Made by a program: the position numbers and the translations under genes
Assembly (NCBI GenBank): GCA_907163075.1
Contig: CAJQTY010000004.1
Location: forward strand, 62,001-126,000
Source of the DNA: an uncultured Rhodocyclaceae bacterium
GTDB taxonomy: Bacteria > Pseudomonadota > Gammaproteobacteria > Burkholderiales > Rhodocyclaceae
DNA: 64,000 nt
Direction: 5' to 3'
In this document: positions 1-64,000 of the stretch, in pieces
Numbering within the stretch: position 1 is the stretch's first letter
Layout: the number at the start of each line of letters is the position of its first letter
Notes under the pieces: generated by a model
What the model saw: the letters and a program-made list of their open reading frames with translations, nothing else
Database searches by the model: none
What the model was told of the DNA's origin: nothing

Positions 1-1023
1 GTGGAAAGCCAGGTCATCAAACGCCGTCCGCATTACCAGATGAACGATCGGCTATTGCTCGACAAGATCGATTACGAGCGCGGCGTCGTCAACCTGAACG
101 GTACCGAATATCCGCTGCTCGACACCTTCTTCCCGACCATCGACCCGAAGAATCCCGACGTACTGACGGCCGAGGAACAGGCCGTGATGGAAAAACTCGT
201 GCTTTCCTTTACCAACAGCAAGAAGCTCCAGCAGCACGTCCGCTTCCTGTTCTCGACCGGCAGCCTGTATTTGATCCACGACGGCAACCTGCTCTATCAC
301 GGGTGCATCGCCATGAATGACGACGGTGAGTTCCGCGCCTTCAACGTCGATGGCCGCTCCTTTGCCGGCAAGGAATTTCTCGACCGTGTCGATCGTCTTG
401 CCCGGCAGGGTTATTTCGACACAGACAATCTGGAAAAGAAGCGCTACGGCATGGACGCCATGTGGTTCCTGTGGTGCGCGCCGCAGTCGCCGCTCTTCGG
501 CAAGGAAAAGATGGCCACTTTCGAGCGCTACTTCCTGGCCGACAAGGCGACTCACACCGAGAAACGCAATGCTTACTACACGCTGCGCAACACGGAAGAA
601 TCGGCAAGCAAGATTTTGCGGGAGTTCGGGCTGAACCCGGACACCGGCCACATCGTCAATGGGCACGTGCCGGTCAAGGTGGCCAAGGGCGAACGCCCGA
701 TCAAGGCCAATGGACGGCTGATCGTCATCGACGGCGGTTTTTCGCGCGCCTACCAGAAGCAGACCGGAATTGCCGGCTACACGCTGATCTCCAATTCGCG
801 CGGCTTGCTGCTCGCCGCGCACCAACCCTTTGAGTCAACGCAAAAAGCGGTGTCCGAGGAAATCGATATCGATACCGAAACGGAGATCATCCACAGCCAT
901 CCCCACCGGATGCGGGTGCGCGATACCGACAGGGGTCGCGAGATCCAGGAGCATATCGATGAACTGCAGGACCTGCTGCACGCCTACCGCGAAGGCATGA
1001 TCAAGGAACACAGCGTTGAATAA
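1..1023 (+). CDS. fbp: Class III fructose-1,6-bisphosphatase, C-terminal part (5' truncated by window edge)
   Basis: The reading frame is open from base 1 to a TAA at 1021-1023, giving 340 residues with no start visible; the GTG at base 1 is probably an internal Val codon. The sequence resembles the C-terminal half of the Firmicutes-type (class III) fructose-1,6-bisphosphatase, a protein of about 640-670 residues. Recognisable stretches are YPLLDTFFPTID, HVRFLFSTGSLYLIHDGNLL and IIHSHPHRMRVRDTDRG. The family hydrolyses fructose-1,6-bisphosphate to fructose-6-phosphate in gluconeogenesis, in the cytoplasm. That role would suit a cell growing on uronates, which yield triose phosphate and pyruvate. 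The gene converges on kdgK, with a hairpin in between. The N-terminal metal-binding half lies outside the window and cannot be checked. Confidence 0.85.
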   Translation: MESQVIKRRPHYQMNDRLLLDKIDYERGVVNLNGTEYPLLDTFFPTIDPKNPDVLTAEEQAVMEKLVLSFTNSKKLQQHVRFLFSTGSLYLIHDGNLLYHGCIAMNDDGEFRAFNVDGRSFAGKEFLDRVDRLARQGYFDTDNLEKKRYGMDAMWFLWCAPQSPLFGKEKMATFERYFLADKATHTEKRNAYYTLRNTEESASKILREFGLNPDTGHIVNGHVPVKVAKGERPIKANGRLIVIDGGFSRAYQKQTGIAGYTLISNSRGLLLAAHQPFESTQKAVSEEIDIDTETEIIHSHPHRMRVRDTDRGREIQEHIDELQDLLHAYREGMIKEHSVE

Positions 1024-1068
1024 CAACTGATCCGCGCGGCAGGCGAACTAATCTGCGACGCTTCAGCG

Positions 1069-1113
1069 ACGATGCCCTGATAGCCGCCATTCATGCGGCT
1101 TTCAGGGCATCGT
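1069..1113. terminator. Bidirectional hairpin between convergent fbp and kdgK (copy 1)
   Basis: The arms GATGCCCTGA-T-AGCCGC and GCGGCT-T-TCAGGGCATC pair with a single T:T mismatch around the loop CATTCAT, extended outward by A1069-T1113 and C1070-G1112. It lies between the ends of two convergent genes and has no clear T-tract. A bidirectional terminator is the simplest reading. The 1890-bp duplication begins exactly at its outer edge, and an identical hairpin is found at 11329-11373. Confidence 0.7.
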
Positions 1114-1142
1114 CCATTGCGGGGCGCCGATTGGCGCCGGGT

Positions 1143-2243
1143 TCAGCGGATCACCCGCGCCCCCTTGCCCTTCATGGCCGCCTCGACCTCCTCGACGCGC
1201 ACCATCGAGGTATCGCCGGGGGTGGTCATGGCCAGCGCGCCGTGCGCCGCGCCATATTCGACCGCCGCCTGCGGGCCCTTGCCTTCGAGGAAACCATAGG
1301 CCAGGCCGGAGGCGAAGCCGTCGCCGCCGCCGACGCGGTCGTAGATCTCAAGATTCTCGCGTTTCATCGACTGGTACAGTTCGCCCTGGTAGTAGAGCAG
1401 CGCCGCCCAGTCGTTGAGCGTCGCCGTGGTGGCCTTGCGCAAGGTCGTGGCCGCCACCTTGAAGTTGGGGAACTCGGCGACCGCGGTCTGGATCATCTTC
1501 TTGAAGCTGTCGGTCTCGATGTGCGTCAGGTGTTCGTCGGCGCCTTCGACTTCAAAGCCGAGGCAGGCGGTGAAGTCTTCTTCGTTGCCGATCATCACGT
1601 CGACGTAGCGGGCGATCTCGCGGTTGATCTTCTGCGCGCCGGCCTTGCCGCCCTGGCTTTTCCACAGGGAAGCGCGGTAGTTGAGGTCGTAGGCGACGAC
1701 GGTGCCGTATTTCTTGGCCGCTTCGACCGCTTCGATGACCGCTTCGGCGGTGTTGGAGGCCAGCGCGGCGAAGATGCCGCCGGTCTGGAACCAGCGTACG
1801 CCCTGTTCGCCGAAGAGTTTTTCCCAGTTGACTTCGCCGGGGCGGATCTGTGAGGCGGCGGTGTGCCCGCGGTCGGAGCAGCCGAGCGCTGGACGGATGC
1901 CGAAGCCTTTTTCGGTGAAGTTGAGGCCGACGCGGGTGTTCTTGCCGAGGCCGTCGAAGTCGCGCCAGATGACGTGGCTCATGTCGACGCCGCCTTGCAT
2001 GATGAAGTCTTCGACGAGCCAGCCGAGGTCGTTCTTCGGCAAGGCGGTGACGACGGCGGCGCGCTTGCCCCAGCATTTACGCATGGCGCGGGCGACGTTG
2101 TATTCGCCGCCGCCTTCCCAGACCTGGAAGCTGCGGGCGTTGCGCACCCGGCCGAAGCCGGGGTCGAGGCGGAGCATGACTTCGCCGAAGGAGACGCAGT
2201 CCCATTGGGTTTCGGCGGCGGATTTGATGATGAGTTCGGACAT
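1143..2243 (-). CDS. kdgK: 2-keto-3-deoxygluconate kinase (PfkB family), copy 1
   Basis: This is a 366-residue cytoplasmic PfkB-family sugar kinase that phosphorylates 2-keto-3-deoxygluconate (KDG) to KDPG with ATP. The N-terminal GGGEYNVARAM substrate loop is visible. The C-terminal motif DRVGGGDGFASG carries the catalytic base at about D308, in the variant form common in KDG kinases rather than the usual GAGD. Start chosen at ATG 2241-2243 behind AGGAAAATC; the frame stays open 11 codons further upstream but lacks a ribosome site there. It is the last gene of cluster 1, 19 bp after eda. The sequence is identical to the copy at 11403-12503. Assignment to KDG rather than another ketose rests mainly on the neighbouring eda, uxuA and uxuB. 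Confidence 0.88.
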   Translation of the reverse strand: MSELIIKSAAETQWDCVSFGEVMLRLDPGFGRVRNARSFQVWEGGGEYNVARAMRKCWGKRAAVVTALPKNDLGWLVEDFIMQGGVDMSHVIWRDFDGLGKNTRVGLNFTEKGFGIRPALGCSDRGHTAASQIRPGEVNWEKLFGEQGVRWFQTGGIFAALASNTAEAVIEAVEAAKKYGTVVAYDLNYRASLWKSQGGKAGAQKINREIARYVDVMIGNEEDFTACLGFEVEGADEHLTHIETDSFKKMIQTAVAEFPNFKVAATTLRKATTATLNDWAALLYYQGELYQSMKRENLEIYDRVGGGDGFASGLAYGFLEGKGPQAAVEYGAAHGALAMTTPGDTSMVRVEEVEAAMKGKGARVIR

Positions 2244-2262
2244 GATTTTCCTTTCTGGTGTG

Positions 2263-2949
2263 TTACTTGGCGGCAAGTTCGGTCTTGATGCGCTTGACGA
2301 GCTGGAGGATGCTGCGCACGTTGTCTTCGATCCCTTTGTAGTCTTTGGCGTCGAGCAGTTTTTTGGTGATCATGTTGGAGCCGATGCCGCAGGCGACGAT
2401 GCCGGCGCTGAACCATTTGCGCAGTGATTCTTCGGTGGGTTCGACGCCGCCGGTGGGCATGATGCGCGTCCAGGGCATGGGGCCCATGACGCTTTTGACG
2501 AAGTCGGGGCCGCCGACGGAGGCGCCGGGGAAGACTTTGACGATTTCGCAGCCGAGTTCCTGGGCGTCGCCGATTTCGGTGGCGGAGCCGCAGCCGGGGC
2601 TGTAGGGGATGCCGCGGCGGTTGCAAAGTTTGGCGGTGTCGACGCTGGTCAGCGGGCTGACGATGAAGCGGGCGCCGTTGGCGATGTAGAGGCCGGCGGT
2701 CGGGGCGTCGACGATGGAGCCGACGCCCATGATGACGCTCGGGTCGGCTTTGGCGAAATGCCGGGTGAGGTCGAGGAAGACGTGCGCGGCGAAGTCGCCG
2801 CGGTTGGTGAATTCGACGCATTTGGCGCCAGCGTTGGCGCAGGCCTGGATGACGTTGGTGCAGAGCTCGACATCCGGGTGGTAAAACACCGGGATCACGC
2901 TTTGCTCCATCATGGCGTTCAGTACACTCAGGCGGTCTTGGGATGGCAT
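2263..2949 (-). CDS. eda: KDPG/KHG aldolase, copy 1
   Basis: This 228-residue class I aldolase of the KDPG/KHG family cleaves 2-keto-3-deoxy-6-phosphogluconate to pyruvate and glyceraldehyde-3-phosphate. The proton-transfer glutamate is visible in VEFTNRG (about E46), and the Schiff-base lysine in EIVKVFPG (about K138), both at the expected family positions. Start ATG 2947-2949 has an excellent site (AAGGAG, 6-nt spacer). It follows uxuA (81-bp gap) and precedes kdgK. Repeat A ends inside the ribosome site, so the two eda copies have slightly different leaders: AAGGAGTATCCC here against AAGGAGAGTATCCC in copy 2. The proteins are identical. Gene identity is firm; specificity for KDPG over KHG is inferred from context. 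Confidence 0.93.
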   Translation of the reverse strand: MPSQDRLSVLNAMMEQSVIPVFYHPDVELCTNVIQACANAGAKCVEFTNRGDFAAHVFLDLTRHFAKADPSVIMGVGSIVDAPTAGLYIANGARFIVSPLTSVDTAKLCNRRGIPYSPGCGSATEIGDAQELGCEIVKVFPGASVGGPDFVKSVMGPMPWTRIMPTGGVEPTEESLRKWFSAGIVACGIGSNMITKKLLDAKDYKGIEDNVRSILQLVKRIKTELAAK

Positions 2950-3030
2950 GGGATACTCCTTGAGATAGAGGTAAAGGTGAAATCAGCACAACGCGGCTGA
3001 GCTTGTGCCTCAGCCGCGATCCTTTAGCCG

Positions 3031-4089
3031 CTACGCCCTGGCCGGCTGGCCGGAGAATTTGCTGACGGCTTCCCAGAGTCCGCTCAGATAGACGGCGCCG
3101 AGGGCGCGGTCGTAGAGGCCGTAGCCGGGCTTGCCGGTCTCGCCCCAGATCATGCGCCCATGGTCGGGACGCCAGTAGCCCTCGAAACCGACGTCGTGAT
3201 AGGCCTTGACGATGGCCGCCATGTCCAGCGAGCCGTCGCAGGAACGATGCGTCGATTCGTAGAAGGTGCCATCGGGTTCGACCTTGACGTTGCGCAGGTG
3301 GCCGAAATGGATGCGGCCCTGGCCGCCGAACTCACGCACCAGCGATTCGATGTTGTTGCACAGGTCGGCGCCGAGCGAACCGGCGCACAGGGTCAGGCCG
3401 TTGGCCGGCGAATCGATGAAGCCGATCAGGCGCGCCAGGTCGTCGCGGTTCTTGACGATGCGCGGCAGGCCGAAGATCGGACGCGGAGGATCGTCCGGAT
3501 GCATGGCCATCTTGACGCCGGCTTCGATGGCTACCGGGATGATCGCCTTGAGGAAGTATTCAAGGTTGCCCCACAGCGTCTCTTCGCTGACGTTCTTGTA
3601 TTCGGCGAGCAGGCTCTTGAGCTCCTCGGGCTTGTAGCTGGCGTCCCAGCCCGGCAGGGAGATGCCCTTTTCCGGATCGATGGCGGCGATGGCCTTGGCG
3701 TCGAAAGCCAGGGTAAACGAACCGTCGGGCAGTTCCTTGGCCATTTCGGTGCGCGTCCAGTCGAAGACCGGCATGAAGTTGTAGCAGATGACCTTGATGC
3801 CGACCGCGGCGCAATTCCGGATATTTTGCTGGAAGTTGGCGATCAGGCGGTCGCGCGTCGGTTTGCCGAGCTTGATGTCTTCGTGCACCGGCACGCTTTC
3901 GACGACTTCGAACTTCATTCCGGCGGCTTCGATCTGGTCGCGCAGGGCCTGCAGTTTTTCGAGCGGCCAGACTTCGCCGACGGGGATGTCGTAGACCGCG
4001 GAAACGATGCCGTACATGCCGGGAATCTGGCGGATGTATTTGAGGCTGACGGGGTCGGATTCACCGTACCAGCGGAAGGTCATTTTCAT
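3031..4089 (-). CDS. uxuA: Mannonate dehydratase, copy 1
   Basis: The protein has 352 residues, matching UxuA-family mannonate dehydratases (xylose-isomerase-like TIM barrel), which convert D-mannonate to 2-keto-3-deoxygluconate. Conserved signatures are visible: [25 protein letters not shown] with metal-binding histidine and aspartate, GHLRNVK, and WRPDHGRM near the C-terminus. Start ATG has AAGGAA upstream. It lies 47 bp after uxuB and upstream of eda. Repeat B starts within the last Ala codon (3035), so the stop codon here is TAG whereas copy 2 ends in TGA; the proteins are identical. Function is assigned with high confidence. Confidence 0.95.
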
Positions 4090-5600
4090 GTGCGTGGTTC
4101 CTTGTGTAGTCGTTTCGGGGTTAAAACAGGCTAGAGTCAGAAGCGGATCGCGGCGGCGGTAGCCACCTCGGGGTTCGTCGCCAATTCGACGAACTTGGCG
4201 ATGAGCAAGGCGCGGAAGTCGGCGTTGGCCGGCAGGTCGGCGCCGAAGATCTTGTCCAGCGCCAGCAGGTGGCCGACGATACTCGGGGCGTCGCTGCTCA
4301 GCCGGGCGCGCGCCAGGATCTCGGCGGACTGCGGGTCGTTGAGCACGGCGTCGGGGGTGTGGGCGATCTTTACGGCGTAGTGCATCCAGGCGGCGATGGC
4401 GGTGGCGATCGCCGGTGAAGCCAGACCTTTGGCGAGGCGGTCGCGCAGCGGGGCGAGCAGGCGCTGCGGGAGCTTCTGCGAGCCGTCGGAGGCGATCTGC
4501 GCGGTGCGGTGCTTGAGCGCGGGATTGCGGAAGCGCTGTTTTAAGCTTTCCACGTATTCGGCGGGATTGACGCCCTTGGGGGCATGCAGGACTTCACGGA
4601 TCTCGACCCAAAGCGGGTCGAGGATGTCGGTGATCAGGGGCAGTTGCATGGCGTCGGCGACGGTTTCGCGTCCGGTCAGCTGTCCGAGGTAGGCGAGCGT
4701 GGAGTGCGCGCCATTGAGGCAGCGCAGTTTCATGTTTTCCCAACACTCGATTTCGTCGGAGAAGACGGCGCCGGCGATCGTCCAGTCGGGGCGGCCGAGG
4801 GTGAACTGGTCTTCGATGACCCATTGCACGAACTGTTCGGTGACGACCGGCCAGGCGTCATCGAGGCCGATGACCTGGTTGACGTGGGCGCGGTCGGCGT
4901 CGGTGGTGGCCGGGGTGATGCGGTCGACCATGGTGCACGGGAAGCAGACGCTGGCTTCGATCCAGGCGGCAAGGTCGGCGTCGACCTGGCGGGCGAAGGC
5001 GAGGACGGCGGCCTTGGCGAGTTTGCCGTTGTTCGGCAGGTTGTCGCAGCTGAGGACGGTGAAGGGGGGAATGCCAGCCGCCTTGCGCTTCTTCAGGGCC
5101 TGCACGATGAAGCCGAGGATGGTTTTGGGGGTGGCCAGGGCGGCGAGATCGGCGGCGATGGCCGGGGCCTGCAGCTGCAGCTGGCCGCTGGCCGGGTCGA
5201 GGTAGTAGCCTTTTTCGGTGACGGTGATGCTGACGATGCGCGTGCTGAGGTCGCTCATTTTGGCGAGCAGTTTGTCAGCGTCTTCGGCGCCGCCGAGGAC
5301 GTCGATGATCGAGCCGATGATGCGCACTTTCTCGGAATCGGCGCCCATTTCGGCGAGGGCGTAGAGGCCGTCCTGCGGCACCAGGGCATTCTTCATTTTA
5401 GCCGAGTTGACGCTGGCGCCGATGATGCCCCAGGCCAGGTCGCCGGAGGCCAAAACCGCATCGGTGAACATCGCCTGATGGGCCCGGTGGAAGGCGCCAA
5501 TGCCCAGATGCACGATCGATCCGACAACCTTGCTGCGGTCGTATCCGGGTTTCGCAACGCCTCCCGACAACTGCGTCAGACTCTTTTCGCTTAGCCGCAT
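3035..5600. repeat. Direct repeat B, copy 1 (uxuA-uxuB module, 2566 bp)
   Basis: The segment recurs at 22854-25419 with offset 19819, in the same orientation. Reading frames in several registers of both strands translate identically across it, so the DNA is identical or nearly so. It runs from the last sense codon of uxuA to the start codon of uxuB. Sequence outside differs completely, including the stop codon of uxuA and the leader of uxuB. No flanking insertion sequence is visible. Confidence 0.95.
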
Positions 5601-5603
5601 CAT
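4137..5603 (-). CDS. uxuB: Fructuronate reductase (polyol/mannitol dehydrogenase family), copy 1
   Basis: This 488-residue long-chain mannitol-dehydrogenase-family enzyme is predicted to reduce D-fructuronate to D-mannonate with NADH in the cytoplasm. The N-terminal nucleotide-binding region contains [15 protein letters not shown]. The family signature SCDNLPNNG and the substrate-site segments VDRITPATT and [10 protein letters not shown] follow. Start ATG 5601-5603 has TAGGAG seven bases upstream; the next codon is also ATG, and it is the first codon shared with copy 2. The frame stays open another 34 codons upstream without a ribosome site. It lies 34 bp downstream of uxaC. Mannonate/fructuronate specificity rather than mannitol or tagaturonate is inferred from adjacency to uxuA and uxaC. 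Confidence 0.9.
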
Positions 5604-5637
5604 GTGGTTTCTCCTAAAATCTAGTTGTGATTCTTCA

Positions 5638-7056
5638 TTATTCGACCCCCGGAATAGCGAAGTAATTTTTCGCGTTGCGGAAGCTGATGTCCTGCACCAT
5701 GCCACCGAAAGTCTCGAAGTCGGCGGGGATCTCGCCGGCTTCGATCCAGCCGCCGACGAGCGCGCACAGGATGCGGCGGAAATACTCGTGGCGCGGGAAG
5801 GAGAGGAAGCTCCTTGAATCGGTGAGCATGCCGACGAAACGCGAGAGCAGTCCGAGGTTGCCCAGGCTGACCATCTGCCGGCGCATGCCTTCGATGTGGT
5901 CGTTGAACCACCAGGCCGAGCCGCACTGGATCTTGCCGGGAATCGATCCGTCCTGGAAGCAGCCCATGACCGTGCCGAGCACTTCGAGGTCGCCGGGATT
6001 GAGCGAATAGAGAATGGTCTTGGGCAGCAGGCCGTCGCTCTGCAGGGCGTCCATGAAGGCGCCGAGCTTGCGCGCGATCTTCTCGTCGCTCACCGCGTCG
6101 TAGCCGGTATCGGGGCCAAGGCGCTTGAACATCGGTGTGTTGAGATTGCGGATGGCGGCCAGATGCAGTTGCATGACCCAGCCGCGCCTGGCGTTCATGC
6201 GCCCGACGTCGAGCAGGACGGCGGTCTTGAAGGCGTCGCTCTCGTCCGGCGTAGGCGGCGTTCCGTTGAGCAGTTTGGTGAACAGGGTTTCCAGTGCCGG
6301 CCCGTTGGTAAAGGTGGCGAAGGGCGCGATCAGGCCGTGGTCGGAGGCGCGGCAGCCGAGGTCGTGGAACGCGCTGTGGCGCGTGTCGAGCGCGGTGACC
6401 AGGTCGCGATAGCTGCCGATGGAGACGTTGGCGGCGCTGCCGAGCTTGACCAGATAGGTTTTCCAGGCGAGCAGGTCGTCAATTGCCAGCGCCTTGTCGG
6501 GCCGGTAGCTGGGCGTCATCACCGGGTCGCCGGGCTGGCGCGCGGTGGTGTAGGCGATGTGGTGCTCGAGGGTGTCGGCCGGGTCGTCGGTGGTGCCGAC
6601 GGCGCGGACGTTCATTCTCTTGAGCAGAGTGCGGGCGCCGAATTCGGGGGTGACGATCTGGGCGTTGCAGGCTTCCCAGATTTTCGGCGCGGTTTTTTCG
6701 GAGAGCGGCTCATAGATCCCGAAGTAGCGCTGCAGTTCGAGGTGAGTCCAGTGGTAGAGCGGGTTGCCGATCAGGCGCGGAACCGTTCTGGCCCACGCGA
6801 GGAAGCTGTTGTAATCGGGTTCGTGGCCGGTGATGTCGTCTTCGGGCACGCCGTTCGAGCGCATGGCGCGCCACTTGTAGTGGTCGCCGCCGAGCCAGGC
6901 GTGGGCGATGTTCTTGAAGCGTGAGTCGTTGGCGATGTCGGCAGGCGGCAGGTGGCAGTGATAGTCGAGGATCGGCATCGCTGCCGCGTAGTCGTGGTAG
7001 AGCCGCCGCGAGCTCTCGTCGGGGAGGAGGAAATCGGCGTTCATGAAGGCTTGCAT
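5638..7056 (-). CDS. uxaC: Uronate (glucuronate/galacturonate) isomerase
   Basis: The product is 472 residues, the usual UxaC length, and is an amidohydrolase-fold isomerase converting D-glucuronate to D-fructuronate. Near the N-terminus the metal-binding DYHCHLPP motif and ADIANDSRFKN are visible, followed by AWLGGDHYKWRAMR and the C-terminal LTDSRSFLSFPRHEYFRR, all characteristic. Start ATG 7054-7056 lies behind CGGAGTAAACAT; the frame runs on upstream through dctM in a meaningless register, which I reject. It sits 20 bp downstream of dctM. It is the only gene of the core hexuronate pathway present once, so cluster 2 lacks this entry step. Confidence 0.96.
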   Translation of the reverse strand: MQAFMNADFLLPDESSRRLYHDYAAAMPILDYHCHLPPADIANDSRFKNIAHAWLGGDHYKWRAMRSNGVPEDDITGHEPDYNSFLAWARTVPRLIGNPLYHWTHLELQRYFGIYEPLSEKTAPKIWEACNAQIVTPEFGARTLLKRMNVRAVGTTDDPADTLEHHIAYTTARQPGDPVMTPSYRPDKALAIDDLLAWKTYLVKLGSAANVSIGSYRDLVTALDTRHSAFHDLGCRASDHGLIAPFATFTNGPALETLFTKLLNGTPPTPDESDAFKTAVLLDVGRMNARRGWVMQLHLAAIRNLNTPMFKRLGPDTGYDAVSDEKIARKLGAFMDALQSDGLLPKTILYSLNPGDLEVLGTVMGCFQDGSIPGKIQCGSAWWFNDHIEGMRRQMVSLGNLGLLSRFVGMLTDSRSFLSFPRHEYFRRILCALVGGWIEAGEIPADFETFGGMVQDISFRNAKNYFAIPGVE

Positions 7057-7076
7057 ATGTTTACTCCGTGCATTAA

Positions 7077-8435
7077 TCAGAACACCGGTGCGCCCTTGAG
7101 CAGCGTCGGAATCCAGGTTGAGAACGACGGCACATAGGTAACGACGGCCATCACGGCAAAGAGCGCGCCGTAGAACGGCGTGATGCTCTTCATCACCTGT
7201 TCGACCGAGACCTCGCCGATGGCGCACCCCACGAACTGTGTCGTCCCCACCGGCGGCGTGTTCAGCCCGAGCGCGCAGTTGAGCAGTATGACCATGCCGA
7301 ACTGCACCGGACCCATGCCCATCTGGATCGCCAGCGGCAGGAACAGCGGCGTGCAGATCAGGATGGTCGAAGCCATGTCCATGAAGGTGCCGAGGATGAA
7401 CAGGATCAGGTTGATCAGGAAAAACATCACGTACGGGTTGGTCGTCGCGGAAAGCAGCAGTTCGGCTGTCTTGTCCGGGATTTCCAGGATCGCCATGATG
7501 TACTGGAACATCGTCGATACGCCGATCAGCAGCAGTACCACGCCGGTCGTCTTGGCGGCCTTGGCCGCCGCCTTCATCAGCTTGCTCCAGGTCATCGTGC
7601 GGTAGCCGAGGAAGGTGAGCAGCAGCGTGTAGGTCACGGCGATGCCGGCGGCTTCGGTGGCGGTGGTGATGCCGGCGATGATGCAGCCGAGGATGATGAC
7701 GATCACCAGCATGCCCGGGGCGGCGGCGATGCACGAGGTGAGCACCGCGTTCCAGCCAGCGAACTTGTCCAGTGTGCGCGACCCGTCGGCGCGCACCGGG
7801 TAGCCTTCGCGCTTGGCCACCCAGTAGGCGGCGAACAGCATGCAGGCCATCAGCACGAGCACCGGCAACAGGCCGGCGAACATCAGGTCGCCGATCGACA
7901 CGCCCTTGACCATGACGTTGTGGCCCAGCAACATGCCGCTGCTGCTGGAGGCGGCGAAGGCGTAGATGATCAGGTTGTGCGAGGTCGGCATCAGGGCGCC
8001 GGCCAGCGAGGCATGCGTGGTGACGTTCACCGCGTAGTCGGCGCTGTAGCCTTCTCTCTTCATCATCGGGATCATGACGCCGCCCATCGCCGAAACGTCG
8101 GCCACCGGCGAGCCGGAGACGCCGCCGAACAGCGTGCACGCCACCACGTTGGCCATGCCCAGGCCGCCACGCCAGTGGCCGACCAGGTTGCGGGCGAAAT
8201 TGACGATCTTGTCGGCGACGCCGCCATGCAGCATCAGTTCGCCGGAGAAGATGAAGAAGGGGATGGCCAGGAAGGAAAAGACGTTCATCCCGGAGATCAT
8301 GTTCTGGAAGGCGAGCTCGAGCGGGAAGCCTTCCACCCAGTAGGTGGCCAGGCAGCTGAGGGCGATCGAAAAGGCGACCGGTACCCCGAGCAGCAGGAAG
8401 AGCGTGAAGCTGATACAGAGGACGGTCAGTGCCAT
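7077..8435 (-). CDS. dctM: TRAP transporter large membrane subunit (DctM), cluster 1
   Basis: This 452-residue, highly hydrophobic protein with about 12 predicted membrane segments belongs to the DctM family, the Na+-coupled ion channel-like subunit of a tripartite TRAP transporter in the inner membrane. Typical stretches include AIPFFIFSGELM, GGVSGSPVADVSAMG and ALGLNTPPVGT. The ATG at 8433-8435 overlaps the end of dctQ by 10 bp, the usual translational coupling. It lies 20 bp upstream of uxaC, so import and isomerisation are likely co-transcribed. By context the substrate is a hexuronate such as glucuronate or galacturonate; the sequence alone does not show the substrate. Confidence 0.93.
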   Translation of the reverse strand: MALTVLCISFTLFLLLGVPVAFSIALSCLATYWVEGFPLELAFQNMISGMNVFSFLAIPFFIFSGELMLHGGVADKIVNFARNLVGHWRGGLGMANVVACTLFGGVSGSPVADVSAMGGVMIPMMKREGYSADYAVNVTTHASLAGALMPTSHNLIIYAFAASSSSGMLLGHNVMVKGVSIGDLMFAGLLPVLVLMACMLFAAYWVAKREGYPVRADGSRTLDKFAGWNAVLTSCIAAAPGMLVIVIILGCIIAGITTATEAAGIAVTYTLLLTFLGYRTMTWSKLMKAAAKAAKTTGVVLLLIGVSTMFQYIMAILEIPDKTAELLLSATTNPYVMFFLINLILFILGTFMDMASTILICTPLFLPLAIQMGMGPVQFGMVILLNCALGLNTPPVGTTQFVGCAIGEVSVEQVMKSITPFYGALFAVMAVVTYVPSFSTWIPTLLKGAPVF

Positions 8436-8920
8436 GATGGGATCACTTCCTTGTCGGTAAACATTGCAATCAGGTGTTCGATCGAGAACAGGACGATCAG
8501 TGCGCCGGCGGCCACTGCGGGGATATAGCGGTAGGCTTCGGAGATGCCCAGCGTGGGGATGCTGTTGGGCCACACGGAAATCGCCATGGTCGTGCAGCCC
8601 CAGACGAGGGCGGCGCCGAAACAGATGGTGATCAGGCCGACCAGGTTGCCGATCCAGAACTGGTAGGACTTGGGCAGCAGGCCGGTCAGGGATTCCATGC
8701 CGATGTGGCCTTCGTCGCGCACGCCGGCGGCGGCGCCGAACATGGCGACGTTGATGACCAGGATCAGGGCCACCTGTTCCGACCACGACGGGGCGTCATT
8801 GAGGATGTAGCGCCAGATCACCGAGCCGACGACGACGCCGACGATCCCCAGCAGGCAGGCGACGGCGATGTACATCGCCCAACGGGACAGTCGGGCGTTA
8901 AGGCAGGTTAGCCAATTCAT
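8426..8920 (-). CDS. dctQ: TRAP transporter small membrane subunit (DctQ), cluster 1
   Basis: This 164-residue protein with four predicted membrane helices matches the DctQ family, which pairs with DctM in the inner membrane. The conserved RYILNDAPSWSEQVA and the stretch containing DEGHIGME (helix II-III loop) are visible. Start ATG 8918-8920 has GGAG seven bases upstream. It overlaps dctM by 10 bp and follows dctP after an 83-bp gap holding a stem-loop. The order P-Q-M is that of the classical Rhodobacter dctPQM system. Confidence 0.9.
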   Translation of the reverse strand: MNWLTCLNARLSRWAMYIAVACLLGIVGVVVGSVIWRYILNDAPSWSEQVALILVINVAMFGAAAGVRDEGHIGMESLTGLLPKSYQFWIGNLVGLITICFGAALVWGCTTMAISVWPNSIPTLGISEAYRYIPAVAAGALIVLFSIEHLIAMFTDKEVIPSWH

Positions 8921-8931
8921 TGCTTTACTCC

Positions 8932-8970
8932 AAAAAACAACCCGAAGATGCGCAGAGCACAGCTTCGGGC
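8932..8970 (-). terminator. Stem-loop with T-tract between dctP and dctQ (attenuator candidate)
   Basis: On the minus strand GCCCGAAG pairs with CTTCGGGT, with further inner pairing, followed by TTGTTTTTT. This looks like an intrinsic terminator placed inside the operon, between the abundant periplasmic receptor gene and the membrane subunit genes. Partial termination would give more DctP than DctQM, as is common in binding-protein operons. Activity is inferred. Confidence 0.6.
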
Positions 8971-9003
8971 TTGATTGCTATCGTTTGAACACCTGAAACC
9001 TGA

Positions 9004-9984
9004 TTACTTGGTGTTGACGATTTTCTGGACCAGCCCCTTGAGTTCCGGGGTCGGGGAGAATTTGTCCCACACCGGCTTCATGACGCTAACGAATTCGGCC
9101 TTGTTGACGTCGGAAACGAAGGTGGCGCCGTTATCCATGGCGATCTTCTTGGAGGCCTGTTCCTTCTTGGTCCATAGATCGATGTAGTAGGGAACGGTTT
9201 CTTTGGCGGCATCCCGGATGATCTTCTGTTCTTCCTTGCTCAGCGTGTCCCAGACCTTCTTGGAGAAGACGACGACTTCCGGCGACATGACGTGCTGCGT
9301 TTCGCTGTAGATCGGGGCGGCTTCGTAGTGCTTGGCCGTTTCATACGATGGGTAGTTGTTTTCGGCGGCGTCGACCAGGCCGGTCTTCAGCGCGGTGTAA
9401 ACTTCGGCCATCGGGATCGGCGTCGGGTTGGCACCCATCGCCTGCGCCAGGCTGACCCACAGGTCGGACTGCTGGACGCGGATCTTCATGCCTTTGACGT
9501 CGGCCAGGTTGCGTACCGGCTTCTTGGCGTAGATGGAGCGGGCGCCGGATTCCCACAGGACCAGGCCAACGAATCCGGCCTTTTCGAAGGCGGCGAGGAT
9601 GTCGTCACCGGCCGGGCCGGCCATGGCGTTGCGGAAGTGTTTGATGTCGCGGAAGATGAACGGGAAGGACGGGACCATGGTTTCCGGGATGATGCCGTGG
9701 AAGGCGGCGGTGCTCACGCGCACCATGTCCAGCGCGCCAATCTTGACTTGTTCGACGGTATCCTTTTCCGAACCCAGCGAGCTGTTGCCGAAGACCTTGA
9801 CGTTGTATTTGCCGTTGGTCTTCTGGCTGACGATTTCGCCGATCTTTTTCACCGTCATTACGGTCGGGTAGTCGGCCGGGTGCACGTCCGCCGAACGGAA
9901 ATCACGCGCCTGCACCGGCGCCGCGCTTAAGGCAAACGCCGACGCCAGAACGACACCCATAACCTTTTTCAGTTGTTGCTTCAT
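9004..9984 (-). CDS. dctP: TRAP transporter periplasmic solute-binding protein (DctP), cluster 1
   Basis: This 326-residue DctP-family receptor starts at ATG 9982-9984 behind GAGGAGGAAAAG. Residues 1-26 form a classical signal peptide (basic MKQQLKK, hydrophobic core, APVQA cleavage site), so the mature protein is periplasmic. The family fold is recognisable: KVFGNSSLG, the substrate-carboxylate arginine in KGMKIRVQQS, and the helix region VDAAENNYPSYE. It is the first gene of cluster 1 and is divergent from lysR across 357 bp. By context the ligand is a hexuronate; DctP ligands are sugar acids or carboxylates, and the conserved arginine salt bridge is present. Confidence 0.93.
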   Translation of the reverse strand: MKQQLKKVMGVVLASAFALSAAPVQARDFRSADVHPADYPTVMTVKKIGEIVSQKTNGKYNVKVFGNSSLGSEKDTVEQVKIGALDMVRVSTAAFHGIIPETMVPSFPFIFRDIKHFRNAMAGPAGDDILAAFEKAGFVGLVLWESGARSIYAKKPVRNLADVKGMKIRVQQSDLWVSLAQAMGANPTPIPMAEVYTALKTGLVDAAENNYPSYETAKHYEAAPIYSETQHVMSPEVVVFSKKVWDTLSKEEQKIIRDAAKETVPYYIDLWTKKEQASKKIAMDNGATFVSDVNKAEFVSVMKPVWDKFSPTPELKGLVQKIVNTK

Positions 9985-10341
9985 CTTTTCCTCCTCGATA
10001 ATTAATATTAGAACTTTTTTGGCAAACCACATGGCAAATCACACCACAACCATGGCGTGATTATCTTGAGTAAGTGCATTCCCATCCAATGCTATTTAGG
10101 AAGAACCCCATTCGTTAATGGTATGTACTCAAACCGTATCCCGGATTTGTTGCCCCCCGGTCGATTTTCAACCGGCGTCATGAGGCCGCAAGCTCACACA
10201 TGATGCGATTGGAACAAAATCCCGAACGCATCATCGCTACTTCCAAGACAAGCGCGTCAGGTATGCCGCTCAATTCCTCATCGGGCCAGAGCAATAGTGC
10301 TGGTATATTTGTGCCAAGGCACTATAGGGGAGGAGACCAGC
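9985..10341. promoter_or_regulatory. Divergent intergenic region dctP (-) / lysR (+)
   Basis: This 357-bp region without a gene separates the cluster 1 operon from the divergent lysR, so it must hold both promoters and is the natural place for LysR binding. It is AT-richer than its surroundings. I see a small inverted repeat GTGCC-AA-GGCAC at 10311-10322 just ahead of the lysR ribosome site, and TATATT near 10304 as a possible -10. No convincing T-N11-A LysR box could be singled out by eye. Confidence 0.45.
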
Positions 10342-11271
10342 ATGGATGTCCGGCGGTTGAAATACTTCATCGTGACCGCAGAAGAGCGGAGCATCAGTCG
10401 GGCAGCGGAAAGACTCCACATCACGCAACCGCCCTTAACTCGCCATATCCAGTCTCTGGAAGAAGAGCTGGGGGTGCAGCTCTTCACCCGCACCAACTGG
10501 GGGGTTGAACTCACTCAGGCCGGCAAGGCTTTGCTGAGTCATGCGCGCAATATCAAGGCGCACGTCGAACTGGCGACAGAGGAGATCCGACGAGTGGCAA
10601 GCGGCCAGGCAGGGCGATTCGACATCGGGGTTTTTGGCTCGGCCATGCTCAACGTCATTCCCAGAATACTGAGTTCATATACACTGGCCTGCCCGGATGT
10701 CCACGTGGTCCTGCACAATGCACCCAAAGGGCGGCAAATAGAGGCCTTGCAACAAGGGCGGATCCTCATTGCTTTTGACCGCTATTTTCCGGATTCTCCC
10801 GAATTGTGCACCGAACTGGTCAGCAGGGAGCCTCTGTGGGTCGCTCTTAACCAGCGTAGCCGGCTGATAAATCAATCCAGCATCAATGTCGCCGATTTGA
10901 AAAACGAGCCGCTGATTGGCGAACAAGATCAGAGTGTTTTCTTTATAAGCCAGGCCGTTTTCAGACATCACAACGTTGAACCACTGATCGTTCATAAGGC
11001 AGCAGACATGATTGCGGCGGTAGTCATGGTTGCCGGAGGATTCGGCAGTGCACTGGTGCCGGAATCGGTGGTCAACCTGCAGTTGCCCGGTGTTGTCTTT
11101 CGCCCGCTGGTCGCTGACGTCGAGTCATTGATCGATCTGCACTGCGTGTACCGAAAGGACGAACAATCCCCGTTGCTGGCATCCATGCTGGAGTGCGTCC
11201 GTGTCTATCGCAACCAGAATCAGTCTGATTTGCGGCTTGCCAGCAGCGTCCCGGAGACAAACATCTCCTGA
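10342..11271 (+). CDS. LysR-family transcriptional regulator
   Basis: This 309-residue LysR-type regulator has an N-terminal winged helix-turn-helix (about residues 1-60: DVRRLKYFIVTAEE, SISRAAERLHITQPPLTRHI, LEEELGVQLF) and a C-terminal periplasmic-binding-protein-like effector domain from about residue 90. Start ATG 10342 follows GGGGAGGAGACCAGC, an excellent site; the frame is open 15 codons upstream but without one. It is transcribed away from the TRAP-uxaC-uxuBA-eda-kdgK operon, so it is probably the activator of that operon responding to a sugar acid. It ends ahead of the second hairpin, convergent with kdgK copy 2. The effector is unknown. Confidence 0.9.
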   Translation: MDVRRLKYFIVTAEERSISRAAERLHITQPPLTRHIQSLEEELGVQLFTRTNWGVELTQAGKALLSHARNIKAHVELATEEIRRVASGQAGRFDIGVFGSAMLNVIPRILSSYTLACPDVHVVLHNAPKGRQIEALQQGRILIAFDRYFPDSPELCTELVSREPLWVALNQRSRLINQSSINVADLKNEPLIGEQDQSVFFISQAVFRHHNVEPLIVHKAADMIAAVVMVAGGFGSALVPESVVNLQLPGVVFRPLVADVESLIDLHCVYRKDEQSPLLASMLECVRVYRNQNQSDLRLASSVPETNIS

Positions 11272-11328
11272 TTGCAGGGAGACCATAAATCTTTCAGGTT
11301 GGAGCAAGCCAAAGGAACACCTCCAAAA

Positions 11329-11373
11329 ACGATGCCCTGATAGCCGCCATTCATGCGGCTTTCAGGGCATCGT
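11329..11373. terminator. Bidirectional hairpin between convergent lysR and kdgK (copy 2)
   Basis: Same hairpin as at 1069-1113 and again between two convergent genes. The repeat starts at its outermost A; the base before it (A11328) no longer pairs with C11374, whereas G1068-C1114 could pair in copy 1. It probably stops both lysR and kdgK transcripts. Confidence 0.7.
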
Positions 11374-11402
11374 CCATTGCGGGGCGCCGATTGGCGCCGG
11401 GT

Positions 11403-12503
11403 TCAGCGGATCACCCGCGCCCCCTTGCCCTTCATGGCCGCCTCGACCTCCTCGACGCGCACCATCGAGGTATCGCCGGGGGTGGTCATGGCCAGCGCGC
11501 CGTGCGCCGCGCCATATTCGACCGCCGCCTGCGGGCCCTTGCCTTCGAGGAAACCATAGGCCAGGCCGGAGGCGAAGCCGTCGCCGCCGCCGACGCGGTC
11601 GTAGATCTCAAGATTCTCGCGTTTCATCGACTGGTACAGTTCGCCCTGGTAGTAGAGCAGCGCCGCCCAGTCGTTGAGCGTCGCCGTGGTGGCCTTGCGC
11701 AAGGTCGTGGCCGCCACCTTGAAGTTGGGGAACTCGGCGACCGCGGTCTGGATCATCTTCTTGAAGCTGTCGGTCTCGATGTGCGTCAGGTGTTCGTCGG
11801 CGCCTTCGACTTCAAAGCCGAGGCAGGCGGTGAAGTCTTCTTCGTTGCCGATCATCACGTCGACGTAGCGGGCGATCTCGCGGTTGATCTTCTGCGCGCC
11901 GGCCTTGCCGCCCTGGCTTTTCCACAGGGAAGCGCGGTAGTTGAGGTCGTAGGCGACGACGGTGCCGTATTTCTTGGCCGCTTCGACCGCTTCGATGACC
12001 GCTTCGGCGGTGTTGGAGGCCAGCGCGGCGAAGATGCCGCCGGTCTGGAACCAGCGTACGCCCTGTTCGCCGAAGAGTTTTTCCCAGTTGACTTCGCCGG
12101 GGCGGATCTGTGAGGCGGCGGTGTGCCCGCGGTCGGAGCAGCCGAGCGCTGGACGGATGCCGAAGCCTTTTTCGGTGAAGTTGAGGCCGACGCGGGTGTT
12201 CTTGCCGAGGCCGTCGAAGTCGCGCCAGATGACGTGGCTCATGTCGACGCCGCCTTGCATGATGAAGTCTTCGACGAGCCAGCCGAGGTCGTTCTTCGGC
12301 AAGGCGGTGACGACGGCGGCGCGCTTGCCCCAGCATTTACGCATGGCGCGGGCGACGTTGTATTCGCCGCCGCCTTCCCAGACCTGGAAGCTGCGGGCGT
12401 TGCGCACCCGGCCGAAGCCGGGGTCGAGGCGGAGCATGACTTCGCCGAAGGAGACGCAGTCCCATTGGGTTTCGGCGGCGGATTTGATGATGAGTTCGGA
12501 CAT
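11403..12503 (-). CDS. kdgK: 2-keto-3-deoxygluconate kinase (PfkB family), copy 2
   Basis: The 366-residue product is identical to that of 1143-2243, including the GGGDGFASG catalytic segment. Start ATG 12501-12503 is behind AGGAAAATC. It is the last gene of cluster 2 and converges on lysR, whereas copy 1 converges on fbp. With an identical sequence the enzyme must have the same activity (KDG to KDPG), so the second copy adds dosage or a different regulatory context and not a new reaction. Confidence 0.88.
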   Translation of the reverse strand: MSELIIKSAAETQWDCVSFGEVMLRLDPGFGRVRNARSFQVWEGGGEYNVARAMRKCWGKRAAVVTALPKNDLGWLVEDFIMQGGVDMSHVIWRDFDGLGKNTRVGLNFTEKGFGIRPALGCSDRGHTAASQIRPGEVNWEKLFGEQGVRWFQTGGIFAALASNTAEAVIEAVEAAKKYGTVVAYDLNYRASLWKSQGGKAGAQKINREIARYVDVMIGNEEDFTACLGFEVEGADEHLTHIETDSFKKMIQTAVAEFPNFKVAATTLRKATTATLNDWAALLYYQGELYQSMKRENLEIYDRVGGGDGFASGLAYGFLEGKGPQAAVEYGAAHGALAMTTPGDTSMVRVEEVEAAMKGKGARVIR

Positions 12504-12522
12504 GATTTTCCTTTCTGGTGTG

Positions 12523-13209
12523 TTACTTGGCGGCAAGTTCGGTCTTGATGCGCTTGACGAGCTGGAGGATGCTGCGCACGTTGTCTTCGATCCCTTTGTA
12601 GTCTTTGGCGTCGAGCAGTTTTTTGGTGATCATGTTGGAGCCGATGCCGCAGGCGACGATGCCGGCGCTGAACCATTTGCGCAGTGATTCTTCGGTGGGT
12701 TCGACGCCGCCGGTGGGCATGATGCGCGTCCAGGGCATGGGGCCCATGACGCTTTTGACGAAGTCGGGGCCGCCGACGGAGGCGCCGGGGAAGACTTTGA
12801 CGATTTCGCAGCCGAGTTCCTGGGCGTCGCCGATTTCGGTGGCGGAGCCGCAGCCGGGGCTGTAGGGGATGCCGCGGCGGTTGCAAAGTTTGGCGGTGTC
12901 GACGCTGGTCAGCGGGCTGACGATGAAGCGGGCGCCGTTGGCGATGTAGAGGCCGGCGGTCGGGGCGTCGACGATGGAGCCGACGCCCATGATGACGCTC
13001 GGGTCGGCTTTGGCGAAATGCCGGGTGAGGTCGAGGAAGACGTGCGCGGCGAAGTCGCCGCGGTTGGTGAATTCGACGCATTTGGCGCCAGCGTTGGCGC
13101 AGGCCTGGATGACGTTGGTGCAGAGCTCGACATCCGGGTGGTAAAACACCGGGATCACGCTTTGCTCCATCATGGCGTTCAGTACACTCAGGCGGTCTTG
13201 GGATGGCAT
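12523..13209 (-). CDS. eda: KDPG/KHG aldolase, copy 2
   Basis: The 228-residue product is identical to copy 1 at 2263-2949, with E46 and K138 at the active site. Start ATG 13207-13209 is preceded by AAGGAGAG; the frame continues 20 codons upstream into unique sequence but MPSQDRLS matches copy 1. Upstream on the minus strand lies the broken iclR gene (88-bp gap), not uxuA as in copy 1. Expression probably depends on read-through from the TRAP-2 genes or on a promoter in that gap. Confidence 0.92.
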   Translation of the reverse strand: MPSQDRLSVLNAMMEQSVIPVFYHPDVELCTNVIQACANAGAKCVEFTNRGDFAAHVFLDLTRHFAKADPSVIMGVGSIVDAPTAGLYIANGARFIVSPLTSVDTAKLCNRRGIPYSPGCGSATEIGDAQELGCEIVKVFPGASVGGPDFVKSVMGPMPWTRIMPTGGVEPTEESLRKWFSAGIVACGIGSNMITKKLLDAKDYKGIEDNVRSILQLVKRIKTELAAK

Positions 13210-13297
13210 GGGATACTCTCCTTGGGTTGCTGGTGGTTTGGCCGCGCGAGCGGCACATTCGGAAAACAAGCGGGTATTGAGGGCATTGATTTTCGGG

Positions 13298-13737
13298 TCA
13301 TATTCGCCGCTTCATGGCGGTAACGTAACCGAGGCGCCGGGAAATCATGGACCCGAACGACTTGAGCTCAGTCACGATTCTTTCCCTGTCTTCACTGATG
13401 CGCTTGATCGGTCCGGAAACGCTGATCGCCGCGATGACACCGCCGGTAAAGTTGTAGATCGGCACCGCCAGGCAATAGAGGCCATATTCGACACCCTCGT
13501 CGTCGACGGCGTACCCTCGCTGCGGATACCGGCGAATTCTTCGTAGAGCTTGAGGCGGTCGGTCACTGTTTTCTCGGTGAATTTCGCCAGTTTTTTGTCA
13601 AAAATCCGGAACGCGGTCGTCTCGGGTATTCCCACCGACTTGACGACATCGGCCAGTGACAATCCTCGTGCGTTCGGGGAAATCGCTTCAAGAAGGCTGA
13701 GCGTTTTATCAGTGCTGGAATTCAGTTTTTCATTCAT
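13298..13737 (-). pseudogene. IclR-family regulator remnant (internal deletion plus frameshift)
   Basis: The N-terminal part (ATG 13735-13737) gives about 45 residues with the IclR helix-turn-helix: TLSLLEAISPNARGLSLADV, then SVGIPETTAFRI. It jumps directly to FDKKLAKFTEKTVTDRLK and LYEEFAGIRSEG, which in intact IclR proteins (about 250 residues) lie in the second half of the effector domain, so roughly 100 residues are missing. Around 13511-13514 one base is missing; beyond it the other frame continues the family sequence (AVDDEGVEYGLYCLAVPIYN, then GGVIAAISVSGPIKRIS) to a TGA at 13298. The full span of 440 nt is one short of a multiple of three, in agreement. By position it was probably a KdgR-like repressor of cluster 2. 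The single-base shift could be a sequencing error, but the internal deletion would remain. Confidence 0.82.
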
Positions 13738-13802
13738 TTCAGATGAGCACAACCGGGATCAGATTTTCTGACAGGCGTATTCTCGCAAGAAATTGATAAT
13801 TT

Positions 13803-13817
13803 TGGAACACTATTTCA
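13803..13817. promoter_or_regulatory. Candidate IclR-type operator upstream of the iclR remnant
   Basis: TGGAACACTATTTCA fits the pattern TGGAAC-N3-GTTCCA with two mismatches in the right arm. It sits in an AT-rich patch 65 bp upstream of the iclR remnant, in the 297-bp space between it and dctP copy 2. It resembles the two stronger sites at 19086 and 19126. I see nothing else in 13738-14034 beyond this patch. Confidence 0.4.
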
Positions 13818-14034
13818 TTTTTAAAATTAAATCGCCCGAATCTGCTTCGGTGCATACCGGTCAAGGCCTTCAGATTTGGGTATTTCGCGGCTTCGGCAAC
13901 GAGACCGATTGGCGATGAATCGGGTCGCTTGCCTGCTTGGGAGCTATTGTCGAGGCTTTCTCTGTGGGTCGCCCGACTGACAACCGGTCGAACTTGAACA
14001 AGCCCGACCGGCAGAACAGGATATGAAATCCCGT

Positions 14035-15027
14035 TTACTTCACGTCGCGTACAGCGTCGATATCCTTGATGTAGTTATCGCCACCGAACTTGTCCACAAA
14101 GGTCTTGCGTCCCGGCTTGGTGATTTCAAGGAAGGGAGCGGGATCGACGGTTTCAACAACCTGCATCCCGGCTTTCTTCACGTCCGCGACAATCTTCGCC
14201 ATGTTGTCGTTGTTCAGCTTGCGCTGGTACTGGCCGGCCTCACGTGCGGCCTCGACCAGCGCCTTTTGCTGGGCCGGCGGCAGGGCGTCAAACTTGGCCT
14301 TGTTCATCACCACGACCAGTGCGCTGTAGGCATGGTTGGTCAGGCTCAGGTACTTCTGAACTTCGTAGAGCTTGGCCGACCAGAGCACGCCGAGCGGGTG
14401 TTCCTGGGCATCGACCGTCTTCATTTCGAGCGCCGTGTACAATTCGGCCAGAGGCATCGGCACCGGGTTGGCGCCGAGCAGCTTGAAGGCTTCGATATGC
14501 GCCGGGCTGCCCGTTGTACGAACCTTCATGCCCTTGACGTCGGCCGGCGTTTTCACCGGGCCACGATTGTTGGTCAGTTCGCGCCAGCCGTTATCCCAGT
14601 AGGCCAGCCCCTTCATGCCGAACTCGCCCAGCTTGTCGAGCATTTCCTGGCCGGTCTTGCCATCGAGTACGCGGTAAGCGTGCGCCGTGTCCTTGAACAT
14701 GAACGGGATGTCGAAGACGCCCATCAGCGGAACCAGTCCGCTGAAGTTGCCGGAACCGGAAACGGCAAGATCGATGGTGCCGCCGCGTACACCGGAAATT
14801 GCGGCCTGGAAGGCGCCCAGCGAGCTATCGCTGAATACCTTGATGTCCAGCGCCCCGTTGGTCTTGGCCTTGACCAGTTCATTGAACTTCTCGCCGGCGA
14901 TAAACTGGGTATCGCTGCGCGGTGCTTCAGACGCAAAACGCAAGGTGTCCGCTTGCGCCGTGGACACGATTCCAGCCATCAGACCGGTTGCGAAGAGCGA
15001 TGCAAATAACGCATTTCTAAGTTTCAT
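14035..15027 (-). CDS. dctP: TRAP transporter periplasmic solute-binding protein (DctP), cluster 2
   Basis: This 330-residue DctP-family receptor starts at ATG 15025-15027 behind AGGAGAAACGAA. The signal peptide (MKLRNALFASLFATGLMAGI, then cleavage after STAQA near residue 26) directs it to the periplasm. Family marks are KVFSDSSLG, VKGMKVRTTGSP with the ligand-binding arginine, and LYTALEMKTVDAQEHP. It differs clearly from cluster 1 DctP, so the two TRAP systems were not duplicated from each other along with the repeats. It is the third gene in dctQ-dctM-dctP order, as in E. coli yiaMNO, and together with the yiaK- and yiaL-like genes nearby suggests a 2,3-diketo-L-gulonate-like or hexonate ligand. 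That ligand is inferred. Confidence 0.92.
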   Translation of the reverse strand: MKLRNALFASLFATGLMAGIVSTAQADTLRFASEAPRSDTQFIAGEKFNELVKAKTNGALDIKVFSDSSLGAFQAAISGVRGGTIDLAVSGSGNFSGLVPLMGVFDIPFMFKDTAHAYRVLDGKTGQEMLDKLGEFGMKGLAYWDNGWRELTNNRGPVKTPADVKGMKVRTTGSPAHIEAFKLLGANPVPMPLAELYTALEMKTVDAQEHPLGVLWSAKLYEVQKYLSLTNHAYSALVVVMNKAKFDALPPAQQKALVEAAREAGQYQRKLNNDNMAKIVADVKKAGMQVVETVDPAPFLEITKPGRKTFVDKFGGDNYIKDIDAVRDVK

Positions 15028-15150
15028 TTCGTTTCTCCTGTTTTGGATAGGACTGCAACAACCTCTATGACTGCCATCAAGTAACGCCAAACCAACTCCG
15101 GAAAGAAGAACGATGTCTCATGTCTCCGCTTCCCGTTTTCTACCTGTCGA

Positions 15151-16431
15151 TCAGTAGAACCAGCGTGCCGGAATAATGACCAACTGCGGGAACAACACGA
15201 GCAGGAACATCACCGCCGTTTCCGCAATCAGGAAGGGCCACATGCCCTTGATTACGGTATCCAGGCTGACCCGCGACACGCTCGATACGACGTTGAGCAC
15301 GGTGCCGACGGGCGGCGTGATCAGGCCGATGGCGTTGTTCATCATGAACATGATGCCGAAATAATACGGATCAATTCCTGCCTGCTTGACCAGCGGCATG
15401 ATCACCGGGGTCAGGATCAGCACGGTTGGCGCGAGATCCAGGGCGGTACCGACGGCAAAAACGAGGACCATCAGCAGCGCCATCAGCAGCAGCTTGTTGT
15501 CCATGAAGGGCTCCATCATGGCGGTGACCTGCGCCGGGATATCCGCGATCGTGATCAGCCAGGCCGAGACCATGGAAGCGGCAACGATCAGCATGATCGA
15601 GCTGGATGTCTTGGCGGCCGTCAGCAGGAGGCGCGGCATATCGCTGAACTTCATGCCGCGGTAGATGAAGACACTGACCAGCAAGGCCACGACCGCCGCC
15701 ACCACCGCCGCTTCGGTCGGGGTGAACATCCCGGTCTTCATGCCGCCGATGATGATGACCGGCAGCAACAGCGCCCAGACGGCTTCACGCAGGGCCTTTA
15801 ACAAGGCGCCAGCGCTGAAGGTGCTCTTCGGGGCACCAGCAAAATCCTTGCGCGCCACGAACTTCCAGGTGATGACCAGCGAGAGCGCCATGATCAGACC
15901 CGGCACGATCCCGGTGAAGAACAGCTTGGTGATCGAAAGCTGCGCGGCGACGCCGAACAACACCAGCGGCATGGCTGGCGGCAGGATCGGGGCGATACAG
16001 CCAGCGCCGGCGATCAGGCCCGCCGAACGGCCAACGTTGTAGTTGGCCTTGCGCATCATCGGAATAACGACAGCCGCCAGCGCCGCTGTATCGGCAGCCG
16101 CCGAGCCGGAAATGCTGGCGAGGATCAGAGCGGCCACGATCGCCACGTACCCCAGCCCCCCTTCGACATGGCCGACGATCGCATTGGCGACCTTCACGAT
16201 CTGGTGGGAGATACCGCCCTTGTTCATGATTTCACCCGCCAGCATGAAGAAGGGGATAGCCATCAGCGGGAAGTTGTCGGCACCGGAAACCAGGTTCTGC
16301 GCCAGGATCTGCGTATCGAAGTTATTCAGGTAAGTCATCAGCGCCACGCCGCAGACCAGCAACGCGAATGCTACCGGCATGCCGATAAACATGGCGCCGC
16401 ACAGCGACACCAGGAAAATAGTTACAGTCAC
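15151..16431 (-). CDS. dctM: TRAP transporter large membrane subunit (DctM), cluster 2
   Basis: This 426-residue DctM-family integral membrane protein has many hydrophobic segments; AIPFFMLAGEIMNKGG, ISGSAAADTAAL and IGLITPPVGTVLN are family landmarks. The start is GTG 16429-16431, with AGGAG six bases upstream. It follows dctQ by 37 bp and precedes dctP by 123 bp. It is only distantly similar to the cluster 1 DctM. It forms the transport channel of the second TRAP system in the inner membrane. Confidence 0.92.
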   Translation of the reverse strand: MTVTIFLVSLCGAMFIGMPVAFALLVCGVALMTYLNNFDTQILAQNLVSGADNFPLMAIPFFMLAGEIMNKGGISHQIVKVANAIVGHVEGGLGYVAIVAALILASISGSAAADTAALAAVVIPMMRKANYNVGRSAGLIAGAGCIAPILPPAMPLVLFGVAAQLSITKLFFTGIVPGLIMALSLVITWKFVARKDFAGAPKSTFSAGALLKALREAVWALLLPVIIIGGMKTGMFTPTEAAVVAAVVALLVSVFIYRGMKFSDMPRLLLTAAKTSSSIMLIVAASMVSAWLITIADIPAQVTAMMEPFMDNKLLLMALLMVLVFAVGTALDLAPTVLILTPVIMPLVKQAGIDPYYFGIMFMMNNAIGLITPPVGTVLNVVSSVSRVSLDTVIKGMWPFLIAETAVMFLLVLFPQLVIIPARWFY

Positions 16432-16468
16432 GTGATTCTCCTAAACTTGTTTCAGTGCGTGCGTGGAG

Positions 16469-16969
16469 TCAAAGTGCGTCGTCGAAATTGGGACACATTT
16501 CCTGCTCGGTCATCTGGCCGGTGAGCAGGCGATAAATTGATCCGATCAGCAAAACGCCCATGCCGACACTGCAAAACAGGCAGGCCATATAAACAACGCC
16601 AATTGGAATGCCCGAGATTGGCGCGATATTGACCATGTTCAGCTTGATGATTTGCCAGCCGCCAATGCTCAGCAGCACGCAGCAGGCGAGCGTAACGACA
16701 TCGCCGAGCAGTTTGCAGAACTTCTTGCCGGCCAGAGGCAGCCGGCTGGTGATGGTGTGCACGCCGAGGTGTCCGTTGTCGCGCAACATGAGCACGGAGC
16801 CGAGAAAAACCATCCAGACGAATAGAAAGCGGGAAACCTCTTCCGAAAAGGAAATGCCCGAGTTGAAGCCGTACCTCAGGACCACATTACCGAACACCAG
16901 AACAACCATCAGCCCCAGGATGCAAATCAGGACCCACTCCATGCTTCGTACAAGCAAGCGTGTAAACAT
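16469..16969 (-). CDS. dctQ: TRAP transporter small membrane subunit (DctQ), cluster 2
   Basis: This 166-residue protein with four predicted membrane helices contains the DctQ-family stretch VVLRYGFNSGISFSEEVSRF and a DNGHLGV motif in the central loop. Start ATG has GGAGGGG upstream. It is the first TRAP gene of cluster 2 in transcription order and lies 114 bp after the zinc dehydrogenase gene. Confidence 0.9.
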   Translation of the reverse strand: MFTRLLVRSMEWVLICILGLMVVLVFGNVVLRYGFNSGISFSEEVSRFLFVWMVFLGSVLMLRDNGHLGVHTITSRLPLAGKKFCKLLGDVVTLACCVLLSIGGWQIIKLNMVNIAPISGIPIGVVYMACLFCSVGMGVLLIGSIYRLLTGQMTEQEMCPNFDDAL

Positions 16970-17083
16970 GCCACCCCTCCATTAAAAAAATGTTTTATGC
17001 GTTTGGCGACGGCGTCTACCTTCTGCCAGCCAAACCGATCCGGCACTCCTCGTCCTTCTTGTCGATGGCCCCGAGCCCGGCCG

Positions 17084-18085
17084 TCACATCTTGAACAGCA
17101 TCTTGATCGTATTGCCGCCCCTCAGCAGGTCCTGGAACACCTCGGGCGCCTTGTCCGGAGACGACTCCGAAAGCATCAGGTCGAAGTCGATGAATCCGCT
17201 TTCCAGGATGCTGGTGGCGATTTCGAAATCGCGGCGCTCATAGACGCGAATGCCGATCACCGTCAGCTCCTTGAATTCCACCTTGAGCAGATCGACTTCC
17301 GGCGGTTTCTTGTAGGAGCCGACGATAACGGCCGTTCCCTGCACCTTGAGCACGTCCATCAGGACGGTCTGCACACTGGGATGCGCGGCACAGTCGAAGG
17401 CGAAGTCGGCGTTGACGCCGGCGGTGTATTCCTTGATCCTTGCCCGAACGTCTTCACTGGCCGCGTCGATGGTCGTGAAGCCGAGTTTCTGCGCCACGCC
17501 CAGCCGGTAGGGATGGGCTTCGACGACGATCACCCTGGAGGCGCCGAAGTATTTCAGACAGGCCGCCACGCACAAGCCAATCGGCCCGGCGCCGAAGACG
17601 ACGACGCGATCGCCCGGCTTGTACCCCGAACGGCGAACGGCGTGCACGCCGACCGCCAGCGGCTCAAGAAATGCCCCGAGCTTGAGCGAAAGCGTTTGCG
17701 GGATGGCCATCACCTTATCGGCCGGAACCTTGACGTATTCGGCCATGGCGCCATCGCAATCGATACCGATCAGCCTGAGGGTGTTGCAGACATGAGCATA
17801 GCCACTCAGGCAAGGCTCGCAGTGACCACAGGAAAGCAGCGGGTAAACGGTGACTGGCGTGCCATCGGGCAGGGTCGGGTGGCCTTTCACGATGGTTCCG
17901 GAAAACTCGTGCCCCATGATCAGTGGCGCCTTGGCGCGCGGGTGCACGCCCTGGTAGATATTCATGTCCGAGCCGCAGACGCCGACATAGGCGACTTTGA
18001 TCAGCACTTCGCCGGCAGTGATTTCCGGCATGGATTTCTCTTCTACGCTTATTTCCTGGGCGCTGTTGTATACGATGCTTTTCAT
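17084..18085 (-). CDS. Zinc-dependent alcohol dehydrogenase, RspB/LgoD-like (sugar-acid dehydrogenase)
   Basis: This 333-residue medium-chain dehydrogenase/reductase has the catalytic zinc ligands in GVCGSD and GHEFSG, a structural-zinc cysteine cluster in SCGHCEPCLSGYAHVC, and the Rossmann motif GAGPIGLC. The overall pattern resembles E. coli RspB (an L-gulonate 5-dehydrogenase) and LgoD (YjjN). An L-gulonate or L-galactonate dehydrogenase would deliver fructuronate or tagaturonate to the uxuB-uxuA genes of this cluster, which lacks uxaC; this is inference. Start ATG 18083-18085. It lies 21 bp after the hydroxyacid dehydrogenase gene. Other polyol or threonine-type substrates cannot be excluded. 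Confidence 0.75.
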   Translation of the reverse strand: MKSIVYNSAQEISVEEKSMPEITAGEVLIKVAYVGVCGSDMNIYQGVHPRAKAPLIMGHEFSGTIVKGHPTLPDGTPVTVYPLLSCGHCEPCLSGYAHVCNTLRLIGIDCDGAMAEYVKVPADKVMAIPQTLSLKLGAFLEPLAVGVHAVRRSGYKPGDRVVVFGAGPIGLCVAACLKYFGASRVIVVEAHPYRLGVAQKLGFTTIDAASEDVRARIKEYTAGVNADFAFDCAAHPSVQTVLMDVLKVQGTAVIVGSYKKPPEVDLLKVEFKELTVIGIRVYERRDFEIATSILESGFIDFDLMLSESSPDKAPEVFQDLLRGGNTIKMLFKM

Positions 18086-18106
18086 GATTGAGCTGTCCTG
18101 GTCGGG

Positions 18107-19069
18107 TTAGAACGCGTTGACTTGATAGAGCGGCGGCTCGCCGCGCAGCACTCGCCGGACTTCCTCGGCCGCCTTGCGCTTGAGCTCTTTGGCAGATTCT
18201 TCCGAATGCCACGCCATGTGCGGCGTACACAGAAAATTGTCGTATTTGAAAAGGGGGTTGGTCGGCGCGCCGGGTTCATTGCTGAAAACGTCGAGCGCAG
18301 CGCCGGCCAGCCTTTTCTCCCCGAGCATCCGGTCCAGCGCGGCTTCGTCGACGATGGAACCGCGCGCGGTGTTGATCAGGTAAGCCGAAGGCTTCATCAG
18401 GCCGAGCATTTTTTCGTCGAGCATGTTGCGCGTCGATTCCGACAGCGGGCAATGCACGGATACCACGTCGGAGTGCCGCAGCACCTCTTCGAGACTGACC
18501 AGGCTGATGTAATCCGGAACCTGCTCGCGCTTGACGAAGGGGTCGTGGGCGATGACCTTCATGCCCAGCGCATGCGTCTTGTGGGCCATGGCGCTGCCAA
18601 TGCGGCCGACACCGATGATGCCGATCGTCTGTTCCTGGTGGCGATGCACCGGATACATCAACCGGAAATCCCATTTCCCCTGCTTGACCAGGGAACTGGC
18701 GTAAGCAATCTTGCGCGTCAGGCACAGCATCATCGCCAGCGCGTGATCGGAGACTTCATGGGTGCCATAATCAGGCACGTTACTGACGATGATCCCGAGA
18801 TCCGCCGCGGCCCGGAGATCGACGGTATCGACCCCCACCCCGTAGCGGGCAATGATCCGGCAGCGCGGCAACTGCTGCATCGCACGCCGGGTCATCGGCG
18901 CGTACATGATGATGATTCCTTCAGCGTCGGCGCACTGCGCGATGATTTCATCTTCGCTCCGGCACGCCAGCCACGGCAACTCGGAACACATGTCGGCAAG
19001 GACAGCACGCTCGATTTCTATCGATTGATGATCACAATCGGCAACGATCACTACATGTCTGCTACTCAA
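18107..19069 (-). CDS. D-isomer-specific 2-hydroxyacid dehydrogenase
   Basis: This 320-residue NAD-dependent dehydrogenase of the D-2-hydroxyacid family has the nucleotide-binding GIIGVGRIGSAMA, the substrate arginine in NTARGSIVDE, the glutamate in ALDVFSNEP and the catalytic histidine in CTPHMAWHSEES. All three catalytic residues are present. The most likely start is TTG 19067-19069, with GGAG six bases upstream, giving MSSRHVVIVAD; an in-frame TTG four codons earlier has no ribosome site. It heads a sub-operon that continues into the zinc dehydrogenase and TRAP-2, and its upstream region carries two IclR-like palindromes. The reaction is probably interconversion of a 2-keto and a 2-hydroxy sugar acid; the substrate is unknown. 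Confidence 0.85.
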   Translation of the reverse strand: MSSRHVVIVADCDHQSIEIERAVLADMCSELPWLACRSEDEIIAQCADAEGIIIMYAPMTRRAMQQLPRCRIIARYGVGVDTVDLRAAADLGIIVSNVPDYGTHEVSDHALAMMLCLTRKIAYASSLVKQGKWDFRLMYPVHRHQEQTIGIIGVGRIGSAMAHKTHALGMKVIAHDPFVKREQVPDYISLVSLEEVLRHSDVVSVHCPLSESTRNMLDEKMLGLMKPSAYLINTARGSIVDEAALDRMLGEKRLAGAALDVFSNEPGAPTNPLFKYDNFLCTPHMAWHSEESAKELKRKAAEEVRRVLRGEPPLYQVNAF

Positions 19070-19085
19070 GGCAGTCTCCAATTAA

Positions 19086-19100
19086 TGGAACAACGTTCCA
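19086..19100. promoter_or_regulatory. Palindromic operator 1 (TGGAAC-N3-GTTCCA)
   Basis: TGGAACAACGTTCCA is a perfect 6-3-6 inverted repeat, extended to 17 bp by A19085 and T19101. It lies 16 bp upstream of the hydroxyacid dehydrogenase start. The spacing and sequence fit IclR-family operators, and the only IclR-type gene in the window is the broken one at 13298-13737. Confidence 0.7.
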
Positions 19101-19125
19101 TAATATTACGATCAAGCACTATTTA

Positions 19126-19140
19126 TGGCACGTTGTTCCA
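19126..19140. promoter_or_regulatory. Palindromic operator 2 (one mismatch)
   Basis: TGGCACGTTGTTCCA matches the reverse complement of operator 1 at 14 of 15 positions. The centres are 40 bp apart, close to four helical turns, which would place the two sites on the same DNA face. Both lie in the 114-bp gap between idnD and the hydroxyacid dehydrogenase gene. Confidence 0.6.
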
Positions 19141-19183
19141 ATTTTTTTCGATTCGCAGACACTCGGCTTTCCGTCGCCGCCGC

Positions 19184-20227
19184 TCAGCCGAAGCTGAGCT
19201 GTACTTTCATCTGCGACGTACGATCGCGGGCAATTGTGAAAGCTTCGGCGATACGTTCCATCGGCATGGTGGCCGAAATCAGCGGGCGCACGTCGACCAG
19301 CCGTTCGCGAATCAGGCGCGCTGCCACGGCATATTCGTGGTGGAAACGGTGCGAGCCAACCAGCCTGACTTCCTTGCCAACCAGGGCATTGACCGGAATG
19401 TCGGCACCGCCCGAGACGCCCACCTGGACGATCGTGCCGCGCGGACGGATAACCGGGAATGCCTGCCTGAGCACGGCGCCCACCCCGGTGCATTCGAATA
19501 CGACATCGAAATAACCCTTGTCGGCTGAATAGTCCGCCATCAGGCGATCCGGCTCCTGGCTGGCGTTGATCACCGTGGTCGCCCCCATCGCCTTAGCGGC
19601 CTTGAGGGGCGCCTCGGAGAGATCGACGGCCACGATTTCCAGCGCTCCGGCATGACTCACCGCGCCGATCAGCAAGGCGCCGATCGGCCCGGCGCCGGTG
19701 ACCAAAACACGCTTGCCCATCAGGCTTCCGGCCTGATTGACGGCGTGCACCCCGACCGCCAGAGGCTCGGTGCACGCGGCTTCGCCGAGCGATACGGTGT
19801 CGCCCACCGGCTCGCACTGGAATTCCTCGGCGACCAGCACGTCGCGAAAGCCACCGTGGGTATGCGGCTTGCGCATGGCGCTGCCGAAGAACTGCATCTC
19901 CAGGCAGTGCTGCTGCTCGCCGGACAAACAGAATTTGCACTTTCCGCACGGACGGCTTGGATTCAACGCCACGCGGTCGCCCGGCTTGACCCGGGTGACG
20001 TCCTTGCCGACCGCTTCAACCGTACCGGCCACTTCATGCCCCATGACGATCGGTTCGGTGACGCGAATGGTGCCGATGCCGCCTTCCCAGTAATAGTGGA
20101 TATCCGAACCGCAAAGACCGCCGGCACCAATGCGCACCAGGACCTGCCGCGGCCCGACCTCATCCACCGCGACGCTTTCGATGCGCACATCTTCCTGCGC
20201 GTGCAATACACATGCCCGAGTTTCCAT
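19184..20227 (-). CDS. idnD: L-idonate 5-dehydrogenase-like zinc dehydrogenase
   Basis: This 347-residue medium-chain zinc dehydrogenase closely follows the E. coli IdnD pattern: GGLCGSDIHYYWEGGIG, VMGHEVAG, NPSRPCGKCKFC, and the very characteristic QFFGSAMRKPHTHGGF (MRFFGSAMYFPHVDGGF in IdnD from memory). The Rossmann motif is GAGPIGALLIG. IdnD oxidises L-idonate to 5-keto-D-gluconate. Start ATG 20225-20227 lies behind a weak AAGGAAAAAGTC; it follows the yiaK-like gene by 28 bp. It could also act on L-gulonate or a similar hexonate. The family is certain and the exact substrate likely but not proven. Confidence 0.82.
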   Translation of the reverse strand: METRACVLHAQEDVRIESVAVDEVGPRQVLVRIGAGGLCGSDIHYYWEGGIGTIRVTEPIVMGHEVAGTVEAVGKDVTRVKPGDRVALNPSRPCGKCKFCLSGEQQHCLEMQFFGSAMRKPHTHGGFRDVLVAEEFQCEPVGDTVSLGEAACTEPLAVGVHAVNQAGSLMGKRVLVTGAGPIGALLIGAVSHAGALEIVAVDLSEAPLKAAKAMGATTVINASQEPDRLMADYSADKGYFDVVFECTGVGAVLRQAFPVIRPRGTIVQVGVSGGADIPVNALVGKEVRLVGSHRFHHEYAVAARLIRERLVDVRPLISATMPMERIAEAFTIARDRTSQMKVQLSFG

Positions 20228-20255
20228 GACTTTTTCCTTTACCAGTAATTTAACT

Positions 20256-21260
20256 TCAGAGTGCCTGGATCTTTGACCAGACGTCGTCCTCGACCGGGAT
20301 GCCGTTCGTCAGATTGGCATTGCGAATCGACAGTTCCTTCTCGCCGGGGTACAGCACCGGCTGCTTCGGGTCCACGCGCTCGGAACCCTGGAGATTTTCA
20401 ATCACCTCGTTGATCGCCGAAGCGAGGTAGTCTTCACCCGCAATGCGCGTGGCATCCATGGCGATAAACATCTGCGACAGGCCATATTCGTCGCTGCCCA
20501 GTTCGCCCACGCGCTTCGTCGAACGTCCGCCGGAAAGCACGGCGGCGATCAGGTCCATGACGATTGACATCGACGAGCCCTTCCAGTAGCCGATGGGCAG
20601 CACGCGCCAGGTCTTGGCGATCTCGTTCGGATCGCAGGAAATATTGCCCTGCTCGTCGTACCCGCCCGGCACCGGCAGCATCTCGCCGCGCATCGCGGTG
20701 GCTTCCATCTGGCCATACGAATACTGCGCCATGGCGATGTCGACCACGACATGACCGCCCTGGCGCGGGATCGACATGATGAACGGGTTGTTGCCGATGC
20801 GCCGGTCACGCGCCCCCCAGGCCGGCATGTTGGGCTGGGTGTTGGTCCAGCAGATGCCGACGCAGCCCGCATCGGCGGCCTGCCAGCCGTAACTGCCGCC
20901 ACGCAGCCAGTGGTTGGTGTTGCCCAGCGCGACGCCGCCAATCCCGAACTCCCTGGCCAATTCGACGGCGCGGTCCATCGACAGCTTGGCGTTCACGTTG
21001 CCCAGACCGAGGTTGCCATCCCAGCGCTCGAACGCGCCCATACCGTCTACCCGGCTCGGTTTGGCCTTGAGGTCGATGTAACCTTTGTCGATATATTCGA
21101 CCACCCGCGGAAAGCGGTTCACGCCGTGCGAATAGACGCCGTCGCAGCTGGTTTCGGTCATCAGTTGTGCCGAGATGTCGGCGGTGGTTTCGTCACAGCC
21201 TTTCTTGATCAGGACGCGTTTGAATTCGGCTTTCAACTCTTCAAACTGGACGCGAGGCAT
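20256..21260 (-). CDS. yiaK: 2,3-diketo-L-gulonate reductase (malate/L-lactate dehydrogenase family, YiaK-like)
   Basis: The product has 334 residues and belongs to the LDH2/MDH2 family. It shares with E. coli YiaK/DlgD the stretches DGVYSHGVNRFPR, NHWLRGGSYGWQAA, GICWTNTQPNMPAWG, LPIGYWKGSSMSIV and a C-terminal VWSKIQAL, so the assignment is strong. YiaK reduces 2,3-diketo-L-gulonate to 3-dehydro-L-gulonate with NADH. Start ATG 21258-21260 has AAGGAG six bases upstream; an ATG five codons earlier has none. It lies 81 bp after the Gfo/Idh gene and 28 bp before idnD. The presence of a yiaL-like gene and a QMP-order TRAP system in the same cluster repeats the E. coli yia operon logic. Confidence 0.85.
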   Translation of the reverse strand: MPRVQFEELKAEFKRVLIKKGCDETTADISAQLMTETSCDGVYSHGVNRFPRVVEYIDKGYIDLKAKPSRVDGMGAFERWDGNLGLGNVNAKLSMDRAVELAREFGIGGVALGNTNHWLRGGSYGWQAADAGCVGICWTNTQPNMPAWGARDRRIGNNPFIMSIPRQGGHVVVDIAMAQYSYGQMEATAMRGEMLPVPGGYDEQGNISCDPNEIAKTWRVLPIGYWKGSSMSIVMDLIAAVLSGGRSTKRVGELGSDEYGLSQMFIAMDATRIAGEDYLASAINEVIENLQGSERVDPKQPVLYPGEKELSIRNANLTNGIPVEDDVWSKIQAL

Positions 21261-21341
21261 GTCTTGCTCCTTCAAATGTGTTGCTGCGTGATTTGCTCGG
21301 GTTCGTTATGCAGTCGATGTCGATGCACCCGGCTTGCCGTC

Positions 21342-22340
21342 TCAGTAGCCATGCTGCTGGCGGTACTTCCTCAATATCTCGTCGGCCACCCAGGTCGAGC
21401 GCACGGCGCTATCGACGTTCCCGGGACACGGCGCAAGGCCGTTGAGCTCATCGACGATGCTGCGGATGAAGGGCTGCTGCACGTGCGGCGGATTGGCGAT
21501 GGCTGCTTCCTGCTCACCGTTCTCGTTGATCAGCCTGAGCGGCCGGTCGGAAAAGAACTCGAATTCGATCCGCCCTTTCGAACCGACGATCTCCACGTAA
21601 TCCTCGCCATGGCCGCAGACGTAGCACCACGAGCCAAAGCCCTGGACGCCGCTGGCATGCCGCCAGGTCGCCGTCACCGTGTCTTCGACGTCGTAAAGCC
21701 CGGCGCGGTTGCTGGCGATGCCGTGCACTTCCTCGATGGCGCCGAACCAGAAATCGAGCATGTCGAGCGTGTGAATGCCCATGTCCAGGAACTTGCCGCC
21801 GCCGGAGACTTCCGGTTTCAGGCGCCAGGGAAGCGTGGCGCGCGACAGGTCCTCGCTCGCCGGCGGTTGGTGCTGGACGGCGCGCACGCAGCGCACCTCG
21901 CCGATGGCGCCGCTATCCAGCCACTCCTTGACCTTCAGGAAGCGCGGCATGGCGCGGCGGTAAAAGGCGACGAACAGGCGAACGCCCTTCTCTGCGCACG
22001 CTTCGACGATCTCGCAGCACTCCTCGAAACGCATGGCCATCGGTTTTTCGACGTAGACGTGCTTGCTGGCATTGGCTACCAGCAAGGCCAGCGGCTTGTG
22101 CGACGAGGGCGGCGTGGCGATATACACCGCGTCGATGTCCGGGTCGGCCAGGAGCTGTTCGGTGGTGTCGTAGGCCTTGGCCACCCCGTGCCGCTGCGTA
22201 AACGAACGGGTCATCGCGGGATCAGCGCTGGTCACGGCGTCAAGCGCCGAGTTGCGCGACTTGTAGAATCCCGGCCCGCTCTTCACTTCGGCCACGGCAC
22301 CGCAGCCGATCATTCCCCAGCGAATCGTCTTCGCGCTCAC
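21342..22340 (-). CDS. Gfo/Idh/MocA-family oxidoreductase (cluster 2)
   Basis: This 332-residue protein has an N-terminal Rossmann domain (WGMIGCGAVAEVKSGPGF) and the family signature VYVEKPMAMRFEE, followed by an alpha/beta C-terminal domain (GGGKFLDMGIHTLDML with the usual catalytic histidine). The start is GTG 22338-22340, overlapping the yiaL-like stop as GTGA, so the two are translationally coupled. These enzymes oxidise or reduce sugars, sugar acids or inositols with NAD(P). The substrate is not evident, but the location implies a sugar acid. Confidence 0.85.
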   Translation of the reverse strand: MSAKTIRWGMIGCGAVAEVKSGPGFYKSRNSALDAVTSADPAMTRSFTQRHGVAKAYDTTEQLLADPDIDAVYIATPPSSHKPLALLVANASKHVYVEKPMAMRFEECCEIVEACAEKGVRLFVAFYRRAMPRFLKVKEWLDSGAIGEVRCVRAVQHQPPASEDLSRATLPWRLKPEVSGGGKFLDMGIHTLDMLDFWFGAIEEVHGIASNRAGLYDVEDTVTATWRHASGVQGFGSWCYVCGHGEDYVEIVGSKGRIEFEFFSDRPLRLINENGEQEAAIANPPHVQQPFIRSIVDELNGLAPCPGNVDSAVRSTWVADEILRKYRQQHGY

Positions 22341-22819
22341 GATGCGGCCTGCAGCAAGGAGACGCGCACCTTGATCACGACCTTGCGAATCGTTGCCGGC
22401 TGGCCGACGGCACATCCGGGACGATGCACGTCGTTCGGAAAAAATGCCGCAAAGCTGCCGGGAGTCATGGTCAGTGTCGACTCGTTTTCCATGCCCGCGT
22501 AAAAGAGCACGTCGCGCTGTTCCAGGCAATCCTCGGCAATCGCGTTATTACCGGTATCGGCGGCAACGCCCATCTTCTCGTTGCCGTGACACGAGTACTG
22601 CACGTCGATGTACTGGCGATGCACCTCGGCGCGGGTTTCGGCGAAGGGCTTGGTGGTCGTGTCGAAGACCTGAACGTAAATGTCCTTGCCCTGCAGATCG
22701 TAGTTGCCGACCGGCAACGCGGAGAAATCGGTCTGCTTGAGGTGTTCCAGGGCAATTTTGAGCGGCCTGGGAAGCCAGGCAAAGCCCGACTCCAGATCGC
22801 TTACATGTCCGAAAATCAT
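22337..22819 (-). CDS. YhcH/YjgK/YiaL-family protein
   Basis: This 160-residue cupin-like protein is of the YhcH/YjgK/YiaL (DUF386) family. HRQYIDVQYSCHGNEKMG and FFPNDVHRPGCAVG, with metal-binding histidines, are the conserved core. Members are suspected sugar (acid) mutarotases or isomerases and accompany sialic acid, L-lyxose and diketogulonate operons. Start ATG 22817-22819 lies behind AGAGGAAACGCGAAA. It is 30 bp downstream of uxuA copy 2 and overlaps the Gfo/Idh gene by 4 bp. Function in the pathway is inferred from the family. Confidence 0.88.
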   Translation of the reverse strand: MIFGHVSDLESGFAWLPRPLKIALEHLKQTDFSALPVGNYDLQGKDIYVQVFDTTTKPFAETRAEVHRQYIDVQYSCHGNEKMGVAADTGNNAIAEDCLEQRDVLFYAGMENESTLTMTPGSFAAFFPNDVHRPGCAVGQPATIRKVVIKVRVSLLQAAS

Positions 22820-22849
22820 TTTCGCGTTTCCTCTGAAATCAGTCCTTGC

Positions 22850-23908
22850 TCAAGCCCTGGCCGGCTGGCCGGAGAATTTGCTGACGGCTTCCCAGAGTCC
22901 GCTCAGATAGACGGCGCCGAGGGCGCGGTCGTAGAGGCCGTAGCCGGGCTTGCCGGTCTCGCCCCAGATCATGCGCCCATGGTCGGGACGCCAGTAGCCC
23001 TCGAAACCGACGTCGTGATAGGCCTTGACGATGGCCGCCATGTCCAGCGAGCCGTCGCAGGAACGATGCGTCGATTCGTAGAAGGTGCCATCGGGTTCGA
23101 CCTTGACGTTGCGCAGGTGGCCGAAATGGATGCGGCCCTGGCCGCCGAACTCACGCACCAGCGATTCGATGTTGTTGCACAGGTCGGCGCCGAGCGAACC
23201 GGCGCACAGGGTCAGGCCGTTGGCCGGCGAATCGATGAAGCCGATCAGGCGCGCCAGGTCGTCGCGGTTCTTGACGATGCGCGGCAGGCCGAAGATCGGA
23301 CGCGGAGGATCGTCCGGATGCATGGCCATCTTGACGCCGGCTTCGATGGCTACCGGGATGATCGCCTTGAGGAAGTATTCAAGGTTGCCCCACAGCGTCT
23401 CTTCGCTGACGTTCTTGTATTCGGCGAGCAGGCTCTTGAGCTCCTCGGGCTTGTAGCTGGCGTCCCAGCCCGGCAGGGAGATGCCCTTTTCCGGATCGAT
23501 GGCGGCGATGGCCTTGGCGTCGAAAGCCAGGGTAAACGAACCGTCGGGCAGTTCCTTGGCCATTTCGGTGCGCGTCCAGTCGAAGACCGGCATGAAGTTG
23601 TAGCAGATGACCTTGATGCCGACCGCGGCGCAATTCCGGATATTTTGCTGGAAGTTGGCGATCAGGCGGTCGCGCGTCGGTTTGCCGAGCTTGATGTCTT
23701 CGTGCACCGGCACGCTTTCGACGACTTCGAACTTCATTCCGGCGGCTTCGATCTGGTCGCGCAGGGCCTGCAGTTTTTCGAGCGGCCAGACTTCGCCGAC
23801 GGGGATGTCGTAGACCGCGGAAACGATGCCGTACATGCCGGGAATCTGGCGGATGTATTTGAGGCTGACGGGGTCGGATTCACCGTACCAGCGGAAGGTC
23901 ATTTTCAT
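22850..23908 (-). CDS. uxuA: Mannonate dehydratase, copy 2
   Basis: The 352-residue protein is identical to copy 1 (3031-4089), including the MHPDDPPRP and WRPDHGRM motifs. The only coding difference is in the last codons: Ala is GCT here instead of GCG, and the stop is TGA instead of TAG, because repeat B begins at 22854. In this cluster it is followed by the yiaL-like gene rather than eda. It converts D-mannonate to KDG. Confidence 0.95.
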
Positions 23909-25419
23909 GTGCGTGGTTCCTTGTGTAGTCGTTTCGGGGTTAAAACAGGCTAGAGTCAGAAGCGGATCGCGGCGGCGGTAGCCACCTCGGGGTTCGTCGC
24001 CAATTCGACGAACTTGGCGATGAGCAAGGCGCGGAAGTCGGCGTTGGCCGGCAGGTCGGCGCCGAAGATCTTGTCCAGCGCCAGCAGGTGGCCGACGATA
24101 CTCGGGGCGTCGCTGCTCAGCCGGGCGCGCGCCAGGATCTCGGCGGACTGCGGGTCGTTGAGCACGGCGTCGGGGGTGTGGGCGATCTTTACGGCGTAGT
24201 GCATCCAGGCGGCGATGGCGGTGGCGATCGCCGGTGAAGCCAGACCTTTGGCGAGGCGGTCGCGCAGCGGGGCGAGCAGGCGCTGCGGGAGCTTCTGCGA
24301 GCCGTCGGAGGCGATCTGCGCGGTGCGGTGCTTGAGCGCGGGATTGCGGAAGCGCTGTTTTAAGCTTTCCACGTATTCGGCGGGATTGACGCCCTTGGGG
24401 GCATGCAGGACTTCACGGATCTCGACCCAAAGCGGGTCGAGGATGTCGGTGATCAGGGGCAGTTGCATGGCGTCGGCGACGGTTTCGCGTCCGGTCAGCT
24501 GTCCGAGGTAGGCGAGCGTGGAGTGCGCGCCATTGAGGCAGCGCAGTTTCATGTTTTCCCAACACTCGATTTCGTCGGAGAAGACGGCGCCGGCGATCGT
24601 CCAGTCGGGGCGGCCGAGGGTGAACTGGTCTTCGATGACCCATTGCACGAACTGTTCGGTGACGACCGGCCAGGCGTCATCGAGGCCGATGACCTGGTTG
24701 ACGTGGGCGCGGTCGGCGTCGGTGGTGGCCGGGGTGATGCGGTCGACCATGGTGCACGGGAAGCAGACGCTGGCTTCGATCCAGGCGGCAAGGTCGGCGT
24801 CGACCTGGCGGGCGAAGGCGAGGACGGCGGCCTTGGCGAGTTTGCCGTTGTTCGGCAGGTTGTCGCAGCTGAGGACGGTGAAGGGGGGAATGCCAGCCGC
24901 CTTGCGCTTCTTCAGGGCCTGCACGATGAAGCCGAGGATGGTTTTGGGGGTGGCCAGGGCGGCGAGATCGGCGGCGATGGCCGGGGCCTGCAGCTGCAGC
25001 TGGCCGCTGGCCGGGTCGAGGTAGTAGCCTTTTTCGGTGACGGTGATGCTGACGATGCGCGTGCTGAGGTCGCTCATTTTGGCGAGCAGTTTGTCAGCGT
25101 CTTCGGCGCCGCCGAGGACGTCGATGATCGAGCCGATGATGCGCACTTTCTCGGAATCGGCGCCCATTTCGGCGAGGGCGTAGAGGCCGTCCTGCGGCAC
25201 CAGGGCATTCTTCATTTTAGCCGAGTTGACGCTGGCGCCGATGATGCCCCAGGCCAGGTCGCCGGAGGCCAAAACCGCATCGGTGAACATCGCCTGATGG
25301 GCCCGGTGGAAGGCGCCAATGCCCAGATGCACGATCGATCCGACAACCTTGCTGCGGTCGTATCCGGGTTTCGCAACGCCTCCCGACAACTGCGTCAGAC
25401 TCTTTTCGCTTAGCCGCAT
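22854..25419. repeat. Direct repeat B, copy 2 (uxuA-uxuB module, 2566 bp)
   Basis: Same orientation and apparently the same sequence as 3035-5600. The right end is exactly the A of the uxuB ATG as read on the minus strand; beyond it the two leaders are unrelated. Recombination between the two copies would remove 19.8 kb. Confidence 0.95.
23956..25419 (-). CDS. uxuB: Fructuronate reductase (polyol/mannitol dehydrogenase family), copy 2
   Basis: The 487-residue product is identical to copy 1 from the second methionine on ([14 protein letters not shown]). Start ATG 25417-25419 follows AAAGGGGA at about ten bases; an in-frame TTG nine codons upstream is less likely. It is the first gene of cluster 2, preceded by uxaC in copy 1 but here by its own divergent promoter region shared with gntR. 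Its fructuronate supply must come from another enzyme, possibly one of the zinc dehydrogenases of this cluster, or from UxaC of cluster 1. Confidence 0.9.
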
Positions 25420-25477
25420 AGCCCACTTTCCCCTTTGGTTTGACAAAAAAACTCAGTCTTGCGATCCCTTGAATACT

Positions 25478-25535
25478 TGTATGGTAGCATCCAAAAAACA
25501 AATTGCAAGCGCTTTTTTTCGGTTACAATGGATGC
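25478..25535. promoter_or_regulatory. Divergent promoter/operator region uxuB (-) / gntR (+)
   Basis: TTGCAA at 25503-25508 is its own reverse complement and could serve as -35 for both directions, with TACCAT on the minus strand (16-bp spacer) and TACAAT at 25524-25529 on the plus strand (15-bp spacer). TGTATG-GTAG-CATCCA (25478-25493) is an inverted repeat with one mismatch, and GCATCCA (25487-25493) and TGGATGC (25529-25535) form an outer 7-bp inverted pair around both promoters, which is suitable for GntR binding. AAGCGCTT at 25507-25514 is a further perfect palindrome. Promoters are predicted by eye only. Confidence 0.45.
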
Positions 25536-25598
25536 ATGGAACATGAGATGCCGGATAGCTTGACGACCGAGTTTTTTCGCCCCAAGGAGTCTCTTTCA

Positions 25599-26246
25599 AT
25601 GGGCGCTCAGTTGCATCGAATCCTGCGCACGGCCATCATCGAAGGCGATCTGGTGCCCGGCCAGGCCATTTCCGAAATCGAGATGAGCAAGCGCTTTTCG
25701 ATCAGCCGCCAGCCCGTGCGCGAAGCTTTCATCAAGCTCGGAGAAGAGCGATTGATCGAGGTACTGCCCCAGCGCGGTACCTACGTGCGCAAGATTTCCG
25801 TCAAGGGCGTGCTCGATGCCCGCCATTTGCGCGAGATCATTGAAGTCTCGATCGTGCGCGAAGTCGCCCTGAAACACGATGCCTCGTTGATAAAGGTGCT
25901 GCGACACCTCATCGTCAAGCAACAGAAGACCAAGCCAGGGGACAGCCGAAGCTTCCTGGCGCTCGACGAGGACCTGCACCGGGCGATCGCCCTGCATGCT
26001 GGCCGCGAATATGCATGGCGGGTTACCGAAGGCATCCGGGCGCAGATGGACCGCGTCCGCTTCCTGTCCTTTGACTTCGCCACGCCAACGTCGCAACTGG
26101 TCTGCGAACACACGGCGCTCGTCGATGCCATCGAATCCGGCGATGCCGATCTTGCCGCGCAATGCATGGAACAGCATCTGCGCGGGATTCTCTCGTCACT
26201 GCCGCTGATCGCAGAGCACTATCCCGAGCATTTCGTCGACGATTAG
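25599..26246 (+). CDS. GntR-family regulator (FadR subfamily, FCD domain)
   Basis: This protein of about 215 residues has an N-terminal winged helix (LHRILRTAIIEGDLVPGQAI; MSKRFSISRQPVREAFIKLG; LPQRGTYVRKI) and an all-helical FCD ligand domain with the metal/ligand residues in LDEDLHRAIALHAG and EHTALVDAIESGD. Start chosen at ATG 25599, nine bases after AAGGAG and some 60 bases after the predicted promoter; in-frame ATGs at 25536 and 25548 lack a ribosome site. It is divergent from uxuB copy 2, so it probably controls cluster 2 in response to a sugar acid, as UxuR/ExuR do in enterobacteria. The gene is followed by a Gfo/Idh gene. Confidence 0.88.
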   Translation: MGAQLHRILRTAIIEGDLVPGQAISEIEMSKRFSISRQPVREAFIKLGEERLIEVLPQRGTYVRKISVKGVLDARHLREIIEVSIVREVALKHDASLIKVLRHLIVKQQKTKPGDSRSFLALDEDLHRAIALHAGREYAWRVTEGIRAQMDRVRFLSFDFATPTSQLVCEHTALVDAIESGDADLAAQCMEQHLRGILSSLPLIAEHYPEHFVDD

Positions 26247-26300
26247 GCGCCACCCGCCGTGCGGCGGAAACACGCAGAAACGCGCCAGAAAAGGAACGCC

Positions 26301-27347
26301 ATGCCTGAAATCCTGAACGCCGGCATCGTCGGCTACGGCTTTGCCACCAAGACCTTCCACGCACCCCTGATTGCCGGCGTGCCGGGACTGAAACTAGCCG
26401 CCATTTCGAGCAGCGACCCGTCCAAGGTGCGTGCCGACTGGCCGCAGGTGCCGGTCGACGCCAGCCCGGAGGCGCTTTTTTCGCGCTCGGATATCGAGCT
26501 CGTGGTCATCCCGACGCCTAACGAAACGCACTTTCCGCTGGCTCTCGCGGCGCTTGCCGCGGGCAAGCACGTCGTCGTCGACAAACCGTTTACCGTAACG
26601 CTAGCCGAGGCGCGCCGCCTGCAGGCCGAGGCCTCGGCGGCCGGTCTGCTGCTCTCGGTCTTTCACAACCGGCGCTGGGATGCGGACTTCCTGACGCTGC
26701 GCCAGGTCATCGCCTCGGGCGAACTGGGGCGGATCGTTCATTTCGAATCGCACTTCGACCGCTACCGGCCGGAAGTGCGTGCACGCTGGCGCGAACAGGC
26801 CCTGCCGGGCAGCGGACTGTGGTACGACCTCGGTGCGCACCTGCTCGATCAGGTGCTACAGCTCTTCGGCCCGCCCGAATCGATTTCGCTGGACCTGGCC
26901 ATTCAACGCGATGGCGCCGAGTCCGACGACTGGTTCCATGCCGTACTGCGCTACGGCCAATGCCGAGCCGTCCTGCACGGCAGCGCCCTGGTGCCGTCGC
27001 CGCCGCCGCGTTTTTCGGTGCACGGCAGCCGCGGCAGCTTCATCAAATTCGGACTCGACGCGCAGGAGGATGCGCTCAGGACCGGCCGGCGCCCGCCCGC
27101 GCCCAACTGGGGCGTCGACCCGCTGCCTGCGACCCTGACGGTGTGCCCGGATGGAAGTTGCCGAACCCGCGAACTGGCGTGCATTGCCGGCAACTACCCG
27201 GCCTACTATGCCGCCGTGCGCGACGCGATCCACGGCACGGCGCCGAACCCGGTCAGTGCCGACGACGCGATCGGCGTCATCAGGCTCATCGAACTTGGCC
27301 TGCAAAGCACACGGGAAGGCCGCGTGGTCCGCGTGCCGCCGGTTTGA
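26301..27347 (+). CDS. Gfo/Idh/MocA-family oxidoreductase, YdgJ-like
   Basis: This 348-residue NAD(P)-dependent oxidoreductase has a Rossmann fold with GIVGYGFATKTFHAPLI, the signature HVVVDKPFTVTLAEA, and a C-terminal domain with GSGLWYDLGAHLLDQ. The N-terminal pattern is typical of the YdgJ/YhhX branch. Start ATG 26301 has AAAGGAA upstream. It follows gntR by 54 bp in the same direction and probably forms an operon with it. The substrate is unknown; the family includes scyllo-inositol and sugar dehydrogenases. It differs in sequence from the Gfo/Idh protein of 21342-22340. Confidence 0.85.
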   Translation: MPEILNAGIVGYGFATKTFHAPLIAGVPGLKLAAISSSDPSKVRADWPQVPVDASPEALFSRSDIELVVIPTPNETHFPLALAALAAGKHVVVDKPFTVTLAEARRLQAEASAAGLLLSVFHNRRWDADFLTLRQVIASGELGRIVHFESHFDRYRPEVRARWREQALPGSGLWYDLGAHLLDQVLQLFGPPESISLDLAIQRDGAESDDWFHAVLRYGQCRAVLHGSALVPSPPPRFSVHGSRGSFIKFGLDAQEDALRTGRRPPAPNWGVDPLPATLTVCPDGSCRTRELACIAGNYPAYYAAVRDAIHGTAPNPVSADDAIGVIRLIELGLQSTREGRVVRVPPV

Positions 27348-27348
27348 A

Positions 27349-28134
27349 TCATTTCGCCCGCGGCTCGCCCCCGCCGGCGAACTTGTCGCCCTCGGACGCA
27401 GCCGCATGCGATCTATTCTGCGCCTGTACCAATTCTTCGGGCGCCAGCATGCGGGCAACGGCTTCACGCTCGCGCACGGCGTCCAGGTTGCGCGCGGCAG
27501 CGGCCCGGTTGAACCAGACATACGCCAGCACCAGGTCTTTCTCGACGCCAACGCCGTCGCGATACAAGCGCCCCAGTTCGAGCATGCCTTCCGGGTTTCC
27601 GCGCGCAGCCGCCGTCTGTATCCACTTTGACGCCTGGCCGAAGTTCTGCAGAATGCCAATGCCGCTCCGCGACAGCCGCCCGAGAAAGATCATGGCCTCG
27701 GTACTTCCGTTCTCCGCTGACATTTGCAGGAACTGAACACCCTTGGCGGAACTCTCGGCGGTCCGGGACGGATCGAGCAAAAGCGCCTCGCCAAGCCTGA
27801 ACTGCGCACCCGGATCACCGGCTTCGGCGGCTTTCCTGATCTCCGGATCGAGAGCCGCCACGCTGATCATGGCCGTCAGCGGCGACTCGGCTTCATCCTG
27901 CGTCAGCCACAGGGTCGCGCCAATGGCGGCGGCGACGGAGAGGACTACAGCCGGAATCGAAAGTCCCGCCGTTTTCGATAGCTTGGCGTCTATAGGCGCA
28001 AGAAAGCGAAACGAGCAATCAAGACAGCGATATGGGAAGCTGTTCTGATACTTACTCTTTTCTTCCGACGAACGCCACCGTGATTCACGGCACCGGGCAC
28101 TTTGGCAACTTGGGCAACTTATTTTTTTGCGCAT
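27349..28134 (-). CDS. Zinc-ribbon, membrane-anchored Sel1-repeat protein
   Basis: The product has 261 residues. The N-terminus carries two cysteine pairs (CPSCQSARC and CLDC) spaced like a zinc ribbon. A membrane helix follows at about residues 55-76 (IPAVVLSVAAAIGATLWL), then three or four Sel1-type helical repeats (for example AQFLGEALLL-like, AMIFLGRLSRSGIGILQNF, GMLELGRLYRDGVGVEKDL). Sel1 repeats mediate protein contacts. Start ATG 28132-28134. It ends one base from the end of the ydgJ-like gene (convergent). No specific function can be assigned. Confidence 0.8.
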   Translation of the reverse strand: MRKKISCPSCQSARCRESRWRSSEEKSKYQNSFPYRCLDCSFRFLAPIDAKLSKTAGLSIPAVVLSVAAAIGATLWLTQDEAESPLTAMISVAALDPEIRKAAEAGDPGAQFRLGEALLLDPSRTAESSAKGVQFLQMSAENGSTEAMIFLGRLSRSGIGILQNFGQASKWIQTAAARGNPEGMLELGRLYRDGVGVEKDLVLAYVWFNRAAAARNLDAVREREAVARMLAPEELVQAQNRSHAAASEGDKFAGGGEPRAK

Positions 28135-28426
28135 AAAAGACAAAACCTCGTCACCTCAATAACATAACCGGCAGGGTCGTACGCAGAATGCCCGCGTCAA
28201 GAAAAATTGAATTGGCGGGATAAAACCCGAAGCCCCCGACAAAGTCAAGCGCTACCGGAATCCTGCGCGAAAACGGCGCGGCCCGGCCGGGCGCGCAAGG
28301 TCATTGGAACGGCTTCCATATCATCGGTCGGTGATCGTCATTGACGGGCCGACAGCGGGCACGGATACTTCATTGATTCGCGCCATTTTTCCGACCCCCG
28401 ACCCATTTCGCCCCGACCATCCCGAC

Positions 28427-29086
28427 ATGAATAGCTTCCATCTTTACCTCGATAGCGCCGACCTCGGCGAGTTGCGTCAGTGCTTGCCGCACCCGGTGGT
28501 CCATGGCGTCACGACCAATCCGACGCTGTTGCGGCGGGCCGGCATCCGGCGCGCGGAATTGCCCGGACTCATCGAACAGTTGCTGGAACTCGGGGCGCGG
28601 CAAGTGCAGGCGCAGGTCCATGCGCCCGAAACCGATGCCATGCTCGAAGATGCGCAAACGCTGCTGGCCGGGTTCGACCCGGGCCAGGTGGTGATAAAGA
28701 TTCCGGCGACCCGCGCCGGCCTGCGTGCTGGCGCCGCGCTCAGCGCGCAAGGCGTGCCGGTCACCTACACCGCGGTCTATGCCCCGGAGCAGGCGCATTT
28801 CGCCGCGCTGCTCGGCGCGGCGTACGCCGCCCCCTACCTCGGTCGTTTGGAGGACGCCGGCATTGACGGGCTGGCGCTGATCGCCCGCATGCAATCCCTG
28901 ATCGAGCGCAGCGGCGCCGACACCCGGCTGCTGGTGGCCAGCATCCGCTCGCGCCAGGCCTACCTGGACCTGCTGCAGATCGGCATCGGCGCCATCACCA
29001 TCCCGCCGCGCCTGTTTGCCGAACTGGTCGACCACCAGGCCACGCTCGACGCCGAGCGGGTCTTCCTGGCCGACGCGGCGGCCTGA
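28427..29086 (+). CDS. Transaldolase / fructose-6-phosphate aldolase family protein
   Basis: The 219-residue product matches the short (FSA/TalC type) transaldolases. LYLDSADLGELRQCL and the TTNPTLLRR segment open the TIM barrel, VVIKIPATRAGL carries the Schiff-base lysine, and VTYTAVYAPEQAH and VASIRSRQAYLDLL follow. Start ATG 28427 gives the family length; the frame stays open 41 codons upstream. It is the first gene of a tight four-gene set (5 bp to the kinase). The 292 bp before it (28135-28426) hold no further recognisable element. It is likely to transfer or cleave dihydroxyacetone units from sugar phosphates. Confidence 0.85.
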   Translation: MNSFHLYLDSADLGELRQCLPHPVVHGVTTNPTLLRRAGIRRAELPGLIEQLLELGARQVQAQVHAPETDAMLEDAQTLLAGFDPGQVVIKIPATRAGLRAGAALSAQGVPVTYTAVYAPEQAHFAALLGAAYAAPYLGRLEDAGIDGLALIARMQSLIERSGADTRLLVASIRSRQAYLDLLQIGIGAITIPPRLFAELVDHQATLDAERVFLADAAA

Positions 29087-29091
29087 CGCCG

Positions 29092-30050
29092 ATGCGAATC
29101 GCACTCGCGGGCGAAGCCCTGATCGATTTTACCGGCAGCGGCATGACTTTCCAGGGCCATTGCGGCGGCTCGCCACTGAACTCTGCCGTCGCCTGCGCGC
29201 GCCTCGGCCAGCCCACCGCCCACATCACGCAACTATCGACCGACCTGTTTGGCGAGCAGTTGCTCCGCCACATGCTGGACAATGGTATCGACACGCGCTT
29301 CGTGCTGCGCAGCGACGACCCGACGACAGTCGCCTTTGTCGAGCGCGGCCCGCAAACCAACCGTTACGCCTTTTATTCGCTCGGCAGCGCAGACAGCCGC
29401 TGGGCGCCCGAACCGCTGCCGCGGCTGCCAGAGAGCTGCCGTTTCCTGCATTTCGGCTCGATCAGCCTGCTCCAGGACCCGGCCGCGCGGCGCATCACCG
29501 AGTTCGTCGCCGCCACGCCGCCAATGCCGGGCAACGCGTCCTCGTCTTCGACCCCAACGTGCGGCTGAGCCTGATCGGCGACCTGCCGGCCTACCGCCTG
29601 CGCGTGCAGCGCTGGATGCGCTACACCGACCTGCTGAAACTGAGCGACGAAGACATCGCCGTACTGGCGCCCGGCCGCAGCCACGATGAAGCCGCCAGCA
29701 GCTGGCTGAAGGCGGGTCCGCGCGCGGTGGTCATCACCAGCGGCGGCGACGGCGCCGTGCTCTACCGCAACGGCCATCCGCCAATGCCAGTCGCGGCGCC
29801 GAAGGTCACGCTGGCGGACACCATCGGTGCCGGCGACACCTTCACCGCCGGGCTGTCGGTCGCCCTGCTCGACCAGGGCGTGAGCGATGCCGCCCAACTC
29901 GCCGGACTGCCCGACGCGGCCTGGCGCCAGGTCCTGCAGTTCGCGGCCACGGCGGCGGCGTTGAACTGCACCCGCGAGGGCGCCAATCCGCCGACGCTGG
30001 CCGAGGTACGGGCGGCGCTGCCAGCAGAACCACGAGAAGCTCCGGAGTGA
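29092..30050 (+). pseudogene. PfkB-family carbohydrate kinase (fructokinase-like), frameshifted
   Basis: The first frame (29092-29568) has the N-terminal half of a fructokinase-like PfkB protein: ALAGEALIDF, CGGSPLNSAVACARLG, SLGSADSRWAPEPLP. It degenerates after EFVAAT. The other frame then carries the rest: GQRVLVFDPNVRLSLIGD, VVITSGGDGAVL and the catalytic DTIGAGDTFTAGL. The 959-nt span is one base short of a whole number of codons, so a single base is missing around 29515-29545. Apart from that, all motifs are intact, so this is either a very recent mutation or a sequencing error. It sits between the transaldolase and the pyrophosphatase-like gene (overlap GTGA). Confidence 0.8.
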
Positions 30051-30520
30051 AGGCCGCGCCGCCCGAGGTCGACGTGGTGATCGAGATTCCACGCGGCAGT
30101 TTCCTCAAGCGCGGGTCCACCGGCAGCATCGATTTCATATCGCCGCTGCCGTGCCCGTTCAACTACGGTTCCGTGCCGCAGTGGCTGGGGCTCGATGACG
30201 ACCTGCTCGATGCACTGGTGCTCGGGCCCCGGCTGGCGCTCGGCACGCACCTGCGGGTCAGGGCCTGGGGCGCGGTGACGCTGATCGACCGCGGCCTGTC
30301 GGACGACAAGCTGATCTGCAGCGAAGGCGCGCCGAGCGTTGCCGAATGCGAAAGGATACTGCGCTTTTTCCGCCTCTACGCGCGCTGCAAGGGGCTGCTC
30401 AATATCTGGCGCCGCCGGCCCGGGCTCAATGCCTGCGGCGGCTGGTGCGAGGCCACGTACGCGCTGGCGCGGGCGCGACCACGCAACGATTCGTGGGCCG
30501 GATCGAGCATTGCGTTCTGA
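30047..30520 (+). CDS. Inorganic pyrophosphatase family protein
   Basis: This 157-residue protein follows the soluble family I pyrophosphatase pattern: EIPRGSFLKRG, SPLPCPFNYGSVP, LDDDLLDALVLGP (the DxDxxD metal aspartates as D-D-D-L-L-D), LIDRGLSDDKLI (the D...D-x-K part of the active site). It is about 20 residues shorter than typical and lacks the usual glycine and proline in the aspartate motif, so it is divergent. GTG 30047 overlaps the kinase TGA. It may remove PPi or act on a related substrate linked to the preceding sugar-phosphate genes; activity is uncertain. Confidence 0.75.
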   Translation: MKAAPPEVDVVIEIPRGSFLKRGSTGSIDFISPLPCPFNYGSVPQWLGLDDDLLDALVLGPRLALGTHLRVRAWGAVTLIDRGLSDDKLICSEGAPSVAECERILRFFRLYARCKGLLNIWRRRPGLNACGGWCEATYALARARPRNDSWAGSSIAF

Positions 30521-30541
30521 CCGTCAGAGAGGGCGCCGCCA

Positions 30542-30940
30542 ATGACCCGGGAGACGGCTTCGCCCTTGCCGGCGAGCGATCGGGGAGTACGCATCGCCGT
30601 GATCTTTGCCCTCGTCGCCGAACGGCTGTCGACCTACTACGAGCATGGCCAGTGGCTGACCGAGACGCAGGGCGCCAGCCTGTCCGCGCAGTGGCTGGCG
30701 CGCAGCAAGCGCAAGCTGCCTCTCGCTGAGAGAAGGCAGCTTTCAGCGCTGAGCGACGAACTTGCGCGGCGGATTGCCGCCCCGCTCTCCCGGGAAGCCG
30801 GGCTGTATGCGGCGCACGAGATGATGGAATCGCTCGACACCAACTACCATTCCGAGATTGGCATGACGCTGATGGTCGAATGCGAGCGGCTGCTTGATGC
30901 CGCCATCAGCGCGCCGCCCGCCGCTGATTTGCCGGCTTGA
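30542..30940 (+). CDS. Hypothetical protein (helical, 132 aa)
   Basis: I do not recognise the family. The protein is soluble and predicted helical, with an Arg/Ala/Leu-rich middle (AQWLARSKRKLPLAERRQL) and an acidic end containing HEMMESLDTNYHSEIG. It starts at ATG 30542, 21 bp after the pyrophosphatase-like gene, and probably belongs to that operon. The downstream PBP gene is convergent, 8 bp away. Confidence 0.6.
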   Translation: MTRETASPLPASDRGVRIAVIFALVAERLSTYYEHGQWLTETQGASLSAQWLARSKRKLPLAERRQLSALSDELARRIAAPLSREAGLYAAHEMMESLDTNYHSEIGMTLMVECERLLDAAISAPPAADLPA

Positions 30941-30948
30941 TCGCCGGC

Positions 30949-33900
30949 TCAGCCGCCGGCCTTGGCGACCGCGCTGCGGCGGCCGTCGAGCGGTGTCGTT
31001 TTACTCACTGGCACCGCCGCGGTACGGGGCGCTTCGGCGCAATGCCCCGGCGCTGGCTCCTTGCCGGCGATCATGGGCAGCAGAGACGGCTGGAGTTCCT
31101 TGAGAATCTGCACGGGAAGCGCCGAAGTGAAGTCGTATCCGGCCGCCTTGGCGCCCGGAACGAAGGCCGTGACGACGCCGTAGAAGCGGTCGCCGACGTA
31201 GAAGGCAAAGGTCGCGGCGCGGTTCATCACGCGCGAACTCTTGACCGCTCCGTTGGCGCCGACGACCTGGAAGCGATGATCGCCGGTTCCGGTCTTGCCG
31301 CCGACCGGTAGCGGCTGGTCGTCGGCGTCGCGGTAAACACCCTTGAGGCGGCGCGCCGTGCCGTTATCGACCACGCGCAGCAAGGCACGCCGGGCGACCT
31401 GTGCGATTTCCGCCGGCAACACCTGCTCGCCGGTCTCGACATGGCGTTCGAGCAGCGTTTCGAAAGGCGTTGCGGCGGCGAAGTGCAGTCGATCAATGCG
31501 CACCGTGGGACGCCGCAGGCCGTCGTTGACAACGATACCCATCAGTTCGGCGAGCGCCGCCGGGCGATCGGCCGAGCTGCCGATCGCCGTCGCCAGCGAA
31601 GGCACCAGATGCTCGAAGGGATACCCCAGCCGCCGCCATTCGGCGGCGATGCGCTCGAACGCCGCGACCTCGACGACGATGTCGATGCGCAGCTGCTGGG
31701 CGCGCCGCAGGCGGCTGGCGAACAACCAGCGCGAAGCCTCGCGGCGCTCGTCCACGCTGGCCGCGACGACCTCGCGCAGACCGGCCTCCGGATGCGCCTG
31801 CAGGTGATGAACGAGCCACAGTTCGAGCGGGTGCGCCCTGGCCAGATAACCCTGGTCGGAGAGCTTATAGCGGCGCGTCACATGGTTGCCGTAGAGACGA
31901 CGCAAGCCGGAGTCGGTGCCGGCCCTGTCGCCGAGACGCTCGCGCATGAAGGAGAGGAAAGCCGAAAAATCGCTCTCCGGGTGCACGCGCATGAACACCG
32001 CGGCCAGCGTCGACGGGCGCTCGGGCACCGAATCGGCGAGCACGCCGAGGCGTTCCGCGGGCGGCACGTCGCGATACTTGTGCCAGAACGTGCGCAGGAA
32101 ACCGAGCCCTTCGCGTTCGGCGAAACGGTTGAGGAACTCCAGGCGCACGCTCTCGTCGCCGTCACGCAGCGCGCGCGCCGGCGCATCGGCGGCCTCGTAG
32201 GCGTGGTAATGCACCACGTCGCGCATGATGCGGATGAAGACCAGGTTCACCGACTGCTCAAGCGCTTCGGCGACGCTGGGGGTCTGCGCATCGTCTTCGT
32301 GCTTGAAGTTGGAGAAGCGGTGCACGCCGCCGCCGGTGAAGAAGGTTTCGTTCGGACTCGCCGAATAGCGCCGTTCGATGGCCGCTTGGAGCATCGCCGT
32401 CAGGCTGCGATCGGCGCTGCCGCGCAGGTAGGAGATCGCCCAGTTGCTCAGGCGGTCGCTCGGCCAGGTGACGATGGCGGCCAGGGCCTTGGGGTCGAGG
32501 CCGGCATAGCGCTGATGCAGATCGGCGACGACGCCCAGGTAGGAAATCAGCGTCCGGAACTTGGCGCTTGAGCCCAGATCGAGCTTGGTTCCGGCGTTAA
32601 TGTCGAGCGGCTGGTTCAGGTTGTCCGCCTGCACGCGCAGAAGATTGCCGAGCGGCGTCTTTTCGTAGAGGGTGAAGCTGTAGTTCACGCCGGCCGGATC
32701 GCCCCGGTCGAGCAGGCGCTTGTCCCGGAAGCCGGCGCAGGCCAGGTATTCGGTCTGCTTCAGACGGCCGAGAAAGGCGGTAACGCTGGCCTGCGCCGCG
32801 GCGTCCAGCGTCGTTCGCGCCTTCAGGTCGAAACGATCCAGGGCGTAGAGATCCTCGACCCCGAGCAGGTCGCCAAGCGTCCCGCGCACATCATTGACCG
32901 CCTTGCGCTCGACGAAGGAGACGGCTTCGCTCGCGCGCGCCTTGCGCGCCAGCGTCAGCCGCGCGCGCAAGGCATCGTCGCGCAGGGCCTGGGGAACGCT
33001 GCCGTCGTTGCTGAGCAGGCGCAGGTAGCTGTCGGTCAGGCTGTCGAGGCGCTCCGTCGATTCGAGCAGGAGGCCGGACGGACGGCGCTGCGCGACGATC
33101 AGTGAAAGCGCCTCGCGGAACACCTGGGCGCGCAGCGCCGGGTCGGCAGCGGGGTCGGCCAGCACCCGGTTGGCCTCGTCGAAATCGCGCCCGTACCAGG
33201 CCCACAGGCCGTCGCCCAGACCATTGACCTCGCCGTAGCCGGCCAGTCCGGCGAGCGGCACCGAGTTCAGATAGTCGAGCACGATGCGCTGCCGCGCGGC
33301 CAGCGTTTCTTCGCCGTCCTGATAGGCGCGCAGGGACGCCGAAACCATCTGCCGCAACTTGTCCTCGGCGTCGCGCGTGCGGCCGCCGGGCGAATGACGG
33401 AATTTTTCGATCTGCGTGGCCAGCGTGCTGCCGCCCGCTCGCCCGCCCTCGAGGTCGAGGGCGCGCAGGGTCTGACCGAGCGCAACGCGACTCAGGCGCC
33501 CCCAGTCCACGGCCGGGTTGCGCATCGGGTGCTCGGAATCGAGCAGATCGTGGTTTTCGACATAGAGCAAGGCATCGACCAGTACCGGCGGAATCGCCTC
33601 GAACGAGGCGTACTGCCGCTCCGGGTAAAGGTTGCCATAGATCGGTATTCCGTTGCGGTCGAACAGCGCCAGCCCGGCCTGCGATTTCTCTCGGTAGATC
33701 GGGTAATAGCCACGACTGGTGATCTTGCGAAACCCGTCGGACTGCCGCGCCTGGACCGAAATGTCATAGCCGGCGGCAAGCAGGCGCGGCAGCGCCTCTT
33801 TCATCCGGCTGTAACCGAGGCGATTGCTGTACGGCCCGGTCTGCGGCAACCACAGGTCGGCATTGGCGCCGGCCTGCACTTCCCAACTGATGCTGCGCGC

Positions 33901-34065
33901 AAACGCGGAGAAAAAATGCGCCTGCAGGCGCGAGTCGCGCGCCTCAATCCAGGCCGCCGTCCCGATCGCCGCGGCGAGCACGACAATGGTCGCACTCCAA
34001 TAGAAGACATGGCGATTCGGGCGCTTCACAAGCCCGGCGCCGGCGCGAGAGGACTCGCTTCTCAT
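30949..34065 (-). CDS. Bifunctional penicillin-binding protein (GT51 transglycosylase + transpeptidase), atypical
   Basis: The product has 1038 residues. After a single N-terminal membrane helix (about residues 20-40) comes a GT51-like domain with LLYVENHDLLDSEHP (catalytic glutamate) and GGSTLATQIEKFR. A transpeptidase domain follows with SxxK at about S499 (LGSSAKFRT), SxN in LEQSVNLVF and KTG at about K924 (GGKTGTGDHR). It would polymerise and cross-link peptidoglycan in the periplasm. It is longer than PBP1A/1B (about 800-850 residues), with the SxxK-KTG distance unusually large (about 425 residues), implying a big insertion in the transpeptidase domain. It resembles a PBP1-like subgroup of Proteobacteria whose function I cannot name. 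Confidence 0.82.
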   Translation of the reverse strand: MRSESSRAGAGLVKRPNRHVFYWSATIVVLAAAIGTAAWIEARDSRLQAHFFSAFARSISWEVQAGANADLWLPQTGPYSNRLGYSRMKEALPRLLAAGYDISVQARQSDGFRKITSRGYYPIYREKSQAGLALFDRNGIPIYGNLYPERQYASFEAIPPVLVDALLYVENHDLLDSEHPMRNPAVDWGRLSRVALGQTLRALDLEGGRAGGSTLATQIEKFRHSPGGRTRDAEDKLRQMVSASLRAYQDGEETLAARQRIVLDYLNSVPLAGLAGYGEVNGLGDGLWAWYGRDFDEANRVLADPAADPALRAQVFREALSLIVAQRRPSGLLLESTERLDSLTDSYLRLLSNDGSVPQALRDDALRARLTLARKARASEAVSFVERKAVNDVRGTLGDLLGVEDLYALDRFDLKARTTLDAAAQASVTAFLGRLKQTEYLACAGFRDKRLLDRGDPAGVNYSFTLYEKTPLGNLLRVQADNLNQPLDINAGTKLDLGSSAKFRTLISYLGVVADLHQRYAGLDPKALAAIVTWPSDRLSNWAISYLRGSADRSLTAMLQAAIERRYSASPNETFFTGGGVHRFSNFKHEDDAQTPSVAEALEQSVNLVFIRIMRDVVHYHAYEAADAPARALRDGDESVRLEFLNRFAEREGLGFLRTFWHKYRDVPPAERLGVLADSVPERPSTLAAVFMRVHPESDFSAFLSFMRERLGDRAGTDSGLRRLYGNHVTRRYKLSDQGYLARAHPLELWLVHHLQAHPEAGLREVVAASVDERREASRWLFASRLRRAQQLRIDIVVEVAAFERIAAEWRRLGYPFEHLVPSLATAIGSSADRPAALAELMGIVVNDGLRRPTVRIDRLHFAAATPFETLLERHVETGEQVLPAEIAQVARRALLRVVDNGTARRLKGVYRDADDQPLPVGGKTGTGDHRFQVVGANGAVKSSRVMNRAATFAFYVGDRFYGVVTAFVPGAKAAGYDFTSALPVQILKELQPSLLPMIAGKEPAPGHCAEAPRTAAVPVSKTTPLDGRRSAVAKAGG

Positions 34066-34183
34066 TGTATGGTCATTCCCAAGCGAATCGGTTATTACAC
34101 AGCACAGTCTAACACTTCACCGAGCAAACGATGACTTGGCCCTGGTCGCCGCAACGTCACACGCTTAATTCCAATGACCTCGG

Positions 34184-34341
34184 TTGAAACCTCCTTTAAC
34201 GCGGAGATCGCAGGGATCACCGAGACGCAGAGGGCGCCGAGGAAGAACCGATTTCACCTTCCGGGTGAGCCGTCTCATTCCCATGAGCCTTTGCGTTCTC
34301 CTGGTTTTTCTCTGCGCTCTTTGCGTTAAAAGCGGTTTTCA
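34184..34341. repeat. MITE-like intergenic element, copy A
   Basis: A segment of about 158 bp with imperfect terminal inverted repeats: TTGAAACCTCCTTTAACGC at the left and GCGTTAAAAGCGGTTTTCAG at the right, with TTTAACGC/GCGTTAAA perfect. It contains degenerate GACGCAGAG-type repeats. A diverged second copy is at 44320-44449. It occupies most of the gene-free 34066-34448 between the divergent PBP and AI-2E-permease genes. No coding sequence is convincing inside. Confidence 0.6.
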
Positions 34342-34448
34342 GCTTAATGCTAACCTCGCCGCCGCCGGGCAGTCAAAATGCCGTGGTGAAATGCCATGGC
34401 GTGCAATCGGGTAAGATGAGCTACACATTTTCTTACGTGAGGCTCCCC

Positions 34449-35516
34449 ATGGCTGAAATTCGCCGCGATCTGACTCGAACGACACTGGCGATTCTCTGCA
34501 TCCTGCTGCTGATGGTTTCTTCGCTGTGGGTCCTGCGCCCCTTCCTGGCCGCCGCCGTGTGGGCGACAATGATCGTGGTCGCCACCTGGCCGCTGCTCAA
34601 GTCGCTCGAGCGGCGCTTCGGCGGACGGCGCGGACCGGCGGTCGCCGTCATGACGCTGGCCATGCTTCTGCTGCTGGTCATTCCACTCTGGCTGGCGATC
34701 GGGACGATTGCCGATCACGCCGAGGAAATCGTCGCGATCGCCAATAAATTGGTCGCTTTCGGCCTTCCGCGACCGCCCGCGTGGGTGGCTACGCTGCCGC
34801 TGGTTGGCCAGAAGCTGGCCAGCGGCTGGGGGCAACTGGCCGACGCCGGGCCGCAGGGGCTGCTGGCGAAAGCGACGCCCTACGCCGCCGAATCCGGCAA
34901 GTGGATCATCGGGCAGGCCGGCGGTCTGGGTTTCATGCTCCTCCAGTTTCTGCTTGTCGTGCTCCTGTCGGCCATTCTCTACGCCAGCGGCGAAGCGGGG
35001 GCCAACAGTGTTCGCCGCTTCGGTCGCCGACTCGCCGGCGAGCGCGGCGAGAACTCGATCATCCTCGCCGGACAGGCGATCCGCGGCGTGGCGCTCGGCG
35101 TCGGTGTCACCGCCATCGTGCAGACCGTGCTCGGCGGCATCGGCCTGGCCATCGCCGGCGTGCCTTTCGCCTCGCTGCTCTCGGCGGTTATGCTCATGCT
35201 GTGCATCGCCCAGATCGGTCCGGGACTCATTCTCCTTCCCGCCGTCGGCTGGATGTTCTGGATGGGCGACGGCGGCTGGGGATCCTTCCTGCTGGTGTGG
35301 AGCCTGGTCGTCATGACCCTTGACAATTTCCTGCGCCCCATACTTATCCAGAAGGGCGCCGACCTGCCGCTGCTCCTCATTTTTTCCGGTGTCATCGGCG
35401 GCATGCTCGGTTTCGGGCTGATCGGGATTTTTGTCGGCCCGGTGGTGCTGGCCGTGACCTATACCCTGCTCGAAGCCTGGATCGCCGACGCGCTGGGCAG
35501 CGCCGAGACCGACTGA
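34449..35516 (+). CDS. AI-2E family transporter (YdiK/TqsA-like permease)
   Basis: This 355-residue integral membrane protein has about eight helices in the arrangement of the AI-2E exporter family (DUF20): an N-terminal pair (ILCILLLMVSSLWVLRPFLA), a central amphipathic region, and the conserved C-terminal GGIGLAIAGVPFASLLS, IGPGLILLPAVGWMF, DNFLRPILIQKGADLPLLLI and GFGLIGIFVGPVVLA. Start ATG 34449 lies behind GAGGCTCCCC. Members export small molecules or ions; the real substrate is unknown. It stands alone. Confidence 0.88.
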   Translation: MAEIRRDLTRTTLAILCILLLMVSSLWVLRPFLAAAVWATMIVVATWPLLKSLERRFGGRRGPAVAVMTLAMLLLLVIPLWLAIGTIADHAEEIVAIANKLVAFGLPRPPAWVATLPLVGQKLASGWGQLADAGPQGLLAKATPYAAESGKWIIGQAGGLGFMLLQFLLVVLLSAILYASGEAGANSVRRFGRRLAGERGENSIILAGQAIRGVALGVGVTAIVQTVLGGIGLAIAGVPFASLLSAVMLMLCIAQIGPGLILLPAVGWMFWMGDGGWGSFLLVWSLVVMTLDNFLRPILIQKGADLPLLLIFSGVIGGMLGFGLIGIFVGPVVLAVTYTLLEAWIADALGSAETD

Positions 35517-35639
35517 CGGCGGAGCCCGATTGCCGATGACAGGCGATCGGGCCGGAATGACGTGGGCTATCCTTTGAGTTCAGCATGACTGACTACCAGC
35601 ATGGTGTTGCGCGCTATCTGGAACTTATGCAATCAGCCG

Positions 35640-35714
35640 GTAGGGCGGAAAAGCGCAGCGCCTTCCGCCATATAAACCCCATTCGGCGGATAACGCTGCG
35701 CTCATCCGCCCTAC
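35640..35714. repeat. Intergenic inverted repeat (GTAGGGCGGA type)
   Basis: Left arm GTAGGGCGGAAAAGCGCAGCG (35640-35660) and right arm 35694-35714 are complementary at 19 of 21 positions, around a 33-bp centre. It lies between two convergent genes and may act as a terminator. Similar GTAGGGCGGAT-type repeats occur between genes of many proteobacteria. The rest of 35517-35745 shows nothing. Confidence 0.7.
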
Positions 35715-35745
35715 GCACTGGCCATGTAACTGGCCAAAGTTCGGG

Positions 35746-36939
35746 CTAACGACCGAAAAGTCCCTTGAGCACCCCACCGATGCTGGGCAGTTCCACTTCG
35801 CCCGACTCCTTCTGGCCGTCCTTGCCCGAGGAACGCCCGCCGCCCTGCTCGTCCATACCGAGGACCGTCATGCCCGTGGACTTGACACGCAGGCGGACGG
35901 CCCATTCCGGATTCCACGGCGCCTTCGGGTTGGCCGGACGCGGCGGATACACCAGATTGAGTTCTGGCCCGTAGGCGATCATGCGCACCATGGCGCCCTC
36001 GACGCCAGCGAAGATGCCCGCCGGCAGGGCGCAATTTTGCACACTCGACGCCAGCACGACATGTTCGCCGATCAGCTTCCTGACCTGCGCTGGCGCCATG
36101 TAATCCATCAGTCCCCAGCCCGGGTCGGGCTGTTCGCTGGAACTCCAGATGATCATCTCCTCCTCGCCGCGCGCGCCCATGGCCGAGAGGAAGTAGCCCT
36201 GCGCGGCGCTGATCGACTGCCAGCTCACGTTGACCGAAGCCTTGACATCGCCGGCCGTGCTCATCTGCAGCTTCGGCATGAAATCGTAGGCATTCTGCAC
36301 GCTGAAGCGCAAACTTGCCGGCACGCCGTCGCCGCTGACCGCGTGTTCGCCCTCGAGCGTGGCGCCGTTCGGCACGCGCTGCCGGTCACGCTCGTTCGGC
36401 CATATGGAACGCCCGGCCACGGCCTTGGCGCCACGATCGGGAGCGAAACGGCCGGTCATGAAACGGCCCCACTCCTCGGGCGCCGACTTCGAGAAGTCGA
36501 GCACGCGCGGCTGGCCGGGGCGCACCTTGTCGCCGCAGCCCCAATAAAAGACAATCTTGCCCTTCGGCTTTTCCGCGCTGCCGTCGTGCTCGCCGCCGGA
36601 ACGCCCGCTTTCGACTACCGGCAGCAAGGGCAGGCTGCTACCCATGTTCAGCCCCGGCGGAATGGCATGGCTGCCCTCCGCGCCGCTGGCCTTCAGGCGC
36701 GTGTGAAGCGCCGTGTCAAGCCACAGGCCGGGCGCCCCGCCGCCCATTTTTGTACCGCCGAAGAAGCCGCCGAACATGCCGCCGGCGCCGGAGTCCATGT
36801 CGCCCATGCCGGGAATCGACATGCTGTTGGTCGCCACGTCCATCCAGAACTGGGCGATCGGCGGTTTGCTCTGCGCCAGCGCGGAGGCGGCGGGAAGCAC
36901 CAAAACGAGAGATAGCGAGGCGGCGAGGCGAGTGGTCAT
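35746..36939 (-). CDS. Secreted glycine-rich hypothetical protein
   Basis: The product has 397 residues with a signal peptide (MTTRLAASLSLVLVLPAASA, cleavage near LAQ). A Gly/Met-rich stretch follows at about residues 43-72 (GMGDMDSGAGGMFGGFFGG, then KMGGGAPG). The remainder is a beta-rich domain with FYWGCGDKVRPGQPRVLDFS and VSWQSISAAQGYFLSAMG; it ends with a lysine/glycine-rich tail and IGGVLKGLFGR. Start ATG 36937-36939 has AAGGAG six bases upstream. The family is unknown to me; it resembles conserved secreted proteins of betaproteobacteria without a defined role. It stands alone, 187 bp from the kinase gene. Confidence 0.75.
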   Translation of the reverse strand: MTTRLAASLSLVLVLPAASALAQSKPPIAQFWMDVATNSMSIPGMGDMDSGAGGMFGGFFGGTKMGGGAPGLWLDTALHTRLKASGAEGSHAIPPGLNMGSSLPLLPVVESGRSGGEHDGSAEKPKGKIVFYWGCGDKVRPGQPRVLDFSKSAPEEWGRFMTGRFAPDRGAKAVAGRSIWPNERDRQRVPNGATLEGEHAVSGDGVPASLRFSVQNAYDFMPKLQMSTAGDVKASVNVSWQSISAAQGYFLSAMGARGEEEMIIWSSSEQPDPGWGLMDYMAPAQVRKLIGEHVVLASSVQNCALPAGIFAGVEGAMVRMIAYGPELNLVYPPRPANPKAPWNPEWAVRLRVKSTGMTVLGMDEQGGGRSSGKDGQKESGEVELPSIGGVLKGLFGR

Positions 36940-37126
36940 GACGGTCTCCTTCATAAAAAAAATGTGTTCCAGCAGGGCGCCGGAAAATGACGCGCCGCTG
37001 AATGAAAGCTTCTTCGTACGGTCTGTTTGTGAAACCGCAAGCCGGCAAGCCGATGCATCGGACATCTTCCGGCAGGCCCCGAGAATCGGCGTAAACATCT
37101 GGCTTTCCCGGCAAACGGACGGCGGA

Positions 37127-39367
37127 TCACCGTTCGACGGGCGTCGCCGCCGGGCCGGCGTTCTTCCACAACCAGTGCAGCAAGGTCGCGCAGAGATCAT
37201 CGGGCTCGATCGGTTTGCCGATGTGCCCGTTCATGCCGGCCTCCAGGCAGCGCTGGCGGTCCTTTTCGAAGGCGTCGGCGGTCAGCGCCAGGATCGGGAT
37301 GGCCGCCGTCCCCGGCAACTGGCGGATGGCGTGCGCGGCGTCCGGGCCGTTCATCACCGGCATATGCAAGTCCATCAGGATGAGCGCGTAGTCGCCACCG
37401 GCGCGTACCCGGTCCACGGCCTCCTGACCGTTGTTCACGACGTCCGGCAGCAGCGCGGCGTCTTCCAGCAGGAAGCTGGCAACGATCTGGGTGGCCGGAT
37501 CGTCTTCCGCCACCAGGACGCGCCGGCCGACAAAATGCTGAACCAGTTGCTCGCGCGCCGGTACGCTGTCCGCGGCCGGGTCGGCGGACGGGTCGACGCG
37601 CGCCCGGCGTACGCGGGCGGTGGCCCAGAAGGTGCTGCCAACGCCGATTTCGCTGCGCACGCCGGCGTCGCCGCCCATCAGCCGGGCCAGGCGTTTCGAG
37701 ATGACCAGGCCGAGCCCGCTGCCGCCGTACTGGCGGGTGGAGTTGTCGTCGCCCAGGGTAAATGCCTGGAACAGCCGCGCCTGCTGGTCGGGGCGAAGGC
37801 CGGGGCCCTGGCCGGTGACCTCGAGATGCAGCCGCAGCGTCGATCCGTCGTCGTCTTCCGCATGCGCGCGCACGCGGATCTGTCCGTGCGCGGAGAACTT
37901 GATGGCGTTGCTGACGTAGTTGATCAGGATCTGCTTGAGGCGCCGGGCGTCGCCGCCAAGCGGGTCGGGAACGCTCGAGTCGATTTCGCTGATCAGTTGC
38001 AAGCCTTTGTTCCGGGCCGTTTCATCCTGCATGCGCAGGGTGTCGTCGATGACCCCGGCCAGCGAGAAGCCGGCTTCTTCGAGCGTCAGCCGCTCGGCGT
38101 CGATCTGCGAGAGGTCGAGGATGTCATTGATAGCGGCCAGCAGGTGCCTGGAAGCGTCCAGGCTCCTGCTCAGAAAGTCGTGCAGCAGCGGATCGTCGGC
38201 CCGGCGCAGGGCCAGGGCGGTCATGCCGATAATGCCGTTCATCGGGGTGCGCAGTTCGTGGCTGATGTTCGCCAGGAACATGCTCTTGGCCTGGTTCGCC
38301 GCCTCTGCCGCGTCCCGCATCTGCGCCAGTTCGGCCGTGCGCGCGGCCACCAGTTCGGCGAGATGGTGGCGGTGCTGTTCGAGTTCGGCGTCGAGTTTCC
38401 GGCGCTCGGTAATGTTGCGCGAAATGCCGATGGTGCCGACGATACGCCCCAGTTCGTCGCGCAAGGGCGCTTTGGTCGTCGCCACCCAGGTGTCGGGCTG
38501 GTTCGGCCAGGTTTCCTTTTCCTCGATGTTGATCGGCTGCCCCGAACGGATGACCATCTGTTCGTCGCGCAGCGCCTGCGCGGCATGCTCTTCGGTGAAG
38601 AAGTTGAAGTCGGTCTTGCCGACGGCCCGGGCCGGATCGCTCAAACCGAAGGCTTCCGCCTGCGCCTTGCTAATGCGGATGATGCGGCTGTCGAGGTCCT
38701 TGAAGTAGATATGCTCCGGCACGCTGTTCATCAGCGCATGCAGCAGGAAACGCTCCTGCGCCAGTTCCGCCTCGACGGCCTTGCGCTCGGTGACATCGCT
38801 CAGCATGATGCGGAACTCCGGTGTGCCGTCGGCCTCTTCGACCACCGTGACGGACAGATGCGCCCAGAACCGGCTGCCGTCGTGTTTCGCCATGCGCAAA
38901 TCGCAGGCCATCGGCTGCCCCGTCTCAAGCAGCGTCTTGCGCTGCAGGTGATAGCCGTCGACGTCGCCGGCGAAGATGAAGCGGTAGAACGCCCGCCCGA
39001 CCAGCGCGCTGCGCGCGATACCGAGCAGGCTGGCGGCGGTGAGGTTGGCCTGCAGGATCAGCCCGTGTTCGCTGACCGTGCAATAGGCCACCGGCGCCAT
39101 GTCGTAGAGTTCGAAATAGCGCGCGCGCGCGGCGTCGAGCGCGGCCTGCACGTTGCGCAGTTCCTCGTTCTGCATCTCCAGTTGGGCCTGATGTACGCGC
39201 AGATCGTGGAGCAGGCGGCGCGCGATCTCCGGCGGCATATTCCCGTCCTGGTCGGCCTTGAGTTCGAGGTCTTGATCACGCAGCAGAGCCTCGGCGCGCT
39301 GGCGCAAGGTCGCGCCCACACCGACGGAAATAGGGGAGCTGGCGGAAGAATTATCCGTGTCAGACAT
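37127..39367 (-). CDS. PAS-containing hybrid histidine kinase
   Basis: This 746-residue cytoplasmic hybrid kinase has a coiled-coil opening (about residues 20-80), two PAS domains (ELYDMAPVAYCTVSEHGLI and ALMNSVPEHIYFKDLD, each ending in a VTERK/ITERRK-type PAC), HisKA with the phospho-acceptor at about H370 in ANISHELRTPMNG, HATPase_c with N (NYVSNAIKFS) and G boxes (GSGLGLVISKRLA), and a receiver domain with D666 (LILMDLHMP) and K in HIGKPIEP. The HATPase D-box reads TGQGPGL instead of the normal DTGxGI, so the aspartate is replaced. Start ATG 39365-39367. The N-terminal 190 residues resemble those of the adjacent diguanylate cyclase. No membrane helix is seen, so it senses a cytoplasmic signal. 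Confidence 0.88.
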   Translation of the reverse strand: MSDTDNSSASSPISVGVGATLRQRAEALLRDQDLELKADQDGNMPPEIARRLLHDLRVHQAQLEMQNEELRNVQAALDAARARYFELYDMAPVAYCTVSEHGLILQANLTAASLLGIARSALVGRAFYRFIFAGDVDGYHLQRKTLLETGQPMACDLRMAKHDGSRFWAHLSVTVVEEADGTPEFRIMLSDVTERKAVEAELAQERFLLHALMNSVPEHIYFKDLDSRIIRISKAQAEAFGLSDPARAVGKTDFNFFTEEHAAQALRDEQMVIRSGQPINIEEKETWPNQPDTWVATTKAPLRDELGRIVGTIGISRNITERRKLDAELEQHRHHLAELVAARTAELAQMRDAAEAANQAKSMFLANISHELRTPMNGIIGMTALALRRADDPLLHDFLSRSLDASRHLLAAINDILDLSQIDAERLTLEEAGFSLAGVIDDTLRMQDETARNKGLQLISEIDSSVPDPLGGDARRLKQILINYVSNAIKFSAHGQIRVRAHAEDDDGSTLRLHLEVTGQGPGLRPDQQARLFQAFTLGDDNSTRQYGGSGLGLVISKRLARLMGGDAGVRSEIGVGSTFWATARVRRARVDPSADPAADSVPAREQLVQHFVGRRVLVAEDDPATQIVASFLLEDAALLPDVVNNGQEAVDRVRAGGDYALILMDLHMPVMNGPDAAHAIRQLPGTAAIPILALTADAFEKDRQRCLEAGMNGHIGKPIEPDDLCATLLHWLWKNAGPAATPVER

Positions 39368-39441
39368 GGGCAGGCTCCATTGGCTCAGGCGCGTCAATCG
39401 TTCCCAGGTAGTCAGTCATCTTGAAAACAGAGGATAACCCG

Positions 39442-39470
39442 CGTCATTCCGGCATAAGCCCGGAATGACG
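39442..39470. repeat. REP-like hairpin (GTCATTCCGG type)
   Basis: CGTCATTCCGG and CCGGAATGACG form a perfect 11-bp stem around CATAAGC, between the diguanylate cyclase and kinase genes. The same core recurs at 44538-44557. It may act as a terminator or transcript stabiliser. Confidence 0.65.
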
Positions 39471-39519
39471 GAATCTGCGGCGTCCTTGCTTTTCATGCCG
39501 ACCGACTACGGGTCTCGGT

Positions 39520-41763
39520 CTAGCGGTAAAACCGCACCCGGTTGCGACCGGCTTCCTTGGCCTGGTACATCGCGCAGTCCGCCGACTTCAGGACATCAGC
39601 CTGGCTGACGGCGCAATTGATGAACAGGGCGACGCCGATGCTCGCCGTGCATTGGTGCTCGACCGTCGCTTCGGCCTGCCCCGGATGCCGGACACCCAGC
39701 GCATGCGGGCGCTCCAGGGTGGCACGGATTTTTTCGGCAATGATGCCGGCCTCGATAAGGGATTTTTCCTCGTCCGTATCCAGTTCGCTGATCATCAGCA
39801 CGAACTCGTCGCCGCCGAAGCGCGCCACGGTATCCATTTCGCGAACGCAACTCCTGAGCCGTCCGGCGACCTCGATCAGCAGCAGATCGCCCACATCATG
39901 CCCCTGCGTGTCGTTCAGCGTCTTGAAGTTGTCCAGATCGACGAACATCACGGCGCCGTGCAAACCGCTACGCGCGCTGGCGGCCATGGCCTGGCTCAGG
40001 CGGTCGTTGAGCAGCCGCCGGTTGGGCAGCAGCGTCAGCGGGTCGAGGAACGCGACCTGGCGCACCTGCTCTTCCATCACGCTGCGCACGGTCATGTCCG
40101 TATAGACGCCGACATAGTGGGTGATCACATTGTCGCTGTTTCTCACCGCCGAGATGGTCAGCCAGTGCGGGCGCATCTCGCCGCTCCTGATCCGGTTCCA
40201 GATCTCGCCGTGCCAGGCTCCATCGCGCTCGATGGCCTCCCACATCGCGCTAAAGAATTCCGGGCCCTGGCGATCCGACTTGAGAAACGCAATATTGCGG
40301 CCAATCAGTTCGTCGGACTTATAGCCCGTCATCCTCGAGAACGCCGAGTTGACGCGCAGGATCACATTCGCCGCATCGGTGACGACGATCCCCTCCTGCG
40401 ACTCGAAGGCCGCCGCCGCGATGCGCAGTTCGGCCTCGGCCAGCTTGCGCTCGGTGACGTCGTGCGCGACGACGACGACGCGCACGACCTGGCCGTCCTG
40501 ATCGCGGATCACGCTGCCCCGCGATTCCATGTAGCTGATGCTGCCATCGGCCCGGACGAAGCGATATTCGAGATACTGTCCAACGCCCGTCCGTACCGTA
40601 TCGGCGAAAACCCGCTTGACGCGTTCGCGGTCGTCCGGATGGATTTCGGCAAAGGAATCCGAGCCCTGCGCATTACCCTCCGGGCCGAAAAATCGGCGGT
40701 ACGACGGGCTGTTGTAGAGCCGCCGGCCATCGAGGTCGAGCACGGCGATGAAGTCGCCAATATTCTCGGCGATCAGGTGGAAAAACTCCTTCTGCTCGCG
40801 CAGGGCGTTTTCGGCCAGCTTGAGATCGGTGATGTTGGCATGCGAGACGACCGCGCCATCACCGAGCGGCGTGACGCTCATGATGTACCAGCGCTTCTGC
40901 TCCGGCGAATGACAGGGATACTCCATGCGGAAGCTGGACAATTGACCATCGAGCACCGCCCGGATGCCTTCGTAGGCTTGCTCGGCCTGGTTCGTCCGGC
41001 AGACGGTCAGGTAATCGGTCCCGATGCCGACGTGCGGCACGGGTCTGCCGGGAATGAAACTGTTTTCCGCGGAAAAACGCCGCCACGCCTGGTTGACCGC
41101 GGCGATCCGTCCGTCACGATTGAGCACTGCGATTTCGGCGCTGAGCGAGTCGAGGATCGCCAGACTGAAGGCGTCGCTCTTGTGCAGCGCCACCTCCAAC
41201 TGCTTGCGCGCGGATATGTCGCTCATGGCGATCCGCAGCCACGCCTTGCCGTTGCCCTGGGGCACCTTCGTCGCCGCCAGACTGGCCCAGAATGCCGTTC
41301 CGTCGCCCTTGACCAGACGTAGCTCGCAGGACTGCGCCGCGCCACCTTCGAGCAGCCGCTTGCGCTGCTGGTGGTAGACGGCGTGGTCGTTGGCGCGGAT
41401 GAAACGGAGCATCGGTTGCCGCAGCAGGGCCTCGGGCGCCACGCCGAGCATGTCGGCGGCGGTGCGGTTGGCCTGCGTGATCATCCCCTGGTCGCTGACC
41501 GTGCAGTAGGCCACCGGCGCCTGCTCGTACAGGTCGACGTAGGCCGCCCGCGAGTCCTCCAGTTCGGCCTGCAAACGGCGCAACTCGTCGTTCTCGCGTT
41601 CCAGTTCGAGTTGCCGCGCGCGCAAGGCCAGCAACTCCTCGCGCAAAGCTTGCGGCGACAGGTCGCCAATGTCGGCCGGCAACACCGGGACATTTTCCAG
41701 AAAGATCGCCGCGACCCGCTGCCGCCGCGCCGTCCCTATGCCTTGCTGAGCTTTTCTGGGCAC
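39520..41763 (-). CDS. Multi-PAS diguanylate cyclase
   Basis: This 747-residue protein has a coiled-coil N-terminus (LELERENDELRRLQAELE), four PAS-type domains (for example APVAYCTVSDQGMI; AILDSLSAEIAVLNRDGRIA; AENIGDFIAVLDLDGR; FESQEGIVVTDAANVI) and a C-terminal GGDEF domain, with the active-site GGDEF at about residues 650-654. An inhibitory-site RxxD (REMD) lies exactly five residues before GGDEF, so product feedback inhibition is expected. There is no EAL domain. It makes c-di-GMP from GTP. Start chosen as GTG 41761-41763, five bases after GGAGG; an upstream TTG is in frame but lacks a site. Neighbours are a hybrid kinase and a CheB-CheR remnant. Confidence 0.9.
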   Translation of the reverse strand: MPRKAQQGIGTARRQRVAAIFLENVPVLPADIGDLSPQALREELLALRARQLELERENDELRRLQAELEDSRAAYVDLYEQAPVAYCTVSDQGMITQANRTAADMLGVAPEALLRQPMLRFIRANDHAVYHQQRKRLLEGGAAQSCELRLVKGDGTAFWASLAATKVPQGNGKAWLRIAMSDISARKQLEVALHKSDAFSLAILDSLSAEIAVLNRDGRIAAVNQAWRRFSAENSFIPGRPVPHVGIGTDYLTVCRTNQAEQAYEGIRAVLDGQLSSFRMEYPCHSPEQKRWYIMSVTPLGDGAVVSHANITDLKLAENALREQKEFFHLIAENIGDFIAVLDLDGRRLYNSPSYRRFFGPEGNAQGSDSFAEIHPDDRERVKRVFADTVRTGVGQYLEYRFVRADGSISYMESRGSVIRDQDGQVVRVVVVAHDVTERKLAEAELRIAAAAFESQEGIVVTDAANVILRVNSAFSRMTGYKSDELIGRNIAFLKSDRQGPEFFSAMWEAIERDGAWHGEIWNRIRSGEMRPHWLTISAVRNSDNVITHYVGVYTDMTVRSVMEEQVRQVAFLDPLTLLPNRRLLNDRLSQAMAASARSGLHGAVMFVDLDNFKTLNDTQGHDVGDLLLIEVAGRLRSCVREMDTVARFGGDEFVLMISELDTDEEKSLIEAGIIAEKIRATLERPHALGVRHPGQAEATVEHQCTASIGVALFINCAVSQADVLKSADCAMYQAKEAGRNRVRFYR

Positions 41764-41829
41764 GAATACCTCCAAGCGCAATGTACATCCTGCACAGTCG
41801 TTTTGCCTATTTGTTCTGCGATCTGCTGC

Positions 41830-44174
41830 TCATTTGTCCGCCCGTTCTGTTGTAGCAATGGCATAGACATTCCCGGCTTCATTGATCAATGCGGTGGCCG
41901 TCCGCAAGACATTGAGGACAGCACCGCCCTTGGTCACCACTTTGGTCGGGTACGGCGCGAAAACTTCCGCCCGGCTCAGTTGATAGGCCCTGGTCAGCGC
42001 TTCCTCGCGCAGTTCCAGCGGCACGCGGTCGCGTACGTTCATCGTCAGCGCCTCGTTTTCGCTCCAGCCGTACGTCCTTTCGGCACCGGGGTTCCAGGCC
42101 AGGATGCGGCCTTCGAGGTCGTGCACCGAAATGGCGTCGTGCGCATCGTGCACGACAATCGCCAGGCGACGCAAGGCCTCGCGCGAAAGCACCCGCTCGG
42201 TGATATCGAAAAAAGTGATTACCGCGCCTTCGATCGCATGGTCGAGCGTGCGATACGGCTGGATGCGCATGGCGTACCACTTGCCGCCGGTCGACTGGAC
42301 GACAATCTCTTTCGAAACAAGGGTATCGAGCACGGCCCGGGCGTCCGCGACCAGGCTGTCGTAGCCGACCAGATTGAAGGCAAGGTGGCCCACCGGGCGC
42401 CCCACGTCGCTGCGGAGCAGATTGATGATCTCGCACACGGCGGGGTTAAAACGCAGGATGCGCAGCTGGAAATCGACAAACACGGTGCCGATACCAGCGG
42501 TGAACGTGGACGACCCGGCGGGCGGCGGCGCCGGTTCGGACACCTCCTCGAACATCACCAGATAGTGGGTCGGCTCGTGCATGGCGGGCTGGCCGGACGG
42601 CACCGGACCAACCGTCAGGTTGACCCTGGTGAAGTGCTCATTGGTTTTGACACGCAAGCCACGGAGAAACACCTTCTCCTTGCTGCCGACCGCCTTGTGC
42701 AGAGCCATTGCCAATTCCGGGCGCAGGCCTTTGCGGGACATCTTCAGGATGTTGTTGATACCCGTCTCGCCCGGACTAGGCTCCAGATACATGCCGGTAC
42801 GCCCGTGCAGGTAATGAATGTCGCCCGGTCTGTTGACCAGCGCCGCGTCGCGCACGCTCGGCGGGGTGCTTTCGGAACCTGCCCCGTGGTGCTCGGGACG
42901 AGTAACGAGCAGGCGACCCAGACGCGCGCGCGGGCGTCGGTGCACGAGCTCCCGGCGCTGGTACACCTTGACTTTGCGGTCCACGACGGAAAACAGATCG
43001 TCAAATTCGCCGATACCTTGGGAAGTGCCGAGAAACAGGATCCCGCCCGGGTTTAGCGCGTAGTGGAACAGGGAAAACGGCGGATCCTTGATCACGTTTT
43101 GCTCCGAGAAAACCAGCATGTCACGGATGCTTTTGTGGATGCGAAAGACGCTGCCGTCGGACGTGGCCGTAAAATGGCGTGCCAGCCGATCAAGGACGTG
43201 TAAGGCGTCCGGGTCGCGGAAGAAGTTGCTGAGTTGGTGACGCCAATCAGCATGTCGCTAAACAATGCCTCGACCTCGCTCGACGTTTGCTGCAGATACC
43301 TGACGTCGTCGTCCATCGCGGCGATCCGGTGCACCGCCATGCGCCGCTCGATGCGGCGCTGGATGGTGCTCGGCTTGTACTGTGAGAAGTCGTGGCCGGT
43401 TTGTGTGCGCAGCACGACGAAGATTTTCTTCAGCGCACTCCCGCTGGTCGGCATGTGGGCCTGTGTGGACGCGGAACGTCGGCCGAAGGCCTGCGCGACG
43501 TAGGCCATGATCTGTGCCGGCATCTCGGCCGCCGGCAGTATGAAGTCGACCAGCCCGGTGGCGATAGCGCTCCTCGGCATGCCGTCGAATTCCGTGGATT
43601 CCGTGGATTCGGGAGCCTGCGCCATGACCATGCCGCCCTCGCCCTTGATCCTGCGGACGCCCCGGGTGCCGTCGCTGCCGGTGCCGGAGAGCACGACACC
43701 GATGGCCCGCTCGCGCTGATCATCGGCCAGCGAGCGGAACAAGAAATCGACCGGCAGGCGCTGGCCGCGCGGGGCGGATGAATCAAGCAACTGCAGCGTG
43801 CCGTTGAGAAAGGCCATGTCGCGGTTGGTCGGGATGATGTAAGCGCAGTTCGGCTTGACCGCCATGCCGTCCTCGACCTCGAAGACCTGCATGCACGTGT
43901 AGCGCCTGATGAGTTCGGCGAGGATGCTGCTGTGATCCGGTGCCAGATGCTGCACCAGCACGAAGGCCATGCCCGGATCGGCTGCCGCCGGCATGCCCGA
44001 GAAGAAGGCCTCGAATGCCGCCAGGCCGCCGGCGGATGCTCCGATGCCGACCACCGGGAAAGCGCTGCTGTCCGCTGTACTGGCCATGCCCGCCTCCTTG
44101 TCGGCCGGCGCTTCCGGGCCGGACGGCGACTCCGCCAGAGGATTCGCTTTCTGCGCCACTTCGCGAGCTGCCAT
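41830..44174 (-). pseudogene. CheB-CheR-PAS fusion, degenerate
   Basis: The first frame (ATG 44172-44174) gives an intact CheB methylesterase domain: GIGASAGGLAAFEAFF (catalytic Ser), VQHLAPDHSSIL (His), VVLSGTGSDGTRGV (Asp). The CheR N-terminal helical domain follows (KPSTIQRRIERRMA). After LIGVTN the frame breaks: an extra eight bases make CAACT-CAG-CAACT near 43226-43240, and the other frame continues with FFRDPDALHVLDRLARH. The CheR core is also reduced: the SAM-binding segment (family motif GCxTGEEAYS) is absent, and DPPFS joins directly to LFHYALNPGG, so about 90 and 25 residues are missing. Two PAS domains then run to the stop at 41830. The protein is therefore not a functional methyltransferase; the CheB part could still be made. 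Confidence 0.82.
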
Positions 44175-44319
44175 TCCCCTCCCTGTTTCAGGTTCCGCTC
44201 ATATCACACCCATAAGAATGGCACCCATTGTATGCGAAACCTTGGGCCGATTTCTTAATTCCGGGCGCCTGCAGGGCAATCGCATGAATACCAAAGTCAT
44301 TTAAACCAAAAAACCTCAG

Positions 44320-44449
44320 TTGAAACCTCCTTCAACGCAGAGATCGCGGAGACGCAGAGAACGCAGAGGAAAAACTGGTTTCACCTTTCGGGCGAGCCGT
44401 CGCATTTCCATAAACTTCTGCACCCTCGGCGTTAAAAATGCGGTTTCCA
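44320..44449. repeat. MITE-like intergenic element, copy B
   Basis: TTGAAACCTCCTTCAACGC at the left and GCGTTAAAAATGCGGTTTCC at the right enclose GACGCAGAG-type short repeats. It is clearly related to 34184-34341 but about 28 bp shorter. It lies in the gene-free 44175-44712 between the divergent cheB-cheR remnant and the HlyD gene, as copy A also lies between divergent genes. Confidence 0.6.
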
Positions 44450-44493
44450 AGCTAAATGAAACTGCGCAGACTCAATTTCACCCAAAGCTTGTC

Positions 44494-44557
44494 GTCCCGG
44501 CGCACGCCGGGACCCAGTTCGTGCTCCGCGCACCCGGATTCCGGCATACGCCGGAAT
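44494..44557. repeat. Pair of REP-like hairpins
   Basis: GTCCCGGCG-CA-CGCCGGGAC (44494-44513) and ATTCCGGC-ATAC-GCCGGAAT (44538-44557) are two adjacent perfect stem-loops, the second sharing the GTCATTCCGG core of 39442-39470. They stand upstream of the HlyD gene. Besides copy B of the MITE-like element nothing else is seen in 44175-44712. Confidence 0.65.
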
Positions 44558-44712
44558 GACCAGCCCTGGGGCATCCAGCCACCGGCCATTCCGGCAGCAT
44601 TCATGCGCTTGCCCGTGGCGCCTGCCCGCCGCCACGCCCTTGCCAGTCCGGGCGAATTGCCCGACCATAGCCGTTTCCATTACGCGTGCCGTTGATCGCT
44701 CCCCATCCCGCC

Positions 44713-45882
44713 ATGTCGCCACTGATCCGCCGCCTGCTCGTTGCTCTTGCCGTCATTGCTGCCGCCATCGCCGTCTTCTGGTGGATCGGGCGGCCGAAGC
44801 CGATTGCCGTGGCGCTCAGGGAGATTGATCGCGGCAAGGTCGAATCGAGCATCGCCAACACCCGCGCCGGCACGGTCGAAGCCTGTCAGCGCACCAAGCT
44901 GTCGACGATCATGGGCGGGCGCATCGAGCTGCTGGCGGTGAAGGAAGGCGACCGGGTGAAGAAGGGCCAGTTGCTGATGAAGCTGTGGAACGACGATCAG
45001 CAGGCGCAGAGCACCCTGGCTCGGGCGCAGGTGGTAACGGCCAGGCAGCGCGTGAACGAGGCCTGTTTGCAGGCGGCCAACGCCGAACGCGAAGCCGGGC
45101 GGCAGGCGGCGCTGCGCGCGAAGGGCTTTGTCTCCGGCTCGAAGGAGGAGTCTGCGCGCACCGAGGGGCAGGCCCGGCGCGCTTCCTGCGACGCCGCCAA
45201 GGCCGACGTCGCGCAGTTCCTGGCCAAGGTCGACGCCACCCGCGTCGAGCAGGGACGGACGATTCTCTATGCGCCGTTCGCCGGCACCATCGCCAAGATC
45301 GTCGGCGAGGTTGGCGAATATTCGACGCCCTCACCGCCCGGCGTGCAGACGCCGCCGGCGATCGACCTGATCGACGACTCCTGCCTCTACGTCAAGGCCC
45401 CGATGGACGAAGTCGATGCACCGAAAATCAGCGCCGGCCAGCCGGTACGCATCAGTCTCGACGCGCTGCCGAAGCAATCCTTCCCGGGCAAGGTCAAGCG
45501 CGTGGCGCCCTACGTTTCGGCGGTCGAGAAACAGGCGCGCACGGTCGACATCGAAGCCAACTTCGACGTCCCCGAGGCGCCCGGCAAACTGCTCGTCGGC
45601 TACAGCGCCGACATCGAAGTCATCCTCGCCGTGCGCGACGACGTGGTGCGCGTGCCGACCTCGGCGCTGCTCGAAGGCGGCCGCGTGCTGGTCGCCGCAG
45701 GCGACGGCAAGCTCGAAGAGCGCAAGATCAAAACGGGTCTGGCCAATTGGGAATATACCGAAGTGCTCGACGGACTCGGCGCCGGCGAGCGTGTCGTCAC
45801 CTCGCTCGAACGCGCCGGCGTCAAGGCTGGCGCCCATTACGCGGTGGACGAAAAAACCGGCACCGCGGCGCCCGCCAAATAA
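44713..45882 (+). CDS. HlyD/MacA-like membrane-fusion (adaptor) protein
   Basis: This 389-residue periplasmic adaptor has one N-terminal membrane anchor (about residues 6-26, LLVALAVIAAAIAVFWWIG), then a lipoyl half-motif (GRIELLAVKEGDRVKKGQLL), a helical hairpin (about residues 95-175), the second lipoyl half (LYAPFAGTIAKIVGEVGEYS) and beta-barrel/membrane-proximal domains. It links the inner-membrane ABC permeases to an outer-membrane channel, which is not encoded here. Start ATG 44713 without a clear ribosome site. The stop overlaps the ATPase start (TAATG). Confidence 0.88.
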   Translation: MSPLIRRLLVALAVIAAAIAVFWWIGRPKPIAVALREIDRGKVESSIANTRAGTVEACQRTKLSTIMGGRIELLAVKEGDRVKKGQLLMKLWNDDQQAQSTLARAQVVTARQRVNEACLQAANAEREAGRQAALRAKGFVSGSKEESARTEGQARRASCDAAKADVAQFLAKVDATRVEQGRTILYAPFAGTIAKIVGEVGEYSTPSPPGVQTPPAIDLIDDSCLYVKAPMDEVDAPKISAGQPVRISLDALPKQSFPGKVKRVAPYVSAVEKQARTVDIEANFDVPEAPGKLLVGYSADIEVILAVRDDVVRVPTSALLEGGRVLVAAGDGKLEERKIKTGLANWEYTEVLDGLGAGERVVTSLERAGVKAGAHYAVDEKTGTAAPAK

Positions 45883-46583
45883 TGAGCGCGGCGCTGATCG
45901 GGCTGTCCGGCATCGAGCGCATTTTCCAGCTCGGTGACAGCGAGGTGCACGCCCTGCGCCACCTCGAACTGCGCATCGATGCCGGCGAATACGTGGCGGT
46001 GATGGGCCCGTCCGGCTCGGGCAAATCGACGCTGCTCAACCTGCTCGGACTGCTCGATCATCCCAACACCGGCACCTATCGCCTGGAAGGGCGCGACGTG
46101 ACGACGCTGTCGCTCGATGAACAGGCGCGCGTGCGCAGCGAACGCATCGGCTTCGTCTTCCAGAGTTTCCACCTGGTGCCGCGCCTGACTGCCGCCGAGA
46201 ACATCGCGCTGCCGATGACGCTGGCCGGCATCGACCCGGCGCAGCGCGCCGTGCGCGTCACGCAGGCGCTCAAGGACTACGGCCTCAGTGACCGCGCCAG
46301 CCACCGCCCGAACGAGCTTTCCGGCGGCCAGCGCCAGCGTGTCGCCATCGCCCGCGCGACGATCATGCAGCCGGCAATGATCCTCGCCGATGAGCCGACC
46401 GGCAACCTCGACCGCGCCACCGGAGAAGACGTCATGCGCCTGCTCGAAGAACTCAACCGGCACGGCGTCACACTGATCGTCGTCACCCACGACGCCGTGC
46501 TCGGCGCCCGCGCCCGCCGGCAGTTGCTGATGGAAGACGGCGAGCTGAGGCATGACAGTGCAAGGCAGGCGTCAAATGCTTAA
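45882..46583 (+). CDS. ABC transporter ATPase, MacB/LolD type
   Basis: This 233-residue ATPase has Walker A GPSGSGKST, Q-loop VFQSFHLVPRLT, signature LSGGQRQRVAIARA, Walker B MILADEPTGNLD and the H-loop VVTHD, with the short form typical of MacB/LolD/FtsE-type mechanotransmission ABC systems. Translation is coupled to the adaptor gene through TAATG. The two permeases follow after a 129-bp spacer holding an inverted repeat. It probably powers export of a peptide, lipid or antibiotic across the envelope. Confidence 0.93.
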   Translation: MSAALIGLSGIERIFQLGDSEVHALRHLELRIDAGEYVAVMGPSGSGKSTLLNLLGLLDHPNTGTYRLEGRDVTTLSLDEQARVRSERIGFVFQSFHLVPRLTAAENIALPMTLAGIDPAQRAVRVTQALKDYGLSDRASHRPNELSGGQRQRVAIARATIMQPAMILADEPTGNLDRATGEDVMRLLEELNRHGVTLIVVTHDAVLGARARRQLLMEDGELRHDSARQASNA

Positions 46584-46693
46584 CCACCAAGACGCCAGGC
46601 CCACCAGGTCTGACCAAGAAAAGCAAATCATTTTCTCGGGAATTCCCGGTCTTTTTCTTGGGGCGTCTTTGTGTTCCTGGTGTCTTGGTGGTT
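46582..46693. repeat. Long imperfect inverted repeat inside the ABC operon
   Basis: AACCACCAAGACGCCAGG at the left and CCTGGTGTCTTGGTGGTT at the right are complementary at 17 of 18 positions, and a second inner pair CCAAGAAAA/TTTTTCTTGG lies about 25 bases further in. The 112-bp unit begins in the ATPase stop codon and ends 19 bp before the first permease ATG. Such an element would form a large hairpin in the mRNA. Confidence 0.75.
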
Positions 46694-46712
46694 CGCTTTC
46701 CTCTTCCGCATC

Positions 46713-47921
46713 ATGCGCGCCCCCGACCTGATCCGCTTCGCCCGCGACGCCGCCACCGGCAACCCGCTGCGCACGTCGCTGCTGGTGCTGGCGATGGCGA
46801 TTGGCGTCGCCGCCGTGGTGGTGCTTACGGCGCTCGGCGACGGTGCGCGCCGTTACGTCGTCGGCGAGTTCTCGTCGCTCGGCACCAACCTGGTCATCGT
46901 CTTGCCCGGCCGCTCGCAGACGGGCGGCTTCAATCCCGGCAACGCCATCACCAGCACGCCGCGCGACCTGACCATCGACGACGCGCAGGCGCTGCTGCGC
47001 GCCAGCGCCGTGCATCGCCTGGCGCCCCTGGCGATCGGCACCTCGGAGATCAGTTACGGTGGCCGGCTGCGCGAAGTGATGGTCGCCGGCACCACGGCGG
47101 ACTACACGAAGGTACGAAACCTGAAGCTGGCGCAGGGACGCTTCCTGGGCGAAGGCGACTGGCGGCGCGGCGCCGCCGAAGCGGTGATCGGCGCCCGCGT
47201 GCGCGACGAGTTGTTCGGTGCCGAAGCGGCGCTCGGACAGTTGATCCGCGTCGGCGACCGGCGCTTCCGCGTGGTCGGCATCATGGCCTCGACCGGCCAG
47301 GGGCTGGGCATGAACACCGACGAACTGGTGATCGTCCCGGTCGCGCTGGCGCAAGCGATGTTCAACAGCAACACGCTCTTCCGCATCCTGGTCGAGGCCA
47401 ACGGCCGCGAGGCGATCGAAGCGGCCAAGGCGCAGGTGACGGAGATCGTCAAACAGCGCCACGAGGGCGAGGAGGATGTAACCGTCATCACCCAGGACGC
47501 GGTGCTGGCCACCTTCGACAAACTGCTCGGCGCGCTGACCCTGGCGGTCGCCGGCATCGCCGCGATCAGCCTGGCGGTGGCCGGGATACTGGTGATGAAC
47601 GTGATGCTCGTTTCGGTGACCCAGCGCACCTCCGAAATCGGACTGCTCAAGGCGCTCGGCGCCACCGGCGCGACGATCCGCAACGCCTTTCTCACGGAGG
47701 CGGCGATGCTCTCGCTGGCCGGCGCCGTGCTCGGCTACCTGCTCGGCCAGGCCGGCGCGGCACTGATCCGCCAGCTCTACCCGGTCTTTCCTGCCTATCC
47801 GCCCGACTGGGCGGTAGTCGCCGGCCTCGGCACGGCGCTGCTCACCGGGATTCTCTTCGGCGTGCTGCCGGCACGCCAGGCGGCCCGGCTCGACCCGGTG
47901 CAGGCGCTGGCGAAACGCTGA
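46713..47921 (+). CDS. ABC transporter permease 1, MacB/FtsX type
   Basis: This 402-residue permease has one N-terminal helix (SLLVLAMAIGVAAVVVLTAL), a large periplasmic MacB_PCD domain (about residues 50-270) and three C-terminal helices (LTLAVAGIAAISLAVAGILV; TEAAMLSLAGAVLGYLLGQA; GLGTALLTGILFGVLPARQA). RTSEIGLLKALGAT is the coupling-helix motif of FtsX-type permeases. Start ATG 46713. Its stop overlaps the next ATG (ATGA), and with the second permease it is likely to form a heterodimer. Confidence 0.9.
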   Translation: MRAPDLIRFARDAATGNPLRTSLLVLAMAIGVAAVVVLTALGDGARRYVVGEFSSLGTNLVIVLPGRSQTGGFNPGNAITSTPRDLTIDDAQALLRASAVHRLAPLAIGTSEISYGGRLREVMVAGTTADYTKVRNLKLAQGRFLGEGDWRRGAAEAVIGARVRDELFGAEAALGQLIRVGDRRFRVVGIMASTGQGLGMNTDELVIVPVALAQAMFNSNTLFRILVEANGREAIEAAKAQVTEIVKQRHEGEEDVTVITQDAVLATFDKLLGALTLAVAGIAAISLAVAGILVMNVMLVSVTQRTSEIGLLKALGATGATIRNAFLTEAAMLSLAGAVLGYLLGQAGAALIRQLYPVFPAYPPDWAVVAGLGTALLTGILFGVLPARQAARLDPVQALAKR

Positions 47922-49126
47922 TGATCCGCCCGGCCGACTCGATCCACCTCGCCCTGCGCGCCATCACCTCGCACCGCCTGCGCAGCTTTCTGACGCTGCT
48001 TGGCATCGCCGTCGGCATTGCGGCGGTGATCTTGCTCACCTCGATCGGCGAGGGCATCCATGGCTTCGTTCTCTCCGAATTCACGCAGTTCGGTACCAAC
48101 CTGGTGAGCATCGCGCCGGGCAAGGTCAAGACGTCCGGCCCGGCGCCGACCGGGATTCCCTCCTCGGTGCGACCGCTGACGCTGGACGACGCCCGTGCGC
48201 TGGAAAGGCTGCCGCACATTACCGGCATGTCGGCGATGGTCTGGGGCAATAGCGAAGTCAAGGGCAACGGCCGGCTGCGGCGCACGACGATCAACGGCGT
48301 CACGCCCGACATGCTCCGGGTGTACAGCATGAAGGTCGTCAGCGGGCAGTTCCTGCCCCCCGAGGAGTCGGAAAACGCCCGCGCTTTCGTGGTGCTTGGC
48401 GCCAAGCTGAAGAGCGAGTTGTTCGGCGTGGAAAATGCGCTGGGCGCCCGCCTCACTGTCGGCAACCTGCAGCTCCGCGTGATCGGCGTGCTCGAGGCCA
48501 AGGGCCAGTTTCTCGGCGTCGACCTGGATGATGCGGCCTACATCCCGACGGCGCGCGCGCTCGAGCTCTATAACCGCGACGGCATGATGAAGATCGATCT
48601 GTCCTACGCGGAAGGCGTCCCCGCCGCCCGCATCAGCGCCGCGATCATCGCCACCCTCAAGGCACGGCACGGGCGCGAGGATTTCACCATCACCACGCAG
48701 GAGGACATGCTGCGCACGCTGTCCAACATCCTCGACATCCTGACCATGGCCGTCGGCGCGCTGGGCAGCATTTCGCTGCTGGTCGGCGGCGTCGGTATCG
48801 TCACCATCATGACCATCGCCGTCAGCGAGCGGACCAGCGAGATCGGCCTGCTGGTGGCGCTCGGCGCACCGCGCAAGACCATTCTCGGGCTGTTTCTCGG
48901 CGAGGCGGTGGCGCTCTCCGCGCTCGGCGGCCTGGTCGGCCTGCTGCTCGGCTTCGGCCTGGCCCAGTTGATCCACCTGCTGGTGCCGGCGCTACCGGTT
49001 AAAACGCCGATCACTTTCGTGATCATGGCCGAAATCATCGCCGTCGCCATCGGCCTGCTCGCCGGCGTGCTGCCCGCCCGCCGTGCGGCGCGGCTCGATC
49101 CGGTTGACGCGCTGCGCGCCGAATGA
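47921..49126 (+). CDS. ABC transporter permease 2, MacB/FtsX type
   Basis: This 401-residue permease has the same layout as its neighbour: LRSFLTLLGIAVGIAAVILL, a periplasmic domain, and three C-terminal helices with VSERTSEIGLLVALGAPRKT. The pair is divergent in sequence, so it is an ancient duplication. The ATG overlaps the TGA of permease 1. Together with the adaptor and ATPase it makes a complete inner-membrane MacAB-like unit with split permeases. Confidence 0.9.
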   Translation: MIRPADSIHLALRAITSHRLRSFLTLLGIAVGIAAVILLTSIGEGIHGFVLSEFTQFGTNLVSIAPGKVKTSGPAPTGIPSSVRPLTLDDARALERLPHITGMSAMVWGNSEVKGNGRLRRTTINGVTPDMLRVYSMKVVSGQFLPPEESENARAFVVLGAKLKSELFGVENALGARLTVGNLQLRVIGVLEAKGQFLGVDLDDAAYIPTARALELYNRDGMMKIDLSYAEGVPAARISAAIIATLKARHGREDFTITTQEDMLRTLSNILDILTMAVGALGSISLLVGGVGIVTIMTIAVSERTSEIGLLVALGAPRKTILGLFLGEAVALSALGGLVGLLLGFGLAQLIHLLVPALPVKTPITFVIMAEIIAVAIGLLAGVLPARRAARLDPVDALRAE

Positions 49127-49271
49127 CGCCGCGTTGCGTACGGCGGCAAGACGCCTACCGACCGAGTGCGCTAGTCCGGACGGCCTATTGACGCCCTGGC
49201 CGTATTATTGAACACTGCATCCCCGTTATTCCTTGCAATCATCAGCCCTACCCCACGACGGAGCTTGATCC

Positions 49272-50090
49272 ATGAAAAAAATCGCCATCCTACTCGCTCT
49301 CGCCGGGCTGATCGGAAACGTCCAGGCCTCGACGGCCCCCGCCGACGCCACCTATTTCAACTTCACCTACGACAACAGTGCGCTCACATTCCTCGACGTC
49401 CATGGCACGGCCGAGCAGGCGGTCTTCACGGTCTGGGACAGCGCGACCGGCACGTCGCGTGCGGCCAACTTCACCATTTATTCCGGCCATATCTCCTTCA
49501 GCGAAGCCGACACGATCCAGGCCTCGAGCCTCTCGCCGAATGTCGCCGGCAGCTTCGCAACGCAGCTTGGGATCAACAGCAGCGGCAGCTGGAAGATCAA
49601 TCAGGCGTATTACTATGGCCCTACCGAGAGCTTCATGGAAGTCGGCTCCGGTGCGACGAGCACCCAGCTGAGCGGAGGCTTCACCGGCCAGGTAGCAGCC
49701 AATAACGTCTTCGCGGACGCCCAGTCGACCCGCGAGGAACTGGTGAACATACCCGGCTTCGGCCGTGCCGGCTACTACCACACCACCGCCAGCGTGTACT
49801 CGGCGTGTCCCGGCGTCGGCAACTGCACCGTCGCCGATTTCAACAACGGCCTCAACACAAGCAACCTGAGACTCGACCTCAGCGAAGACGCCAGCGCCGG
49901 CATCACTTCACCTGGCGATTCCGCTGCCTACCAGCGCAGCGGTTACTCGAGCCTGTATGTCTATGCCTACCAATTCCAGGGCTATGCCGGCCCGGTACCG
50001 GAGCCGGAAACCTACGCCATGCTGCTCGCCGGCCTCGGCCTGATGGGCGCTGTTGCGCGCCGCCGCCGGCCGCATCCAGGCAAGGATTGA
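49272..50090 (+). CDS. PEP-CTERM sorted extracellular protein
   Basis: The product has 272 residues. A signal peptide (MKKIAILLALAGLIGNVQAS) is followed by a low-complexity Ser/Thr/Gly-rich domain with only two cysteines, and by a C-terminal PEP-CTERM tail: VPEPETYAMLLAGLGLMG and an Arg-rich end (ARRRR). Such proteins are processed by exosortase EpsH-type enzymes and linked to exopolysaccharide in floc- or biofilm-forming bacteria. Start ATG 49272 has GGAG eight bases upstream. No exosortase is in the window. Confidence 0.9.
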   Translation: MKKIAILLALAGLIGNVQASTAPADATYFNFTYDNSALTFLDVHGTAEQAVFTVWDSATGTSRAANFTIYSGHISFSEADTIQASSLSPNVAGSFATQLGINSSGSWKINQAYYYGPTESFMEVGSGATSTQLSGGFTGQVAANNVFADAQSTREELVNIPGFGRAGYYHTTASVYSACPGVGNCTVADFNNGLNTSNLRLDLSEDASAGITSPGDSAAYQRSGYSSLYVYAYQFQGYAGPVPEPETYAMLLAGLGLMGAVARRRRPHPGKD

Positions 50091-50116
50091 CGCCCTGATT
50101 GGCATTGATCCGCTTT

Positions 50117-50146
50117 GAAAAACGGGAGCCGCAGCTCCCGTTTTTC
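50117..50146 (+). terminator. Intrinsic terminator after the PEP-CTERM gene
   Basis: GAAAAACGGGAGC and GCTCCCGTTTTTC form a perfect 13-bp stem with loop CGCA, and the T-run lies in the right arm. It is 27 bp after the stop codon. Confidence 0.9.
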
Positions 50147-50304
50147 ATTATTGGCCAAGCCGGCGAGAAATCGATGCGGGCGCCAGTTGCCACACACGGA
50201 TATCCTTGCCTGTATTGCGCCGCGATTACACTCGCATCGCGGCGCCGGTTTATGTACACTTTGTAGGCCATCTGGTGGCGCCAACCACAGTGAATGGGAG
50301 CCCT

Positions 50305-51531
50305 GTGACCGAGAGAAGCGTTTCGAGCGATTTCATCTACACCGATGTGGAGTTTCGCCAATACCGCCGCCGCCGCGCCGAGCGCCTGCTGCGCACCGGC
50401 ACCCGGTTTCTGTTCGCCTACGCCCTGGCCTGGGGTAGCGTCGCCGTGTCACGCGACGACATGCCGACGCTGATGCTGCAAGGGGCTTCGGTCTGCGGCG
50501 TGGCCTGGGTCGGGTTCTGCCTCGCGCGCGGACGGCTCGGCCTGGCCTGTCACTCCTATTTCTGCATCGTGATCCCGGCGGTGCTCGTCCTGATCGCGCT
50601 GGAGGGCGTCTCGGGTCCGTTTCGCAGCATGAGCCACTACCATCTCCTGCCCTTGATCGTTGGCGCCTACCTGCTGTTTTTCGAGCATGGCGTGCGCGGG
50701 CGGCGGGTGTATGTGGGCGCCTGCCTGCTCATCTTCGTTACCGTCGAACTCGGCCTGGTCAACGTGTCACCGCTGTTCCTGCCCTACAGCCTCGAGGCGC
50801 AAAAGACCGGACGCCTGCTTCTGTTCTTCGCCAACTTCGTTTCCCTCGTCTGGGTGGCGCGGCTTTTCGTCGTCGATCTGGCCGAAGCCGAGAAGCAGCT
50901 CGCCGGGGCCAACACCCGGCTCGAGGTGCTCCTGGAAAACATGCTGCCGCGGTCGATCAGCCGGCGGCTGCGCCAGGAAGGGCGCACCTTCGCCGATGCG
51001 TTCGCCTCATGCAGCGTGCTCTTCGCCGACATCGTCGGCTACTCGTCGCTCGCCGAGTCGGTGCCGAACGTCGTCAATCTGCTCGACGCCATCTTCTCAC
51101 GCTTCGACGATCTCACCGAGCAGAGCGGGCTGGAAAAGATCAAGACCATTGGCGATGCGTACATGGTTGCCGCCGGCATCCCCGAGGCGCGTGCGGATCA
51201 CGCCGCCGCCGCAGCCGAACTGGCGCTGCGCATGCAGGTCGCGATCCGGGAGTTCCCCGGGCTGGAGATTCGCATCGGCATCAATTCGGGCGCCGTGGTG
51301 GCCGGCGTAATCGGCAAGAAACGCTTCATCTACGACCTTTGGGGCGACACCGTCAATATTGCCGCGCGCATGGAAGCGCAGGGGATATCCGGCGAGATCC
51401 AGATCAGCGAAGCGACGCGCGCGCTGCTGCCGCCCGAATTCGCGTGCGAGGATCGTGGGCAGATCGAGATCAAGGGCAAGGGCCCGATGCGCGTATTCCT
51501 GCTCAAGGGGCGCACGCCGCAAGCGGCGTAG
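50305..51531 (+). CDS. Membrane-bound class III adenylate/guanylate cyclase
   Basis: This protein of about 408 residues has an N-terminal membrane region of five or six helices (about residues 28-195), a short coiled coil (LAEAEKQLAGANTRLEVLLE) and a C-terminal class III cyclase domain. SVLFADIVGYSSLAE holds the first metal aspartate (about residue 241) and TIGDAYMVAAG the second. GLEKIKTIG carries the purine-specifying lysine, and YDLWGDTVNIAARM the partner aspartate with the transition-state Asn and Arg. The Lys/Asp pair indicates ATP rather than GTP. GTG 50305 is chosen behind GGGAG; the frame is open further upstream. It makes cAMP in response to an unknown membrane signal. Confidence 0.88.
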   Translation: MTERSVSSDFIYTDVEFRQYRRRRAERLLRTGTRFLFAYALAWGSVAVSRDDMPTLMLQGASVCGVAWVGFCLARGRLGLACHSYFCIVIPAVLVLIALEGVSGPFRSMSHYHLLPLIVGAYLLFFEHGVRGRRVYVGACLLIFVTVELGLVNVSPLFLPYSLEAQKTGRLLLFFANFVSLVWVARLFVVDLAEAEKQLAGANTRLEVLLENMLPRSISRRLRQEGRTFADAFASCSVLFADIVGYSSLAESVPNVVNLLDAIFSRFDDLTEQSGLEKIKTIGDAYMVAAGIPEARADHAAAAAELALRMQVAIREFPGLEIRIGINSGAVVAGVIGKKRFIYDLWGDTVNIAARMEAQGISGEIQISEATRALLPPEFACEDRGQIEIKGKGPMRVFLLKGRTPQAA

Positions 51532-51579
51532 GTTTGCAACGCACCCCGGTACACGGAGGGTGTGCAAGGAGAATCGTCG

Positions 51580-52230
51580 ATGTTTGCCATTTACGGAATC
51601 AGCGGCCCGATCTTTCAGGGCACGCTCGAGAGCCTCAGCCGATTGCCGCCGGTGGCGCGGCGCGCGCCGGTCAGCGCGCTGCGGCGTATCGGCGATCAGC
51701 TCGAGGCCGGCTTCGCGCCCGAACAACACGTCGGCGCCGCAGCCGGCGGCATCGCGGGGAAGCAGGCGGTCAGCGAGTACCGTTCGATGCTGCCGCAAAA
51801 CCTCGAGCGCGGTCCGCTCTACCATGCCGTGCAGATCATGCAGCCGCGGGTGATCACCGTGCGCAGCGACGACGAGGTGACGCACGCGTGGCGCACCCTC
51901 GTCGATCATCAGATCCGTCAGGCGCCGGTGCTCGATGCCAGCCTGAATCTCGTTGGCATCGTCAGCGAACGCAACCTGCTGACGGCACTCAACGTTGAAG
52001 AAGGACAGGTTCGCGATGTGCTGCTCCGGCGCGTTCGTGACGTAATGACGACGCCGGTCGTCGCCGCCAGTCCGCTCACCGACATCCGGCGCATCGCGCG
52101 CGTCATGCTCGACCGCGATGTCGATGGCGTGCCGATCGTCAGCGACGCCGGGGTGCTGCTCGGCTTCGTCTCGCGCAGTGATATCCTGCGCGCGGTGGTC
52201 ACCGATCCGCCGCTCAGCGTCTGGAGCTGA
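51580..52230 (+). CDS. CBS-domain protein (tandem CBS pair)
   Basis: The product has 216 residues. The N-terminal 90 residues are Arg/Ala-rich and unassigned. Residues about 90-210 are two CBS domains: IMQPRVITVRSDDEVTHA to GIVSERNLLTAL, then VMTTPVVAASPLTDIRRIA to GFVSRSDILRAVV. CBS pairs bind adenosine nucleotides and regulate partners. Start ATG 51580 has AAGGAG eight bases upstream. It follows the cyclase gene by 48 bp and may be co-transcribed. Confidence 0.88.
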   Translation: MFAIYGISGPIFQGTLESLSRLPPVARRAPVSALRRIGDQLEAGFAPEQHVGAAAGGIAGKQAVSEYRSMLPQNLERGPLYHAVQIMQPRVITVRSDDEVTHAWRTLVDHQIRQAPVLDASLNLVGIVSERNLLTALNVEEGQVRDVLLRRVRDVMTTPVVAASPLTDIRRIARVMLDRDVDGVPIVSDAGVLLGFVSRSDILRAVVTDPPLSVWS

Positions 52231-52256
52231 TCTTGTCAACCCCGTCAGGAAAATCT

Positions 52257-52619
52257 ATGACCGAACCATCCATCGTGATCTACCACAACGCGCGCTGTTC
52301 AAAGAGCCGCTCGGCCTGCGAACTGGTTGCCGCACGCGGCATCGCCGCCGAAATTATCGACTACCTGAGGACGCCGCCGGACCGGGACGAACTGCGCGGC
52401 CTGGCGCACAAGCTCGGCATGAAACCGGGCGAACTCGTCCGCCTCGGCGAGCCGGCGTTCAAGGAGAACTACGCCGGCAAGACCCTGAGCGACGATCAGT
52501 GGCTCGATGCGCTCGTCGCCCACCCGATCCTGATCGAGCGGCCGATCGTCGTTCGCGGCAAGCGGGCGGTCATTGGGCGCCCGCCGGAGAAGGTACTGGA
52601 GTTGCTCGACGCCGACTAA
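52257..52619 (+). CDS. ArsC-family (glutaredoxin-dependent) arsenate reductase-like protein
   Basis: This 120-residue protein with a thioredoxin-like fold has the catalytic cysteine in YHNARCSKSRSACEL and the ligand arginines in IERPIVVRGKRAVIGRP, as in ArsC/YfgD. ArsC enzymes reduce arsenate with glutathione/glutaredoxin. The N-x-x-C-S-K-S-R form is the YfgD/ArsC branch. No other ars gene is nearby, so an arsenic role is not assured. Start ATG 52257 lies behind AGGAAAATCT, 26 bp after the CBS gene. Confidence 0.85.
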   Translation: MTEPSIVIYHNARCSKSRSACELVAARGIAAEIIDYLRTPPDRDELRGLAHKLGMKPGELVRLGEPAFKENYAGKTLSDDQWLDALVAHPILIERPIVVRGKRAVIGRPPEKVLELLDAD

Positions 52620-52684
52620 GCGCAACAGTTCTTGAGGTCGGAATGAGCCTTCGGCGGGTCCAACCGACGCCGCTACGCCGCTCA

Positions 52685-53014
52685 TCAATCGACAATGAAC
52701 AGCCTGGCGCCGAGCGTCGTGGAAGAACGATGCGCTTCCGCATCGTCCGCGACCTGGTAGCTCATGCCCGCCGTCAGCGTGAATGTCCGGCCGTCCTTGA
52801 GCTCGGTGTGCAGTTCGCCCTCGAGACACAGCAGGATGTGGCCCTTGACGCACCAGTGATCGGCCAGATAACCCAGCGTGTACTCGACCATGCGCACGCG
52901 GATATCGCCAAACTCCCGGGTGCGCCAGTAGGCCAGCCCGCTCTCGCCTTTATGCTCGACGGGCTCGATCTGCGACCAGTCTGTTGTTGCAAAGGGTATG
53001 GACGACATGTGCAT
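52685..53014 (-). CDS. Small cupin-fold protein (DHCW-type)
   Basis: This 109-residue single cupin domain has YLADHWCVKGHILLCLEGEL, which carries the Asp-His-Trp-Cys signature used to name a cupin family, and ends with LTAGMSYQVADDAEAHRS. Start ATG 53012-53014 lies eight bases after GGAG. It converges on the ArsC-like gene. Role unknown; probably a metal-binding or sensor cupin. Confidence 0.8.
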   Translation of the reverse strand: MHMSSIPFATTDWSQIEPVEHKGESGLAYWRTREFGDIRVRMVEYTLGYLADHWCVKGHILLCLEGELHTELKDGRTFTLTAGMSYQVADDAEAHRSSTTLGARLFIVD

Positions 53015-53047
53015 GCGATCAGCTCCAAAAATACGTTTAGTTTATGG

Positions 53048-54346
53048 CTACGGCGTCAGCCAGTGGAGCAACTGTCGCGTCACTTCGGGGCGGCTCAGCA
53101 GCTCTAGGTGACTCATGCGGTAAGCCATCCACTGCGATGTCTTGGCAAACATCAGCTTGCGCCGGACGTCATGATGCTGCCCCAGCGCGCTCGGCACCGG
53201 CACTAGGCCGTCCCCGATCAGTCGCTCGGCCAGCGCACTGCGCCTGGCAGCGGTGGTCGCCGCAACAGCGTAGCAGGCCACACCTTCCGGCAACGGCAGC
53301 GGCTGACGTGAATCGCCCCGGCGCTGAAAGCGGTCGTGGTCGCGCCAATCCTCATCCAGTACGTTGCCGTAGCGCAGATCGGTAATGCCAGCACTTCGCA
53401 GCCTGCCGAGCCTGGCGAACGGCGCGGTGTACGGGGTGCTGCCGAGGATGGCGTCAACGCGGTTGCCGGCACGCTCGAGCGGCGCGCCGTGGTGCGGTGT
53501 CCCCAGGAAAACGACGCTTTTCAGCCGATCCGGCCAGCGCCTGGCCTCCTGCCTGGCGTAATGGATCGCGCTGCGCATCAGCAGGCCGCCCATGCTGTGC
53601 GCCAGGACAGTGAGCTCTTCGATCGGCACCGGCCAGTGGGCGACCAGCTGCTCGATCTGGATCGCCAGTTCGCGCCCATTCTGCGACGTATGCAAACCGG
53701 AGTTGTAGCGCAGGTAGACCGGCGTATAGCCGAGGGCCGACGCCAGCGTTTCTCCGTGATCGACGACCTGCCCCTGGTATTCGTTACGCCATTGCAGATC
53801 GTTCATGCACAGGCCGTGAATCAGCAGCACTACCTTCCCGCCGGCCTCGGGTATTGGCTTCGCCGCCAGCCAGTCGAGCGCCTCGCCGCGCCAGCGCAGG
53901 GTCATCGGGGTAGCCAATGGATTGTTGCCGGCGGCCAGACGATCCCCCATCACGCCATTGAGCGCAGCCAGCACCGCTTCGCGCTGCGGCGTTTCGGGCC
54001 GGGCCGTGGCGCCCGATTCAAGCCCGGGTTGCAGCTTGAGCAGAAGCGCATCCAGGCTGTTGCCGAGCAATTGCGTCACCGCGCGGACGCTCTGGTAAAC
54101 CAGGCCGGTGAGACCACCCGTTTGCCCCGTAGCCTTGCCGCCAGGAATACCCAGACTACCCCACACCGACTGGTGCACGCCCTCGACGATGTGTGCCACG
54201 CCGGTCGTCGCCTGGGTCGCCAACTGGGCGACCCCGCGCAGGTCCGAGGCGCGCAAATGCCTGAGCGGGCCGGAGGCGACCGGCATGTTCACGCGTACCG
54301 GCCCGGAAAGCGCTAGCGGGGAAGGCGGTGTAGATCCTTGACGCAC
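53048..54346 (-). CDS. Alpha/beta-hydrolase, lipase/esterase-like
   Basis: This 432-residue protein has an N-terminal helical region (about residues 1-150) followed by an alpha/beta-hydrolase domain: VVLLIHGLCMNDLQW (oxyanion region), the nucleophile elbow in LAHSMGGLLMRS, and VVFLGTPHHGAPLERAG, which is typical of PGAP1-like and triacylglycerol lipase families. There is no signal peptide, so it is probably cytoplasmic. The start is GTG 54344-54346. It lies 10 bp from the end of the chemoreceptor gene (same strand). The substrate is unknown. Confidence 0.82.
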   Translation of the reverse strand: MRQGSTPPSPLALSGPVRVNMPVASGPLRHLRASDLRGVAQLATQATTGVAHIVEGVHQSVWGSLGIPGGKATGQTGGLTGLVYQSVRAVTQLLGNSLDALLLKLQPGLESGATARPETPQREAVLAALNGVMGDRLAAGNNPLATPMTLRWRGEALDWLAAKPIPEAGGKVVLLIHGLCMNDLQWRNEYQGQVVDHGETLASALGYTPVYLRYNSGLHTSQNGRELAIQIEQLVAHWPVPIEELTVLAHSMGGLLMRSAIHYARQEARRWPDRLKSVVFLGTPHHGAPLERAGNRVDAILGSTPYTAPFARLGRLRSAGITDLRYGNVLDEDWRDHDRFQRRGDSRQPLPLPEGVACYAVAATTAARRSALAERLIGDGLVPVPSALGQHHDVRRKLMFAKTSQWMAYRMSHLELLSRPEVTRQLLHWLTP

Positions 54347-54356
54347 ACCCGTATCC

Positions 54357-56110
54357 TCAAATCATGCTTCTGGACTGACAAAATGATAAAAACCGCAGAA
54401 TTGACTGATCGGCAATTTTCCCCGGCACCCGAGCATACGGCGCGGGATGCCGGCACGCTCGCCCATCAAGCCCGACAGGCTGCGAGACACGGAAGCGCGC
54501 CACCAGTTGCCGCATGCGGTTGGCCGTCTGAGCCATCAAATCGGCGGCCGGCGAAGTCTGGTGGGCGATAGCCGTCGCTTCTTCGGCCTGGGTGGCCACA
54601 TCACCAACCTTCCTGGCCACATCGCTGGACGCCGCCGACTGCTGGTGCAGGGCATCGGCGGCTGAGGCCACGAGCCGGGAGACTTCCTGAGCCATCGCGC
54701 GCAAGGTAGCGATCGACTCGCCAACCGTGCGTGCGTTGCTCACGCCCTCGTCAACCAGGGTCACGCCACGACCGACTTCAGTGACCACATTGCGCGTCGA
54801 GACCTGTATGCCGCCGACCATCTTTTCGATCTCACCGGTCGACAGGGCGGTGCGTTCGGAAAGCTTGCGCACCTCGTCGGCGACCACGGCAAATCCGCAC
54901 CCCTGCTCGCCGGCGCGGGTGGCGTCGATGGCGGCGTTGAGCGCGAGCAGGTTGGTCTGATCGGCAATTTCCTTGATGACGCCAACAATGTTGGAGATTT
55001 TCGCCGACTCACCTTCGAGCCGTGAAATCTGGCCAGCCGCGCTACGCACGACGCTGGCGACTTCACCGATGCGCACGATCAGCTTTTCAATTTCGCTGCA
55101 ACCGTCGCTGGCTTGGCGATCCGACTCTTGGGCATAGCGGGCGGCATCGCTGGCATTGTCCGAGACGTGCTTGATTGAAACCGTCATTTCGTCAAGCGCG
55201 GCGGCAATCGACGATGCGACGGAACGCTGAATGCCTGTGGACTGTTCCATCTGATGCACCGACAGGTTCAAGTGCTTCGAACAATCCAGGATGGACTCGG
55301 CGCTGCCGCTGGTTTCCTGCATCGTATCGCGCAAGGACTGCTGCATTTCGGCGAGCGCGGCAATCAGCTTGCCGACCTCGTCATTGCTCCTCGCCGGCAT
55401 CATTCCCGTGAGATCACCGGCGGCGATCTGCTGTGCGGAATCGACACTGGACGAAAGGCGTCGGCTGATGCTGCGCGCGATAAGGAAGGTGCTGACCATG
55501 GCCACCGCCAAACCCGCCAGTAGCGCCAGCAAGCCGGCGTTTATCGCCATGCTGACATCACGCTCCGCTTCTGATGCGGCGGATTCGGATCCGGCGCGGC
55601 TGATTTTGACGAGCGCGTCGACCTGATCACGCACCTGGTCGGCCGCCTTGACCCACGTCGTTCTGCGCAGATTCTGGGCCGCATCGAGCTTGCCGGACTT
55701 GACCAGGCGGAGTGCTTCCTGCACGGTGCTACGGTAAGCCGCAACAGCCTTAATGGCCTCCTGAAACACCATTTTTTGTTCGTTGCTCACAATGAGTGGC
55801 TCGAACTTCCTAAGGGCGGCCTCGAGGCTGCTGTCGAGATTGCCCAGAGACGATTCGATTTTCGCGCGTTCCTCGTCAGTCGTGGCGAGCATGGCCTCCA
55901 GGCTGCGTACCCGGTAGCGCAAGCGCAACTGGCTGATCTCGGCCACCTGCTGGACCGCTGGCAGCCAGTTGCTGGCGATTTCCTGCGTAGCACGGCCAAC
56001 CGACCTGATCTGCATTAGACAAAAACGATCACGACGACCAGCACACCGCCGCTGATCAGGAAATTCAGAATTAGTTTGCCGCGCAGACTGATGTCGTTAA
56101 ACTTGGGCAT
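54357..56110 (-). pseudogene. Methyl-accepting chemotaxis protein, frameshifted near the N-terminus
   Basis: An ATG at 56108-56110, eight bases after AAGGAA, starts [19 protein letters not shown], then a membrane helix ([11 protein letters not shown]) and a premature stop. The long frame beginning [14 protein letters not shown] continues exactly from there, one base out of register, inside a T5 run (about 56018-56030); a sixth T would restore it. The rest is a complete receptor: periplasmic four-helix sensor (about residues 35-190), second membrane helix ([20 protein letters not shown]), HAMP, and signalling tip ([20 protein letters not shown], then [20 protein letters not shown]). The 1754-nt span is one base short of whole codons. 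This may be a sequencing error. Confidence 0.82.
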
Positions 56111-56414
56111 GGGTCCAATTCCTTTGACGGTCGGTTTTGAATCGCTGTCTGATCAAGGATACATGACGCGCCATACCGGGGCAATCGACGCCGCGCCAGC
56201 CCTGGACTCCGACGCAAACTCGCAAGCACCGCCGAACTTGAAGCCAGGGTGCGGGGAGCGGACAATGTCGCCAGCAGCAACAGCCGGCGCCTGAGTCTTC
56301 AATGAAGCGCGGTCGCGAACTGGCCAGCGACTGTTAAGAATTGAGAATTCGCTCAACGCAAAACGTTACTCTGCTAGCATGTGCGGATCGATACTCACAA
56401 AAAACGGATGACGT

Positions 56415-57263
56415 ATGCGACTAGATAATCAGGATGAAAGCAGCAATGTTGAAGACCGGCGCGGTCGCGGCGGCATCGGCCGGGGTGGCGTGGGTGTTGG
56501 CACCATCGTTATCGCGCTGGCGGCCAGCTATTTCTTCGGTATCGATCCGTCGGTCATTCTCGGCCTGGCCTCGAACACCCCGGACCCGTCGTCGGCGACT
56601 GCGCACAAGCCCCCGGCCGACGACGAGATGGCGCGTTTTGTGTCGAAGGTGCTTGGCAGTACCGAGACAACATGGGAGCAGGCCTTCCGCGAAGCGGGCA
56701 CGCGCTACCAGGCGCCCAAGCTGGTGCTCTTCAGCGGCACCACGCCGACCGCCTGCGGTACCGGGCAGTCGGCCATGGGCCCGTTCTACTGCCCGTCCGA
56801 CCAGAAGGTGTATATCGATCTTTCCTTCTACCGCGACCTCAAGGAACGCTTCCACGCGCCCGGCGAATTCGCCCAGGCCTACGTGATCGCCCATGAAGTC
56901 GGCCACCACGTTCAGAACCTGCTGGGCATTTCGGATAAGGTGCATACGGCGCAGCAGGGTGCCAGCACGGTCAGGGCCAACGCTCTGTCAGTCCGCCTGG
57001 AACTGCAAGCCGACTGTTTTGCCGGGGTCTGGGGACATCGAGCCGATGCGGCAAATAAGATCATCGAGCCGGGCGAAATTGAACAGGCGCTCAACGCCGC
57101 CTCGGCCATCGGCGACGACCGGATGCAAAAGCAAACCCAGGGCCGCATCGCTCCCGAATCGTTCACCCACGGCTCATCCGAACAGCGTGTGCGCTGGTTC
57201 AAGCGCGGCATGGATTCCGGCGATCTGCGCCAATGTGACACGTTCAAGGCGGCGTCGCTGTAA
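56415..57263 (+). CDS. ypfJ: Neutral zinc metallopeptidase, YpfJ family
   Basis: This 282-residue protein starts with a charged stretch, has a membrane helix at about residues 24-44 (GVGVGTIVIALAASYFFG), then a periplasmic peptidase-like domain. It contains the zinc-binding HEVGHHVQNLLG, ACGTGQSAMGPFYCPSD, and the C-terminal LELQADCFAGVWGH. All zinc ligands expected for the YpfJ/zinc_peptidase family are visible. Start ATG 56415. The 304 bp before it (56111-56414) hold no recognisable gene. It is followed after 8 bp by an M23 peptidase. Confidence 0.92.
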   Translation: MRLDNQDESSNVEDRRGRGGIGRGGVGVGTIVIALAASYFFGIDPSVILGLASNTPDPSSATAHKPPADDEMARFVSKVLGSTETTWEQAFREAGTRYQAPKLVLFSGTTPTACGTGQSAMGPFYCPSDQKVYIDLSFYRDLKERFHAPGEFAQAYVIAHEVGHHVQNLLGISDKVHTAQQGASTVRANALSVRLELQADCFAGVWGHRADAANKIIEPGEIEQALNAASAIGDDRMQKQTQGRIAPESFTHGSSEQRVRWFKRGMDSGDLRQCDTFKAASL

Positions 57264-57271
57264 TTCGATCG

Positions 57272-58126
57272 ATGAGACGTTTTTGTCGCCCGCGGCTTGG
57301 CCGCGCCCTGTGTCTGCTGGCGCTGGCTTTTCCCGTGCTGGCTGTTGCCCTGCCAAAGGCGGCCAGCGTTCCTGGAGGCGTTGCGCTGATTCCTCTGGGC
57401 GCCATGTCGTCCACGGGCAGAGCGCCTCGTGCCTGGCTTGGTGAACAGCCGGTACTGGTTGCCGCCGAACGCGGGCAGTGGATTGCCGTCGTCGGCCTGG
57501 CTCTTGACTTGCCTCCCGGCCGCCATGAATTGCGCGTCGGCGAGGGCGGCGAACAAAAGATGCTGAACTTCGAGGTGGTCAGCAAATACTACCCCGAGCA
57601 ACGCATCACGCTGAAGGATTCGAGCAAGGTTACGCTCTCGGCGGCTGACGAGGCGCGCGCCGTCGCCGAGATTGCCACGATCCGGAAACTGAAGCAGCAC
57701 TGGCGCGAGGCTGACAACACCGATAGCGATTTTCTGCTCCCCGCCACTGGACGCCTGGCCAGCCGCTTCGGCCTGCGCCGAGTCTTCAACGGCGAGCCGC
57801 GCGCGCCGCATGCCGGACTCGACGTGGCCGTGCCGCGCGGTACGGCGATCAAGGCCGGCGCACACGGCGTGGTGCTGGCCACCGACGACTATTTTTTCAA
57901 CGGAAAAACCGTGTTTGTCGATCACGGCAACGGGCTGATCAGCATGTATTGCCACCTTGACCGCATCGACGTCCGGACGGGCGACACTGTCGGCCAGGGT
58001 CAGCGCATCGGGCTATCCGGAATGACCGGGCGGGCGAGCGGCCCGCACCTGCACTGGAGCGTGATTCTCAATGGCGCGATGGTTGATCCCGAGTTGTTCG
58101 TCAAGGCGATGCCGGGCCATCGCTAA
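57272..58126 (+). CDS. M23 (LytM) family metallopeptidase, secreted
   Basis: The product has 284 residues with an N-terminal signal peptide ([18 protein letters not shown]). A linker/beta domain precedes the LytM catalytic domain: [13 protein letters not shown] (zinc ligands His and Asp), [15 protein letters not shown] and [17 protein letters not shown] (HxH). All ligands are present, so it is likely an active peptidoglycan endopeptidase in the periplasm. It lies directly after ypfJ. Its end overlaps the end of the convergent pseudouridine synthase gene by 4 bp. Confidence 0.92.
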
Positions 58127-59115
58127 AAGCTTTCGTCATCGCGCAGGAAGCGCCACTGGCCGAGCGGCAAATCTCCGAGCCTGACCTTGCCGATGCGCAC
58201 CCGCTTTAGCCCGACAGCCTTCAGGCCGACCAACTCGCACATGCGCCGAATCTGCCTCTTGCGCCCCTCGTTGAGCACAAAGCGGAGCTGATCCTCGTTG
58301 AGCCACTCGACCCTGGCCGGCTTGAGCTTGCGCTCGTCGAGACTTAGGCCATGATTGAGCAAGGCGAGGCCTTTTGCATCGAGTTGGCCTTCGACACGGA
58401 CCAGATACTCTTTCTCCACGGTCGACTTTTCACCCACCAGTTGACGCGCCACGCGGCCGTCCTGTGTCAGCACGAGCAGACCGGTGGAATCGATGTCCAG
58501 TCGTCCGGCGGGCGCCAGCCCCCGGAGATGCGACGCATGGAAGGCCGGCGTGTCCGGCGTGCGGTATTGATTCTCGGGCTGTACCAGCGTAACGGCAGGG
58601 GTGAAGCCCGGTTCCGGTTGCCCGGAGACGTAACCGACCGGCTTGTGCAGCAGGACGGTCATCTGCTGCTGTTGCGCGGCCAGCGCACCCTTGTCCAGCT
58701 TGATTTTCGCTGCCGGGTCGGCGCGCGTGCCCAATTCGGTAACGCGTTCGCCATTGACGAAAACCCAGCCGCGCTCGATGTAGCCGTCCGCCTCGCGCCG
58801 CGAACACAGGCCGCGCTCGGCCATCAGTTTGGAGATGCGCACGCCGCTCGGCTCGGTTTTGCGGTCAGTCGGCGCTGGTGCTGGCCGGGCGGAAAGCGCC
58901 TTCGCTTTAATCGGCGCGCGCGAAGGGGTACCGCGCGGTTTTTGCTGTGGTACAGATTTGCCCGTCACCGGCGCGGCATTGGCGGTATCGCCAGCCGACC
59001 TGCAATCGACCTTGGGCACGCCACCGCGTATCGGCTTGCGACCGCTGCCCGCGGGTGCTTCGCCGCTCTTGCCCCAAGTCGGCAAACCAAGCGTCTTGCG
59101 GGTTGTAAGAGCCAT
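58123..59115 (-). CDS. RsuA/RluF-family pseudouridine synthase with basic N-terminal extension
   Basis: This 330-residue protein has about 90 residues of Lys/Arg/Pro-rich disordered sequence, then an S4 RNA-binding domain ([20 protein letters not shown]) and the RsuA/RluB/E/F catalytic domain with [20 protein letters not shown], holding the catalytic aspartate. The C-terminal [16 protein letters not shown] is typical. It makes pseudouridine in rRNA; RluF-like 23S rRNA specificity is most likely, but RluB or RsuA cannot be excluded. Start ATG 59113-59115 lies 3 bp after the FKBP stop. Confidence 0.88.
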
Positions 59116-59118
59116 CGA

Positions 59119-59463
59119 TCAGTTGAGGCCGAGCAGTTCGACTTCGAACACCAACGTGGCATTCGGCGGAATTACGCCACCCGCACCGCGGGAGCCATAG
59201 CCGAGTTGCGGCGGAATGATCAGTTTACGCACGCCACCGATGCGCATACCCTGTACGCCTTCATCCCAACCGGCAATCACGTTGCGCCTACCGAGAGGAA
59301 ACTCGAAAGGCTCGTTGCGATCCTTGCTTGAGTCGAATTTGCTGCCGTCGGTCAGCCAACCAGTATAGTGAACGCTGACAAACTGACCAGTGGTGGCCGT
59401 ATCGCCATCGCCGATTTTGATTTCTTCGATCTGCAGCCCGGAGGCAGTCGTGGTCGTAGACAT
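59119..59463 (-). CDS. FKBP-type peptidyl-prolyl cis-trans isomerase
   Basis: This 114-residue single FKBP domain has [60 protein letters not shown] and [14 protein letters not shown]; all the active-site aromatic residues of FKBP12 are visible. There is no signal peptide, so it is cytoplasmic. It accelerates proline isomerisation. It is co-transcribed with the pseudouridine synthase (3-bp gap) and divergent from the Hpt-HD gene. Confidence 0.95.
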
Positions 59464-59618
59464 AATTCTTCTTTCGTGGACTTAAAAGAACGAAGTTTAG
59501 ACCAGCCAGGCCGTGGCGACCAGTTCGGCGCGCAGTTTCGTAGCGGCTAGGACAAATGCCTACCCTGATTTCGGCTTTCAGCTAAACTTGCAGCACTGGA
59601 AACGCGGGGAAGGGCATC

Positions 59619-60725
59619 ATGGAGATTCACACTGTGATTTCGCCAACGGTTTTGGATAGGGCAGCGCTGGAAGAATTTATCGAAGCGCTCAGCGACCACG
59701 CACCGCTTATCGAACGTGACATCGCCCGGCTGAAAATCAGCCCGGAAGACCACGCGGTCGTCAGCAGTCTTTTCCGAACAATACACAATATCAAAGGCGA
59801 TGCGGCACTATGTAAGGTTGACGTGGCGGTAGCCATCGCACACCCGATCGAAACCGTGCTTGCGCGATTCCGCAGCCACGAAATCGCTTTCAGCGACATC
59901 ATCGCCGAGGCTGTTCTGCTCGCCATCGACCGCCTGGAATTGGCGGGCGAAGCGCTGTTCTCGGACAAGTCGCTTGATAGCCTGCGCCTGCCGGCCTTAG
60001 TGCAAGGGCTCGAAAAGCTCGCACAGGCAACGTCCGCCGATATGGACGATTGCGCCGCTGAATTGATCGAGGCGGTCACCGGATTCCGCCCGGCGGCCGA
60101 GGCTTCCCTGTTTAAACCAGGTCGCACGTACTCCGTTTCCAAAAAGGCAAAATTACAAGCGGCAGCTGACCTTCGTTTTTTCCGGACGCTGGCCAATCAG
60201 TTCGAAGCTCGCTCCGACATGTTCAAGGGGCGCACGATGCGACTCCTGCGCCTGGCCATGGAGACCAACAAAATATCCGGCAATGTAGTTGATCCGCTGC
60301 AACTTGAGGCGGCCGTTTACATGCACGACGTCGGAATGATGTTTTTGCCGGAGTCGGTATGGCTGAAGCTGGAACGCATGAGCGAAGATGAAAAACAGAT
60401 TCTGCGCACACACCCGGATTACGCTGCCGGCATTCTTTCACGAATTGAGGGCTGGCCCGCGGCCGCCGAAATGGTCGCCCAGCACCATGAAATGCCCGAT
60501 GGCCAGGGCTACCCGAACGGGCTGAAGGTGGCTGAGATTTGCGCTGGCGCAAAAATTCTGGCCATCGTGGACGCCTTTGAAGCGGTCATGCTGAAGCACA
60601 TCAATCGCGGCCGGAACCGGTCTGTGCTGCGTGCCATTGCCGAAATCAACGCGTGTGACAAGCAGTTTTCACCGGAGTGGATCGAGCCTTTCAACCAGGT
60701 CATCCGCCGCTCGGTGGAAGCCTGA
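59619..60725 (+). CDS. Hpt-domain / HD-GYP c-di-GMP phosphodiesterase-like protein
   Basis: This 368-residue cytoplasmic protein has an N-terminal Hpt (histidine phosphotransfer) domain with the phospho-acceptor H56 in LFRTIHNIKGDAAL, followed by a C-terminal HD-GYP domain. MHDVGMMFLPESVW holds the HD pair at about residues 236-237, HHEMPDGQGYP the downstream histidines and GYP at residues 297-299. HD-GYP enzymes hydrolyse c-di-GMP. The Hpt fusion implies control by phosphotransfer from a kinase instead of a receiver domain. Start ATG 59619 is behind GGGGAAGGG. The stop overlaps the tcdA start (TGATG). No kinase is adjacent, but a hybrid kinase is at 37127. Confidence 0.82.
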   Translation: MEIHTVISPTVLDRAALEEFIEALSDHAPLIERDIARLKISPEDHAVVSSLFRTIHNIKGDAALCKVDVAVAIAHPIETVLARFRSHEIAFSDIIAEAVLLAIDRLELAGEALFSDKSLDSLRLPALVQGLEKLAQATSADMDDCAAELIEAVTGFRPAAEASLFKPGRTYSVSKKAKLQAAADLRFFRTLANQFEARSDMFKGRTMRLLRLAMETNKISGNVVDPLQLEAAVYMHDVGMMFLPESVWLKLERMSEDEKQILRTHPDYAAGILSRIEGWPAAAEMVAQHHEMPDGQGYPNGLKVAEICAGAKILAIVDAFEAVMLKHINRGRNRSVLRAIAEINACDKQFSPEWIEPFNQVIRRSVEA

Positions 60726-61510
60726 TGAGCGCAAACCCGGTCGATCTGTCCCGTCGTTTCGGAGGTATACGACGGCTTTACGGCACCGACGCCTTCGCAC
60801 GCTTTGCAACGGCACATGTTTGCGTTGCCGGGATCGGTGGCGTCGGCTCGTGGGCGGCTGAAGCGTTGGCACGTTCTGCCATCGGCCAGATCACTCTGAT
60901 CGACCTCGACATGGTCGCCGAATCGAATGTCAATAGACAGATTCATGCGCTCGGAGACGCGTTTGGCAAGGCCAAGACCGATGCGATGGCGGAACGAATT
61001 CTGGCCATCAATCCCGTTTGCCTGGTTAACACAATCGAAGACTTCGTTGCGCCGGGCAACCTCGACCAGATGCTGGACAAGGGATTCGACTACATCATCG
61101 ACGCCATAGACCAGGTACGAACCAAAGCCGCCATGATTGCCTGGTGCAAACAACGCGGCATTCCTCTGGTCACTTGCGGCGGCGCGGGCGGCCAGGTCGA
61201 TCCAACACGCATCGCGATTGGCGATTTGGCCCGGACGATCCAGGACCCGTTACTGTCCAAGGTACGCGCCCTGCTGCGCAAGGAGTACGGCTTTACGCGC
61301 GATCCGAAAAAGAAATTCGGCGTTCCAGCCGTGTTTTCCAGCGAACCGCTACGTTATCCGGGAACCGGTGCCGAGTGCGATGCAGCCCAAGCACCGGCTG
61401 GTCTGAGCTGCGCAGGTTATGGTTCATCGGTAAGCGTTACGGCACCGTTCGGGCTGTTTGCTGCAAGCGAAGTGTTGAAATACCTTGCCTGGGAAGCGAG
61501 AATCGACTGA
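60725..61510 (+). CDS. tcdA: tRNA threonylcarbamoyladenosine dehydratase (TcdA/CsdL)
   Basis: This 261-residue E1-like ThiF-family enzyme has the ATP-binding GIGGVGSWAAEALARSAIG, IDLDMVAESNVNRQ, YIIDAIDQVRTKAAMI and the C-terminal VFSSEPLRYP characteristic of TcdA. It cyclises t6A37 of tRNA to ct6A. Start ATG 60725 overlaps the preceding TGA, so it is translationally coupled to the Hpt-HD-GYP gene. The two functions are unrelated on present knowledge. Confidence 0.92.
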   Translation: MSANPVDLSRRFGGIRRLYGTDAFARFATAHVCVAGIGGVGSWAAEALARSAIGQITLIDLDMVAESNVNRQIHALGDAFGKAKTDAMAERILAINPVCLVNTIEDFVAPGNLDQMLDKGFDYIIDAIDQVRTKAAMIAWCKQRGIPLVTCGGAGGQVDPTRIAIGDLARTIQDPLLSKVRALLRKEYGFTRDPKKKFGVPAVFSSEPLRYPGTGAECDAAQAPAGLSCAGYGSSVSVTAPFGLFAASEVLKYLAWEARID

Positions 61511-61517
61511 GCAAGGA

Positions 61518-62474
61518 TCAGTCCGTCGCGTCGACCCAGAACTCGAGTCCCTGGGCGTTCAGTTCGAGATCGGCGTCGAACACTTCCAGAATTTCGCTGG
61601 TCGGCAGTTTGCAGCCAAAGCGTTCGGCCTCGTCGAGCAGCAGTTGATCGAGAGCCGCACGAATCCGGGCATGCCGATCGACCTTTGCGTCCGACGTCGG
61701 GGCCGTTTCCCGCCGCGCTATCGCCACATGGTCGTCAACCAGCCGGTGCAATGCGAGCGCCTTTTCGGCGACATTGCGTAGCTGGCTAAAGTGTGTGAGA
61801 TACATCGCCTGTGGTCGATAGCTCATGAGCAGGTCGATCGACGCATGCATGGCATCCGGGTCAAACTGAATGGGAGTCGTCGTCGGAAAAATGAACTGCC
61901 TGCCGTCCGTGTCGAGTTCCCGGTAGGACAGTCCAAAAATATCACCCGTGAATATGTTTCCGGTCTTGGTGTCGACAATTCCAATGTGATGTCTCGCGTG
62001 ACCTGGCGTATCAAGGCAGAGAAGCTTGCGTCCAGCCAGATCGACGCTGAGTTCGTGCGTCGCCTCGATAATTCGCTTTGCATCGATCGGTAACACCTCG
62101 CCGTACAAACGGCGGACTTCCTCGGCGCCATAGACGGCCGCCGCGCCCTCGATCAGTTTGGACGGATCGGCCATATGTCGCGCACCGCGAGGATGAACCA
62201 CCAGACGGGCGTTCGGAAAAGCCCGCATCATGACGCCCGCCCCGCCCGCGTGATCCAGATGAATGTGGGTCAGGATGACGTAGTCAACGTCCGCGACAGG
62301 TATCCCTAGCTCGGCAAGGGCGGCCAAGGCATTTTGCAATGAACCGTTGCACCCGGTGTCCACGAAGGCCACTCGTCCGTTTTCGACAAGCAGATGAATG
62401 GCGGCCAACTTCGGACGCACATAGCCCGCATCGATGGCATAAATTCCACCATCGTAACGAATCAGTTCACTCAT
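61518..62474 (-). CDS. Metallo-beta-lactamase-fold hydrolase
   Basis: This 318-residue protein has the glyoxalase-II-type metal motif LTHIHLDHAGGAGVMM, with further ligands in LDTPGHARHHIG and FTGDIFGLSY, and an alpha-helical C-terminal region beyond the domain (YLTHFSQLRNVAEKAL). Start ATG 62472-62474 has GGAG six bases upstream. It follows msrA by 27 bp on the same strand. It is probably a thioester or lactone hydrolase; the substrate is unknown. Confidence 0.88.
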   Translation of the reverse strand: MSELIRYDGGIYAIDAGYVRPKLAAIHLLVENGRVAFVDTGCNGSLQNALAALAELGIPVADVDYVILTHIHLDHAGGAGVMMRAFPNARLVVHPRGARHMADPSKLIEGAAAVYGAEEVRRLYGEVLPIDAKRIIEATHELSVDLAGRKLLCLDTPGHARHHIGIVDTKTGNIFTGDIFGLSYRELDTDGRQFIFPTTTPIQFDPDAMHASIDLLMSYRPQAMYLTHFSQLRNVAEKALALHRLVDDHVAIARRETAPTSDAKVDRHARIRAALDQLLLDEAERFGCKLPTSEILEVFDADLELNAQGLEFWVDATD

Positions 62475-62501
62475 TGATATCTCCAAAAAGTAAACTTCCG
62501 A

Positions 62502-63068
62502 TTATGCCGCGTCTGGCGGCAAATTCGCCTTGATGCGTGAGCTGAATTTTTTGCGAAACTTCGAGACTTTCGGGGCGACGACCAATTGGCAATAGCCTCG
62601 ATCAGGATTTTTCCGGAAATAGTGCTGGTGATAATCCTCCGCCGCATAGAAAGGCGCTACGGGAAGCACTTCGGTCACGACCGAAGCGTCCCAGCACTTT
62701 TCGCCTTCCAGTCGGCGAATAAGGGAAAGCGCTGTTTCCCTTTGCGCTTCGGAATGATAAAAAATAGCCGAGCGATACTGTGTCCCTACGTCGTTGCCTT
62801 GACGGTTAGGCGTTGTCGGATCGTGAATAGTGAAGAATACTTCGAGCAATTCTTCGTAACTGACTATAGCTGGGTCGAAAGCGAGGCGAACAACCTCGGC
62901 ATGTCCAGTACTACCCGAGCAAACGTGATGATATTCGGGATCGACCATATCTCCGCCGCAGTATCCGGAAACGGCCGACCCGACGCCGTTCAAATGCTCA
63001 AACACCGCCTCCAGACACCAGAAACACCCGCCACCCAGCGTTGCAAACTCCAAATGGTTTTCCGTCAT
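62502..63068 (-). CDS. msrA: Peptide methionine-S-sulfoxide reductase MsrA
   Basis: The 188-residue product has the catalytic LGGGCFWCLEAVF near the N-terminus, SGYCGGDMVDPEYHHVCSG and EDYHQHYFRKNP, all diagnostic of MsrA. It reduces methionine-S-sulfoxide in proteins in the cytoplasm (no signal peptide). Start ATG 63066-63068 has GGAG seven bases upstream. It sits 32 bp downstream of the membrane protein gene and upstream of the MBL gene, in one probable operon. Confidence 0.95.
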   Translation of the reverse strand: MTENHLEFATLGGGCFWCLEAVFEHLNGVGSAVSGYCGGDMVDPEYHHVCSGSTGHAEVVRLAFDPAIVSYEELLEVFFTIHDPTTPNRQGNDVGTQYRSAIFYHSEAQRETALSLIRRLEGEKCWDASVVTEVLPVAPFYAAEDYHQHYFRKNPDRGYCQLVVAPKVSKFRKKFSSRIKANLPPDAA

Positions 63069-63100
63069 GGCAAATCTCCGAAAAGAGCCAGACAGACAAA

Positions 63101-63847
63101 CTATTCAGGGAAAAGCTCCCGATACAAGGCATGGCTGGCAAAGGCAAGTACCGGGAAAGTCAGGAGGAAGAGGGGAAAGATCAGTATACTTCCGATAATC
63201 GTCACCGACAGAATCAGTGCCCATGAAAGGCTGGGCGCCAAATTGGCAAAGACTGCGGAGACGCTCAGGTAAATCGCCCGCACAAGTCCAGCGCGACGGT
63301 AGTATAGCAGAGGTACGGAAAAAGCCGAAATCGAAAATATTACGAATGCCAGCACCGTTCCCAGTACGGAACTCCACATCAGGAATGAAAGCACACTGTT
63401 CGATGGCGAGACAAGCACCAGGAAAGACACCGGGGTACGGCCAACCATAAAGCCGTATAGCGTCGCCGCGTCGGTCACCCAAATTATGAATAGCAGGGTG
63501 CACACAAAACCAACAGCAAGCAGTTCACTCGAAGTTTTCGAGAACCCGCTCACGATGTCCGAAAATCCAAATGTTTCACAACGCGCGACCCGGTCGGCAA
63601 CTGAAAAAAATCCTGTGAGCAAGACGGGACCGATCAGCATGAACCCTCCTGCCAGCGGGAAAATCATTGGTGCGAAACTCGCCCGTTCGATTCCGATGAG
63701 TATCAGCAAACCTATCACGGCGAAAATCATGGCATAGCTGACACTTAATGAGCGGGTGTACAAAAACAGTTGCCAACCACGCCCCAGCGCCCGAAAAAGC
63801 GAAGTGAACGTAAGGCGACCAAGGGCAGGATTGCAATCTAAAGACAT
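63101..63847 (-). CDS. DUF2189-like polytopic membrane protein
   Basis: This 248-residue protein has about six hydrophobic helices and ALGRGWQLFLYTRSLSVSYA at the N-terminus. FSVPLLYYRRAGLVRAIYLS in the C-terminal half is the conserved stretch of the DUF2189 family of inner-membrane proteins. Start ATG 63845-63847 has GGAG five bases upstream. It is the first gene of the operon with msrA and the MBL gene. Function unknown. Confidence 0.82.
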   Translation of the reverse strand: MSLDCNPALGRLTFTSLFRALGRGWQLFLYTRSLSVSYAMIFAVIGLLILIGIERASFAPMIFPLAGGFMLIGPVLLTGFFSVADRVARCETFGFSDIVSGFSKTSSELLAVGFVCTLLFIIWVTDAATLYGFMVGRTPVSFLVLVSPSNSVLSFLMWSSVLGTVLAFVIFSISAFSVPLLYYRRAGLVRAIYLSVSAVFANLAPSLSWALILSVTIIGSILIFPLFLLTFPVLAFASHALYRELFPE

Positions 63848-63916
63848 ACGGACTCCAATGCACTCGTTGCATTCTGCCAGAAACGGCCGGAGTAAAGAAT
63901 GTTACTTAAAGGCACG

Positions 63917-63948
63917 AAGCCCTCGGCGCGGTTAGGCGGGGAGGGCTT
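63917..63948 (-). terminator. Stem-loop downstream of the rRNA operon
   Basis: AAGCCCTC (63917-63924) and GAGGGCTT (63941-63948) form a perfect 8-bp stem about 12 bp beyond the 3' end of the 5S rRNA. On the minus strand the stem is followed by CGTGCCTTTAAG, a weak T-tract. It probably ends the rRNA transcript. Confidence 0.65.
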
Positions 63949-63960
63949 GTGGTGAGGGGG

Positions 63961-64000
63961 GCCTGGCGGTGACCTACTTTCGCACACGTAGTATGCACTA
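63961..64000 (-). rRNA. rrf: 5S ribosomal RNA, 3' end (truncated by window edge)
   Basis: On the minus strand the last 40 bases read TAGTGCATACTACGTGTGCG then AAAGTAGGTCACCGCCAGGC. AGTAGGTCACCGCCAGGC is the conserved 3' end of bacterial 5S rRNA. The rest of the rRNA operon lies outside the window to the right. It runs toward the DUF2189-like gene, on the same strand. Confidence 0.9.

Follow-up and report, generated by a model that had tools for sequence, protein, structure and literature searches.

Identical gene modules in otherwise different catabolic operons of a Rhodocyclaceae genome, very probably kept alike by gene conversion

Two operons and their duplicated modules

The window, i.e. 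the whole stretch of 64,000 nucleotides that was analysed, belongs to the genome of an uncultured Rhodocyclaceae bacterium (G000, with contigs C1, C2 and C4; other G numbers denote its relatives). It carries two catabolic operons. Operon A (1069-10004) has the gene order of a D-glucuronate type operon, lysR / dctPQM-uxaC-uxuB-uxuA-eda-kdgK, and operon B that of an L-gulonate/L-idonate type, gntR / uxuB-uxuA-yiaL-...-dctQMP-eda-kdgK. The features are as follows:

1069..2958, minus strand: repeat A copy 1, eda-kdgK of operon A
2959..3034, minus strand: uxuA-eda spacer of operon A, 76 bp, with a hairpin, unique; both repeats end there
3035..5600, minus strand: repeat B copy 1, uxuB (ATG at 5600, stop at 4137-4139) and uxuA (4089-3031) of operon A
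5642..7069, minus strand: uxaC block of operon A (ATG at 7056)
7077..10004, minus strand: dctP-dctQ-dctM block of operon A, TRAP transporter
10342..11271, plus strand: lysR regulator (Pfam LysR), divergent from operon A
11329..13218, minus strand: repeat A copy 2, eda-kdgK at the end of operon B, adjoining lysR
14035..22819, minus strand: rest of operon B, with yiaL, a Gfo/Idh/MocA oxidoreductase, yiaK-type, idnD-type and 2-hydroxyacid dehydrogenase genes, a Zn-dehydrogenase gene (adh1), dctQ, dctM and dctP
22854..25419, minus strand: repeat B copy 2, uxuB-uxuA of operon B, adjoining gntR
25536..26246, plus strand: gntR-type regulator (GntR-FCD), upstream of operon B

BLAST of the window against itself confirmed the initial annotation of uxuA-uxuB as an identical 2566-bp repeat: 3035-5600 matches 22854-25419 at 2566/2566 bases, with 0 mismatches and 0 gaps, and an exact match of this length excludes chance. 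The products of copy 1 bear the Pfam domains UxuA and Mannitol_dh. In both copies the 5' edge coincides with the first base of the uxuB ATG, exactly as annotated, and the 3' edge falls on the second base of the final uxuA sense codon (GC/G TAG versus GC/T TGA), so that its earlier placement at that codon was right to one base; the two copies do use different stop codons, TAG and TGA. The leaders preceding uxuB are unrelated, as also claimed: the 400 bp upstream of the two copies gave a local alignment score of 16 against 12.8 (s.d. 2.0) in 50 shuffles. The 76-bp spacer scored 9 against the 400 bp downstream of the other uxuBA copy (9.9, s.d. 1.5, in 50 shuffles).

Repeat A (1069-2958 and 11329-13218) is 1890 bp long and 100% identical, with 0 mismatches in the same self-comparison. 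It starts 9 nt ahead of the eda ATG and ends with a terminator-like hairpin (-36.6 kcal/mol), 74 nt past the kdgK stop. Its downstream flanks scored 14 against 13.3 (2.2) and its upstream flanks 15 against 10.1 (1.6), about 3 s.d. above the 50 shuffles, which might reflect a short similarity beside the eda ribosome site. The other three flank comparisons of the two repeats revealed no similarity above that of the shuffles.

The remainder of operon A is duplicated as well. The second copy of uxaC lies on C1 (2377399-2378825) in a kduI-kduD-uxaC cluster; the copies are 99.4% identical, with 7 mismatches and 1 gap. From the ATG to the second base of the last sense codon there are 4 mismatches, all within the last ~300 bp, the rest being identical. 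The second copy of dctPQM is a lone locus on C2 (415285-418212); the 3 mismatches in the 2928 bp all precede the ribosome-binding site, and there are 0 from that site to the stop. The initial annotation did not mention the uxaC and dctPQM duplications. In total, 8812 of the 8936 bp of operon A fall into blocks that have a near-identical second copy in the same genome, at three other loci: operon B (eda-kdgK, uxuBA), C1 (uxaC) and C2 (dctPQM). The block ends are at or near a start codon, ribosome site, stop codon or terminator. No second near-identical copy of lysR (10342..11271) was found among the G000 matches listed. Likewise, a DNA search of the whole genome with the 14035-20000 part of operon B found no second copy above ~71% identity.

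The location of both repeats in two operons of one 25-kb region would suit a single large and recent segmental duplication, with flanks since replaced. We consider this extremely improbable, as genes with zero divergence stand beside flanks with little or no similarity, into which the identity does not continue, and the uxaC and dctPQM partners are on other contigs. The variant in which the flanks of a large duplication have eroded is ruled out for the window by the 100% identical genes next to unrelated flanks (the upstream flanks of repeat A being those ~3 s.d. up).

As a background, 700 kb of C2 was compared with 84 kb of C4 and with 40 kb of C1 (at least 93% identity over at least 400 bp). 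Besides the operon A modules, the matches comprised two insertion-sequence-type genes with rve integrase domains, one of which has a partial third copy, a Phage_integrase gene and a LamB_YcsF gene, the latter at 94.8%. A near plasmid source of uxuBA was not seen among 381 PLSDB records, 0 of which covered 80% of the query. The top match had 60% coverage and 71% identity, and the 8 records whose best place reached at least 90% identity were outside the best 20 of the 381.

The duplicated genes in related genomes

In both G000 and G015, the gene uxaC is found in two settings, kduI-kduD-uxaC and uxaC-uxuB. The former is present in G003, G006, G018 and G021, and is cut in G015; around the uxaC-uxuB junction, operon A can be aligned with G015 and Rhodoferax. 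The two uxaC 3' ends of G015 are identical over the 91 visible bases through the stop codon and then unrelated, most of the gene in between not having been found on its contigs; between G000 and G015, uxaC is 89% identical over 418 bp (~11% apart). The order dctP-lysR-kdgK-eda beside operon A is common to G012, and the lysR-kdgK-eda order of repeat A copy 2 is that of G012 contig C50. Since these settings and this order are shared with other species, the arrangement is old, and the initial proposal of a near-codon-precise copying of two modules into a second operon is not supported. The order gntR / uxuB-uxuA-yiaL of operon B also occurs in G017, G023 and G027; G005 and G026 have it too, except that an insert separates uxuA from yiaL.

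Not every member of the genus has the operon A/B duplication: only 2 of 28 genomes gave two uxuA matches, and in G026 a single uxuA, a single uxaC and a single close kdgK are present. The second uxuA of G012 probably belongs to operon A, the middle of which is missing there. The two uxuB pieces of G003 are only 91% alike; they appear not to be homogenised, but could also stem from mixed strains.

Contigs of the relatives end inside adh1 (G006, G012, G017, G023, G027), uxaC (G015), uxuA/uxuB (G012, G003), kdgK (G023) and dctQ/dctM (G005), which fits multi-copy genes.

In the trees, the uxuA and uxuB copies group by genome and not by locus (G000 A/B identical; G012, 99/94; G003, 100/100), and the placements conflict between genes. 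The uxuB of G000 falls with operon-A-type G015 and Rhodoferax (94/94, 84/71). The G015 uxuB is frameshifted, and its second half has a different placement (80/84); the uxuA of G000 groups with G018/G012 (96/94). UxuB is 100% identical within G000 versus 73-86% at the amino acid level to four congeners. Third codon positions of the duplicated genes are 47-81% identical between G000 and congeners (47-70% for uxuA and uxuB), therefore the identity within G000 does not come from protein constraint; homogenisation reaches silent sites, with 0 differences in the 2566 bp of repeat B.

A second genome, G026 (4 contigs), offers a comparable case. Its dctQM genes are found in three operons and differ pairwise by 2, 13 and 13 mismatches in 1805 bp (99.3-99.9%), in a block that starts one base ahead of the dctQ ATG and ends two bases beyond the dctM stop; the three dctM copies are 99.5-100% alike. 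The dctP gene beside one of the copies is only 72% identical to the others, so that 99.3% in dctQM drops sharply to 72% in a diverged homologous flank. The flanks of the window repeats, unlike this dctP, are not clearly homologous. A second dctQM pair in G026 is 99.7% identical, with dctP at 74%. The divergent dctP groups with those of G005 (95%) and G006 (79%) with support of 100/100. The surrounding DNA agrees: C2 of G026 matches C10 of G005 over 8.4 kb at 91.5% and pairs with two further segments of G006 C11, and the adh1 locus of G026 pairs with G006 C20 on both sides. In G006 the two dctQM copies are 76% alike, an unconverted counterpart and a counter-case to the likeness within genomes. 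When 500 kb of C3 of G026 was compared with four other stretches of that genome, one repeat cluster inside a large protein was found besides the dct modules.

Origin of the identical copies

We conclude that the copies are, very probably, old duplicates kept alike by gene conversion, i.e. concerted evolution. Operons A and B, the kduI-kduD-uxaC locus and the lone dctPQM locus would carry old duplicates of shared parts, and homologous recombination without crossover would repeatedly overwrite one copy with another, so that they evolve in concert. Heteroduplex would stop at the gene edges because homology ends there, the intergenic DNA of the loci being unrelated, and the blocks would thus end at or near start codons, ribosome sites, stops or the terminator. 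The parts that define the input (regulators, upstream dehydrogenases and, in G026, the TRAP binding protein DctP) would remain different. What the data show directly is the identity of the copies, their edges, the unrelated flanks, the matching settings of duplicates in relatives and the tree conflict; the mechanism of recombination, the direction of overwriting, on which the uxuA and uxuB trees disagree, and any selective benefit are inferred from these patterns. The exact module edges are neater than one random conversion tract would leave, and need repeated or full-length events.

Synteny places the duplication before the species split for the uxaC settings (G000, G015) and for the G026 dctQM loci with their G005 and G006 counterparts; for uxuBA, G012 points indirectly to the same. 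Duplicates in matching settings in relatives are more alike within than between genomes, which favours the other option of the initial annotation, conversion limited by diverged flanks. The homology past the edges in a relative, named there as a counter-test, does occur in G026 (dctP at 72% beyond the 99% block), and speaks against precise copying, not against conversion.

Could operon A instead have been newly built in this lineage by separate, cassette-like copy-and-paste of whole genes? Such assembly would suit the four modules, which have partners at three other loci and are cut close to or exactly at gene edges, and also G026, which is without a second uxuA and uxaC. We regard it as unlikely, given the old settings (uxaC-uxuB in G015/Rhodoferax, dctP-lysR-kdgK-eda in G012, kduI-kduD-uxaC in five relatives) and the lack of any sequence shared by all 16 module flanks (60 nt each). 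Shared 9-mers were present in 8 of 119 flank pairs (shuffled mean 1.8, s.d. 1.4); two of these are physically overlapping flanks and two repeat one match, leaving four short ones, each between two modules only. An integron or transposon cassette was rejected, as no end site or repeat is common to all the short flanks at the level of 9-mers and the ends are a start codon, ribosome site, stop or terminator. No transposase or integrase was detected among the subset of ORFs scanned with Pfam or NCBIfam in window positions 1-29 kb.

Diverged copies made identical, or repeat paths mis-joined, during assembly or polishing would be another source of identity, as exact 2.6- and 1.9-kb repeats give short reads more than one path, and the assembly has 4 contigs and 3.63% contamination. 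We hold such an artefact to be very unlikely: the uxaC copies retain 4 mismatches within the block, the same pattern appears in other assemblies, and the gene order at the copies matches that of relatives.

Known systems and significance

The reiterated nif genes of Rhizobium etli, on one symbiotic plasmid, reportedly undergo gene conversion, with identical genes in operons of different content. That likeness, identical genes across operons, recurs here in catabolic operons and TRAP permeases instead. No prior report of gene conversion in uxuA/uxuB, or of this case, was among the literature matches listed, subscription papers being mostly outside their scope.

Concerted evolution is described for amoCAB, haoAB and cycAB of Nitrosomonadales (Wang and Chen 2018, PMC6053082). 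As far as the accessible part of that paper goes, the systems agree in having betaproteobacterial pathway genes in near-identical copies, a duplication predating the species by flanking synteny, and recurrent gene conversion. There the units are multi-copy pathway operons, whereas here the four modules that make up one operon are homogenised with partners at three other loci, and the blocks terminate where the genes do, within operons that otherwise differ. Long-lasting gene conversion has likewise kept two copies of methanogen mtrA alike; unlike here, both copies lie within the mtr operon itself, according to the accessible text (PMC4632066). The L-gulonate pathway of Haemophilus influenzae (TRAP transporter, dehydrogenase, UxuB, UxuA, kinase, aldolase) is a biochemical parallel of operon B, although the accessible part of its report describes no duplicated lower pathway (PMC5788505).

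At about even confidence, we propose that lower-pathway enzymes and TRAP permease subunits form a common pool of interchangeable parts, kept identical by recombination across several catabolic operons of this genus while specificity parts such as binding proteins, regulators and entry dehydrogenases diverge; whole genes would move by conversion and operons would be updated part by part. Genes of this sort can be fragmented or lost when short reads are assembled, and trees built on them can mislead, which calls for caution. These are natural cases in one genus in which conversion appears to leave identical genes in otherwise unrelated operons, with tract ends resolved to the base. Homogenised dctQM next to dctP at 72% provides a test case for two views: that homology alone sets the limits of conversion, or that selection for shared parts favours it.

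Duplicated modules of the D-glucuronate-type operon

The initial annotation had described uxuA-uxuB as an apparently identical 2566-bp repeat cut precisely at the gene edges, from the last sense codon of uxuA to the ATG of uxuB, with different stop codons and unrelated leaders. This description was borne out, and the duplication extends to further genes. Operon A has the duplicated blocks listed below, the last two of which came to light in a search of the whole genome (G000; 5.2 Mb in 4 contigs, 98.04% complete, 3.63% contamination; window on contig C4) with window positions 1069-20000 as query:

1069-2958 and 11329-13218: eda-kdgK, 1890 bp, 100% identity
3035-5600 and 22854-25419: uxuB-uxuA, 2566 bp, 100% identity
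7077-10004: dctPQM, second copy on contig C2, each of the 3 mismatches 5' of the ribosome site
uxaC: second copy on contig C1, 99.4% identity

These blocks cover 8812 of the 8936 bp of operon A and have partners at three other loci, so that only spacers are unique within it. No second copy of the adjoining lysR appeared among the matches listed in the whole-genome search. The uxuBA block runs from the uxuB ATG to the second base of the last uxuA sense codon, past which one copy reads GCG TAG and the other GCT TGA; the eda-kdgK block begins 9 nt 5' of the eda ATG and closes where a strong hairpin 3' of kdgK ends. Three of the four flank comparisons were at the level of shuffled sequence, and the flank 5' of eda lay about 3 s.d. 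above it. Between the ATG and position two of the final sense codon the uxaC copies are identical, bar 4 mismatches within the ~300 bp at the 3' end. The C1 copy belongs to a kduI-kduD-uxaC cluster (KduI and short-chain dehydrogenase families, the latter gene being presumably kduD). The C2 dctPQM copy is flanked by an aminotransferase/methyltransferase pair and a sensor kinase, and no related gene was seen beside it. Beside another TRAP operon lie the decayed remains of a third eda-kdgK (G000:C1:1642799-1643137; L074, about 9800-10138), which have suffered internal deletions and whose pieces are 87-98% identical to the intact copies.

The protein families found (UxaC, UxuB of the mannitol dehydrogenase type, UxuA, PfkB kinase, KDPG aldolase and TRAP subunits) suggest that operon A serves D-glucuronate uptake and breakdown via KDPG. 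Operon B encodes proteins of the YiaK, YiaL and IdnD types along with other dehydrogenases, whose products, judging from the predicted substrates, would join the same route at fructuronate, as does the L-gulonate pathway of Haemophilus (PMC5788505). An open frame at window 1-1023 (+), truncated by the window start, matches the Firmicute-type FBPase_2 model (PF06874) in its C-terminal half only.

The background was assessed by comparing 700 kb of C2 with itself and with stretches of C4 and C1 (thresholds 400 bp and 93% identity). The only other repeats were two insertion-sequence-type genes, one phage-integrase-family gene and one LamB_YcsF (pxpA-like) gene (G000:C2:100007-101190 and 116107-117292, 94.8% alike), and therefore the pattern is concentrated in these catabolic modules in the stretches searched.

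Age and similarity of the copies

In the uxuA and uxuB trees, copies cluster by genome: the A and B copies of G000 are identical, two uxuB pieces of the congener G003 pair (100/100; 91% alike), as do two uxuA pieces of G012 (99/94). Third codon positions of the duplicated genes are 47-81% identical between G000 and its congeners, thus protein constraint cannot explain the identity within G000.

The uxaC copies are old. The kduI-kduD-uxaC order is present in G003, G006, G018 and G021; uxaC followed by uxuB, as in operon A, occurs in G015 and Rhodoferax sp. U2-2l. G015 has both settings: its contigs C186 and C110 have 91 bases in common through the uxaC stop codon and nothing alike beyond, C110 running on into uxuB, and C281 carries kduI-kduD-uxaC, cut inside uxaC by the contig end. 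The uxaC block differs at 4 sites within G000, versus 11% between G000 and G015 (418 bp). The G015 uxuB (L038, C110, around 1038-1047) consists of two overlapping pieces in different frames, which indicates a frameshift or an assembly error.

G012 has the dctP, lysR, kdgK, eda order of operon A in common with G000. Its two uxuA ends are 98.5% alike (270 bp) and 84-85% to G000, with yiaL after one and a terminator-like sequence after the other; we infer that the second lies in operon A. Two uxuA matches occur in only 2 of 28 genus genomes, G026 (four contigs) showing one, and more second copies may be hidden by collapse in short-read assemblies. Operon A may have entered the group by transfer and then been homogenised, or G026 and other genomes may have lost it; the trees give a mixed signal.

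dctQM and dctP in the congener G026

Three operons of G026 contain the B-type dctQM. Over a block of 1805 bp, from one base 5' of the dctQ ATG to two bases 3' of the dctM stop, the copies show 2, 13 and 13 mismatches (99.3-99.9%). Two of these operons have dctP in common too (2877 bp in total, 99.5%), and in the third dctP is only 72% alike. This third dctP groups with those of G005 (95%) and G006 (79%), with support of 100/100. G026 C2 matches G005 C10 over 8.4 kb (91.5%) and G006 C11 in two further, rearranged segments (75-77%); the G026 locus of adh1, the Zn-dehydrogenase gene of operon B, aligns with G006 C20 to either side of dctQMP and, over 6 kb, with G005 C21. Since the dctP tree and the neighbouring DNA pair the loci across genomes, the G026 dctQM loci are older than the splits, and despite this their dctQM genes are almost identical. 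The two G006 dctQM copies are 76% alike, the level expected in the absence of conversion. G026 has a second dctQM family with the same pattern (dctQM 99.7%, dctP 74%). This contrast is the clearest evidence for conversion ending at gene edges.

TRAP transporters are very numerous in G005, G026 and some other congeners (34 dctM matches in G005 and 31 in G026 at E <= 1e-40). Contigs of G012, G006, G023, G017 and G027 end inside adh1 (L018, L022, L024, L026, L027); G012 has a second copy, beginning 3 nt 5' of the ATG, of which the 438 bp that can be seen match at 98.4%. G006 C4 and C13 (L110, L111) have 14,748 bp identical, either a real duplication or a duplicated contig.

Probable concerted evolution of catabolic modules

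The most likely mechanism is concerted evolution by gene conversion, the tracts of which would end at gene edges through loss of homology there. Such evolution is already known for amo/hao/cyc of Nitrosomonadales (PMC6053082), and appears to be the same kind of phenomenon as in the G000 modules. As far as the literature searched shows, two features are new: an operon whose component modules are each homogenised with a partner at one of three other loci, and the separate fates of permease (dctQM) and binding protein (dctP).
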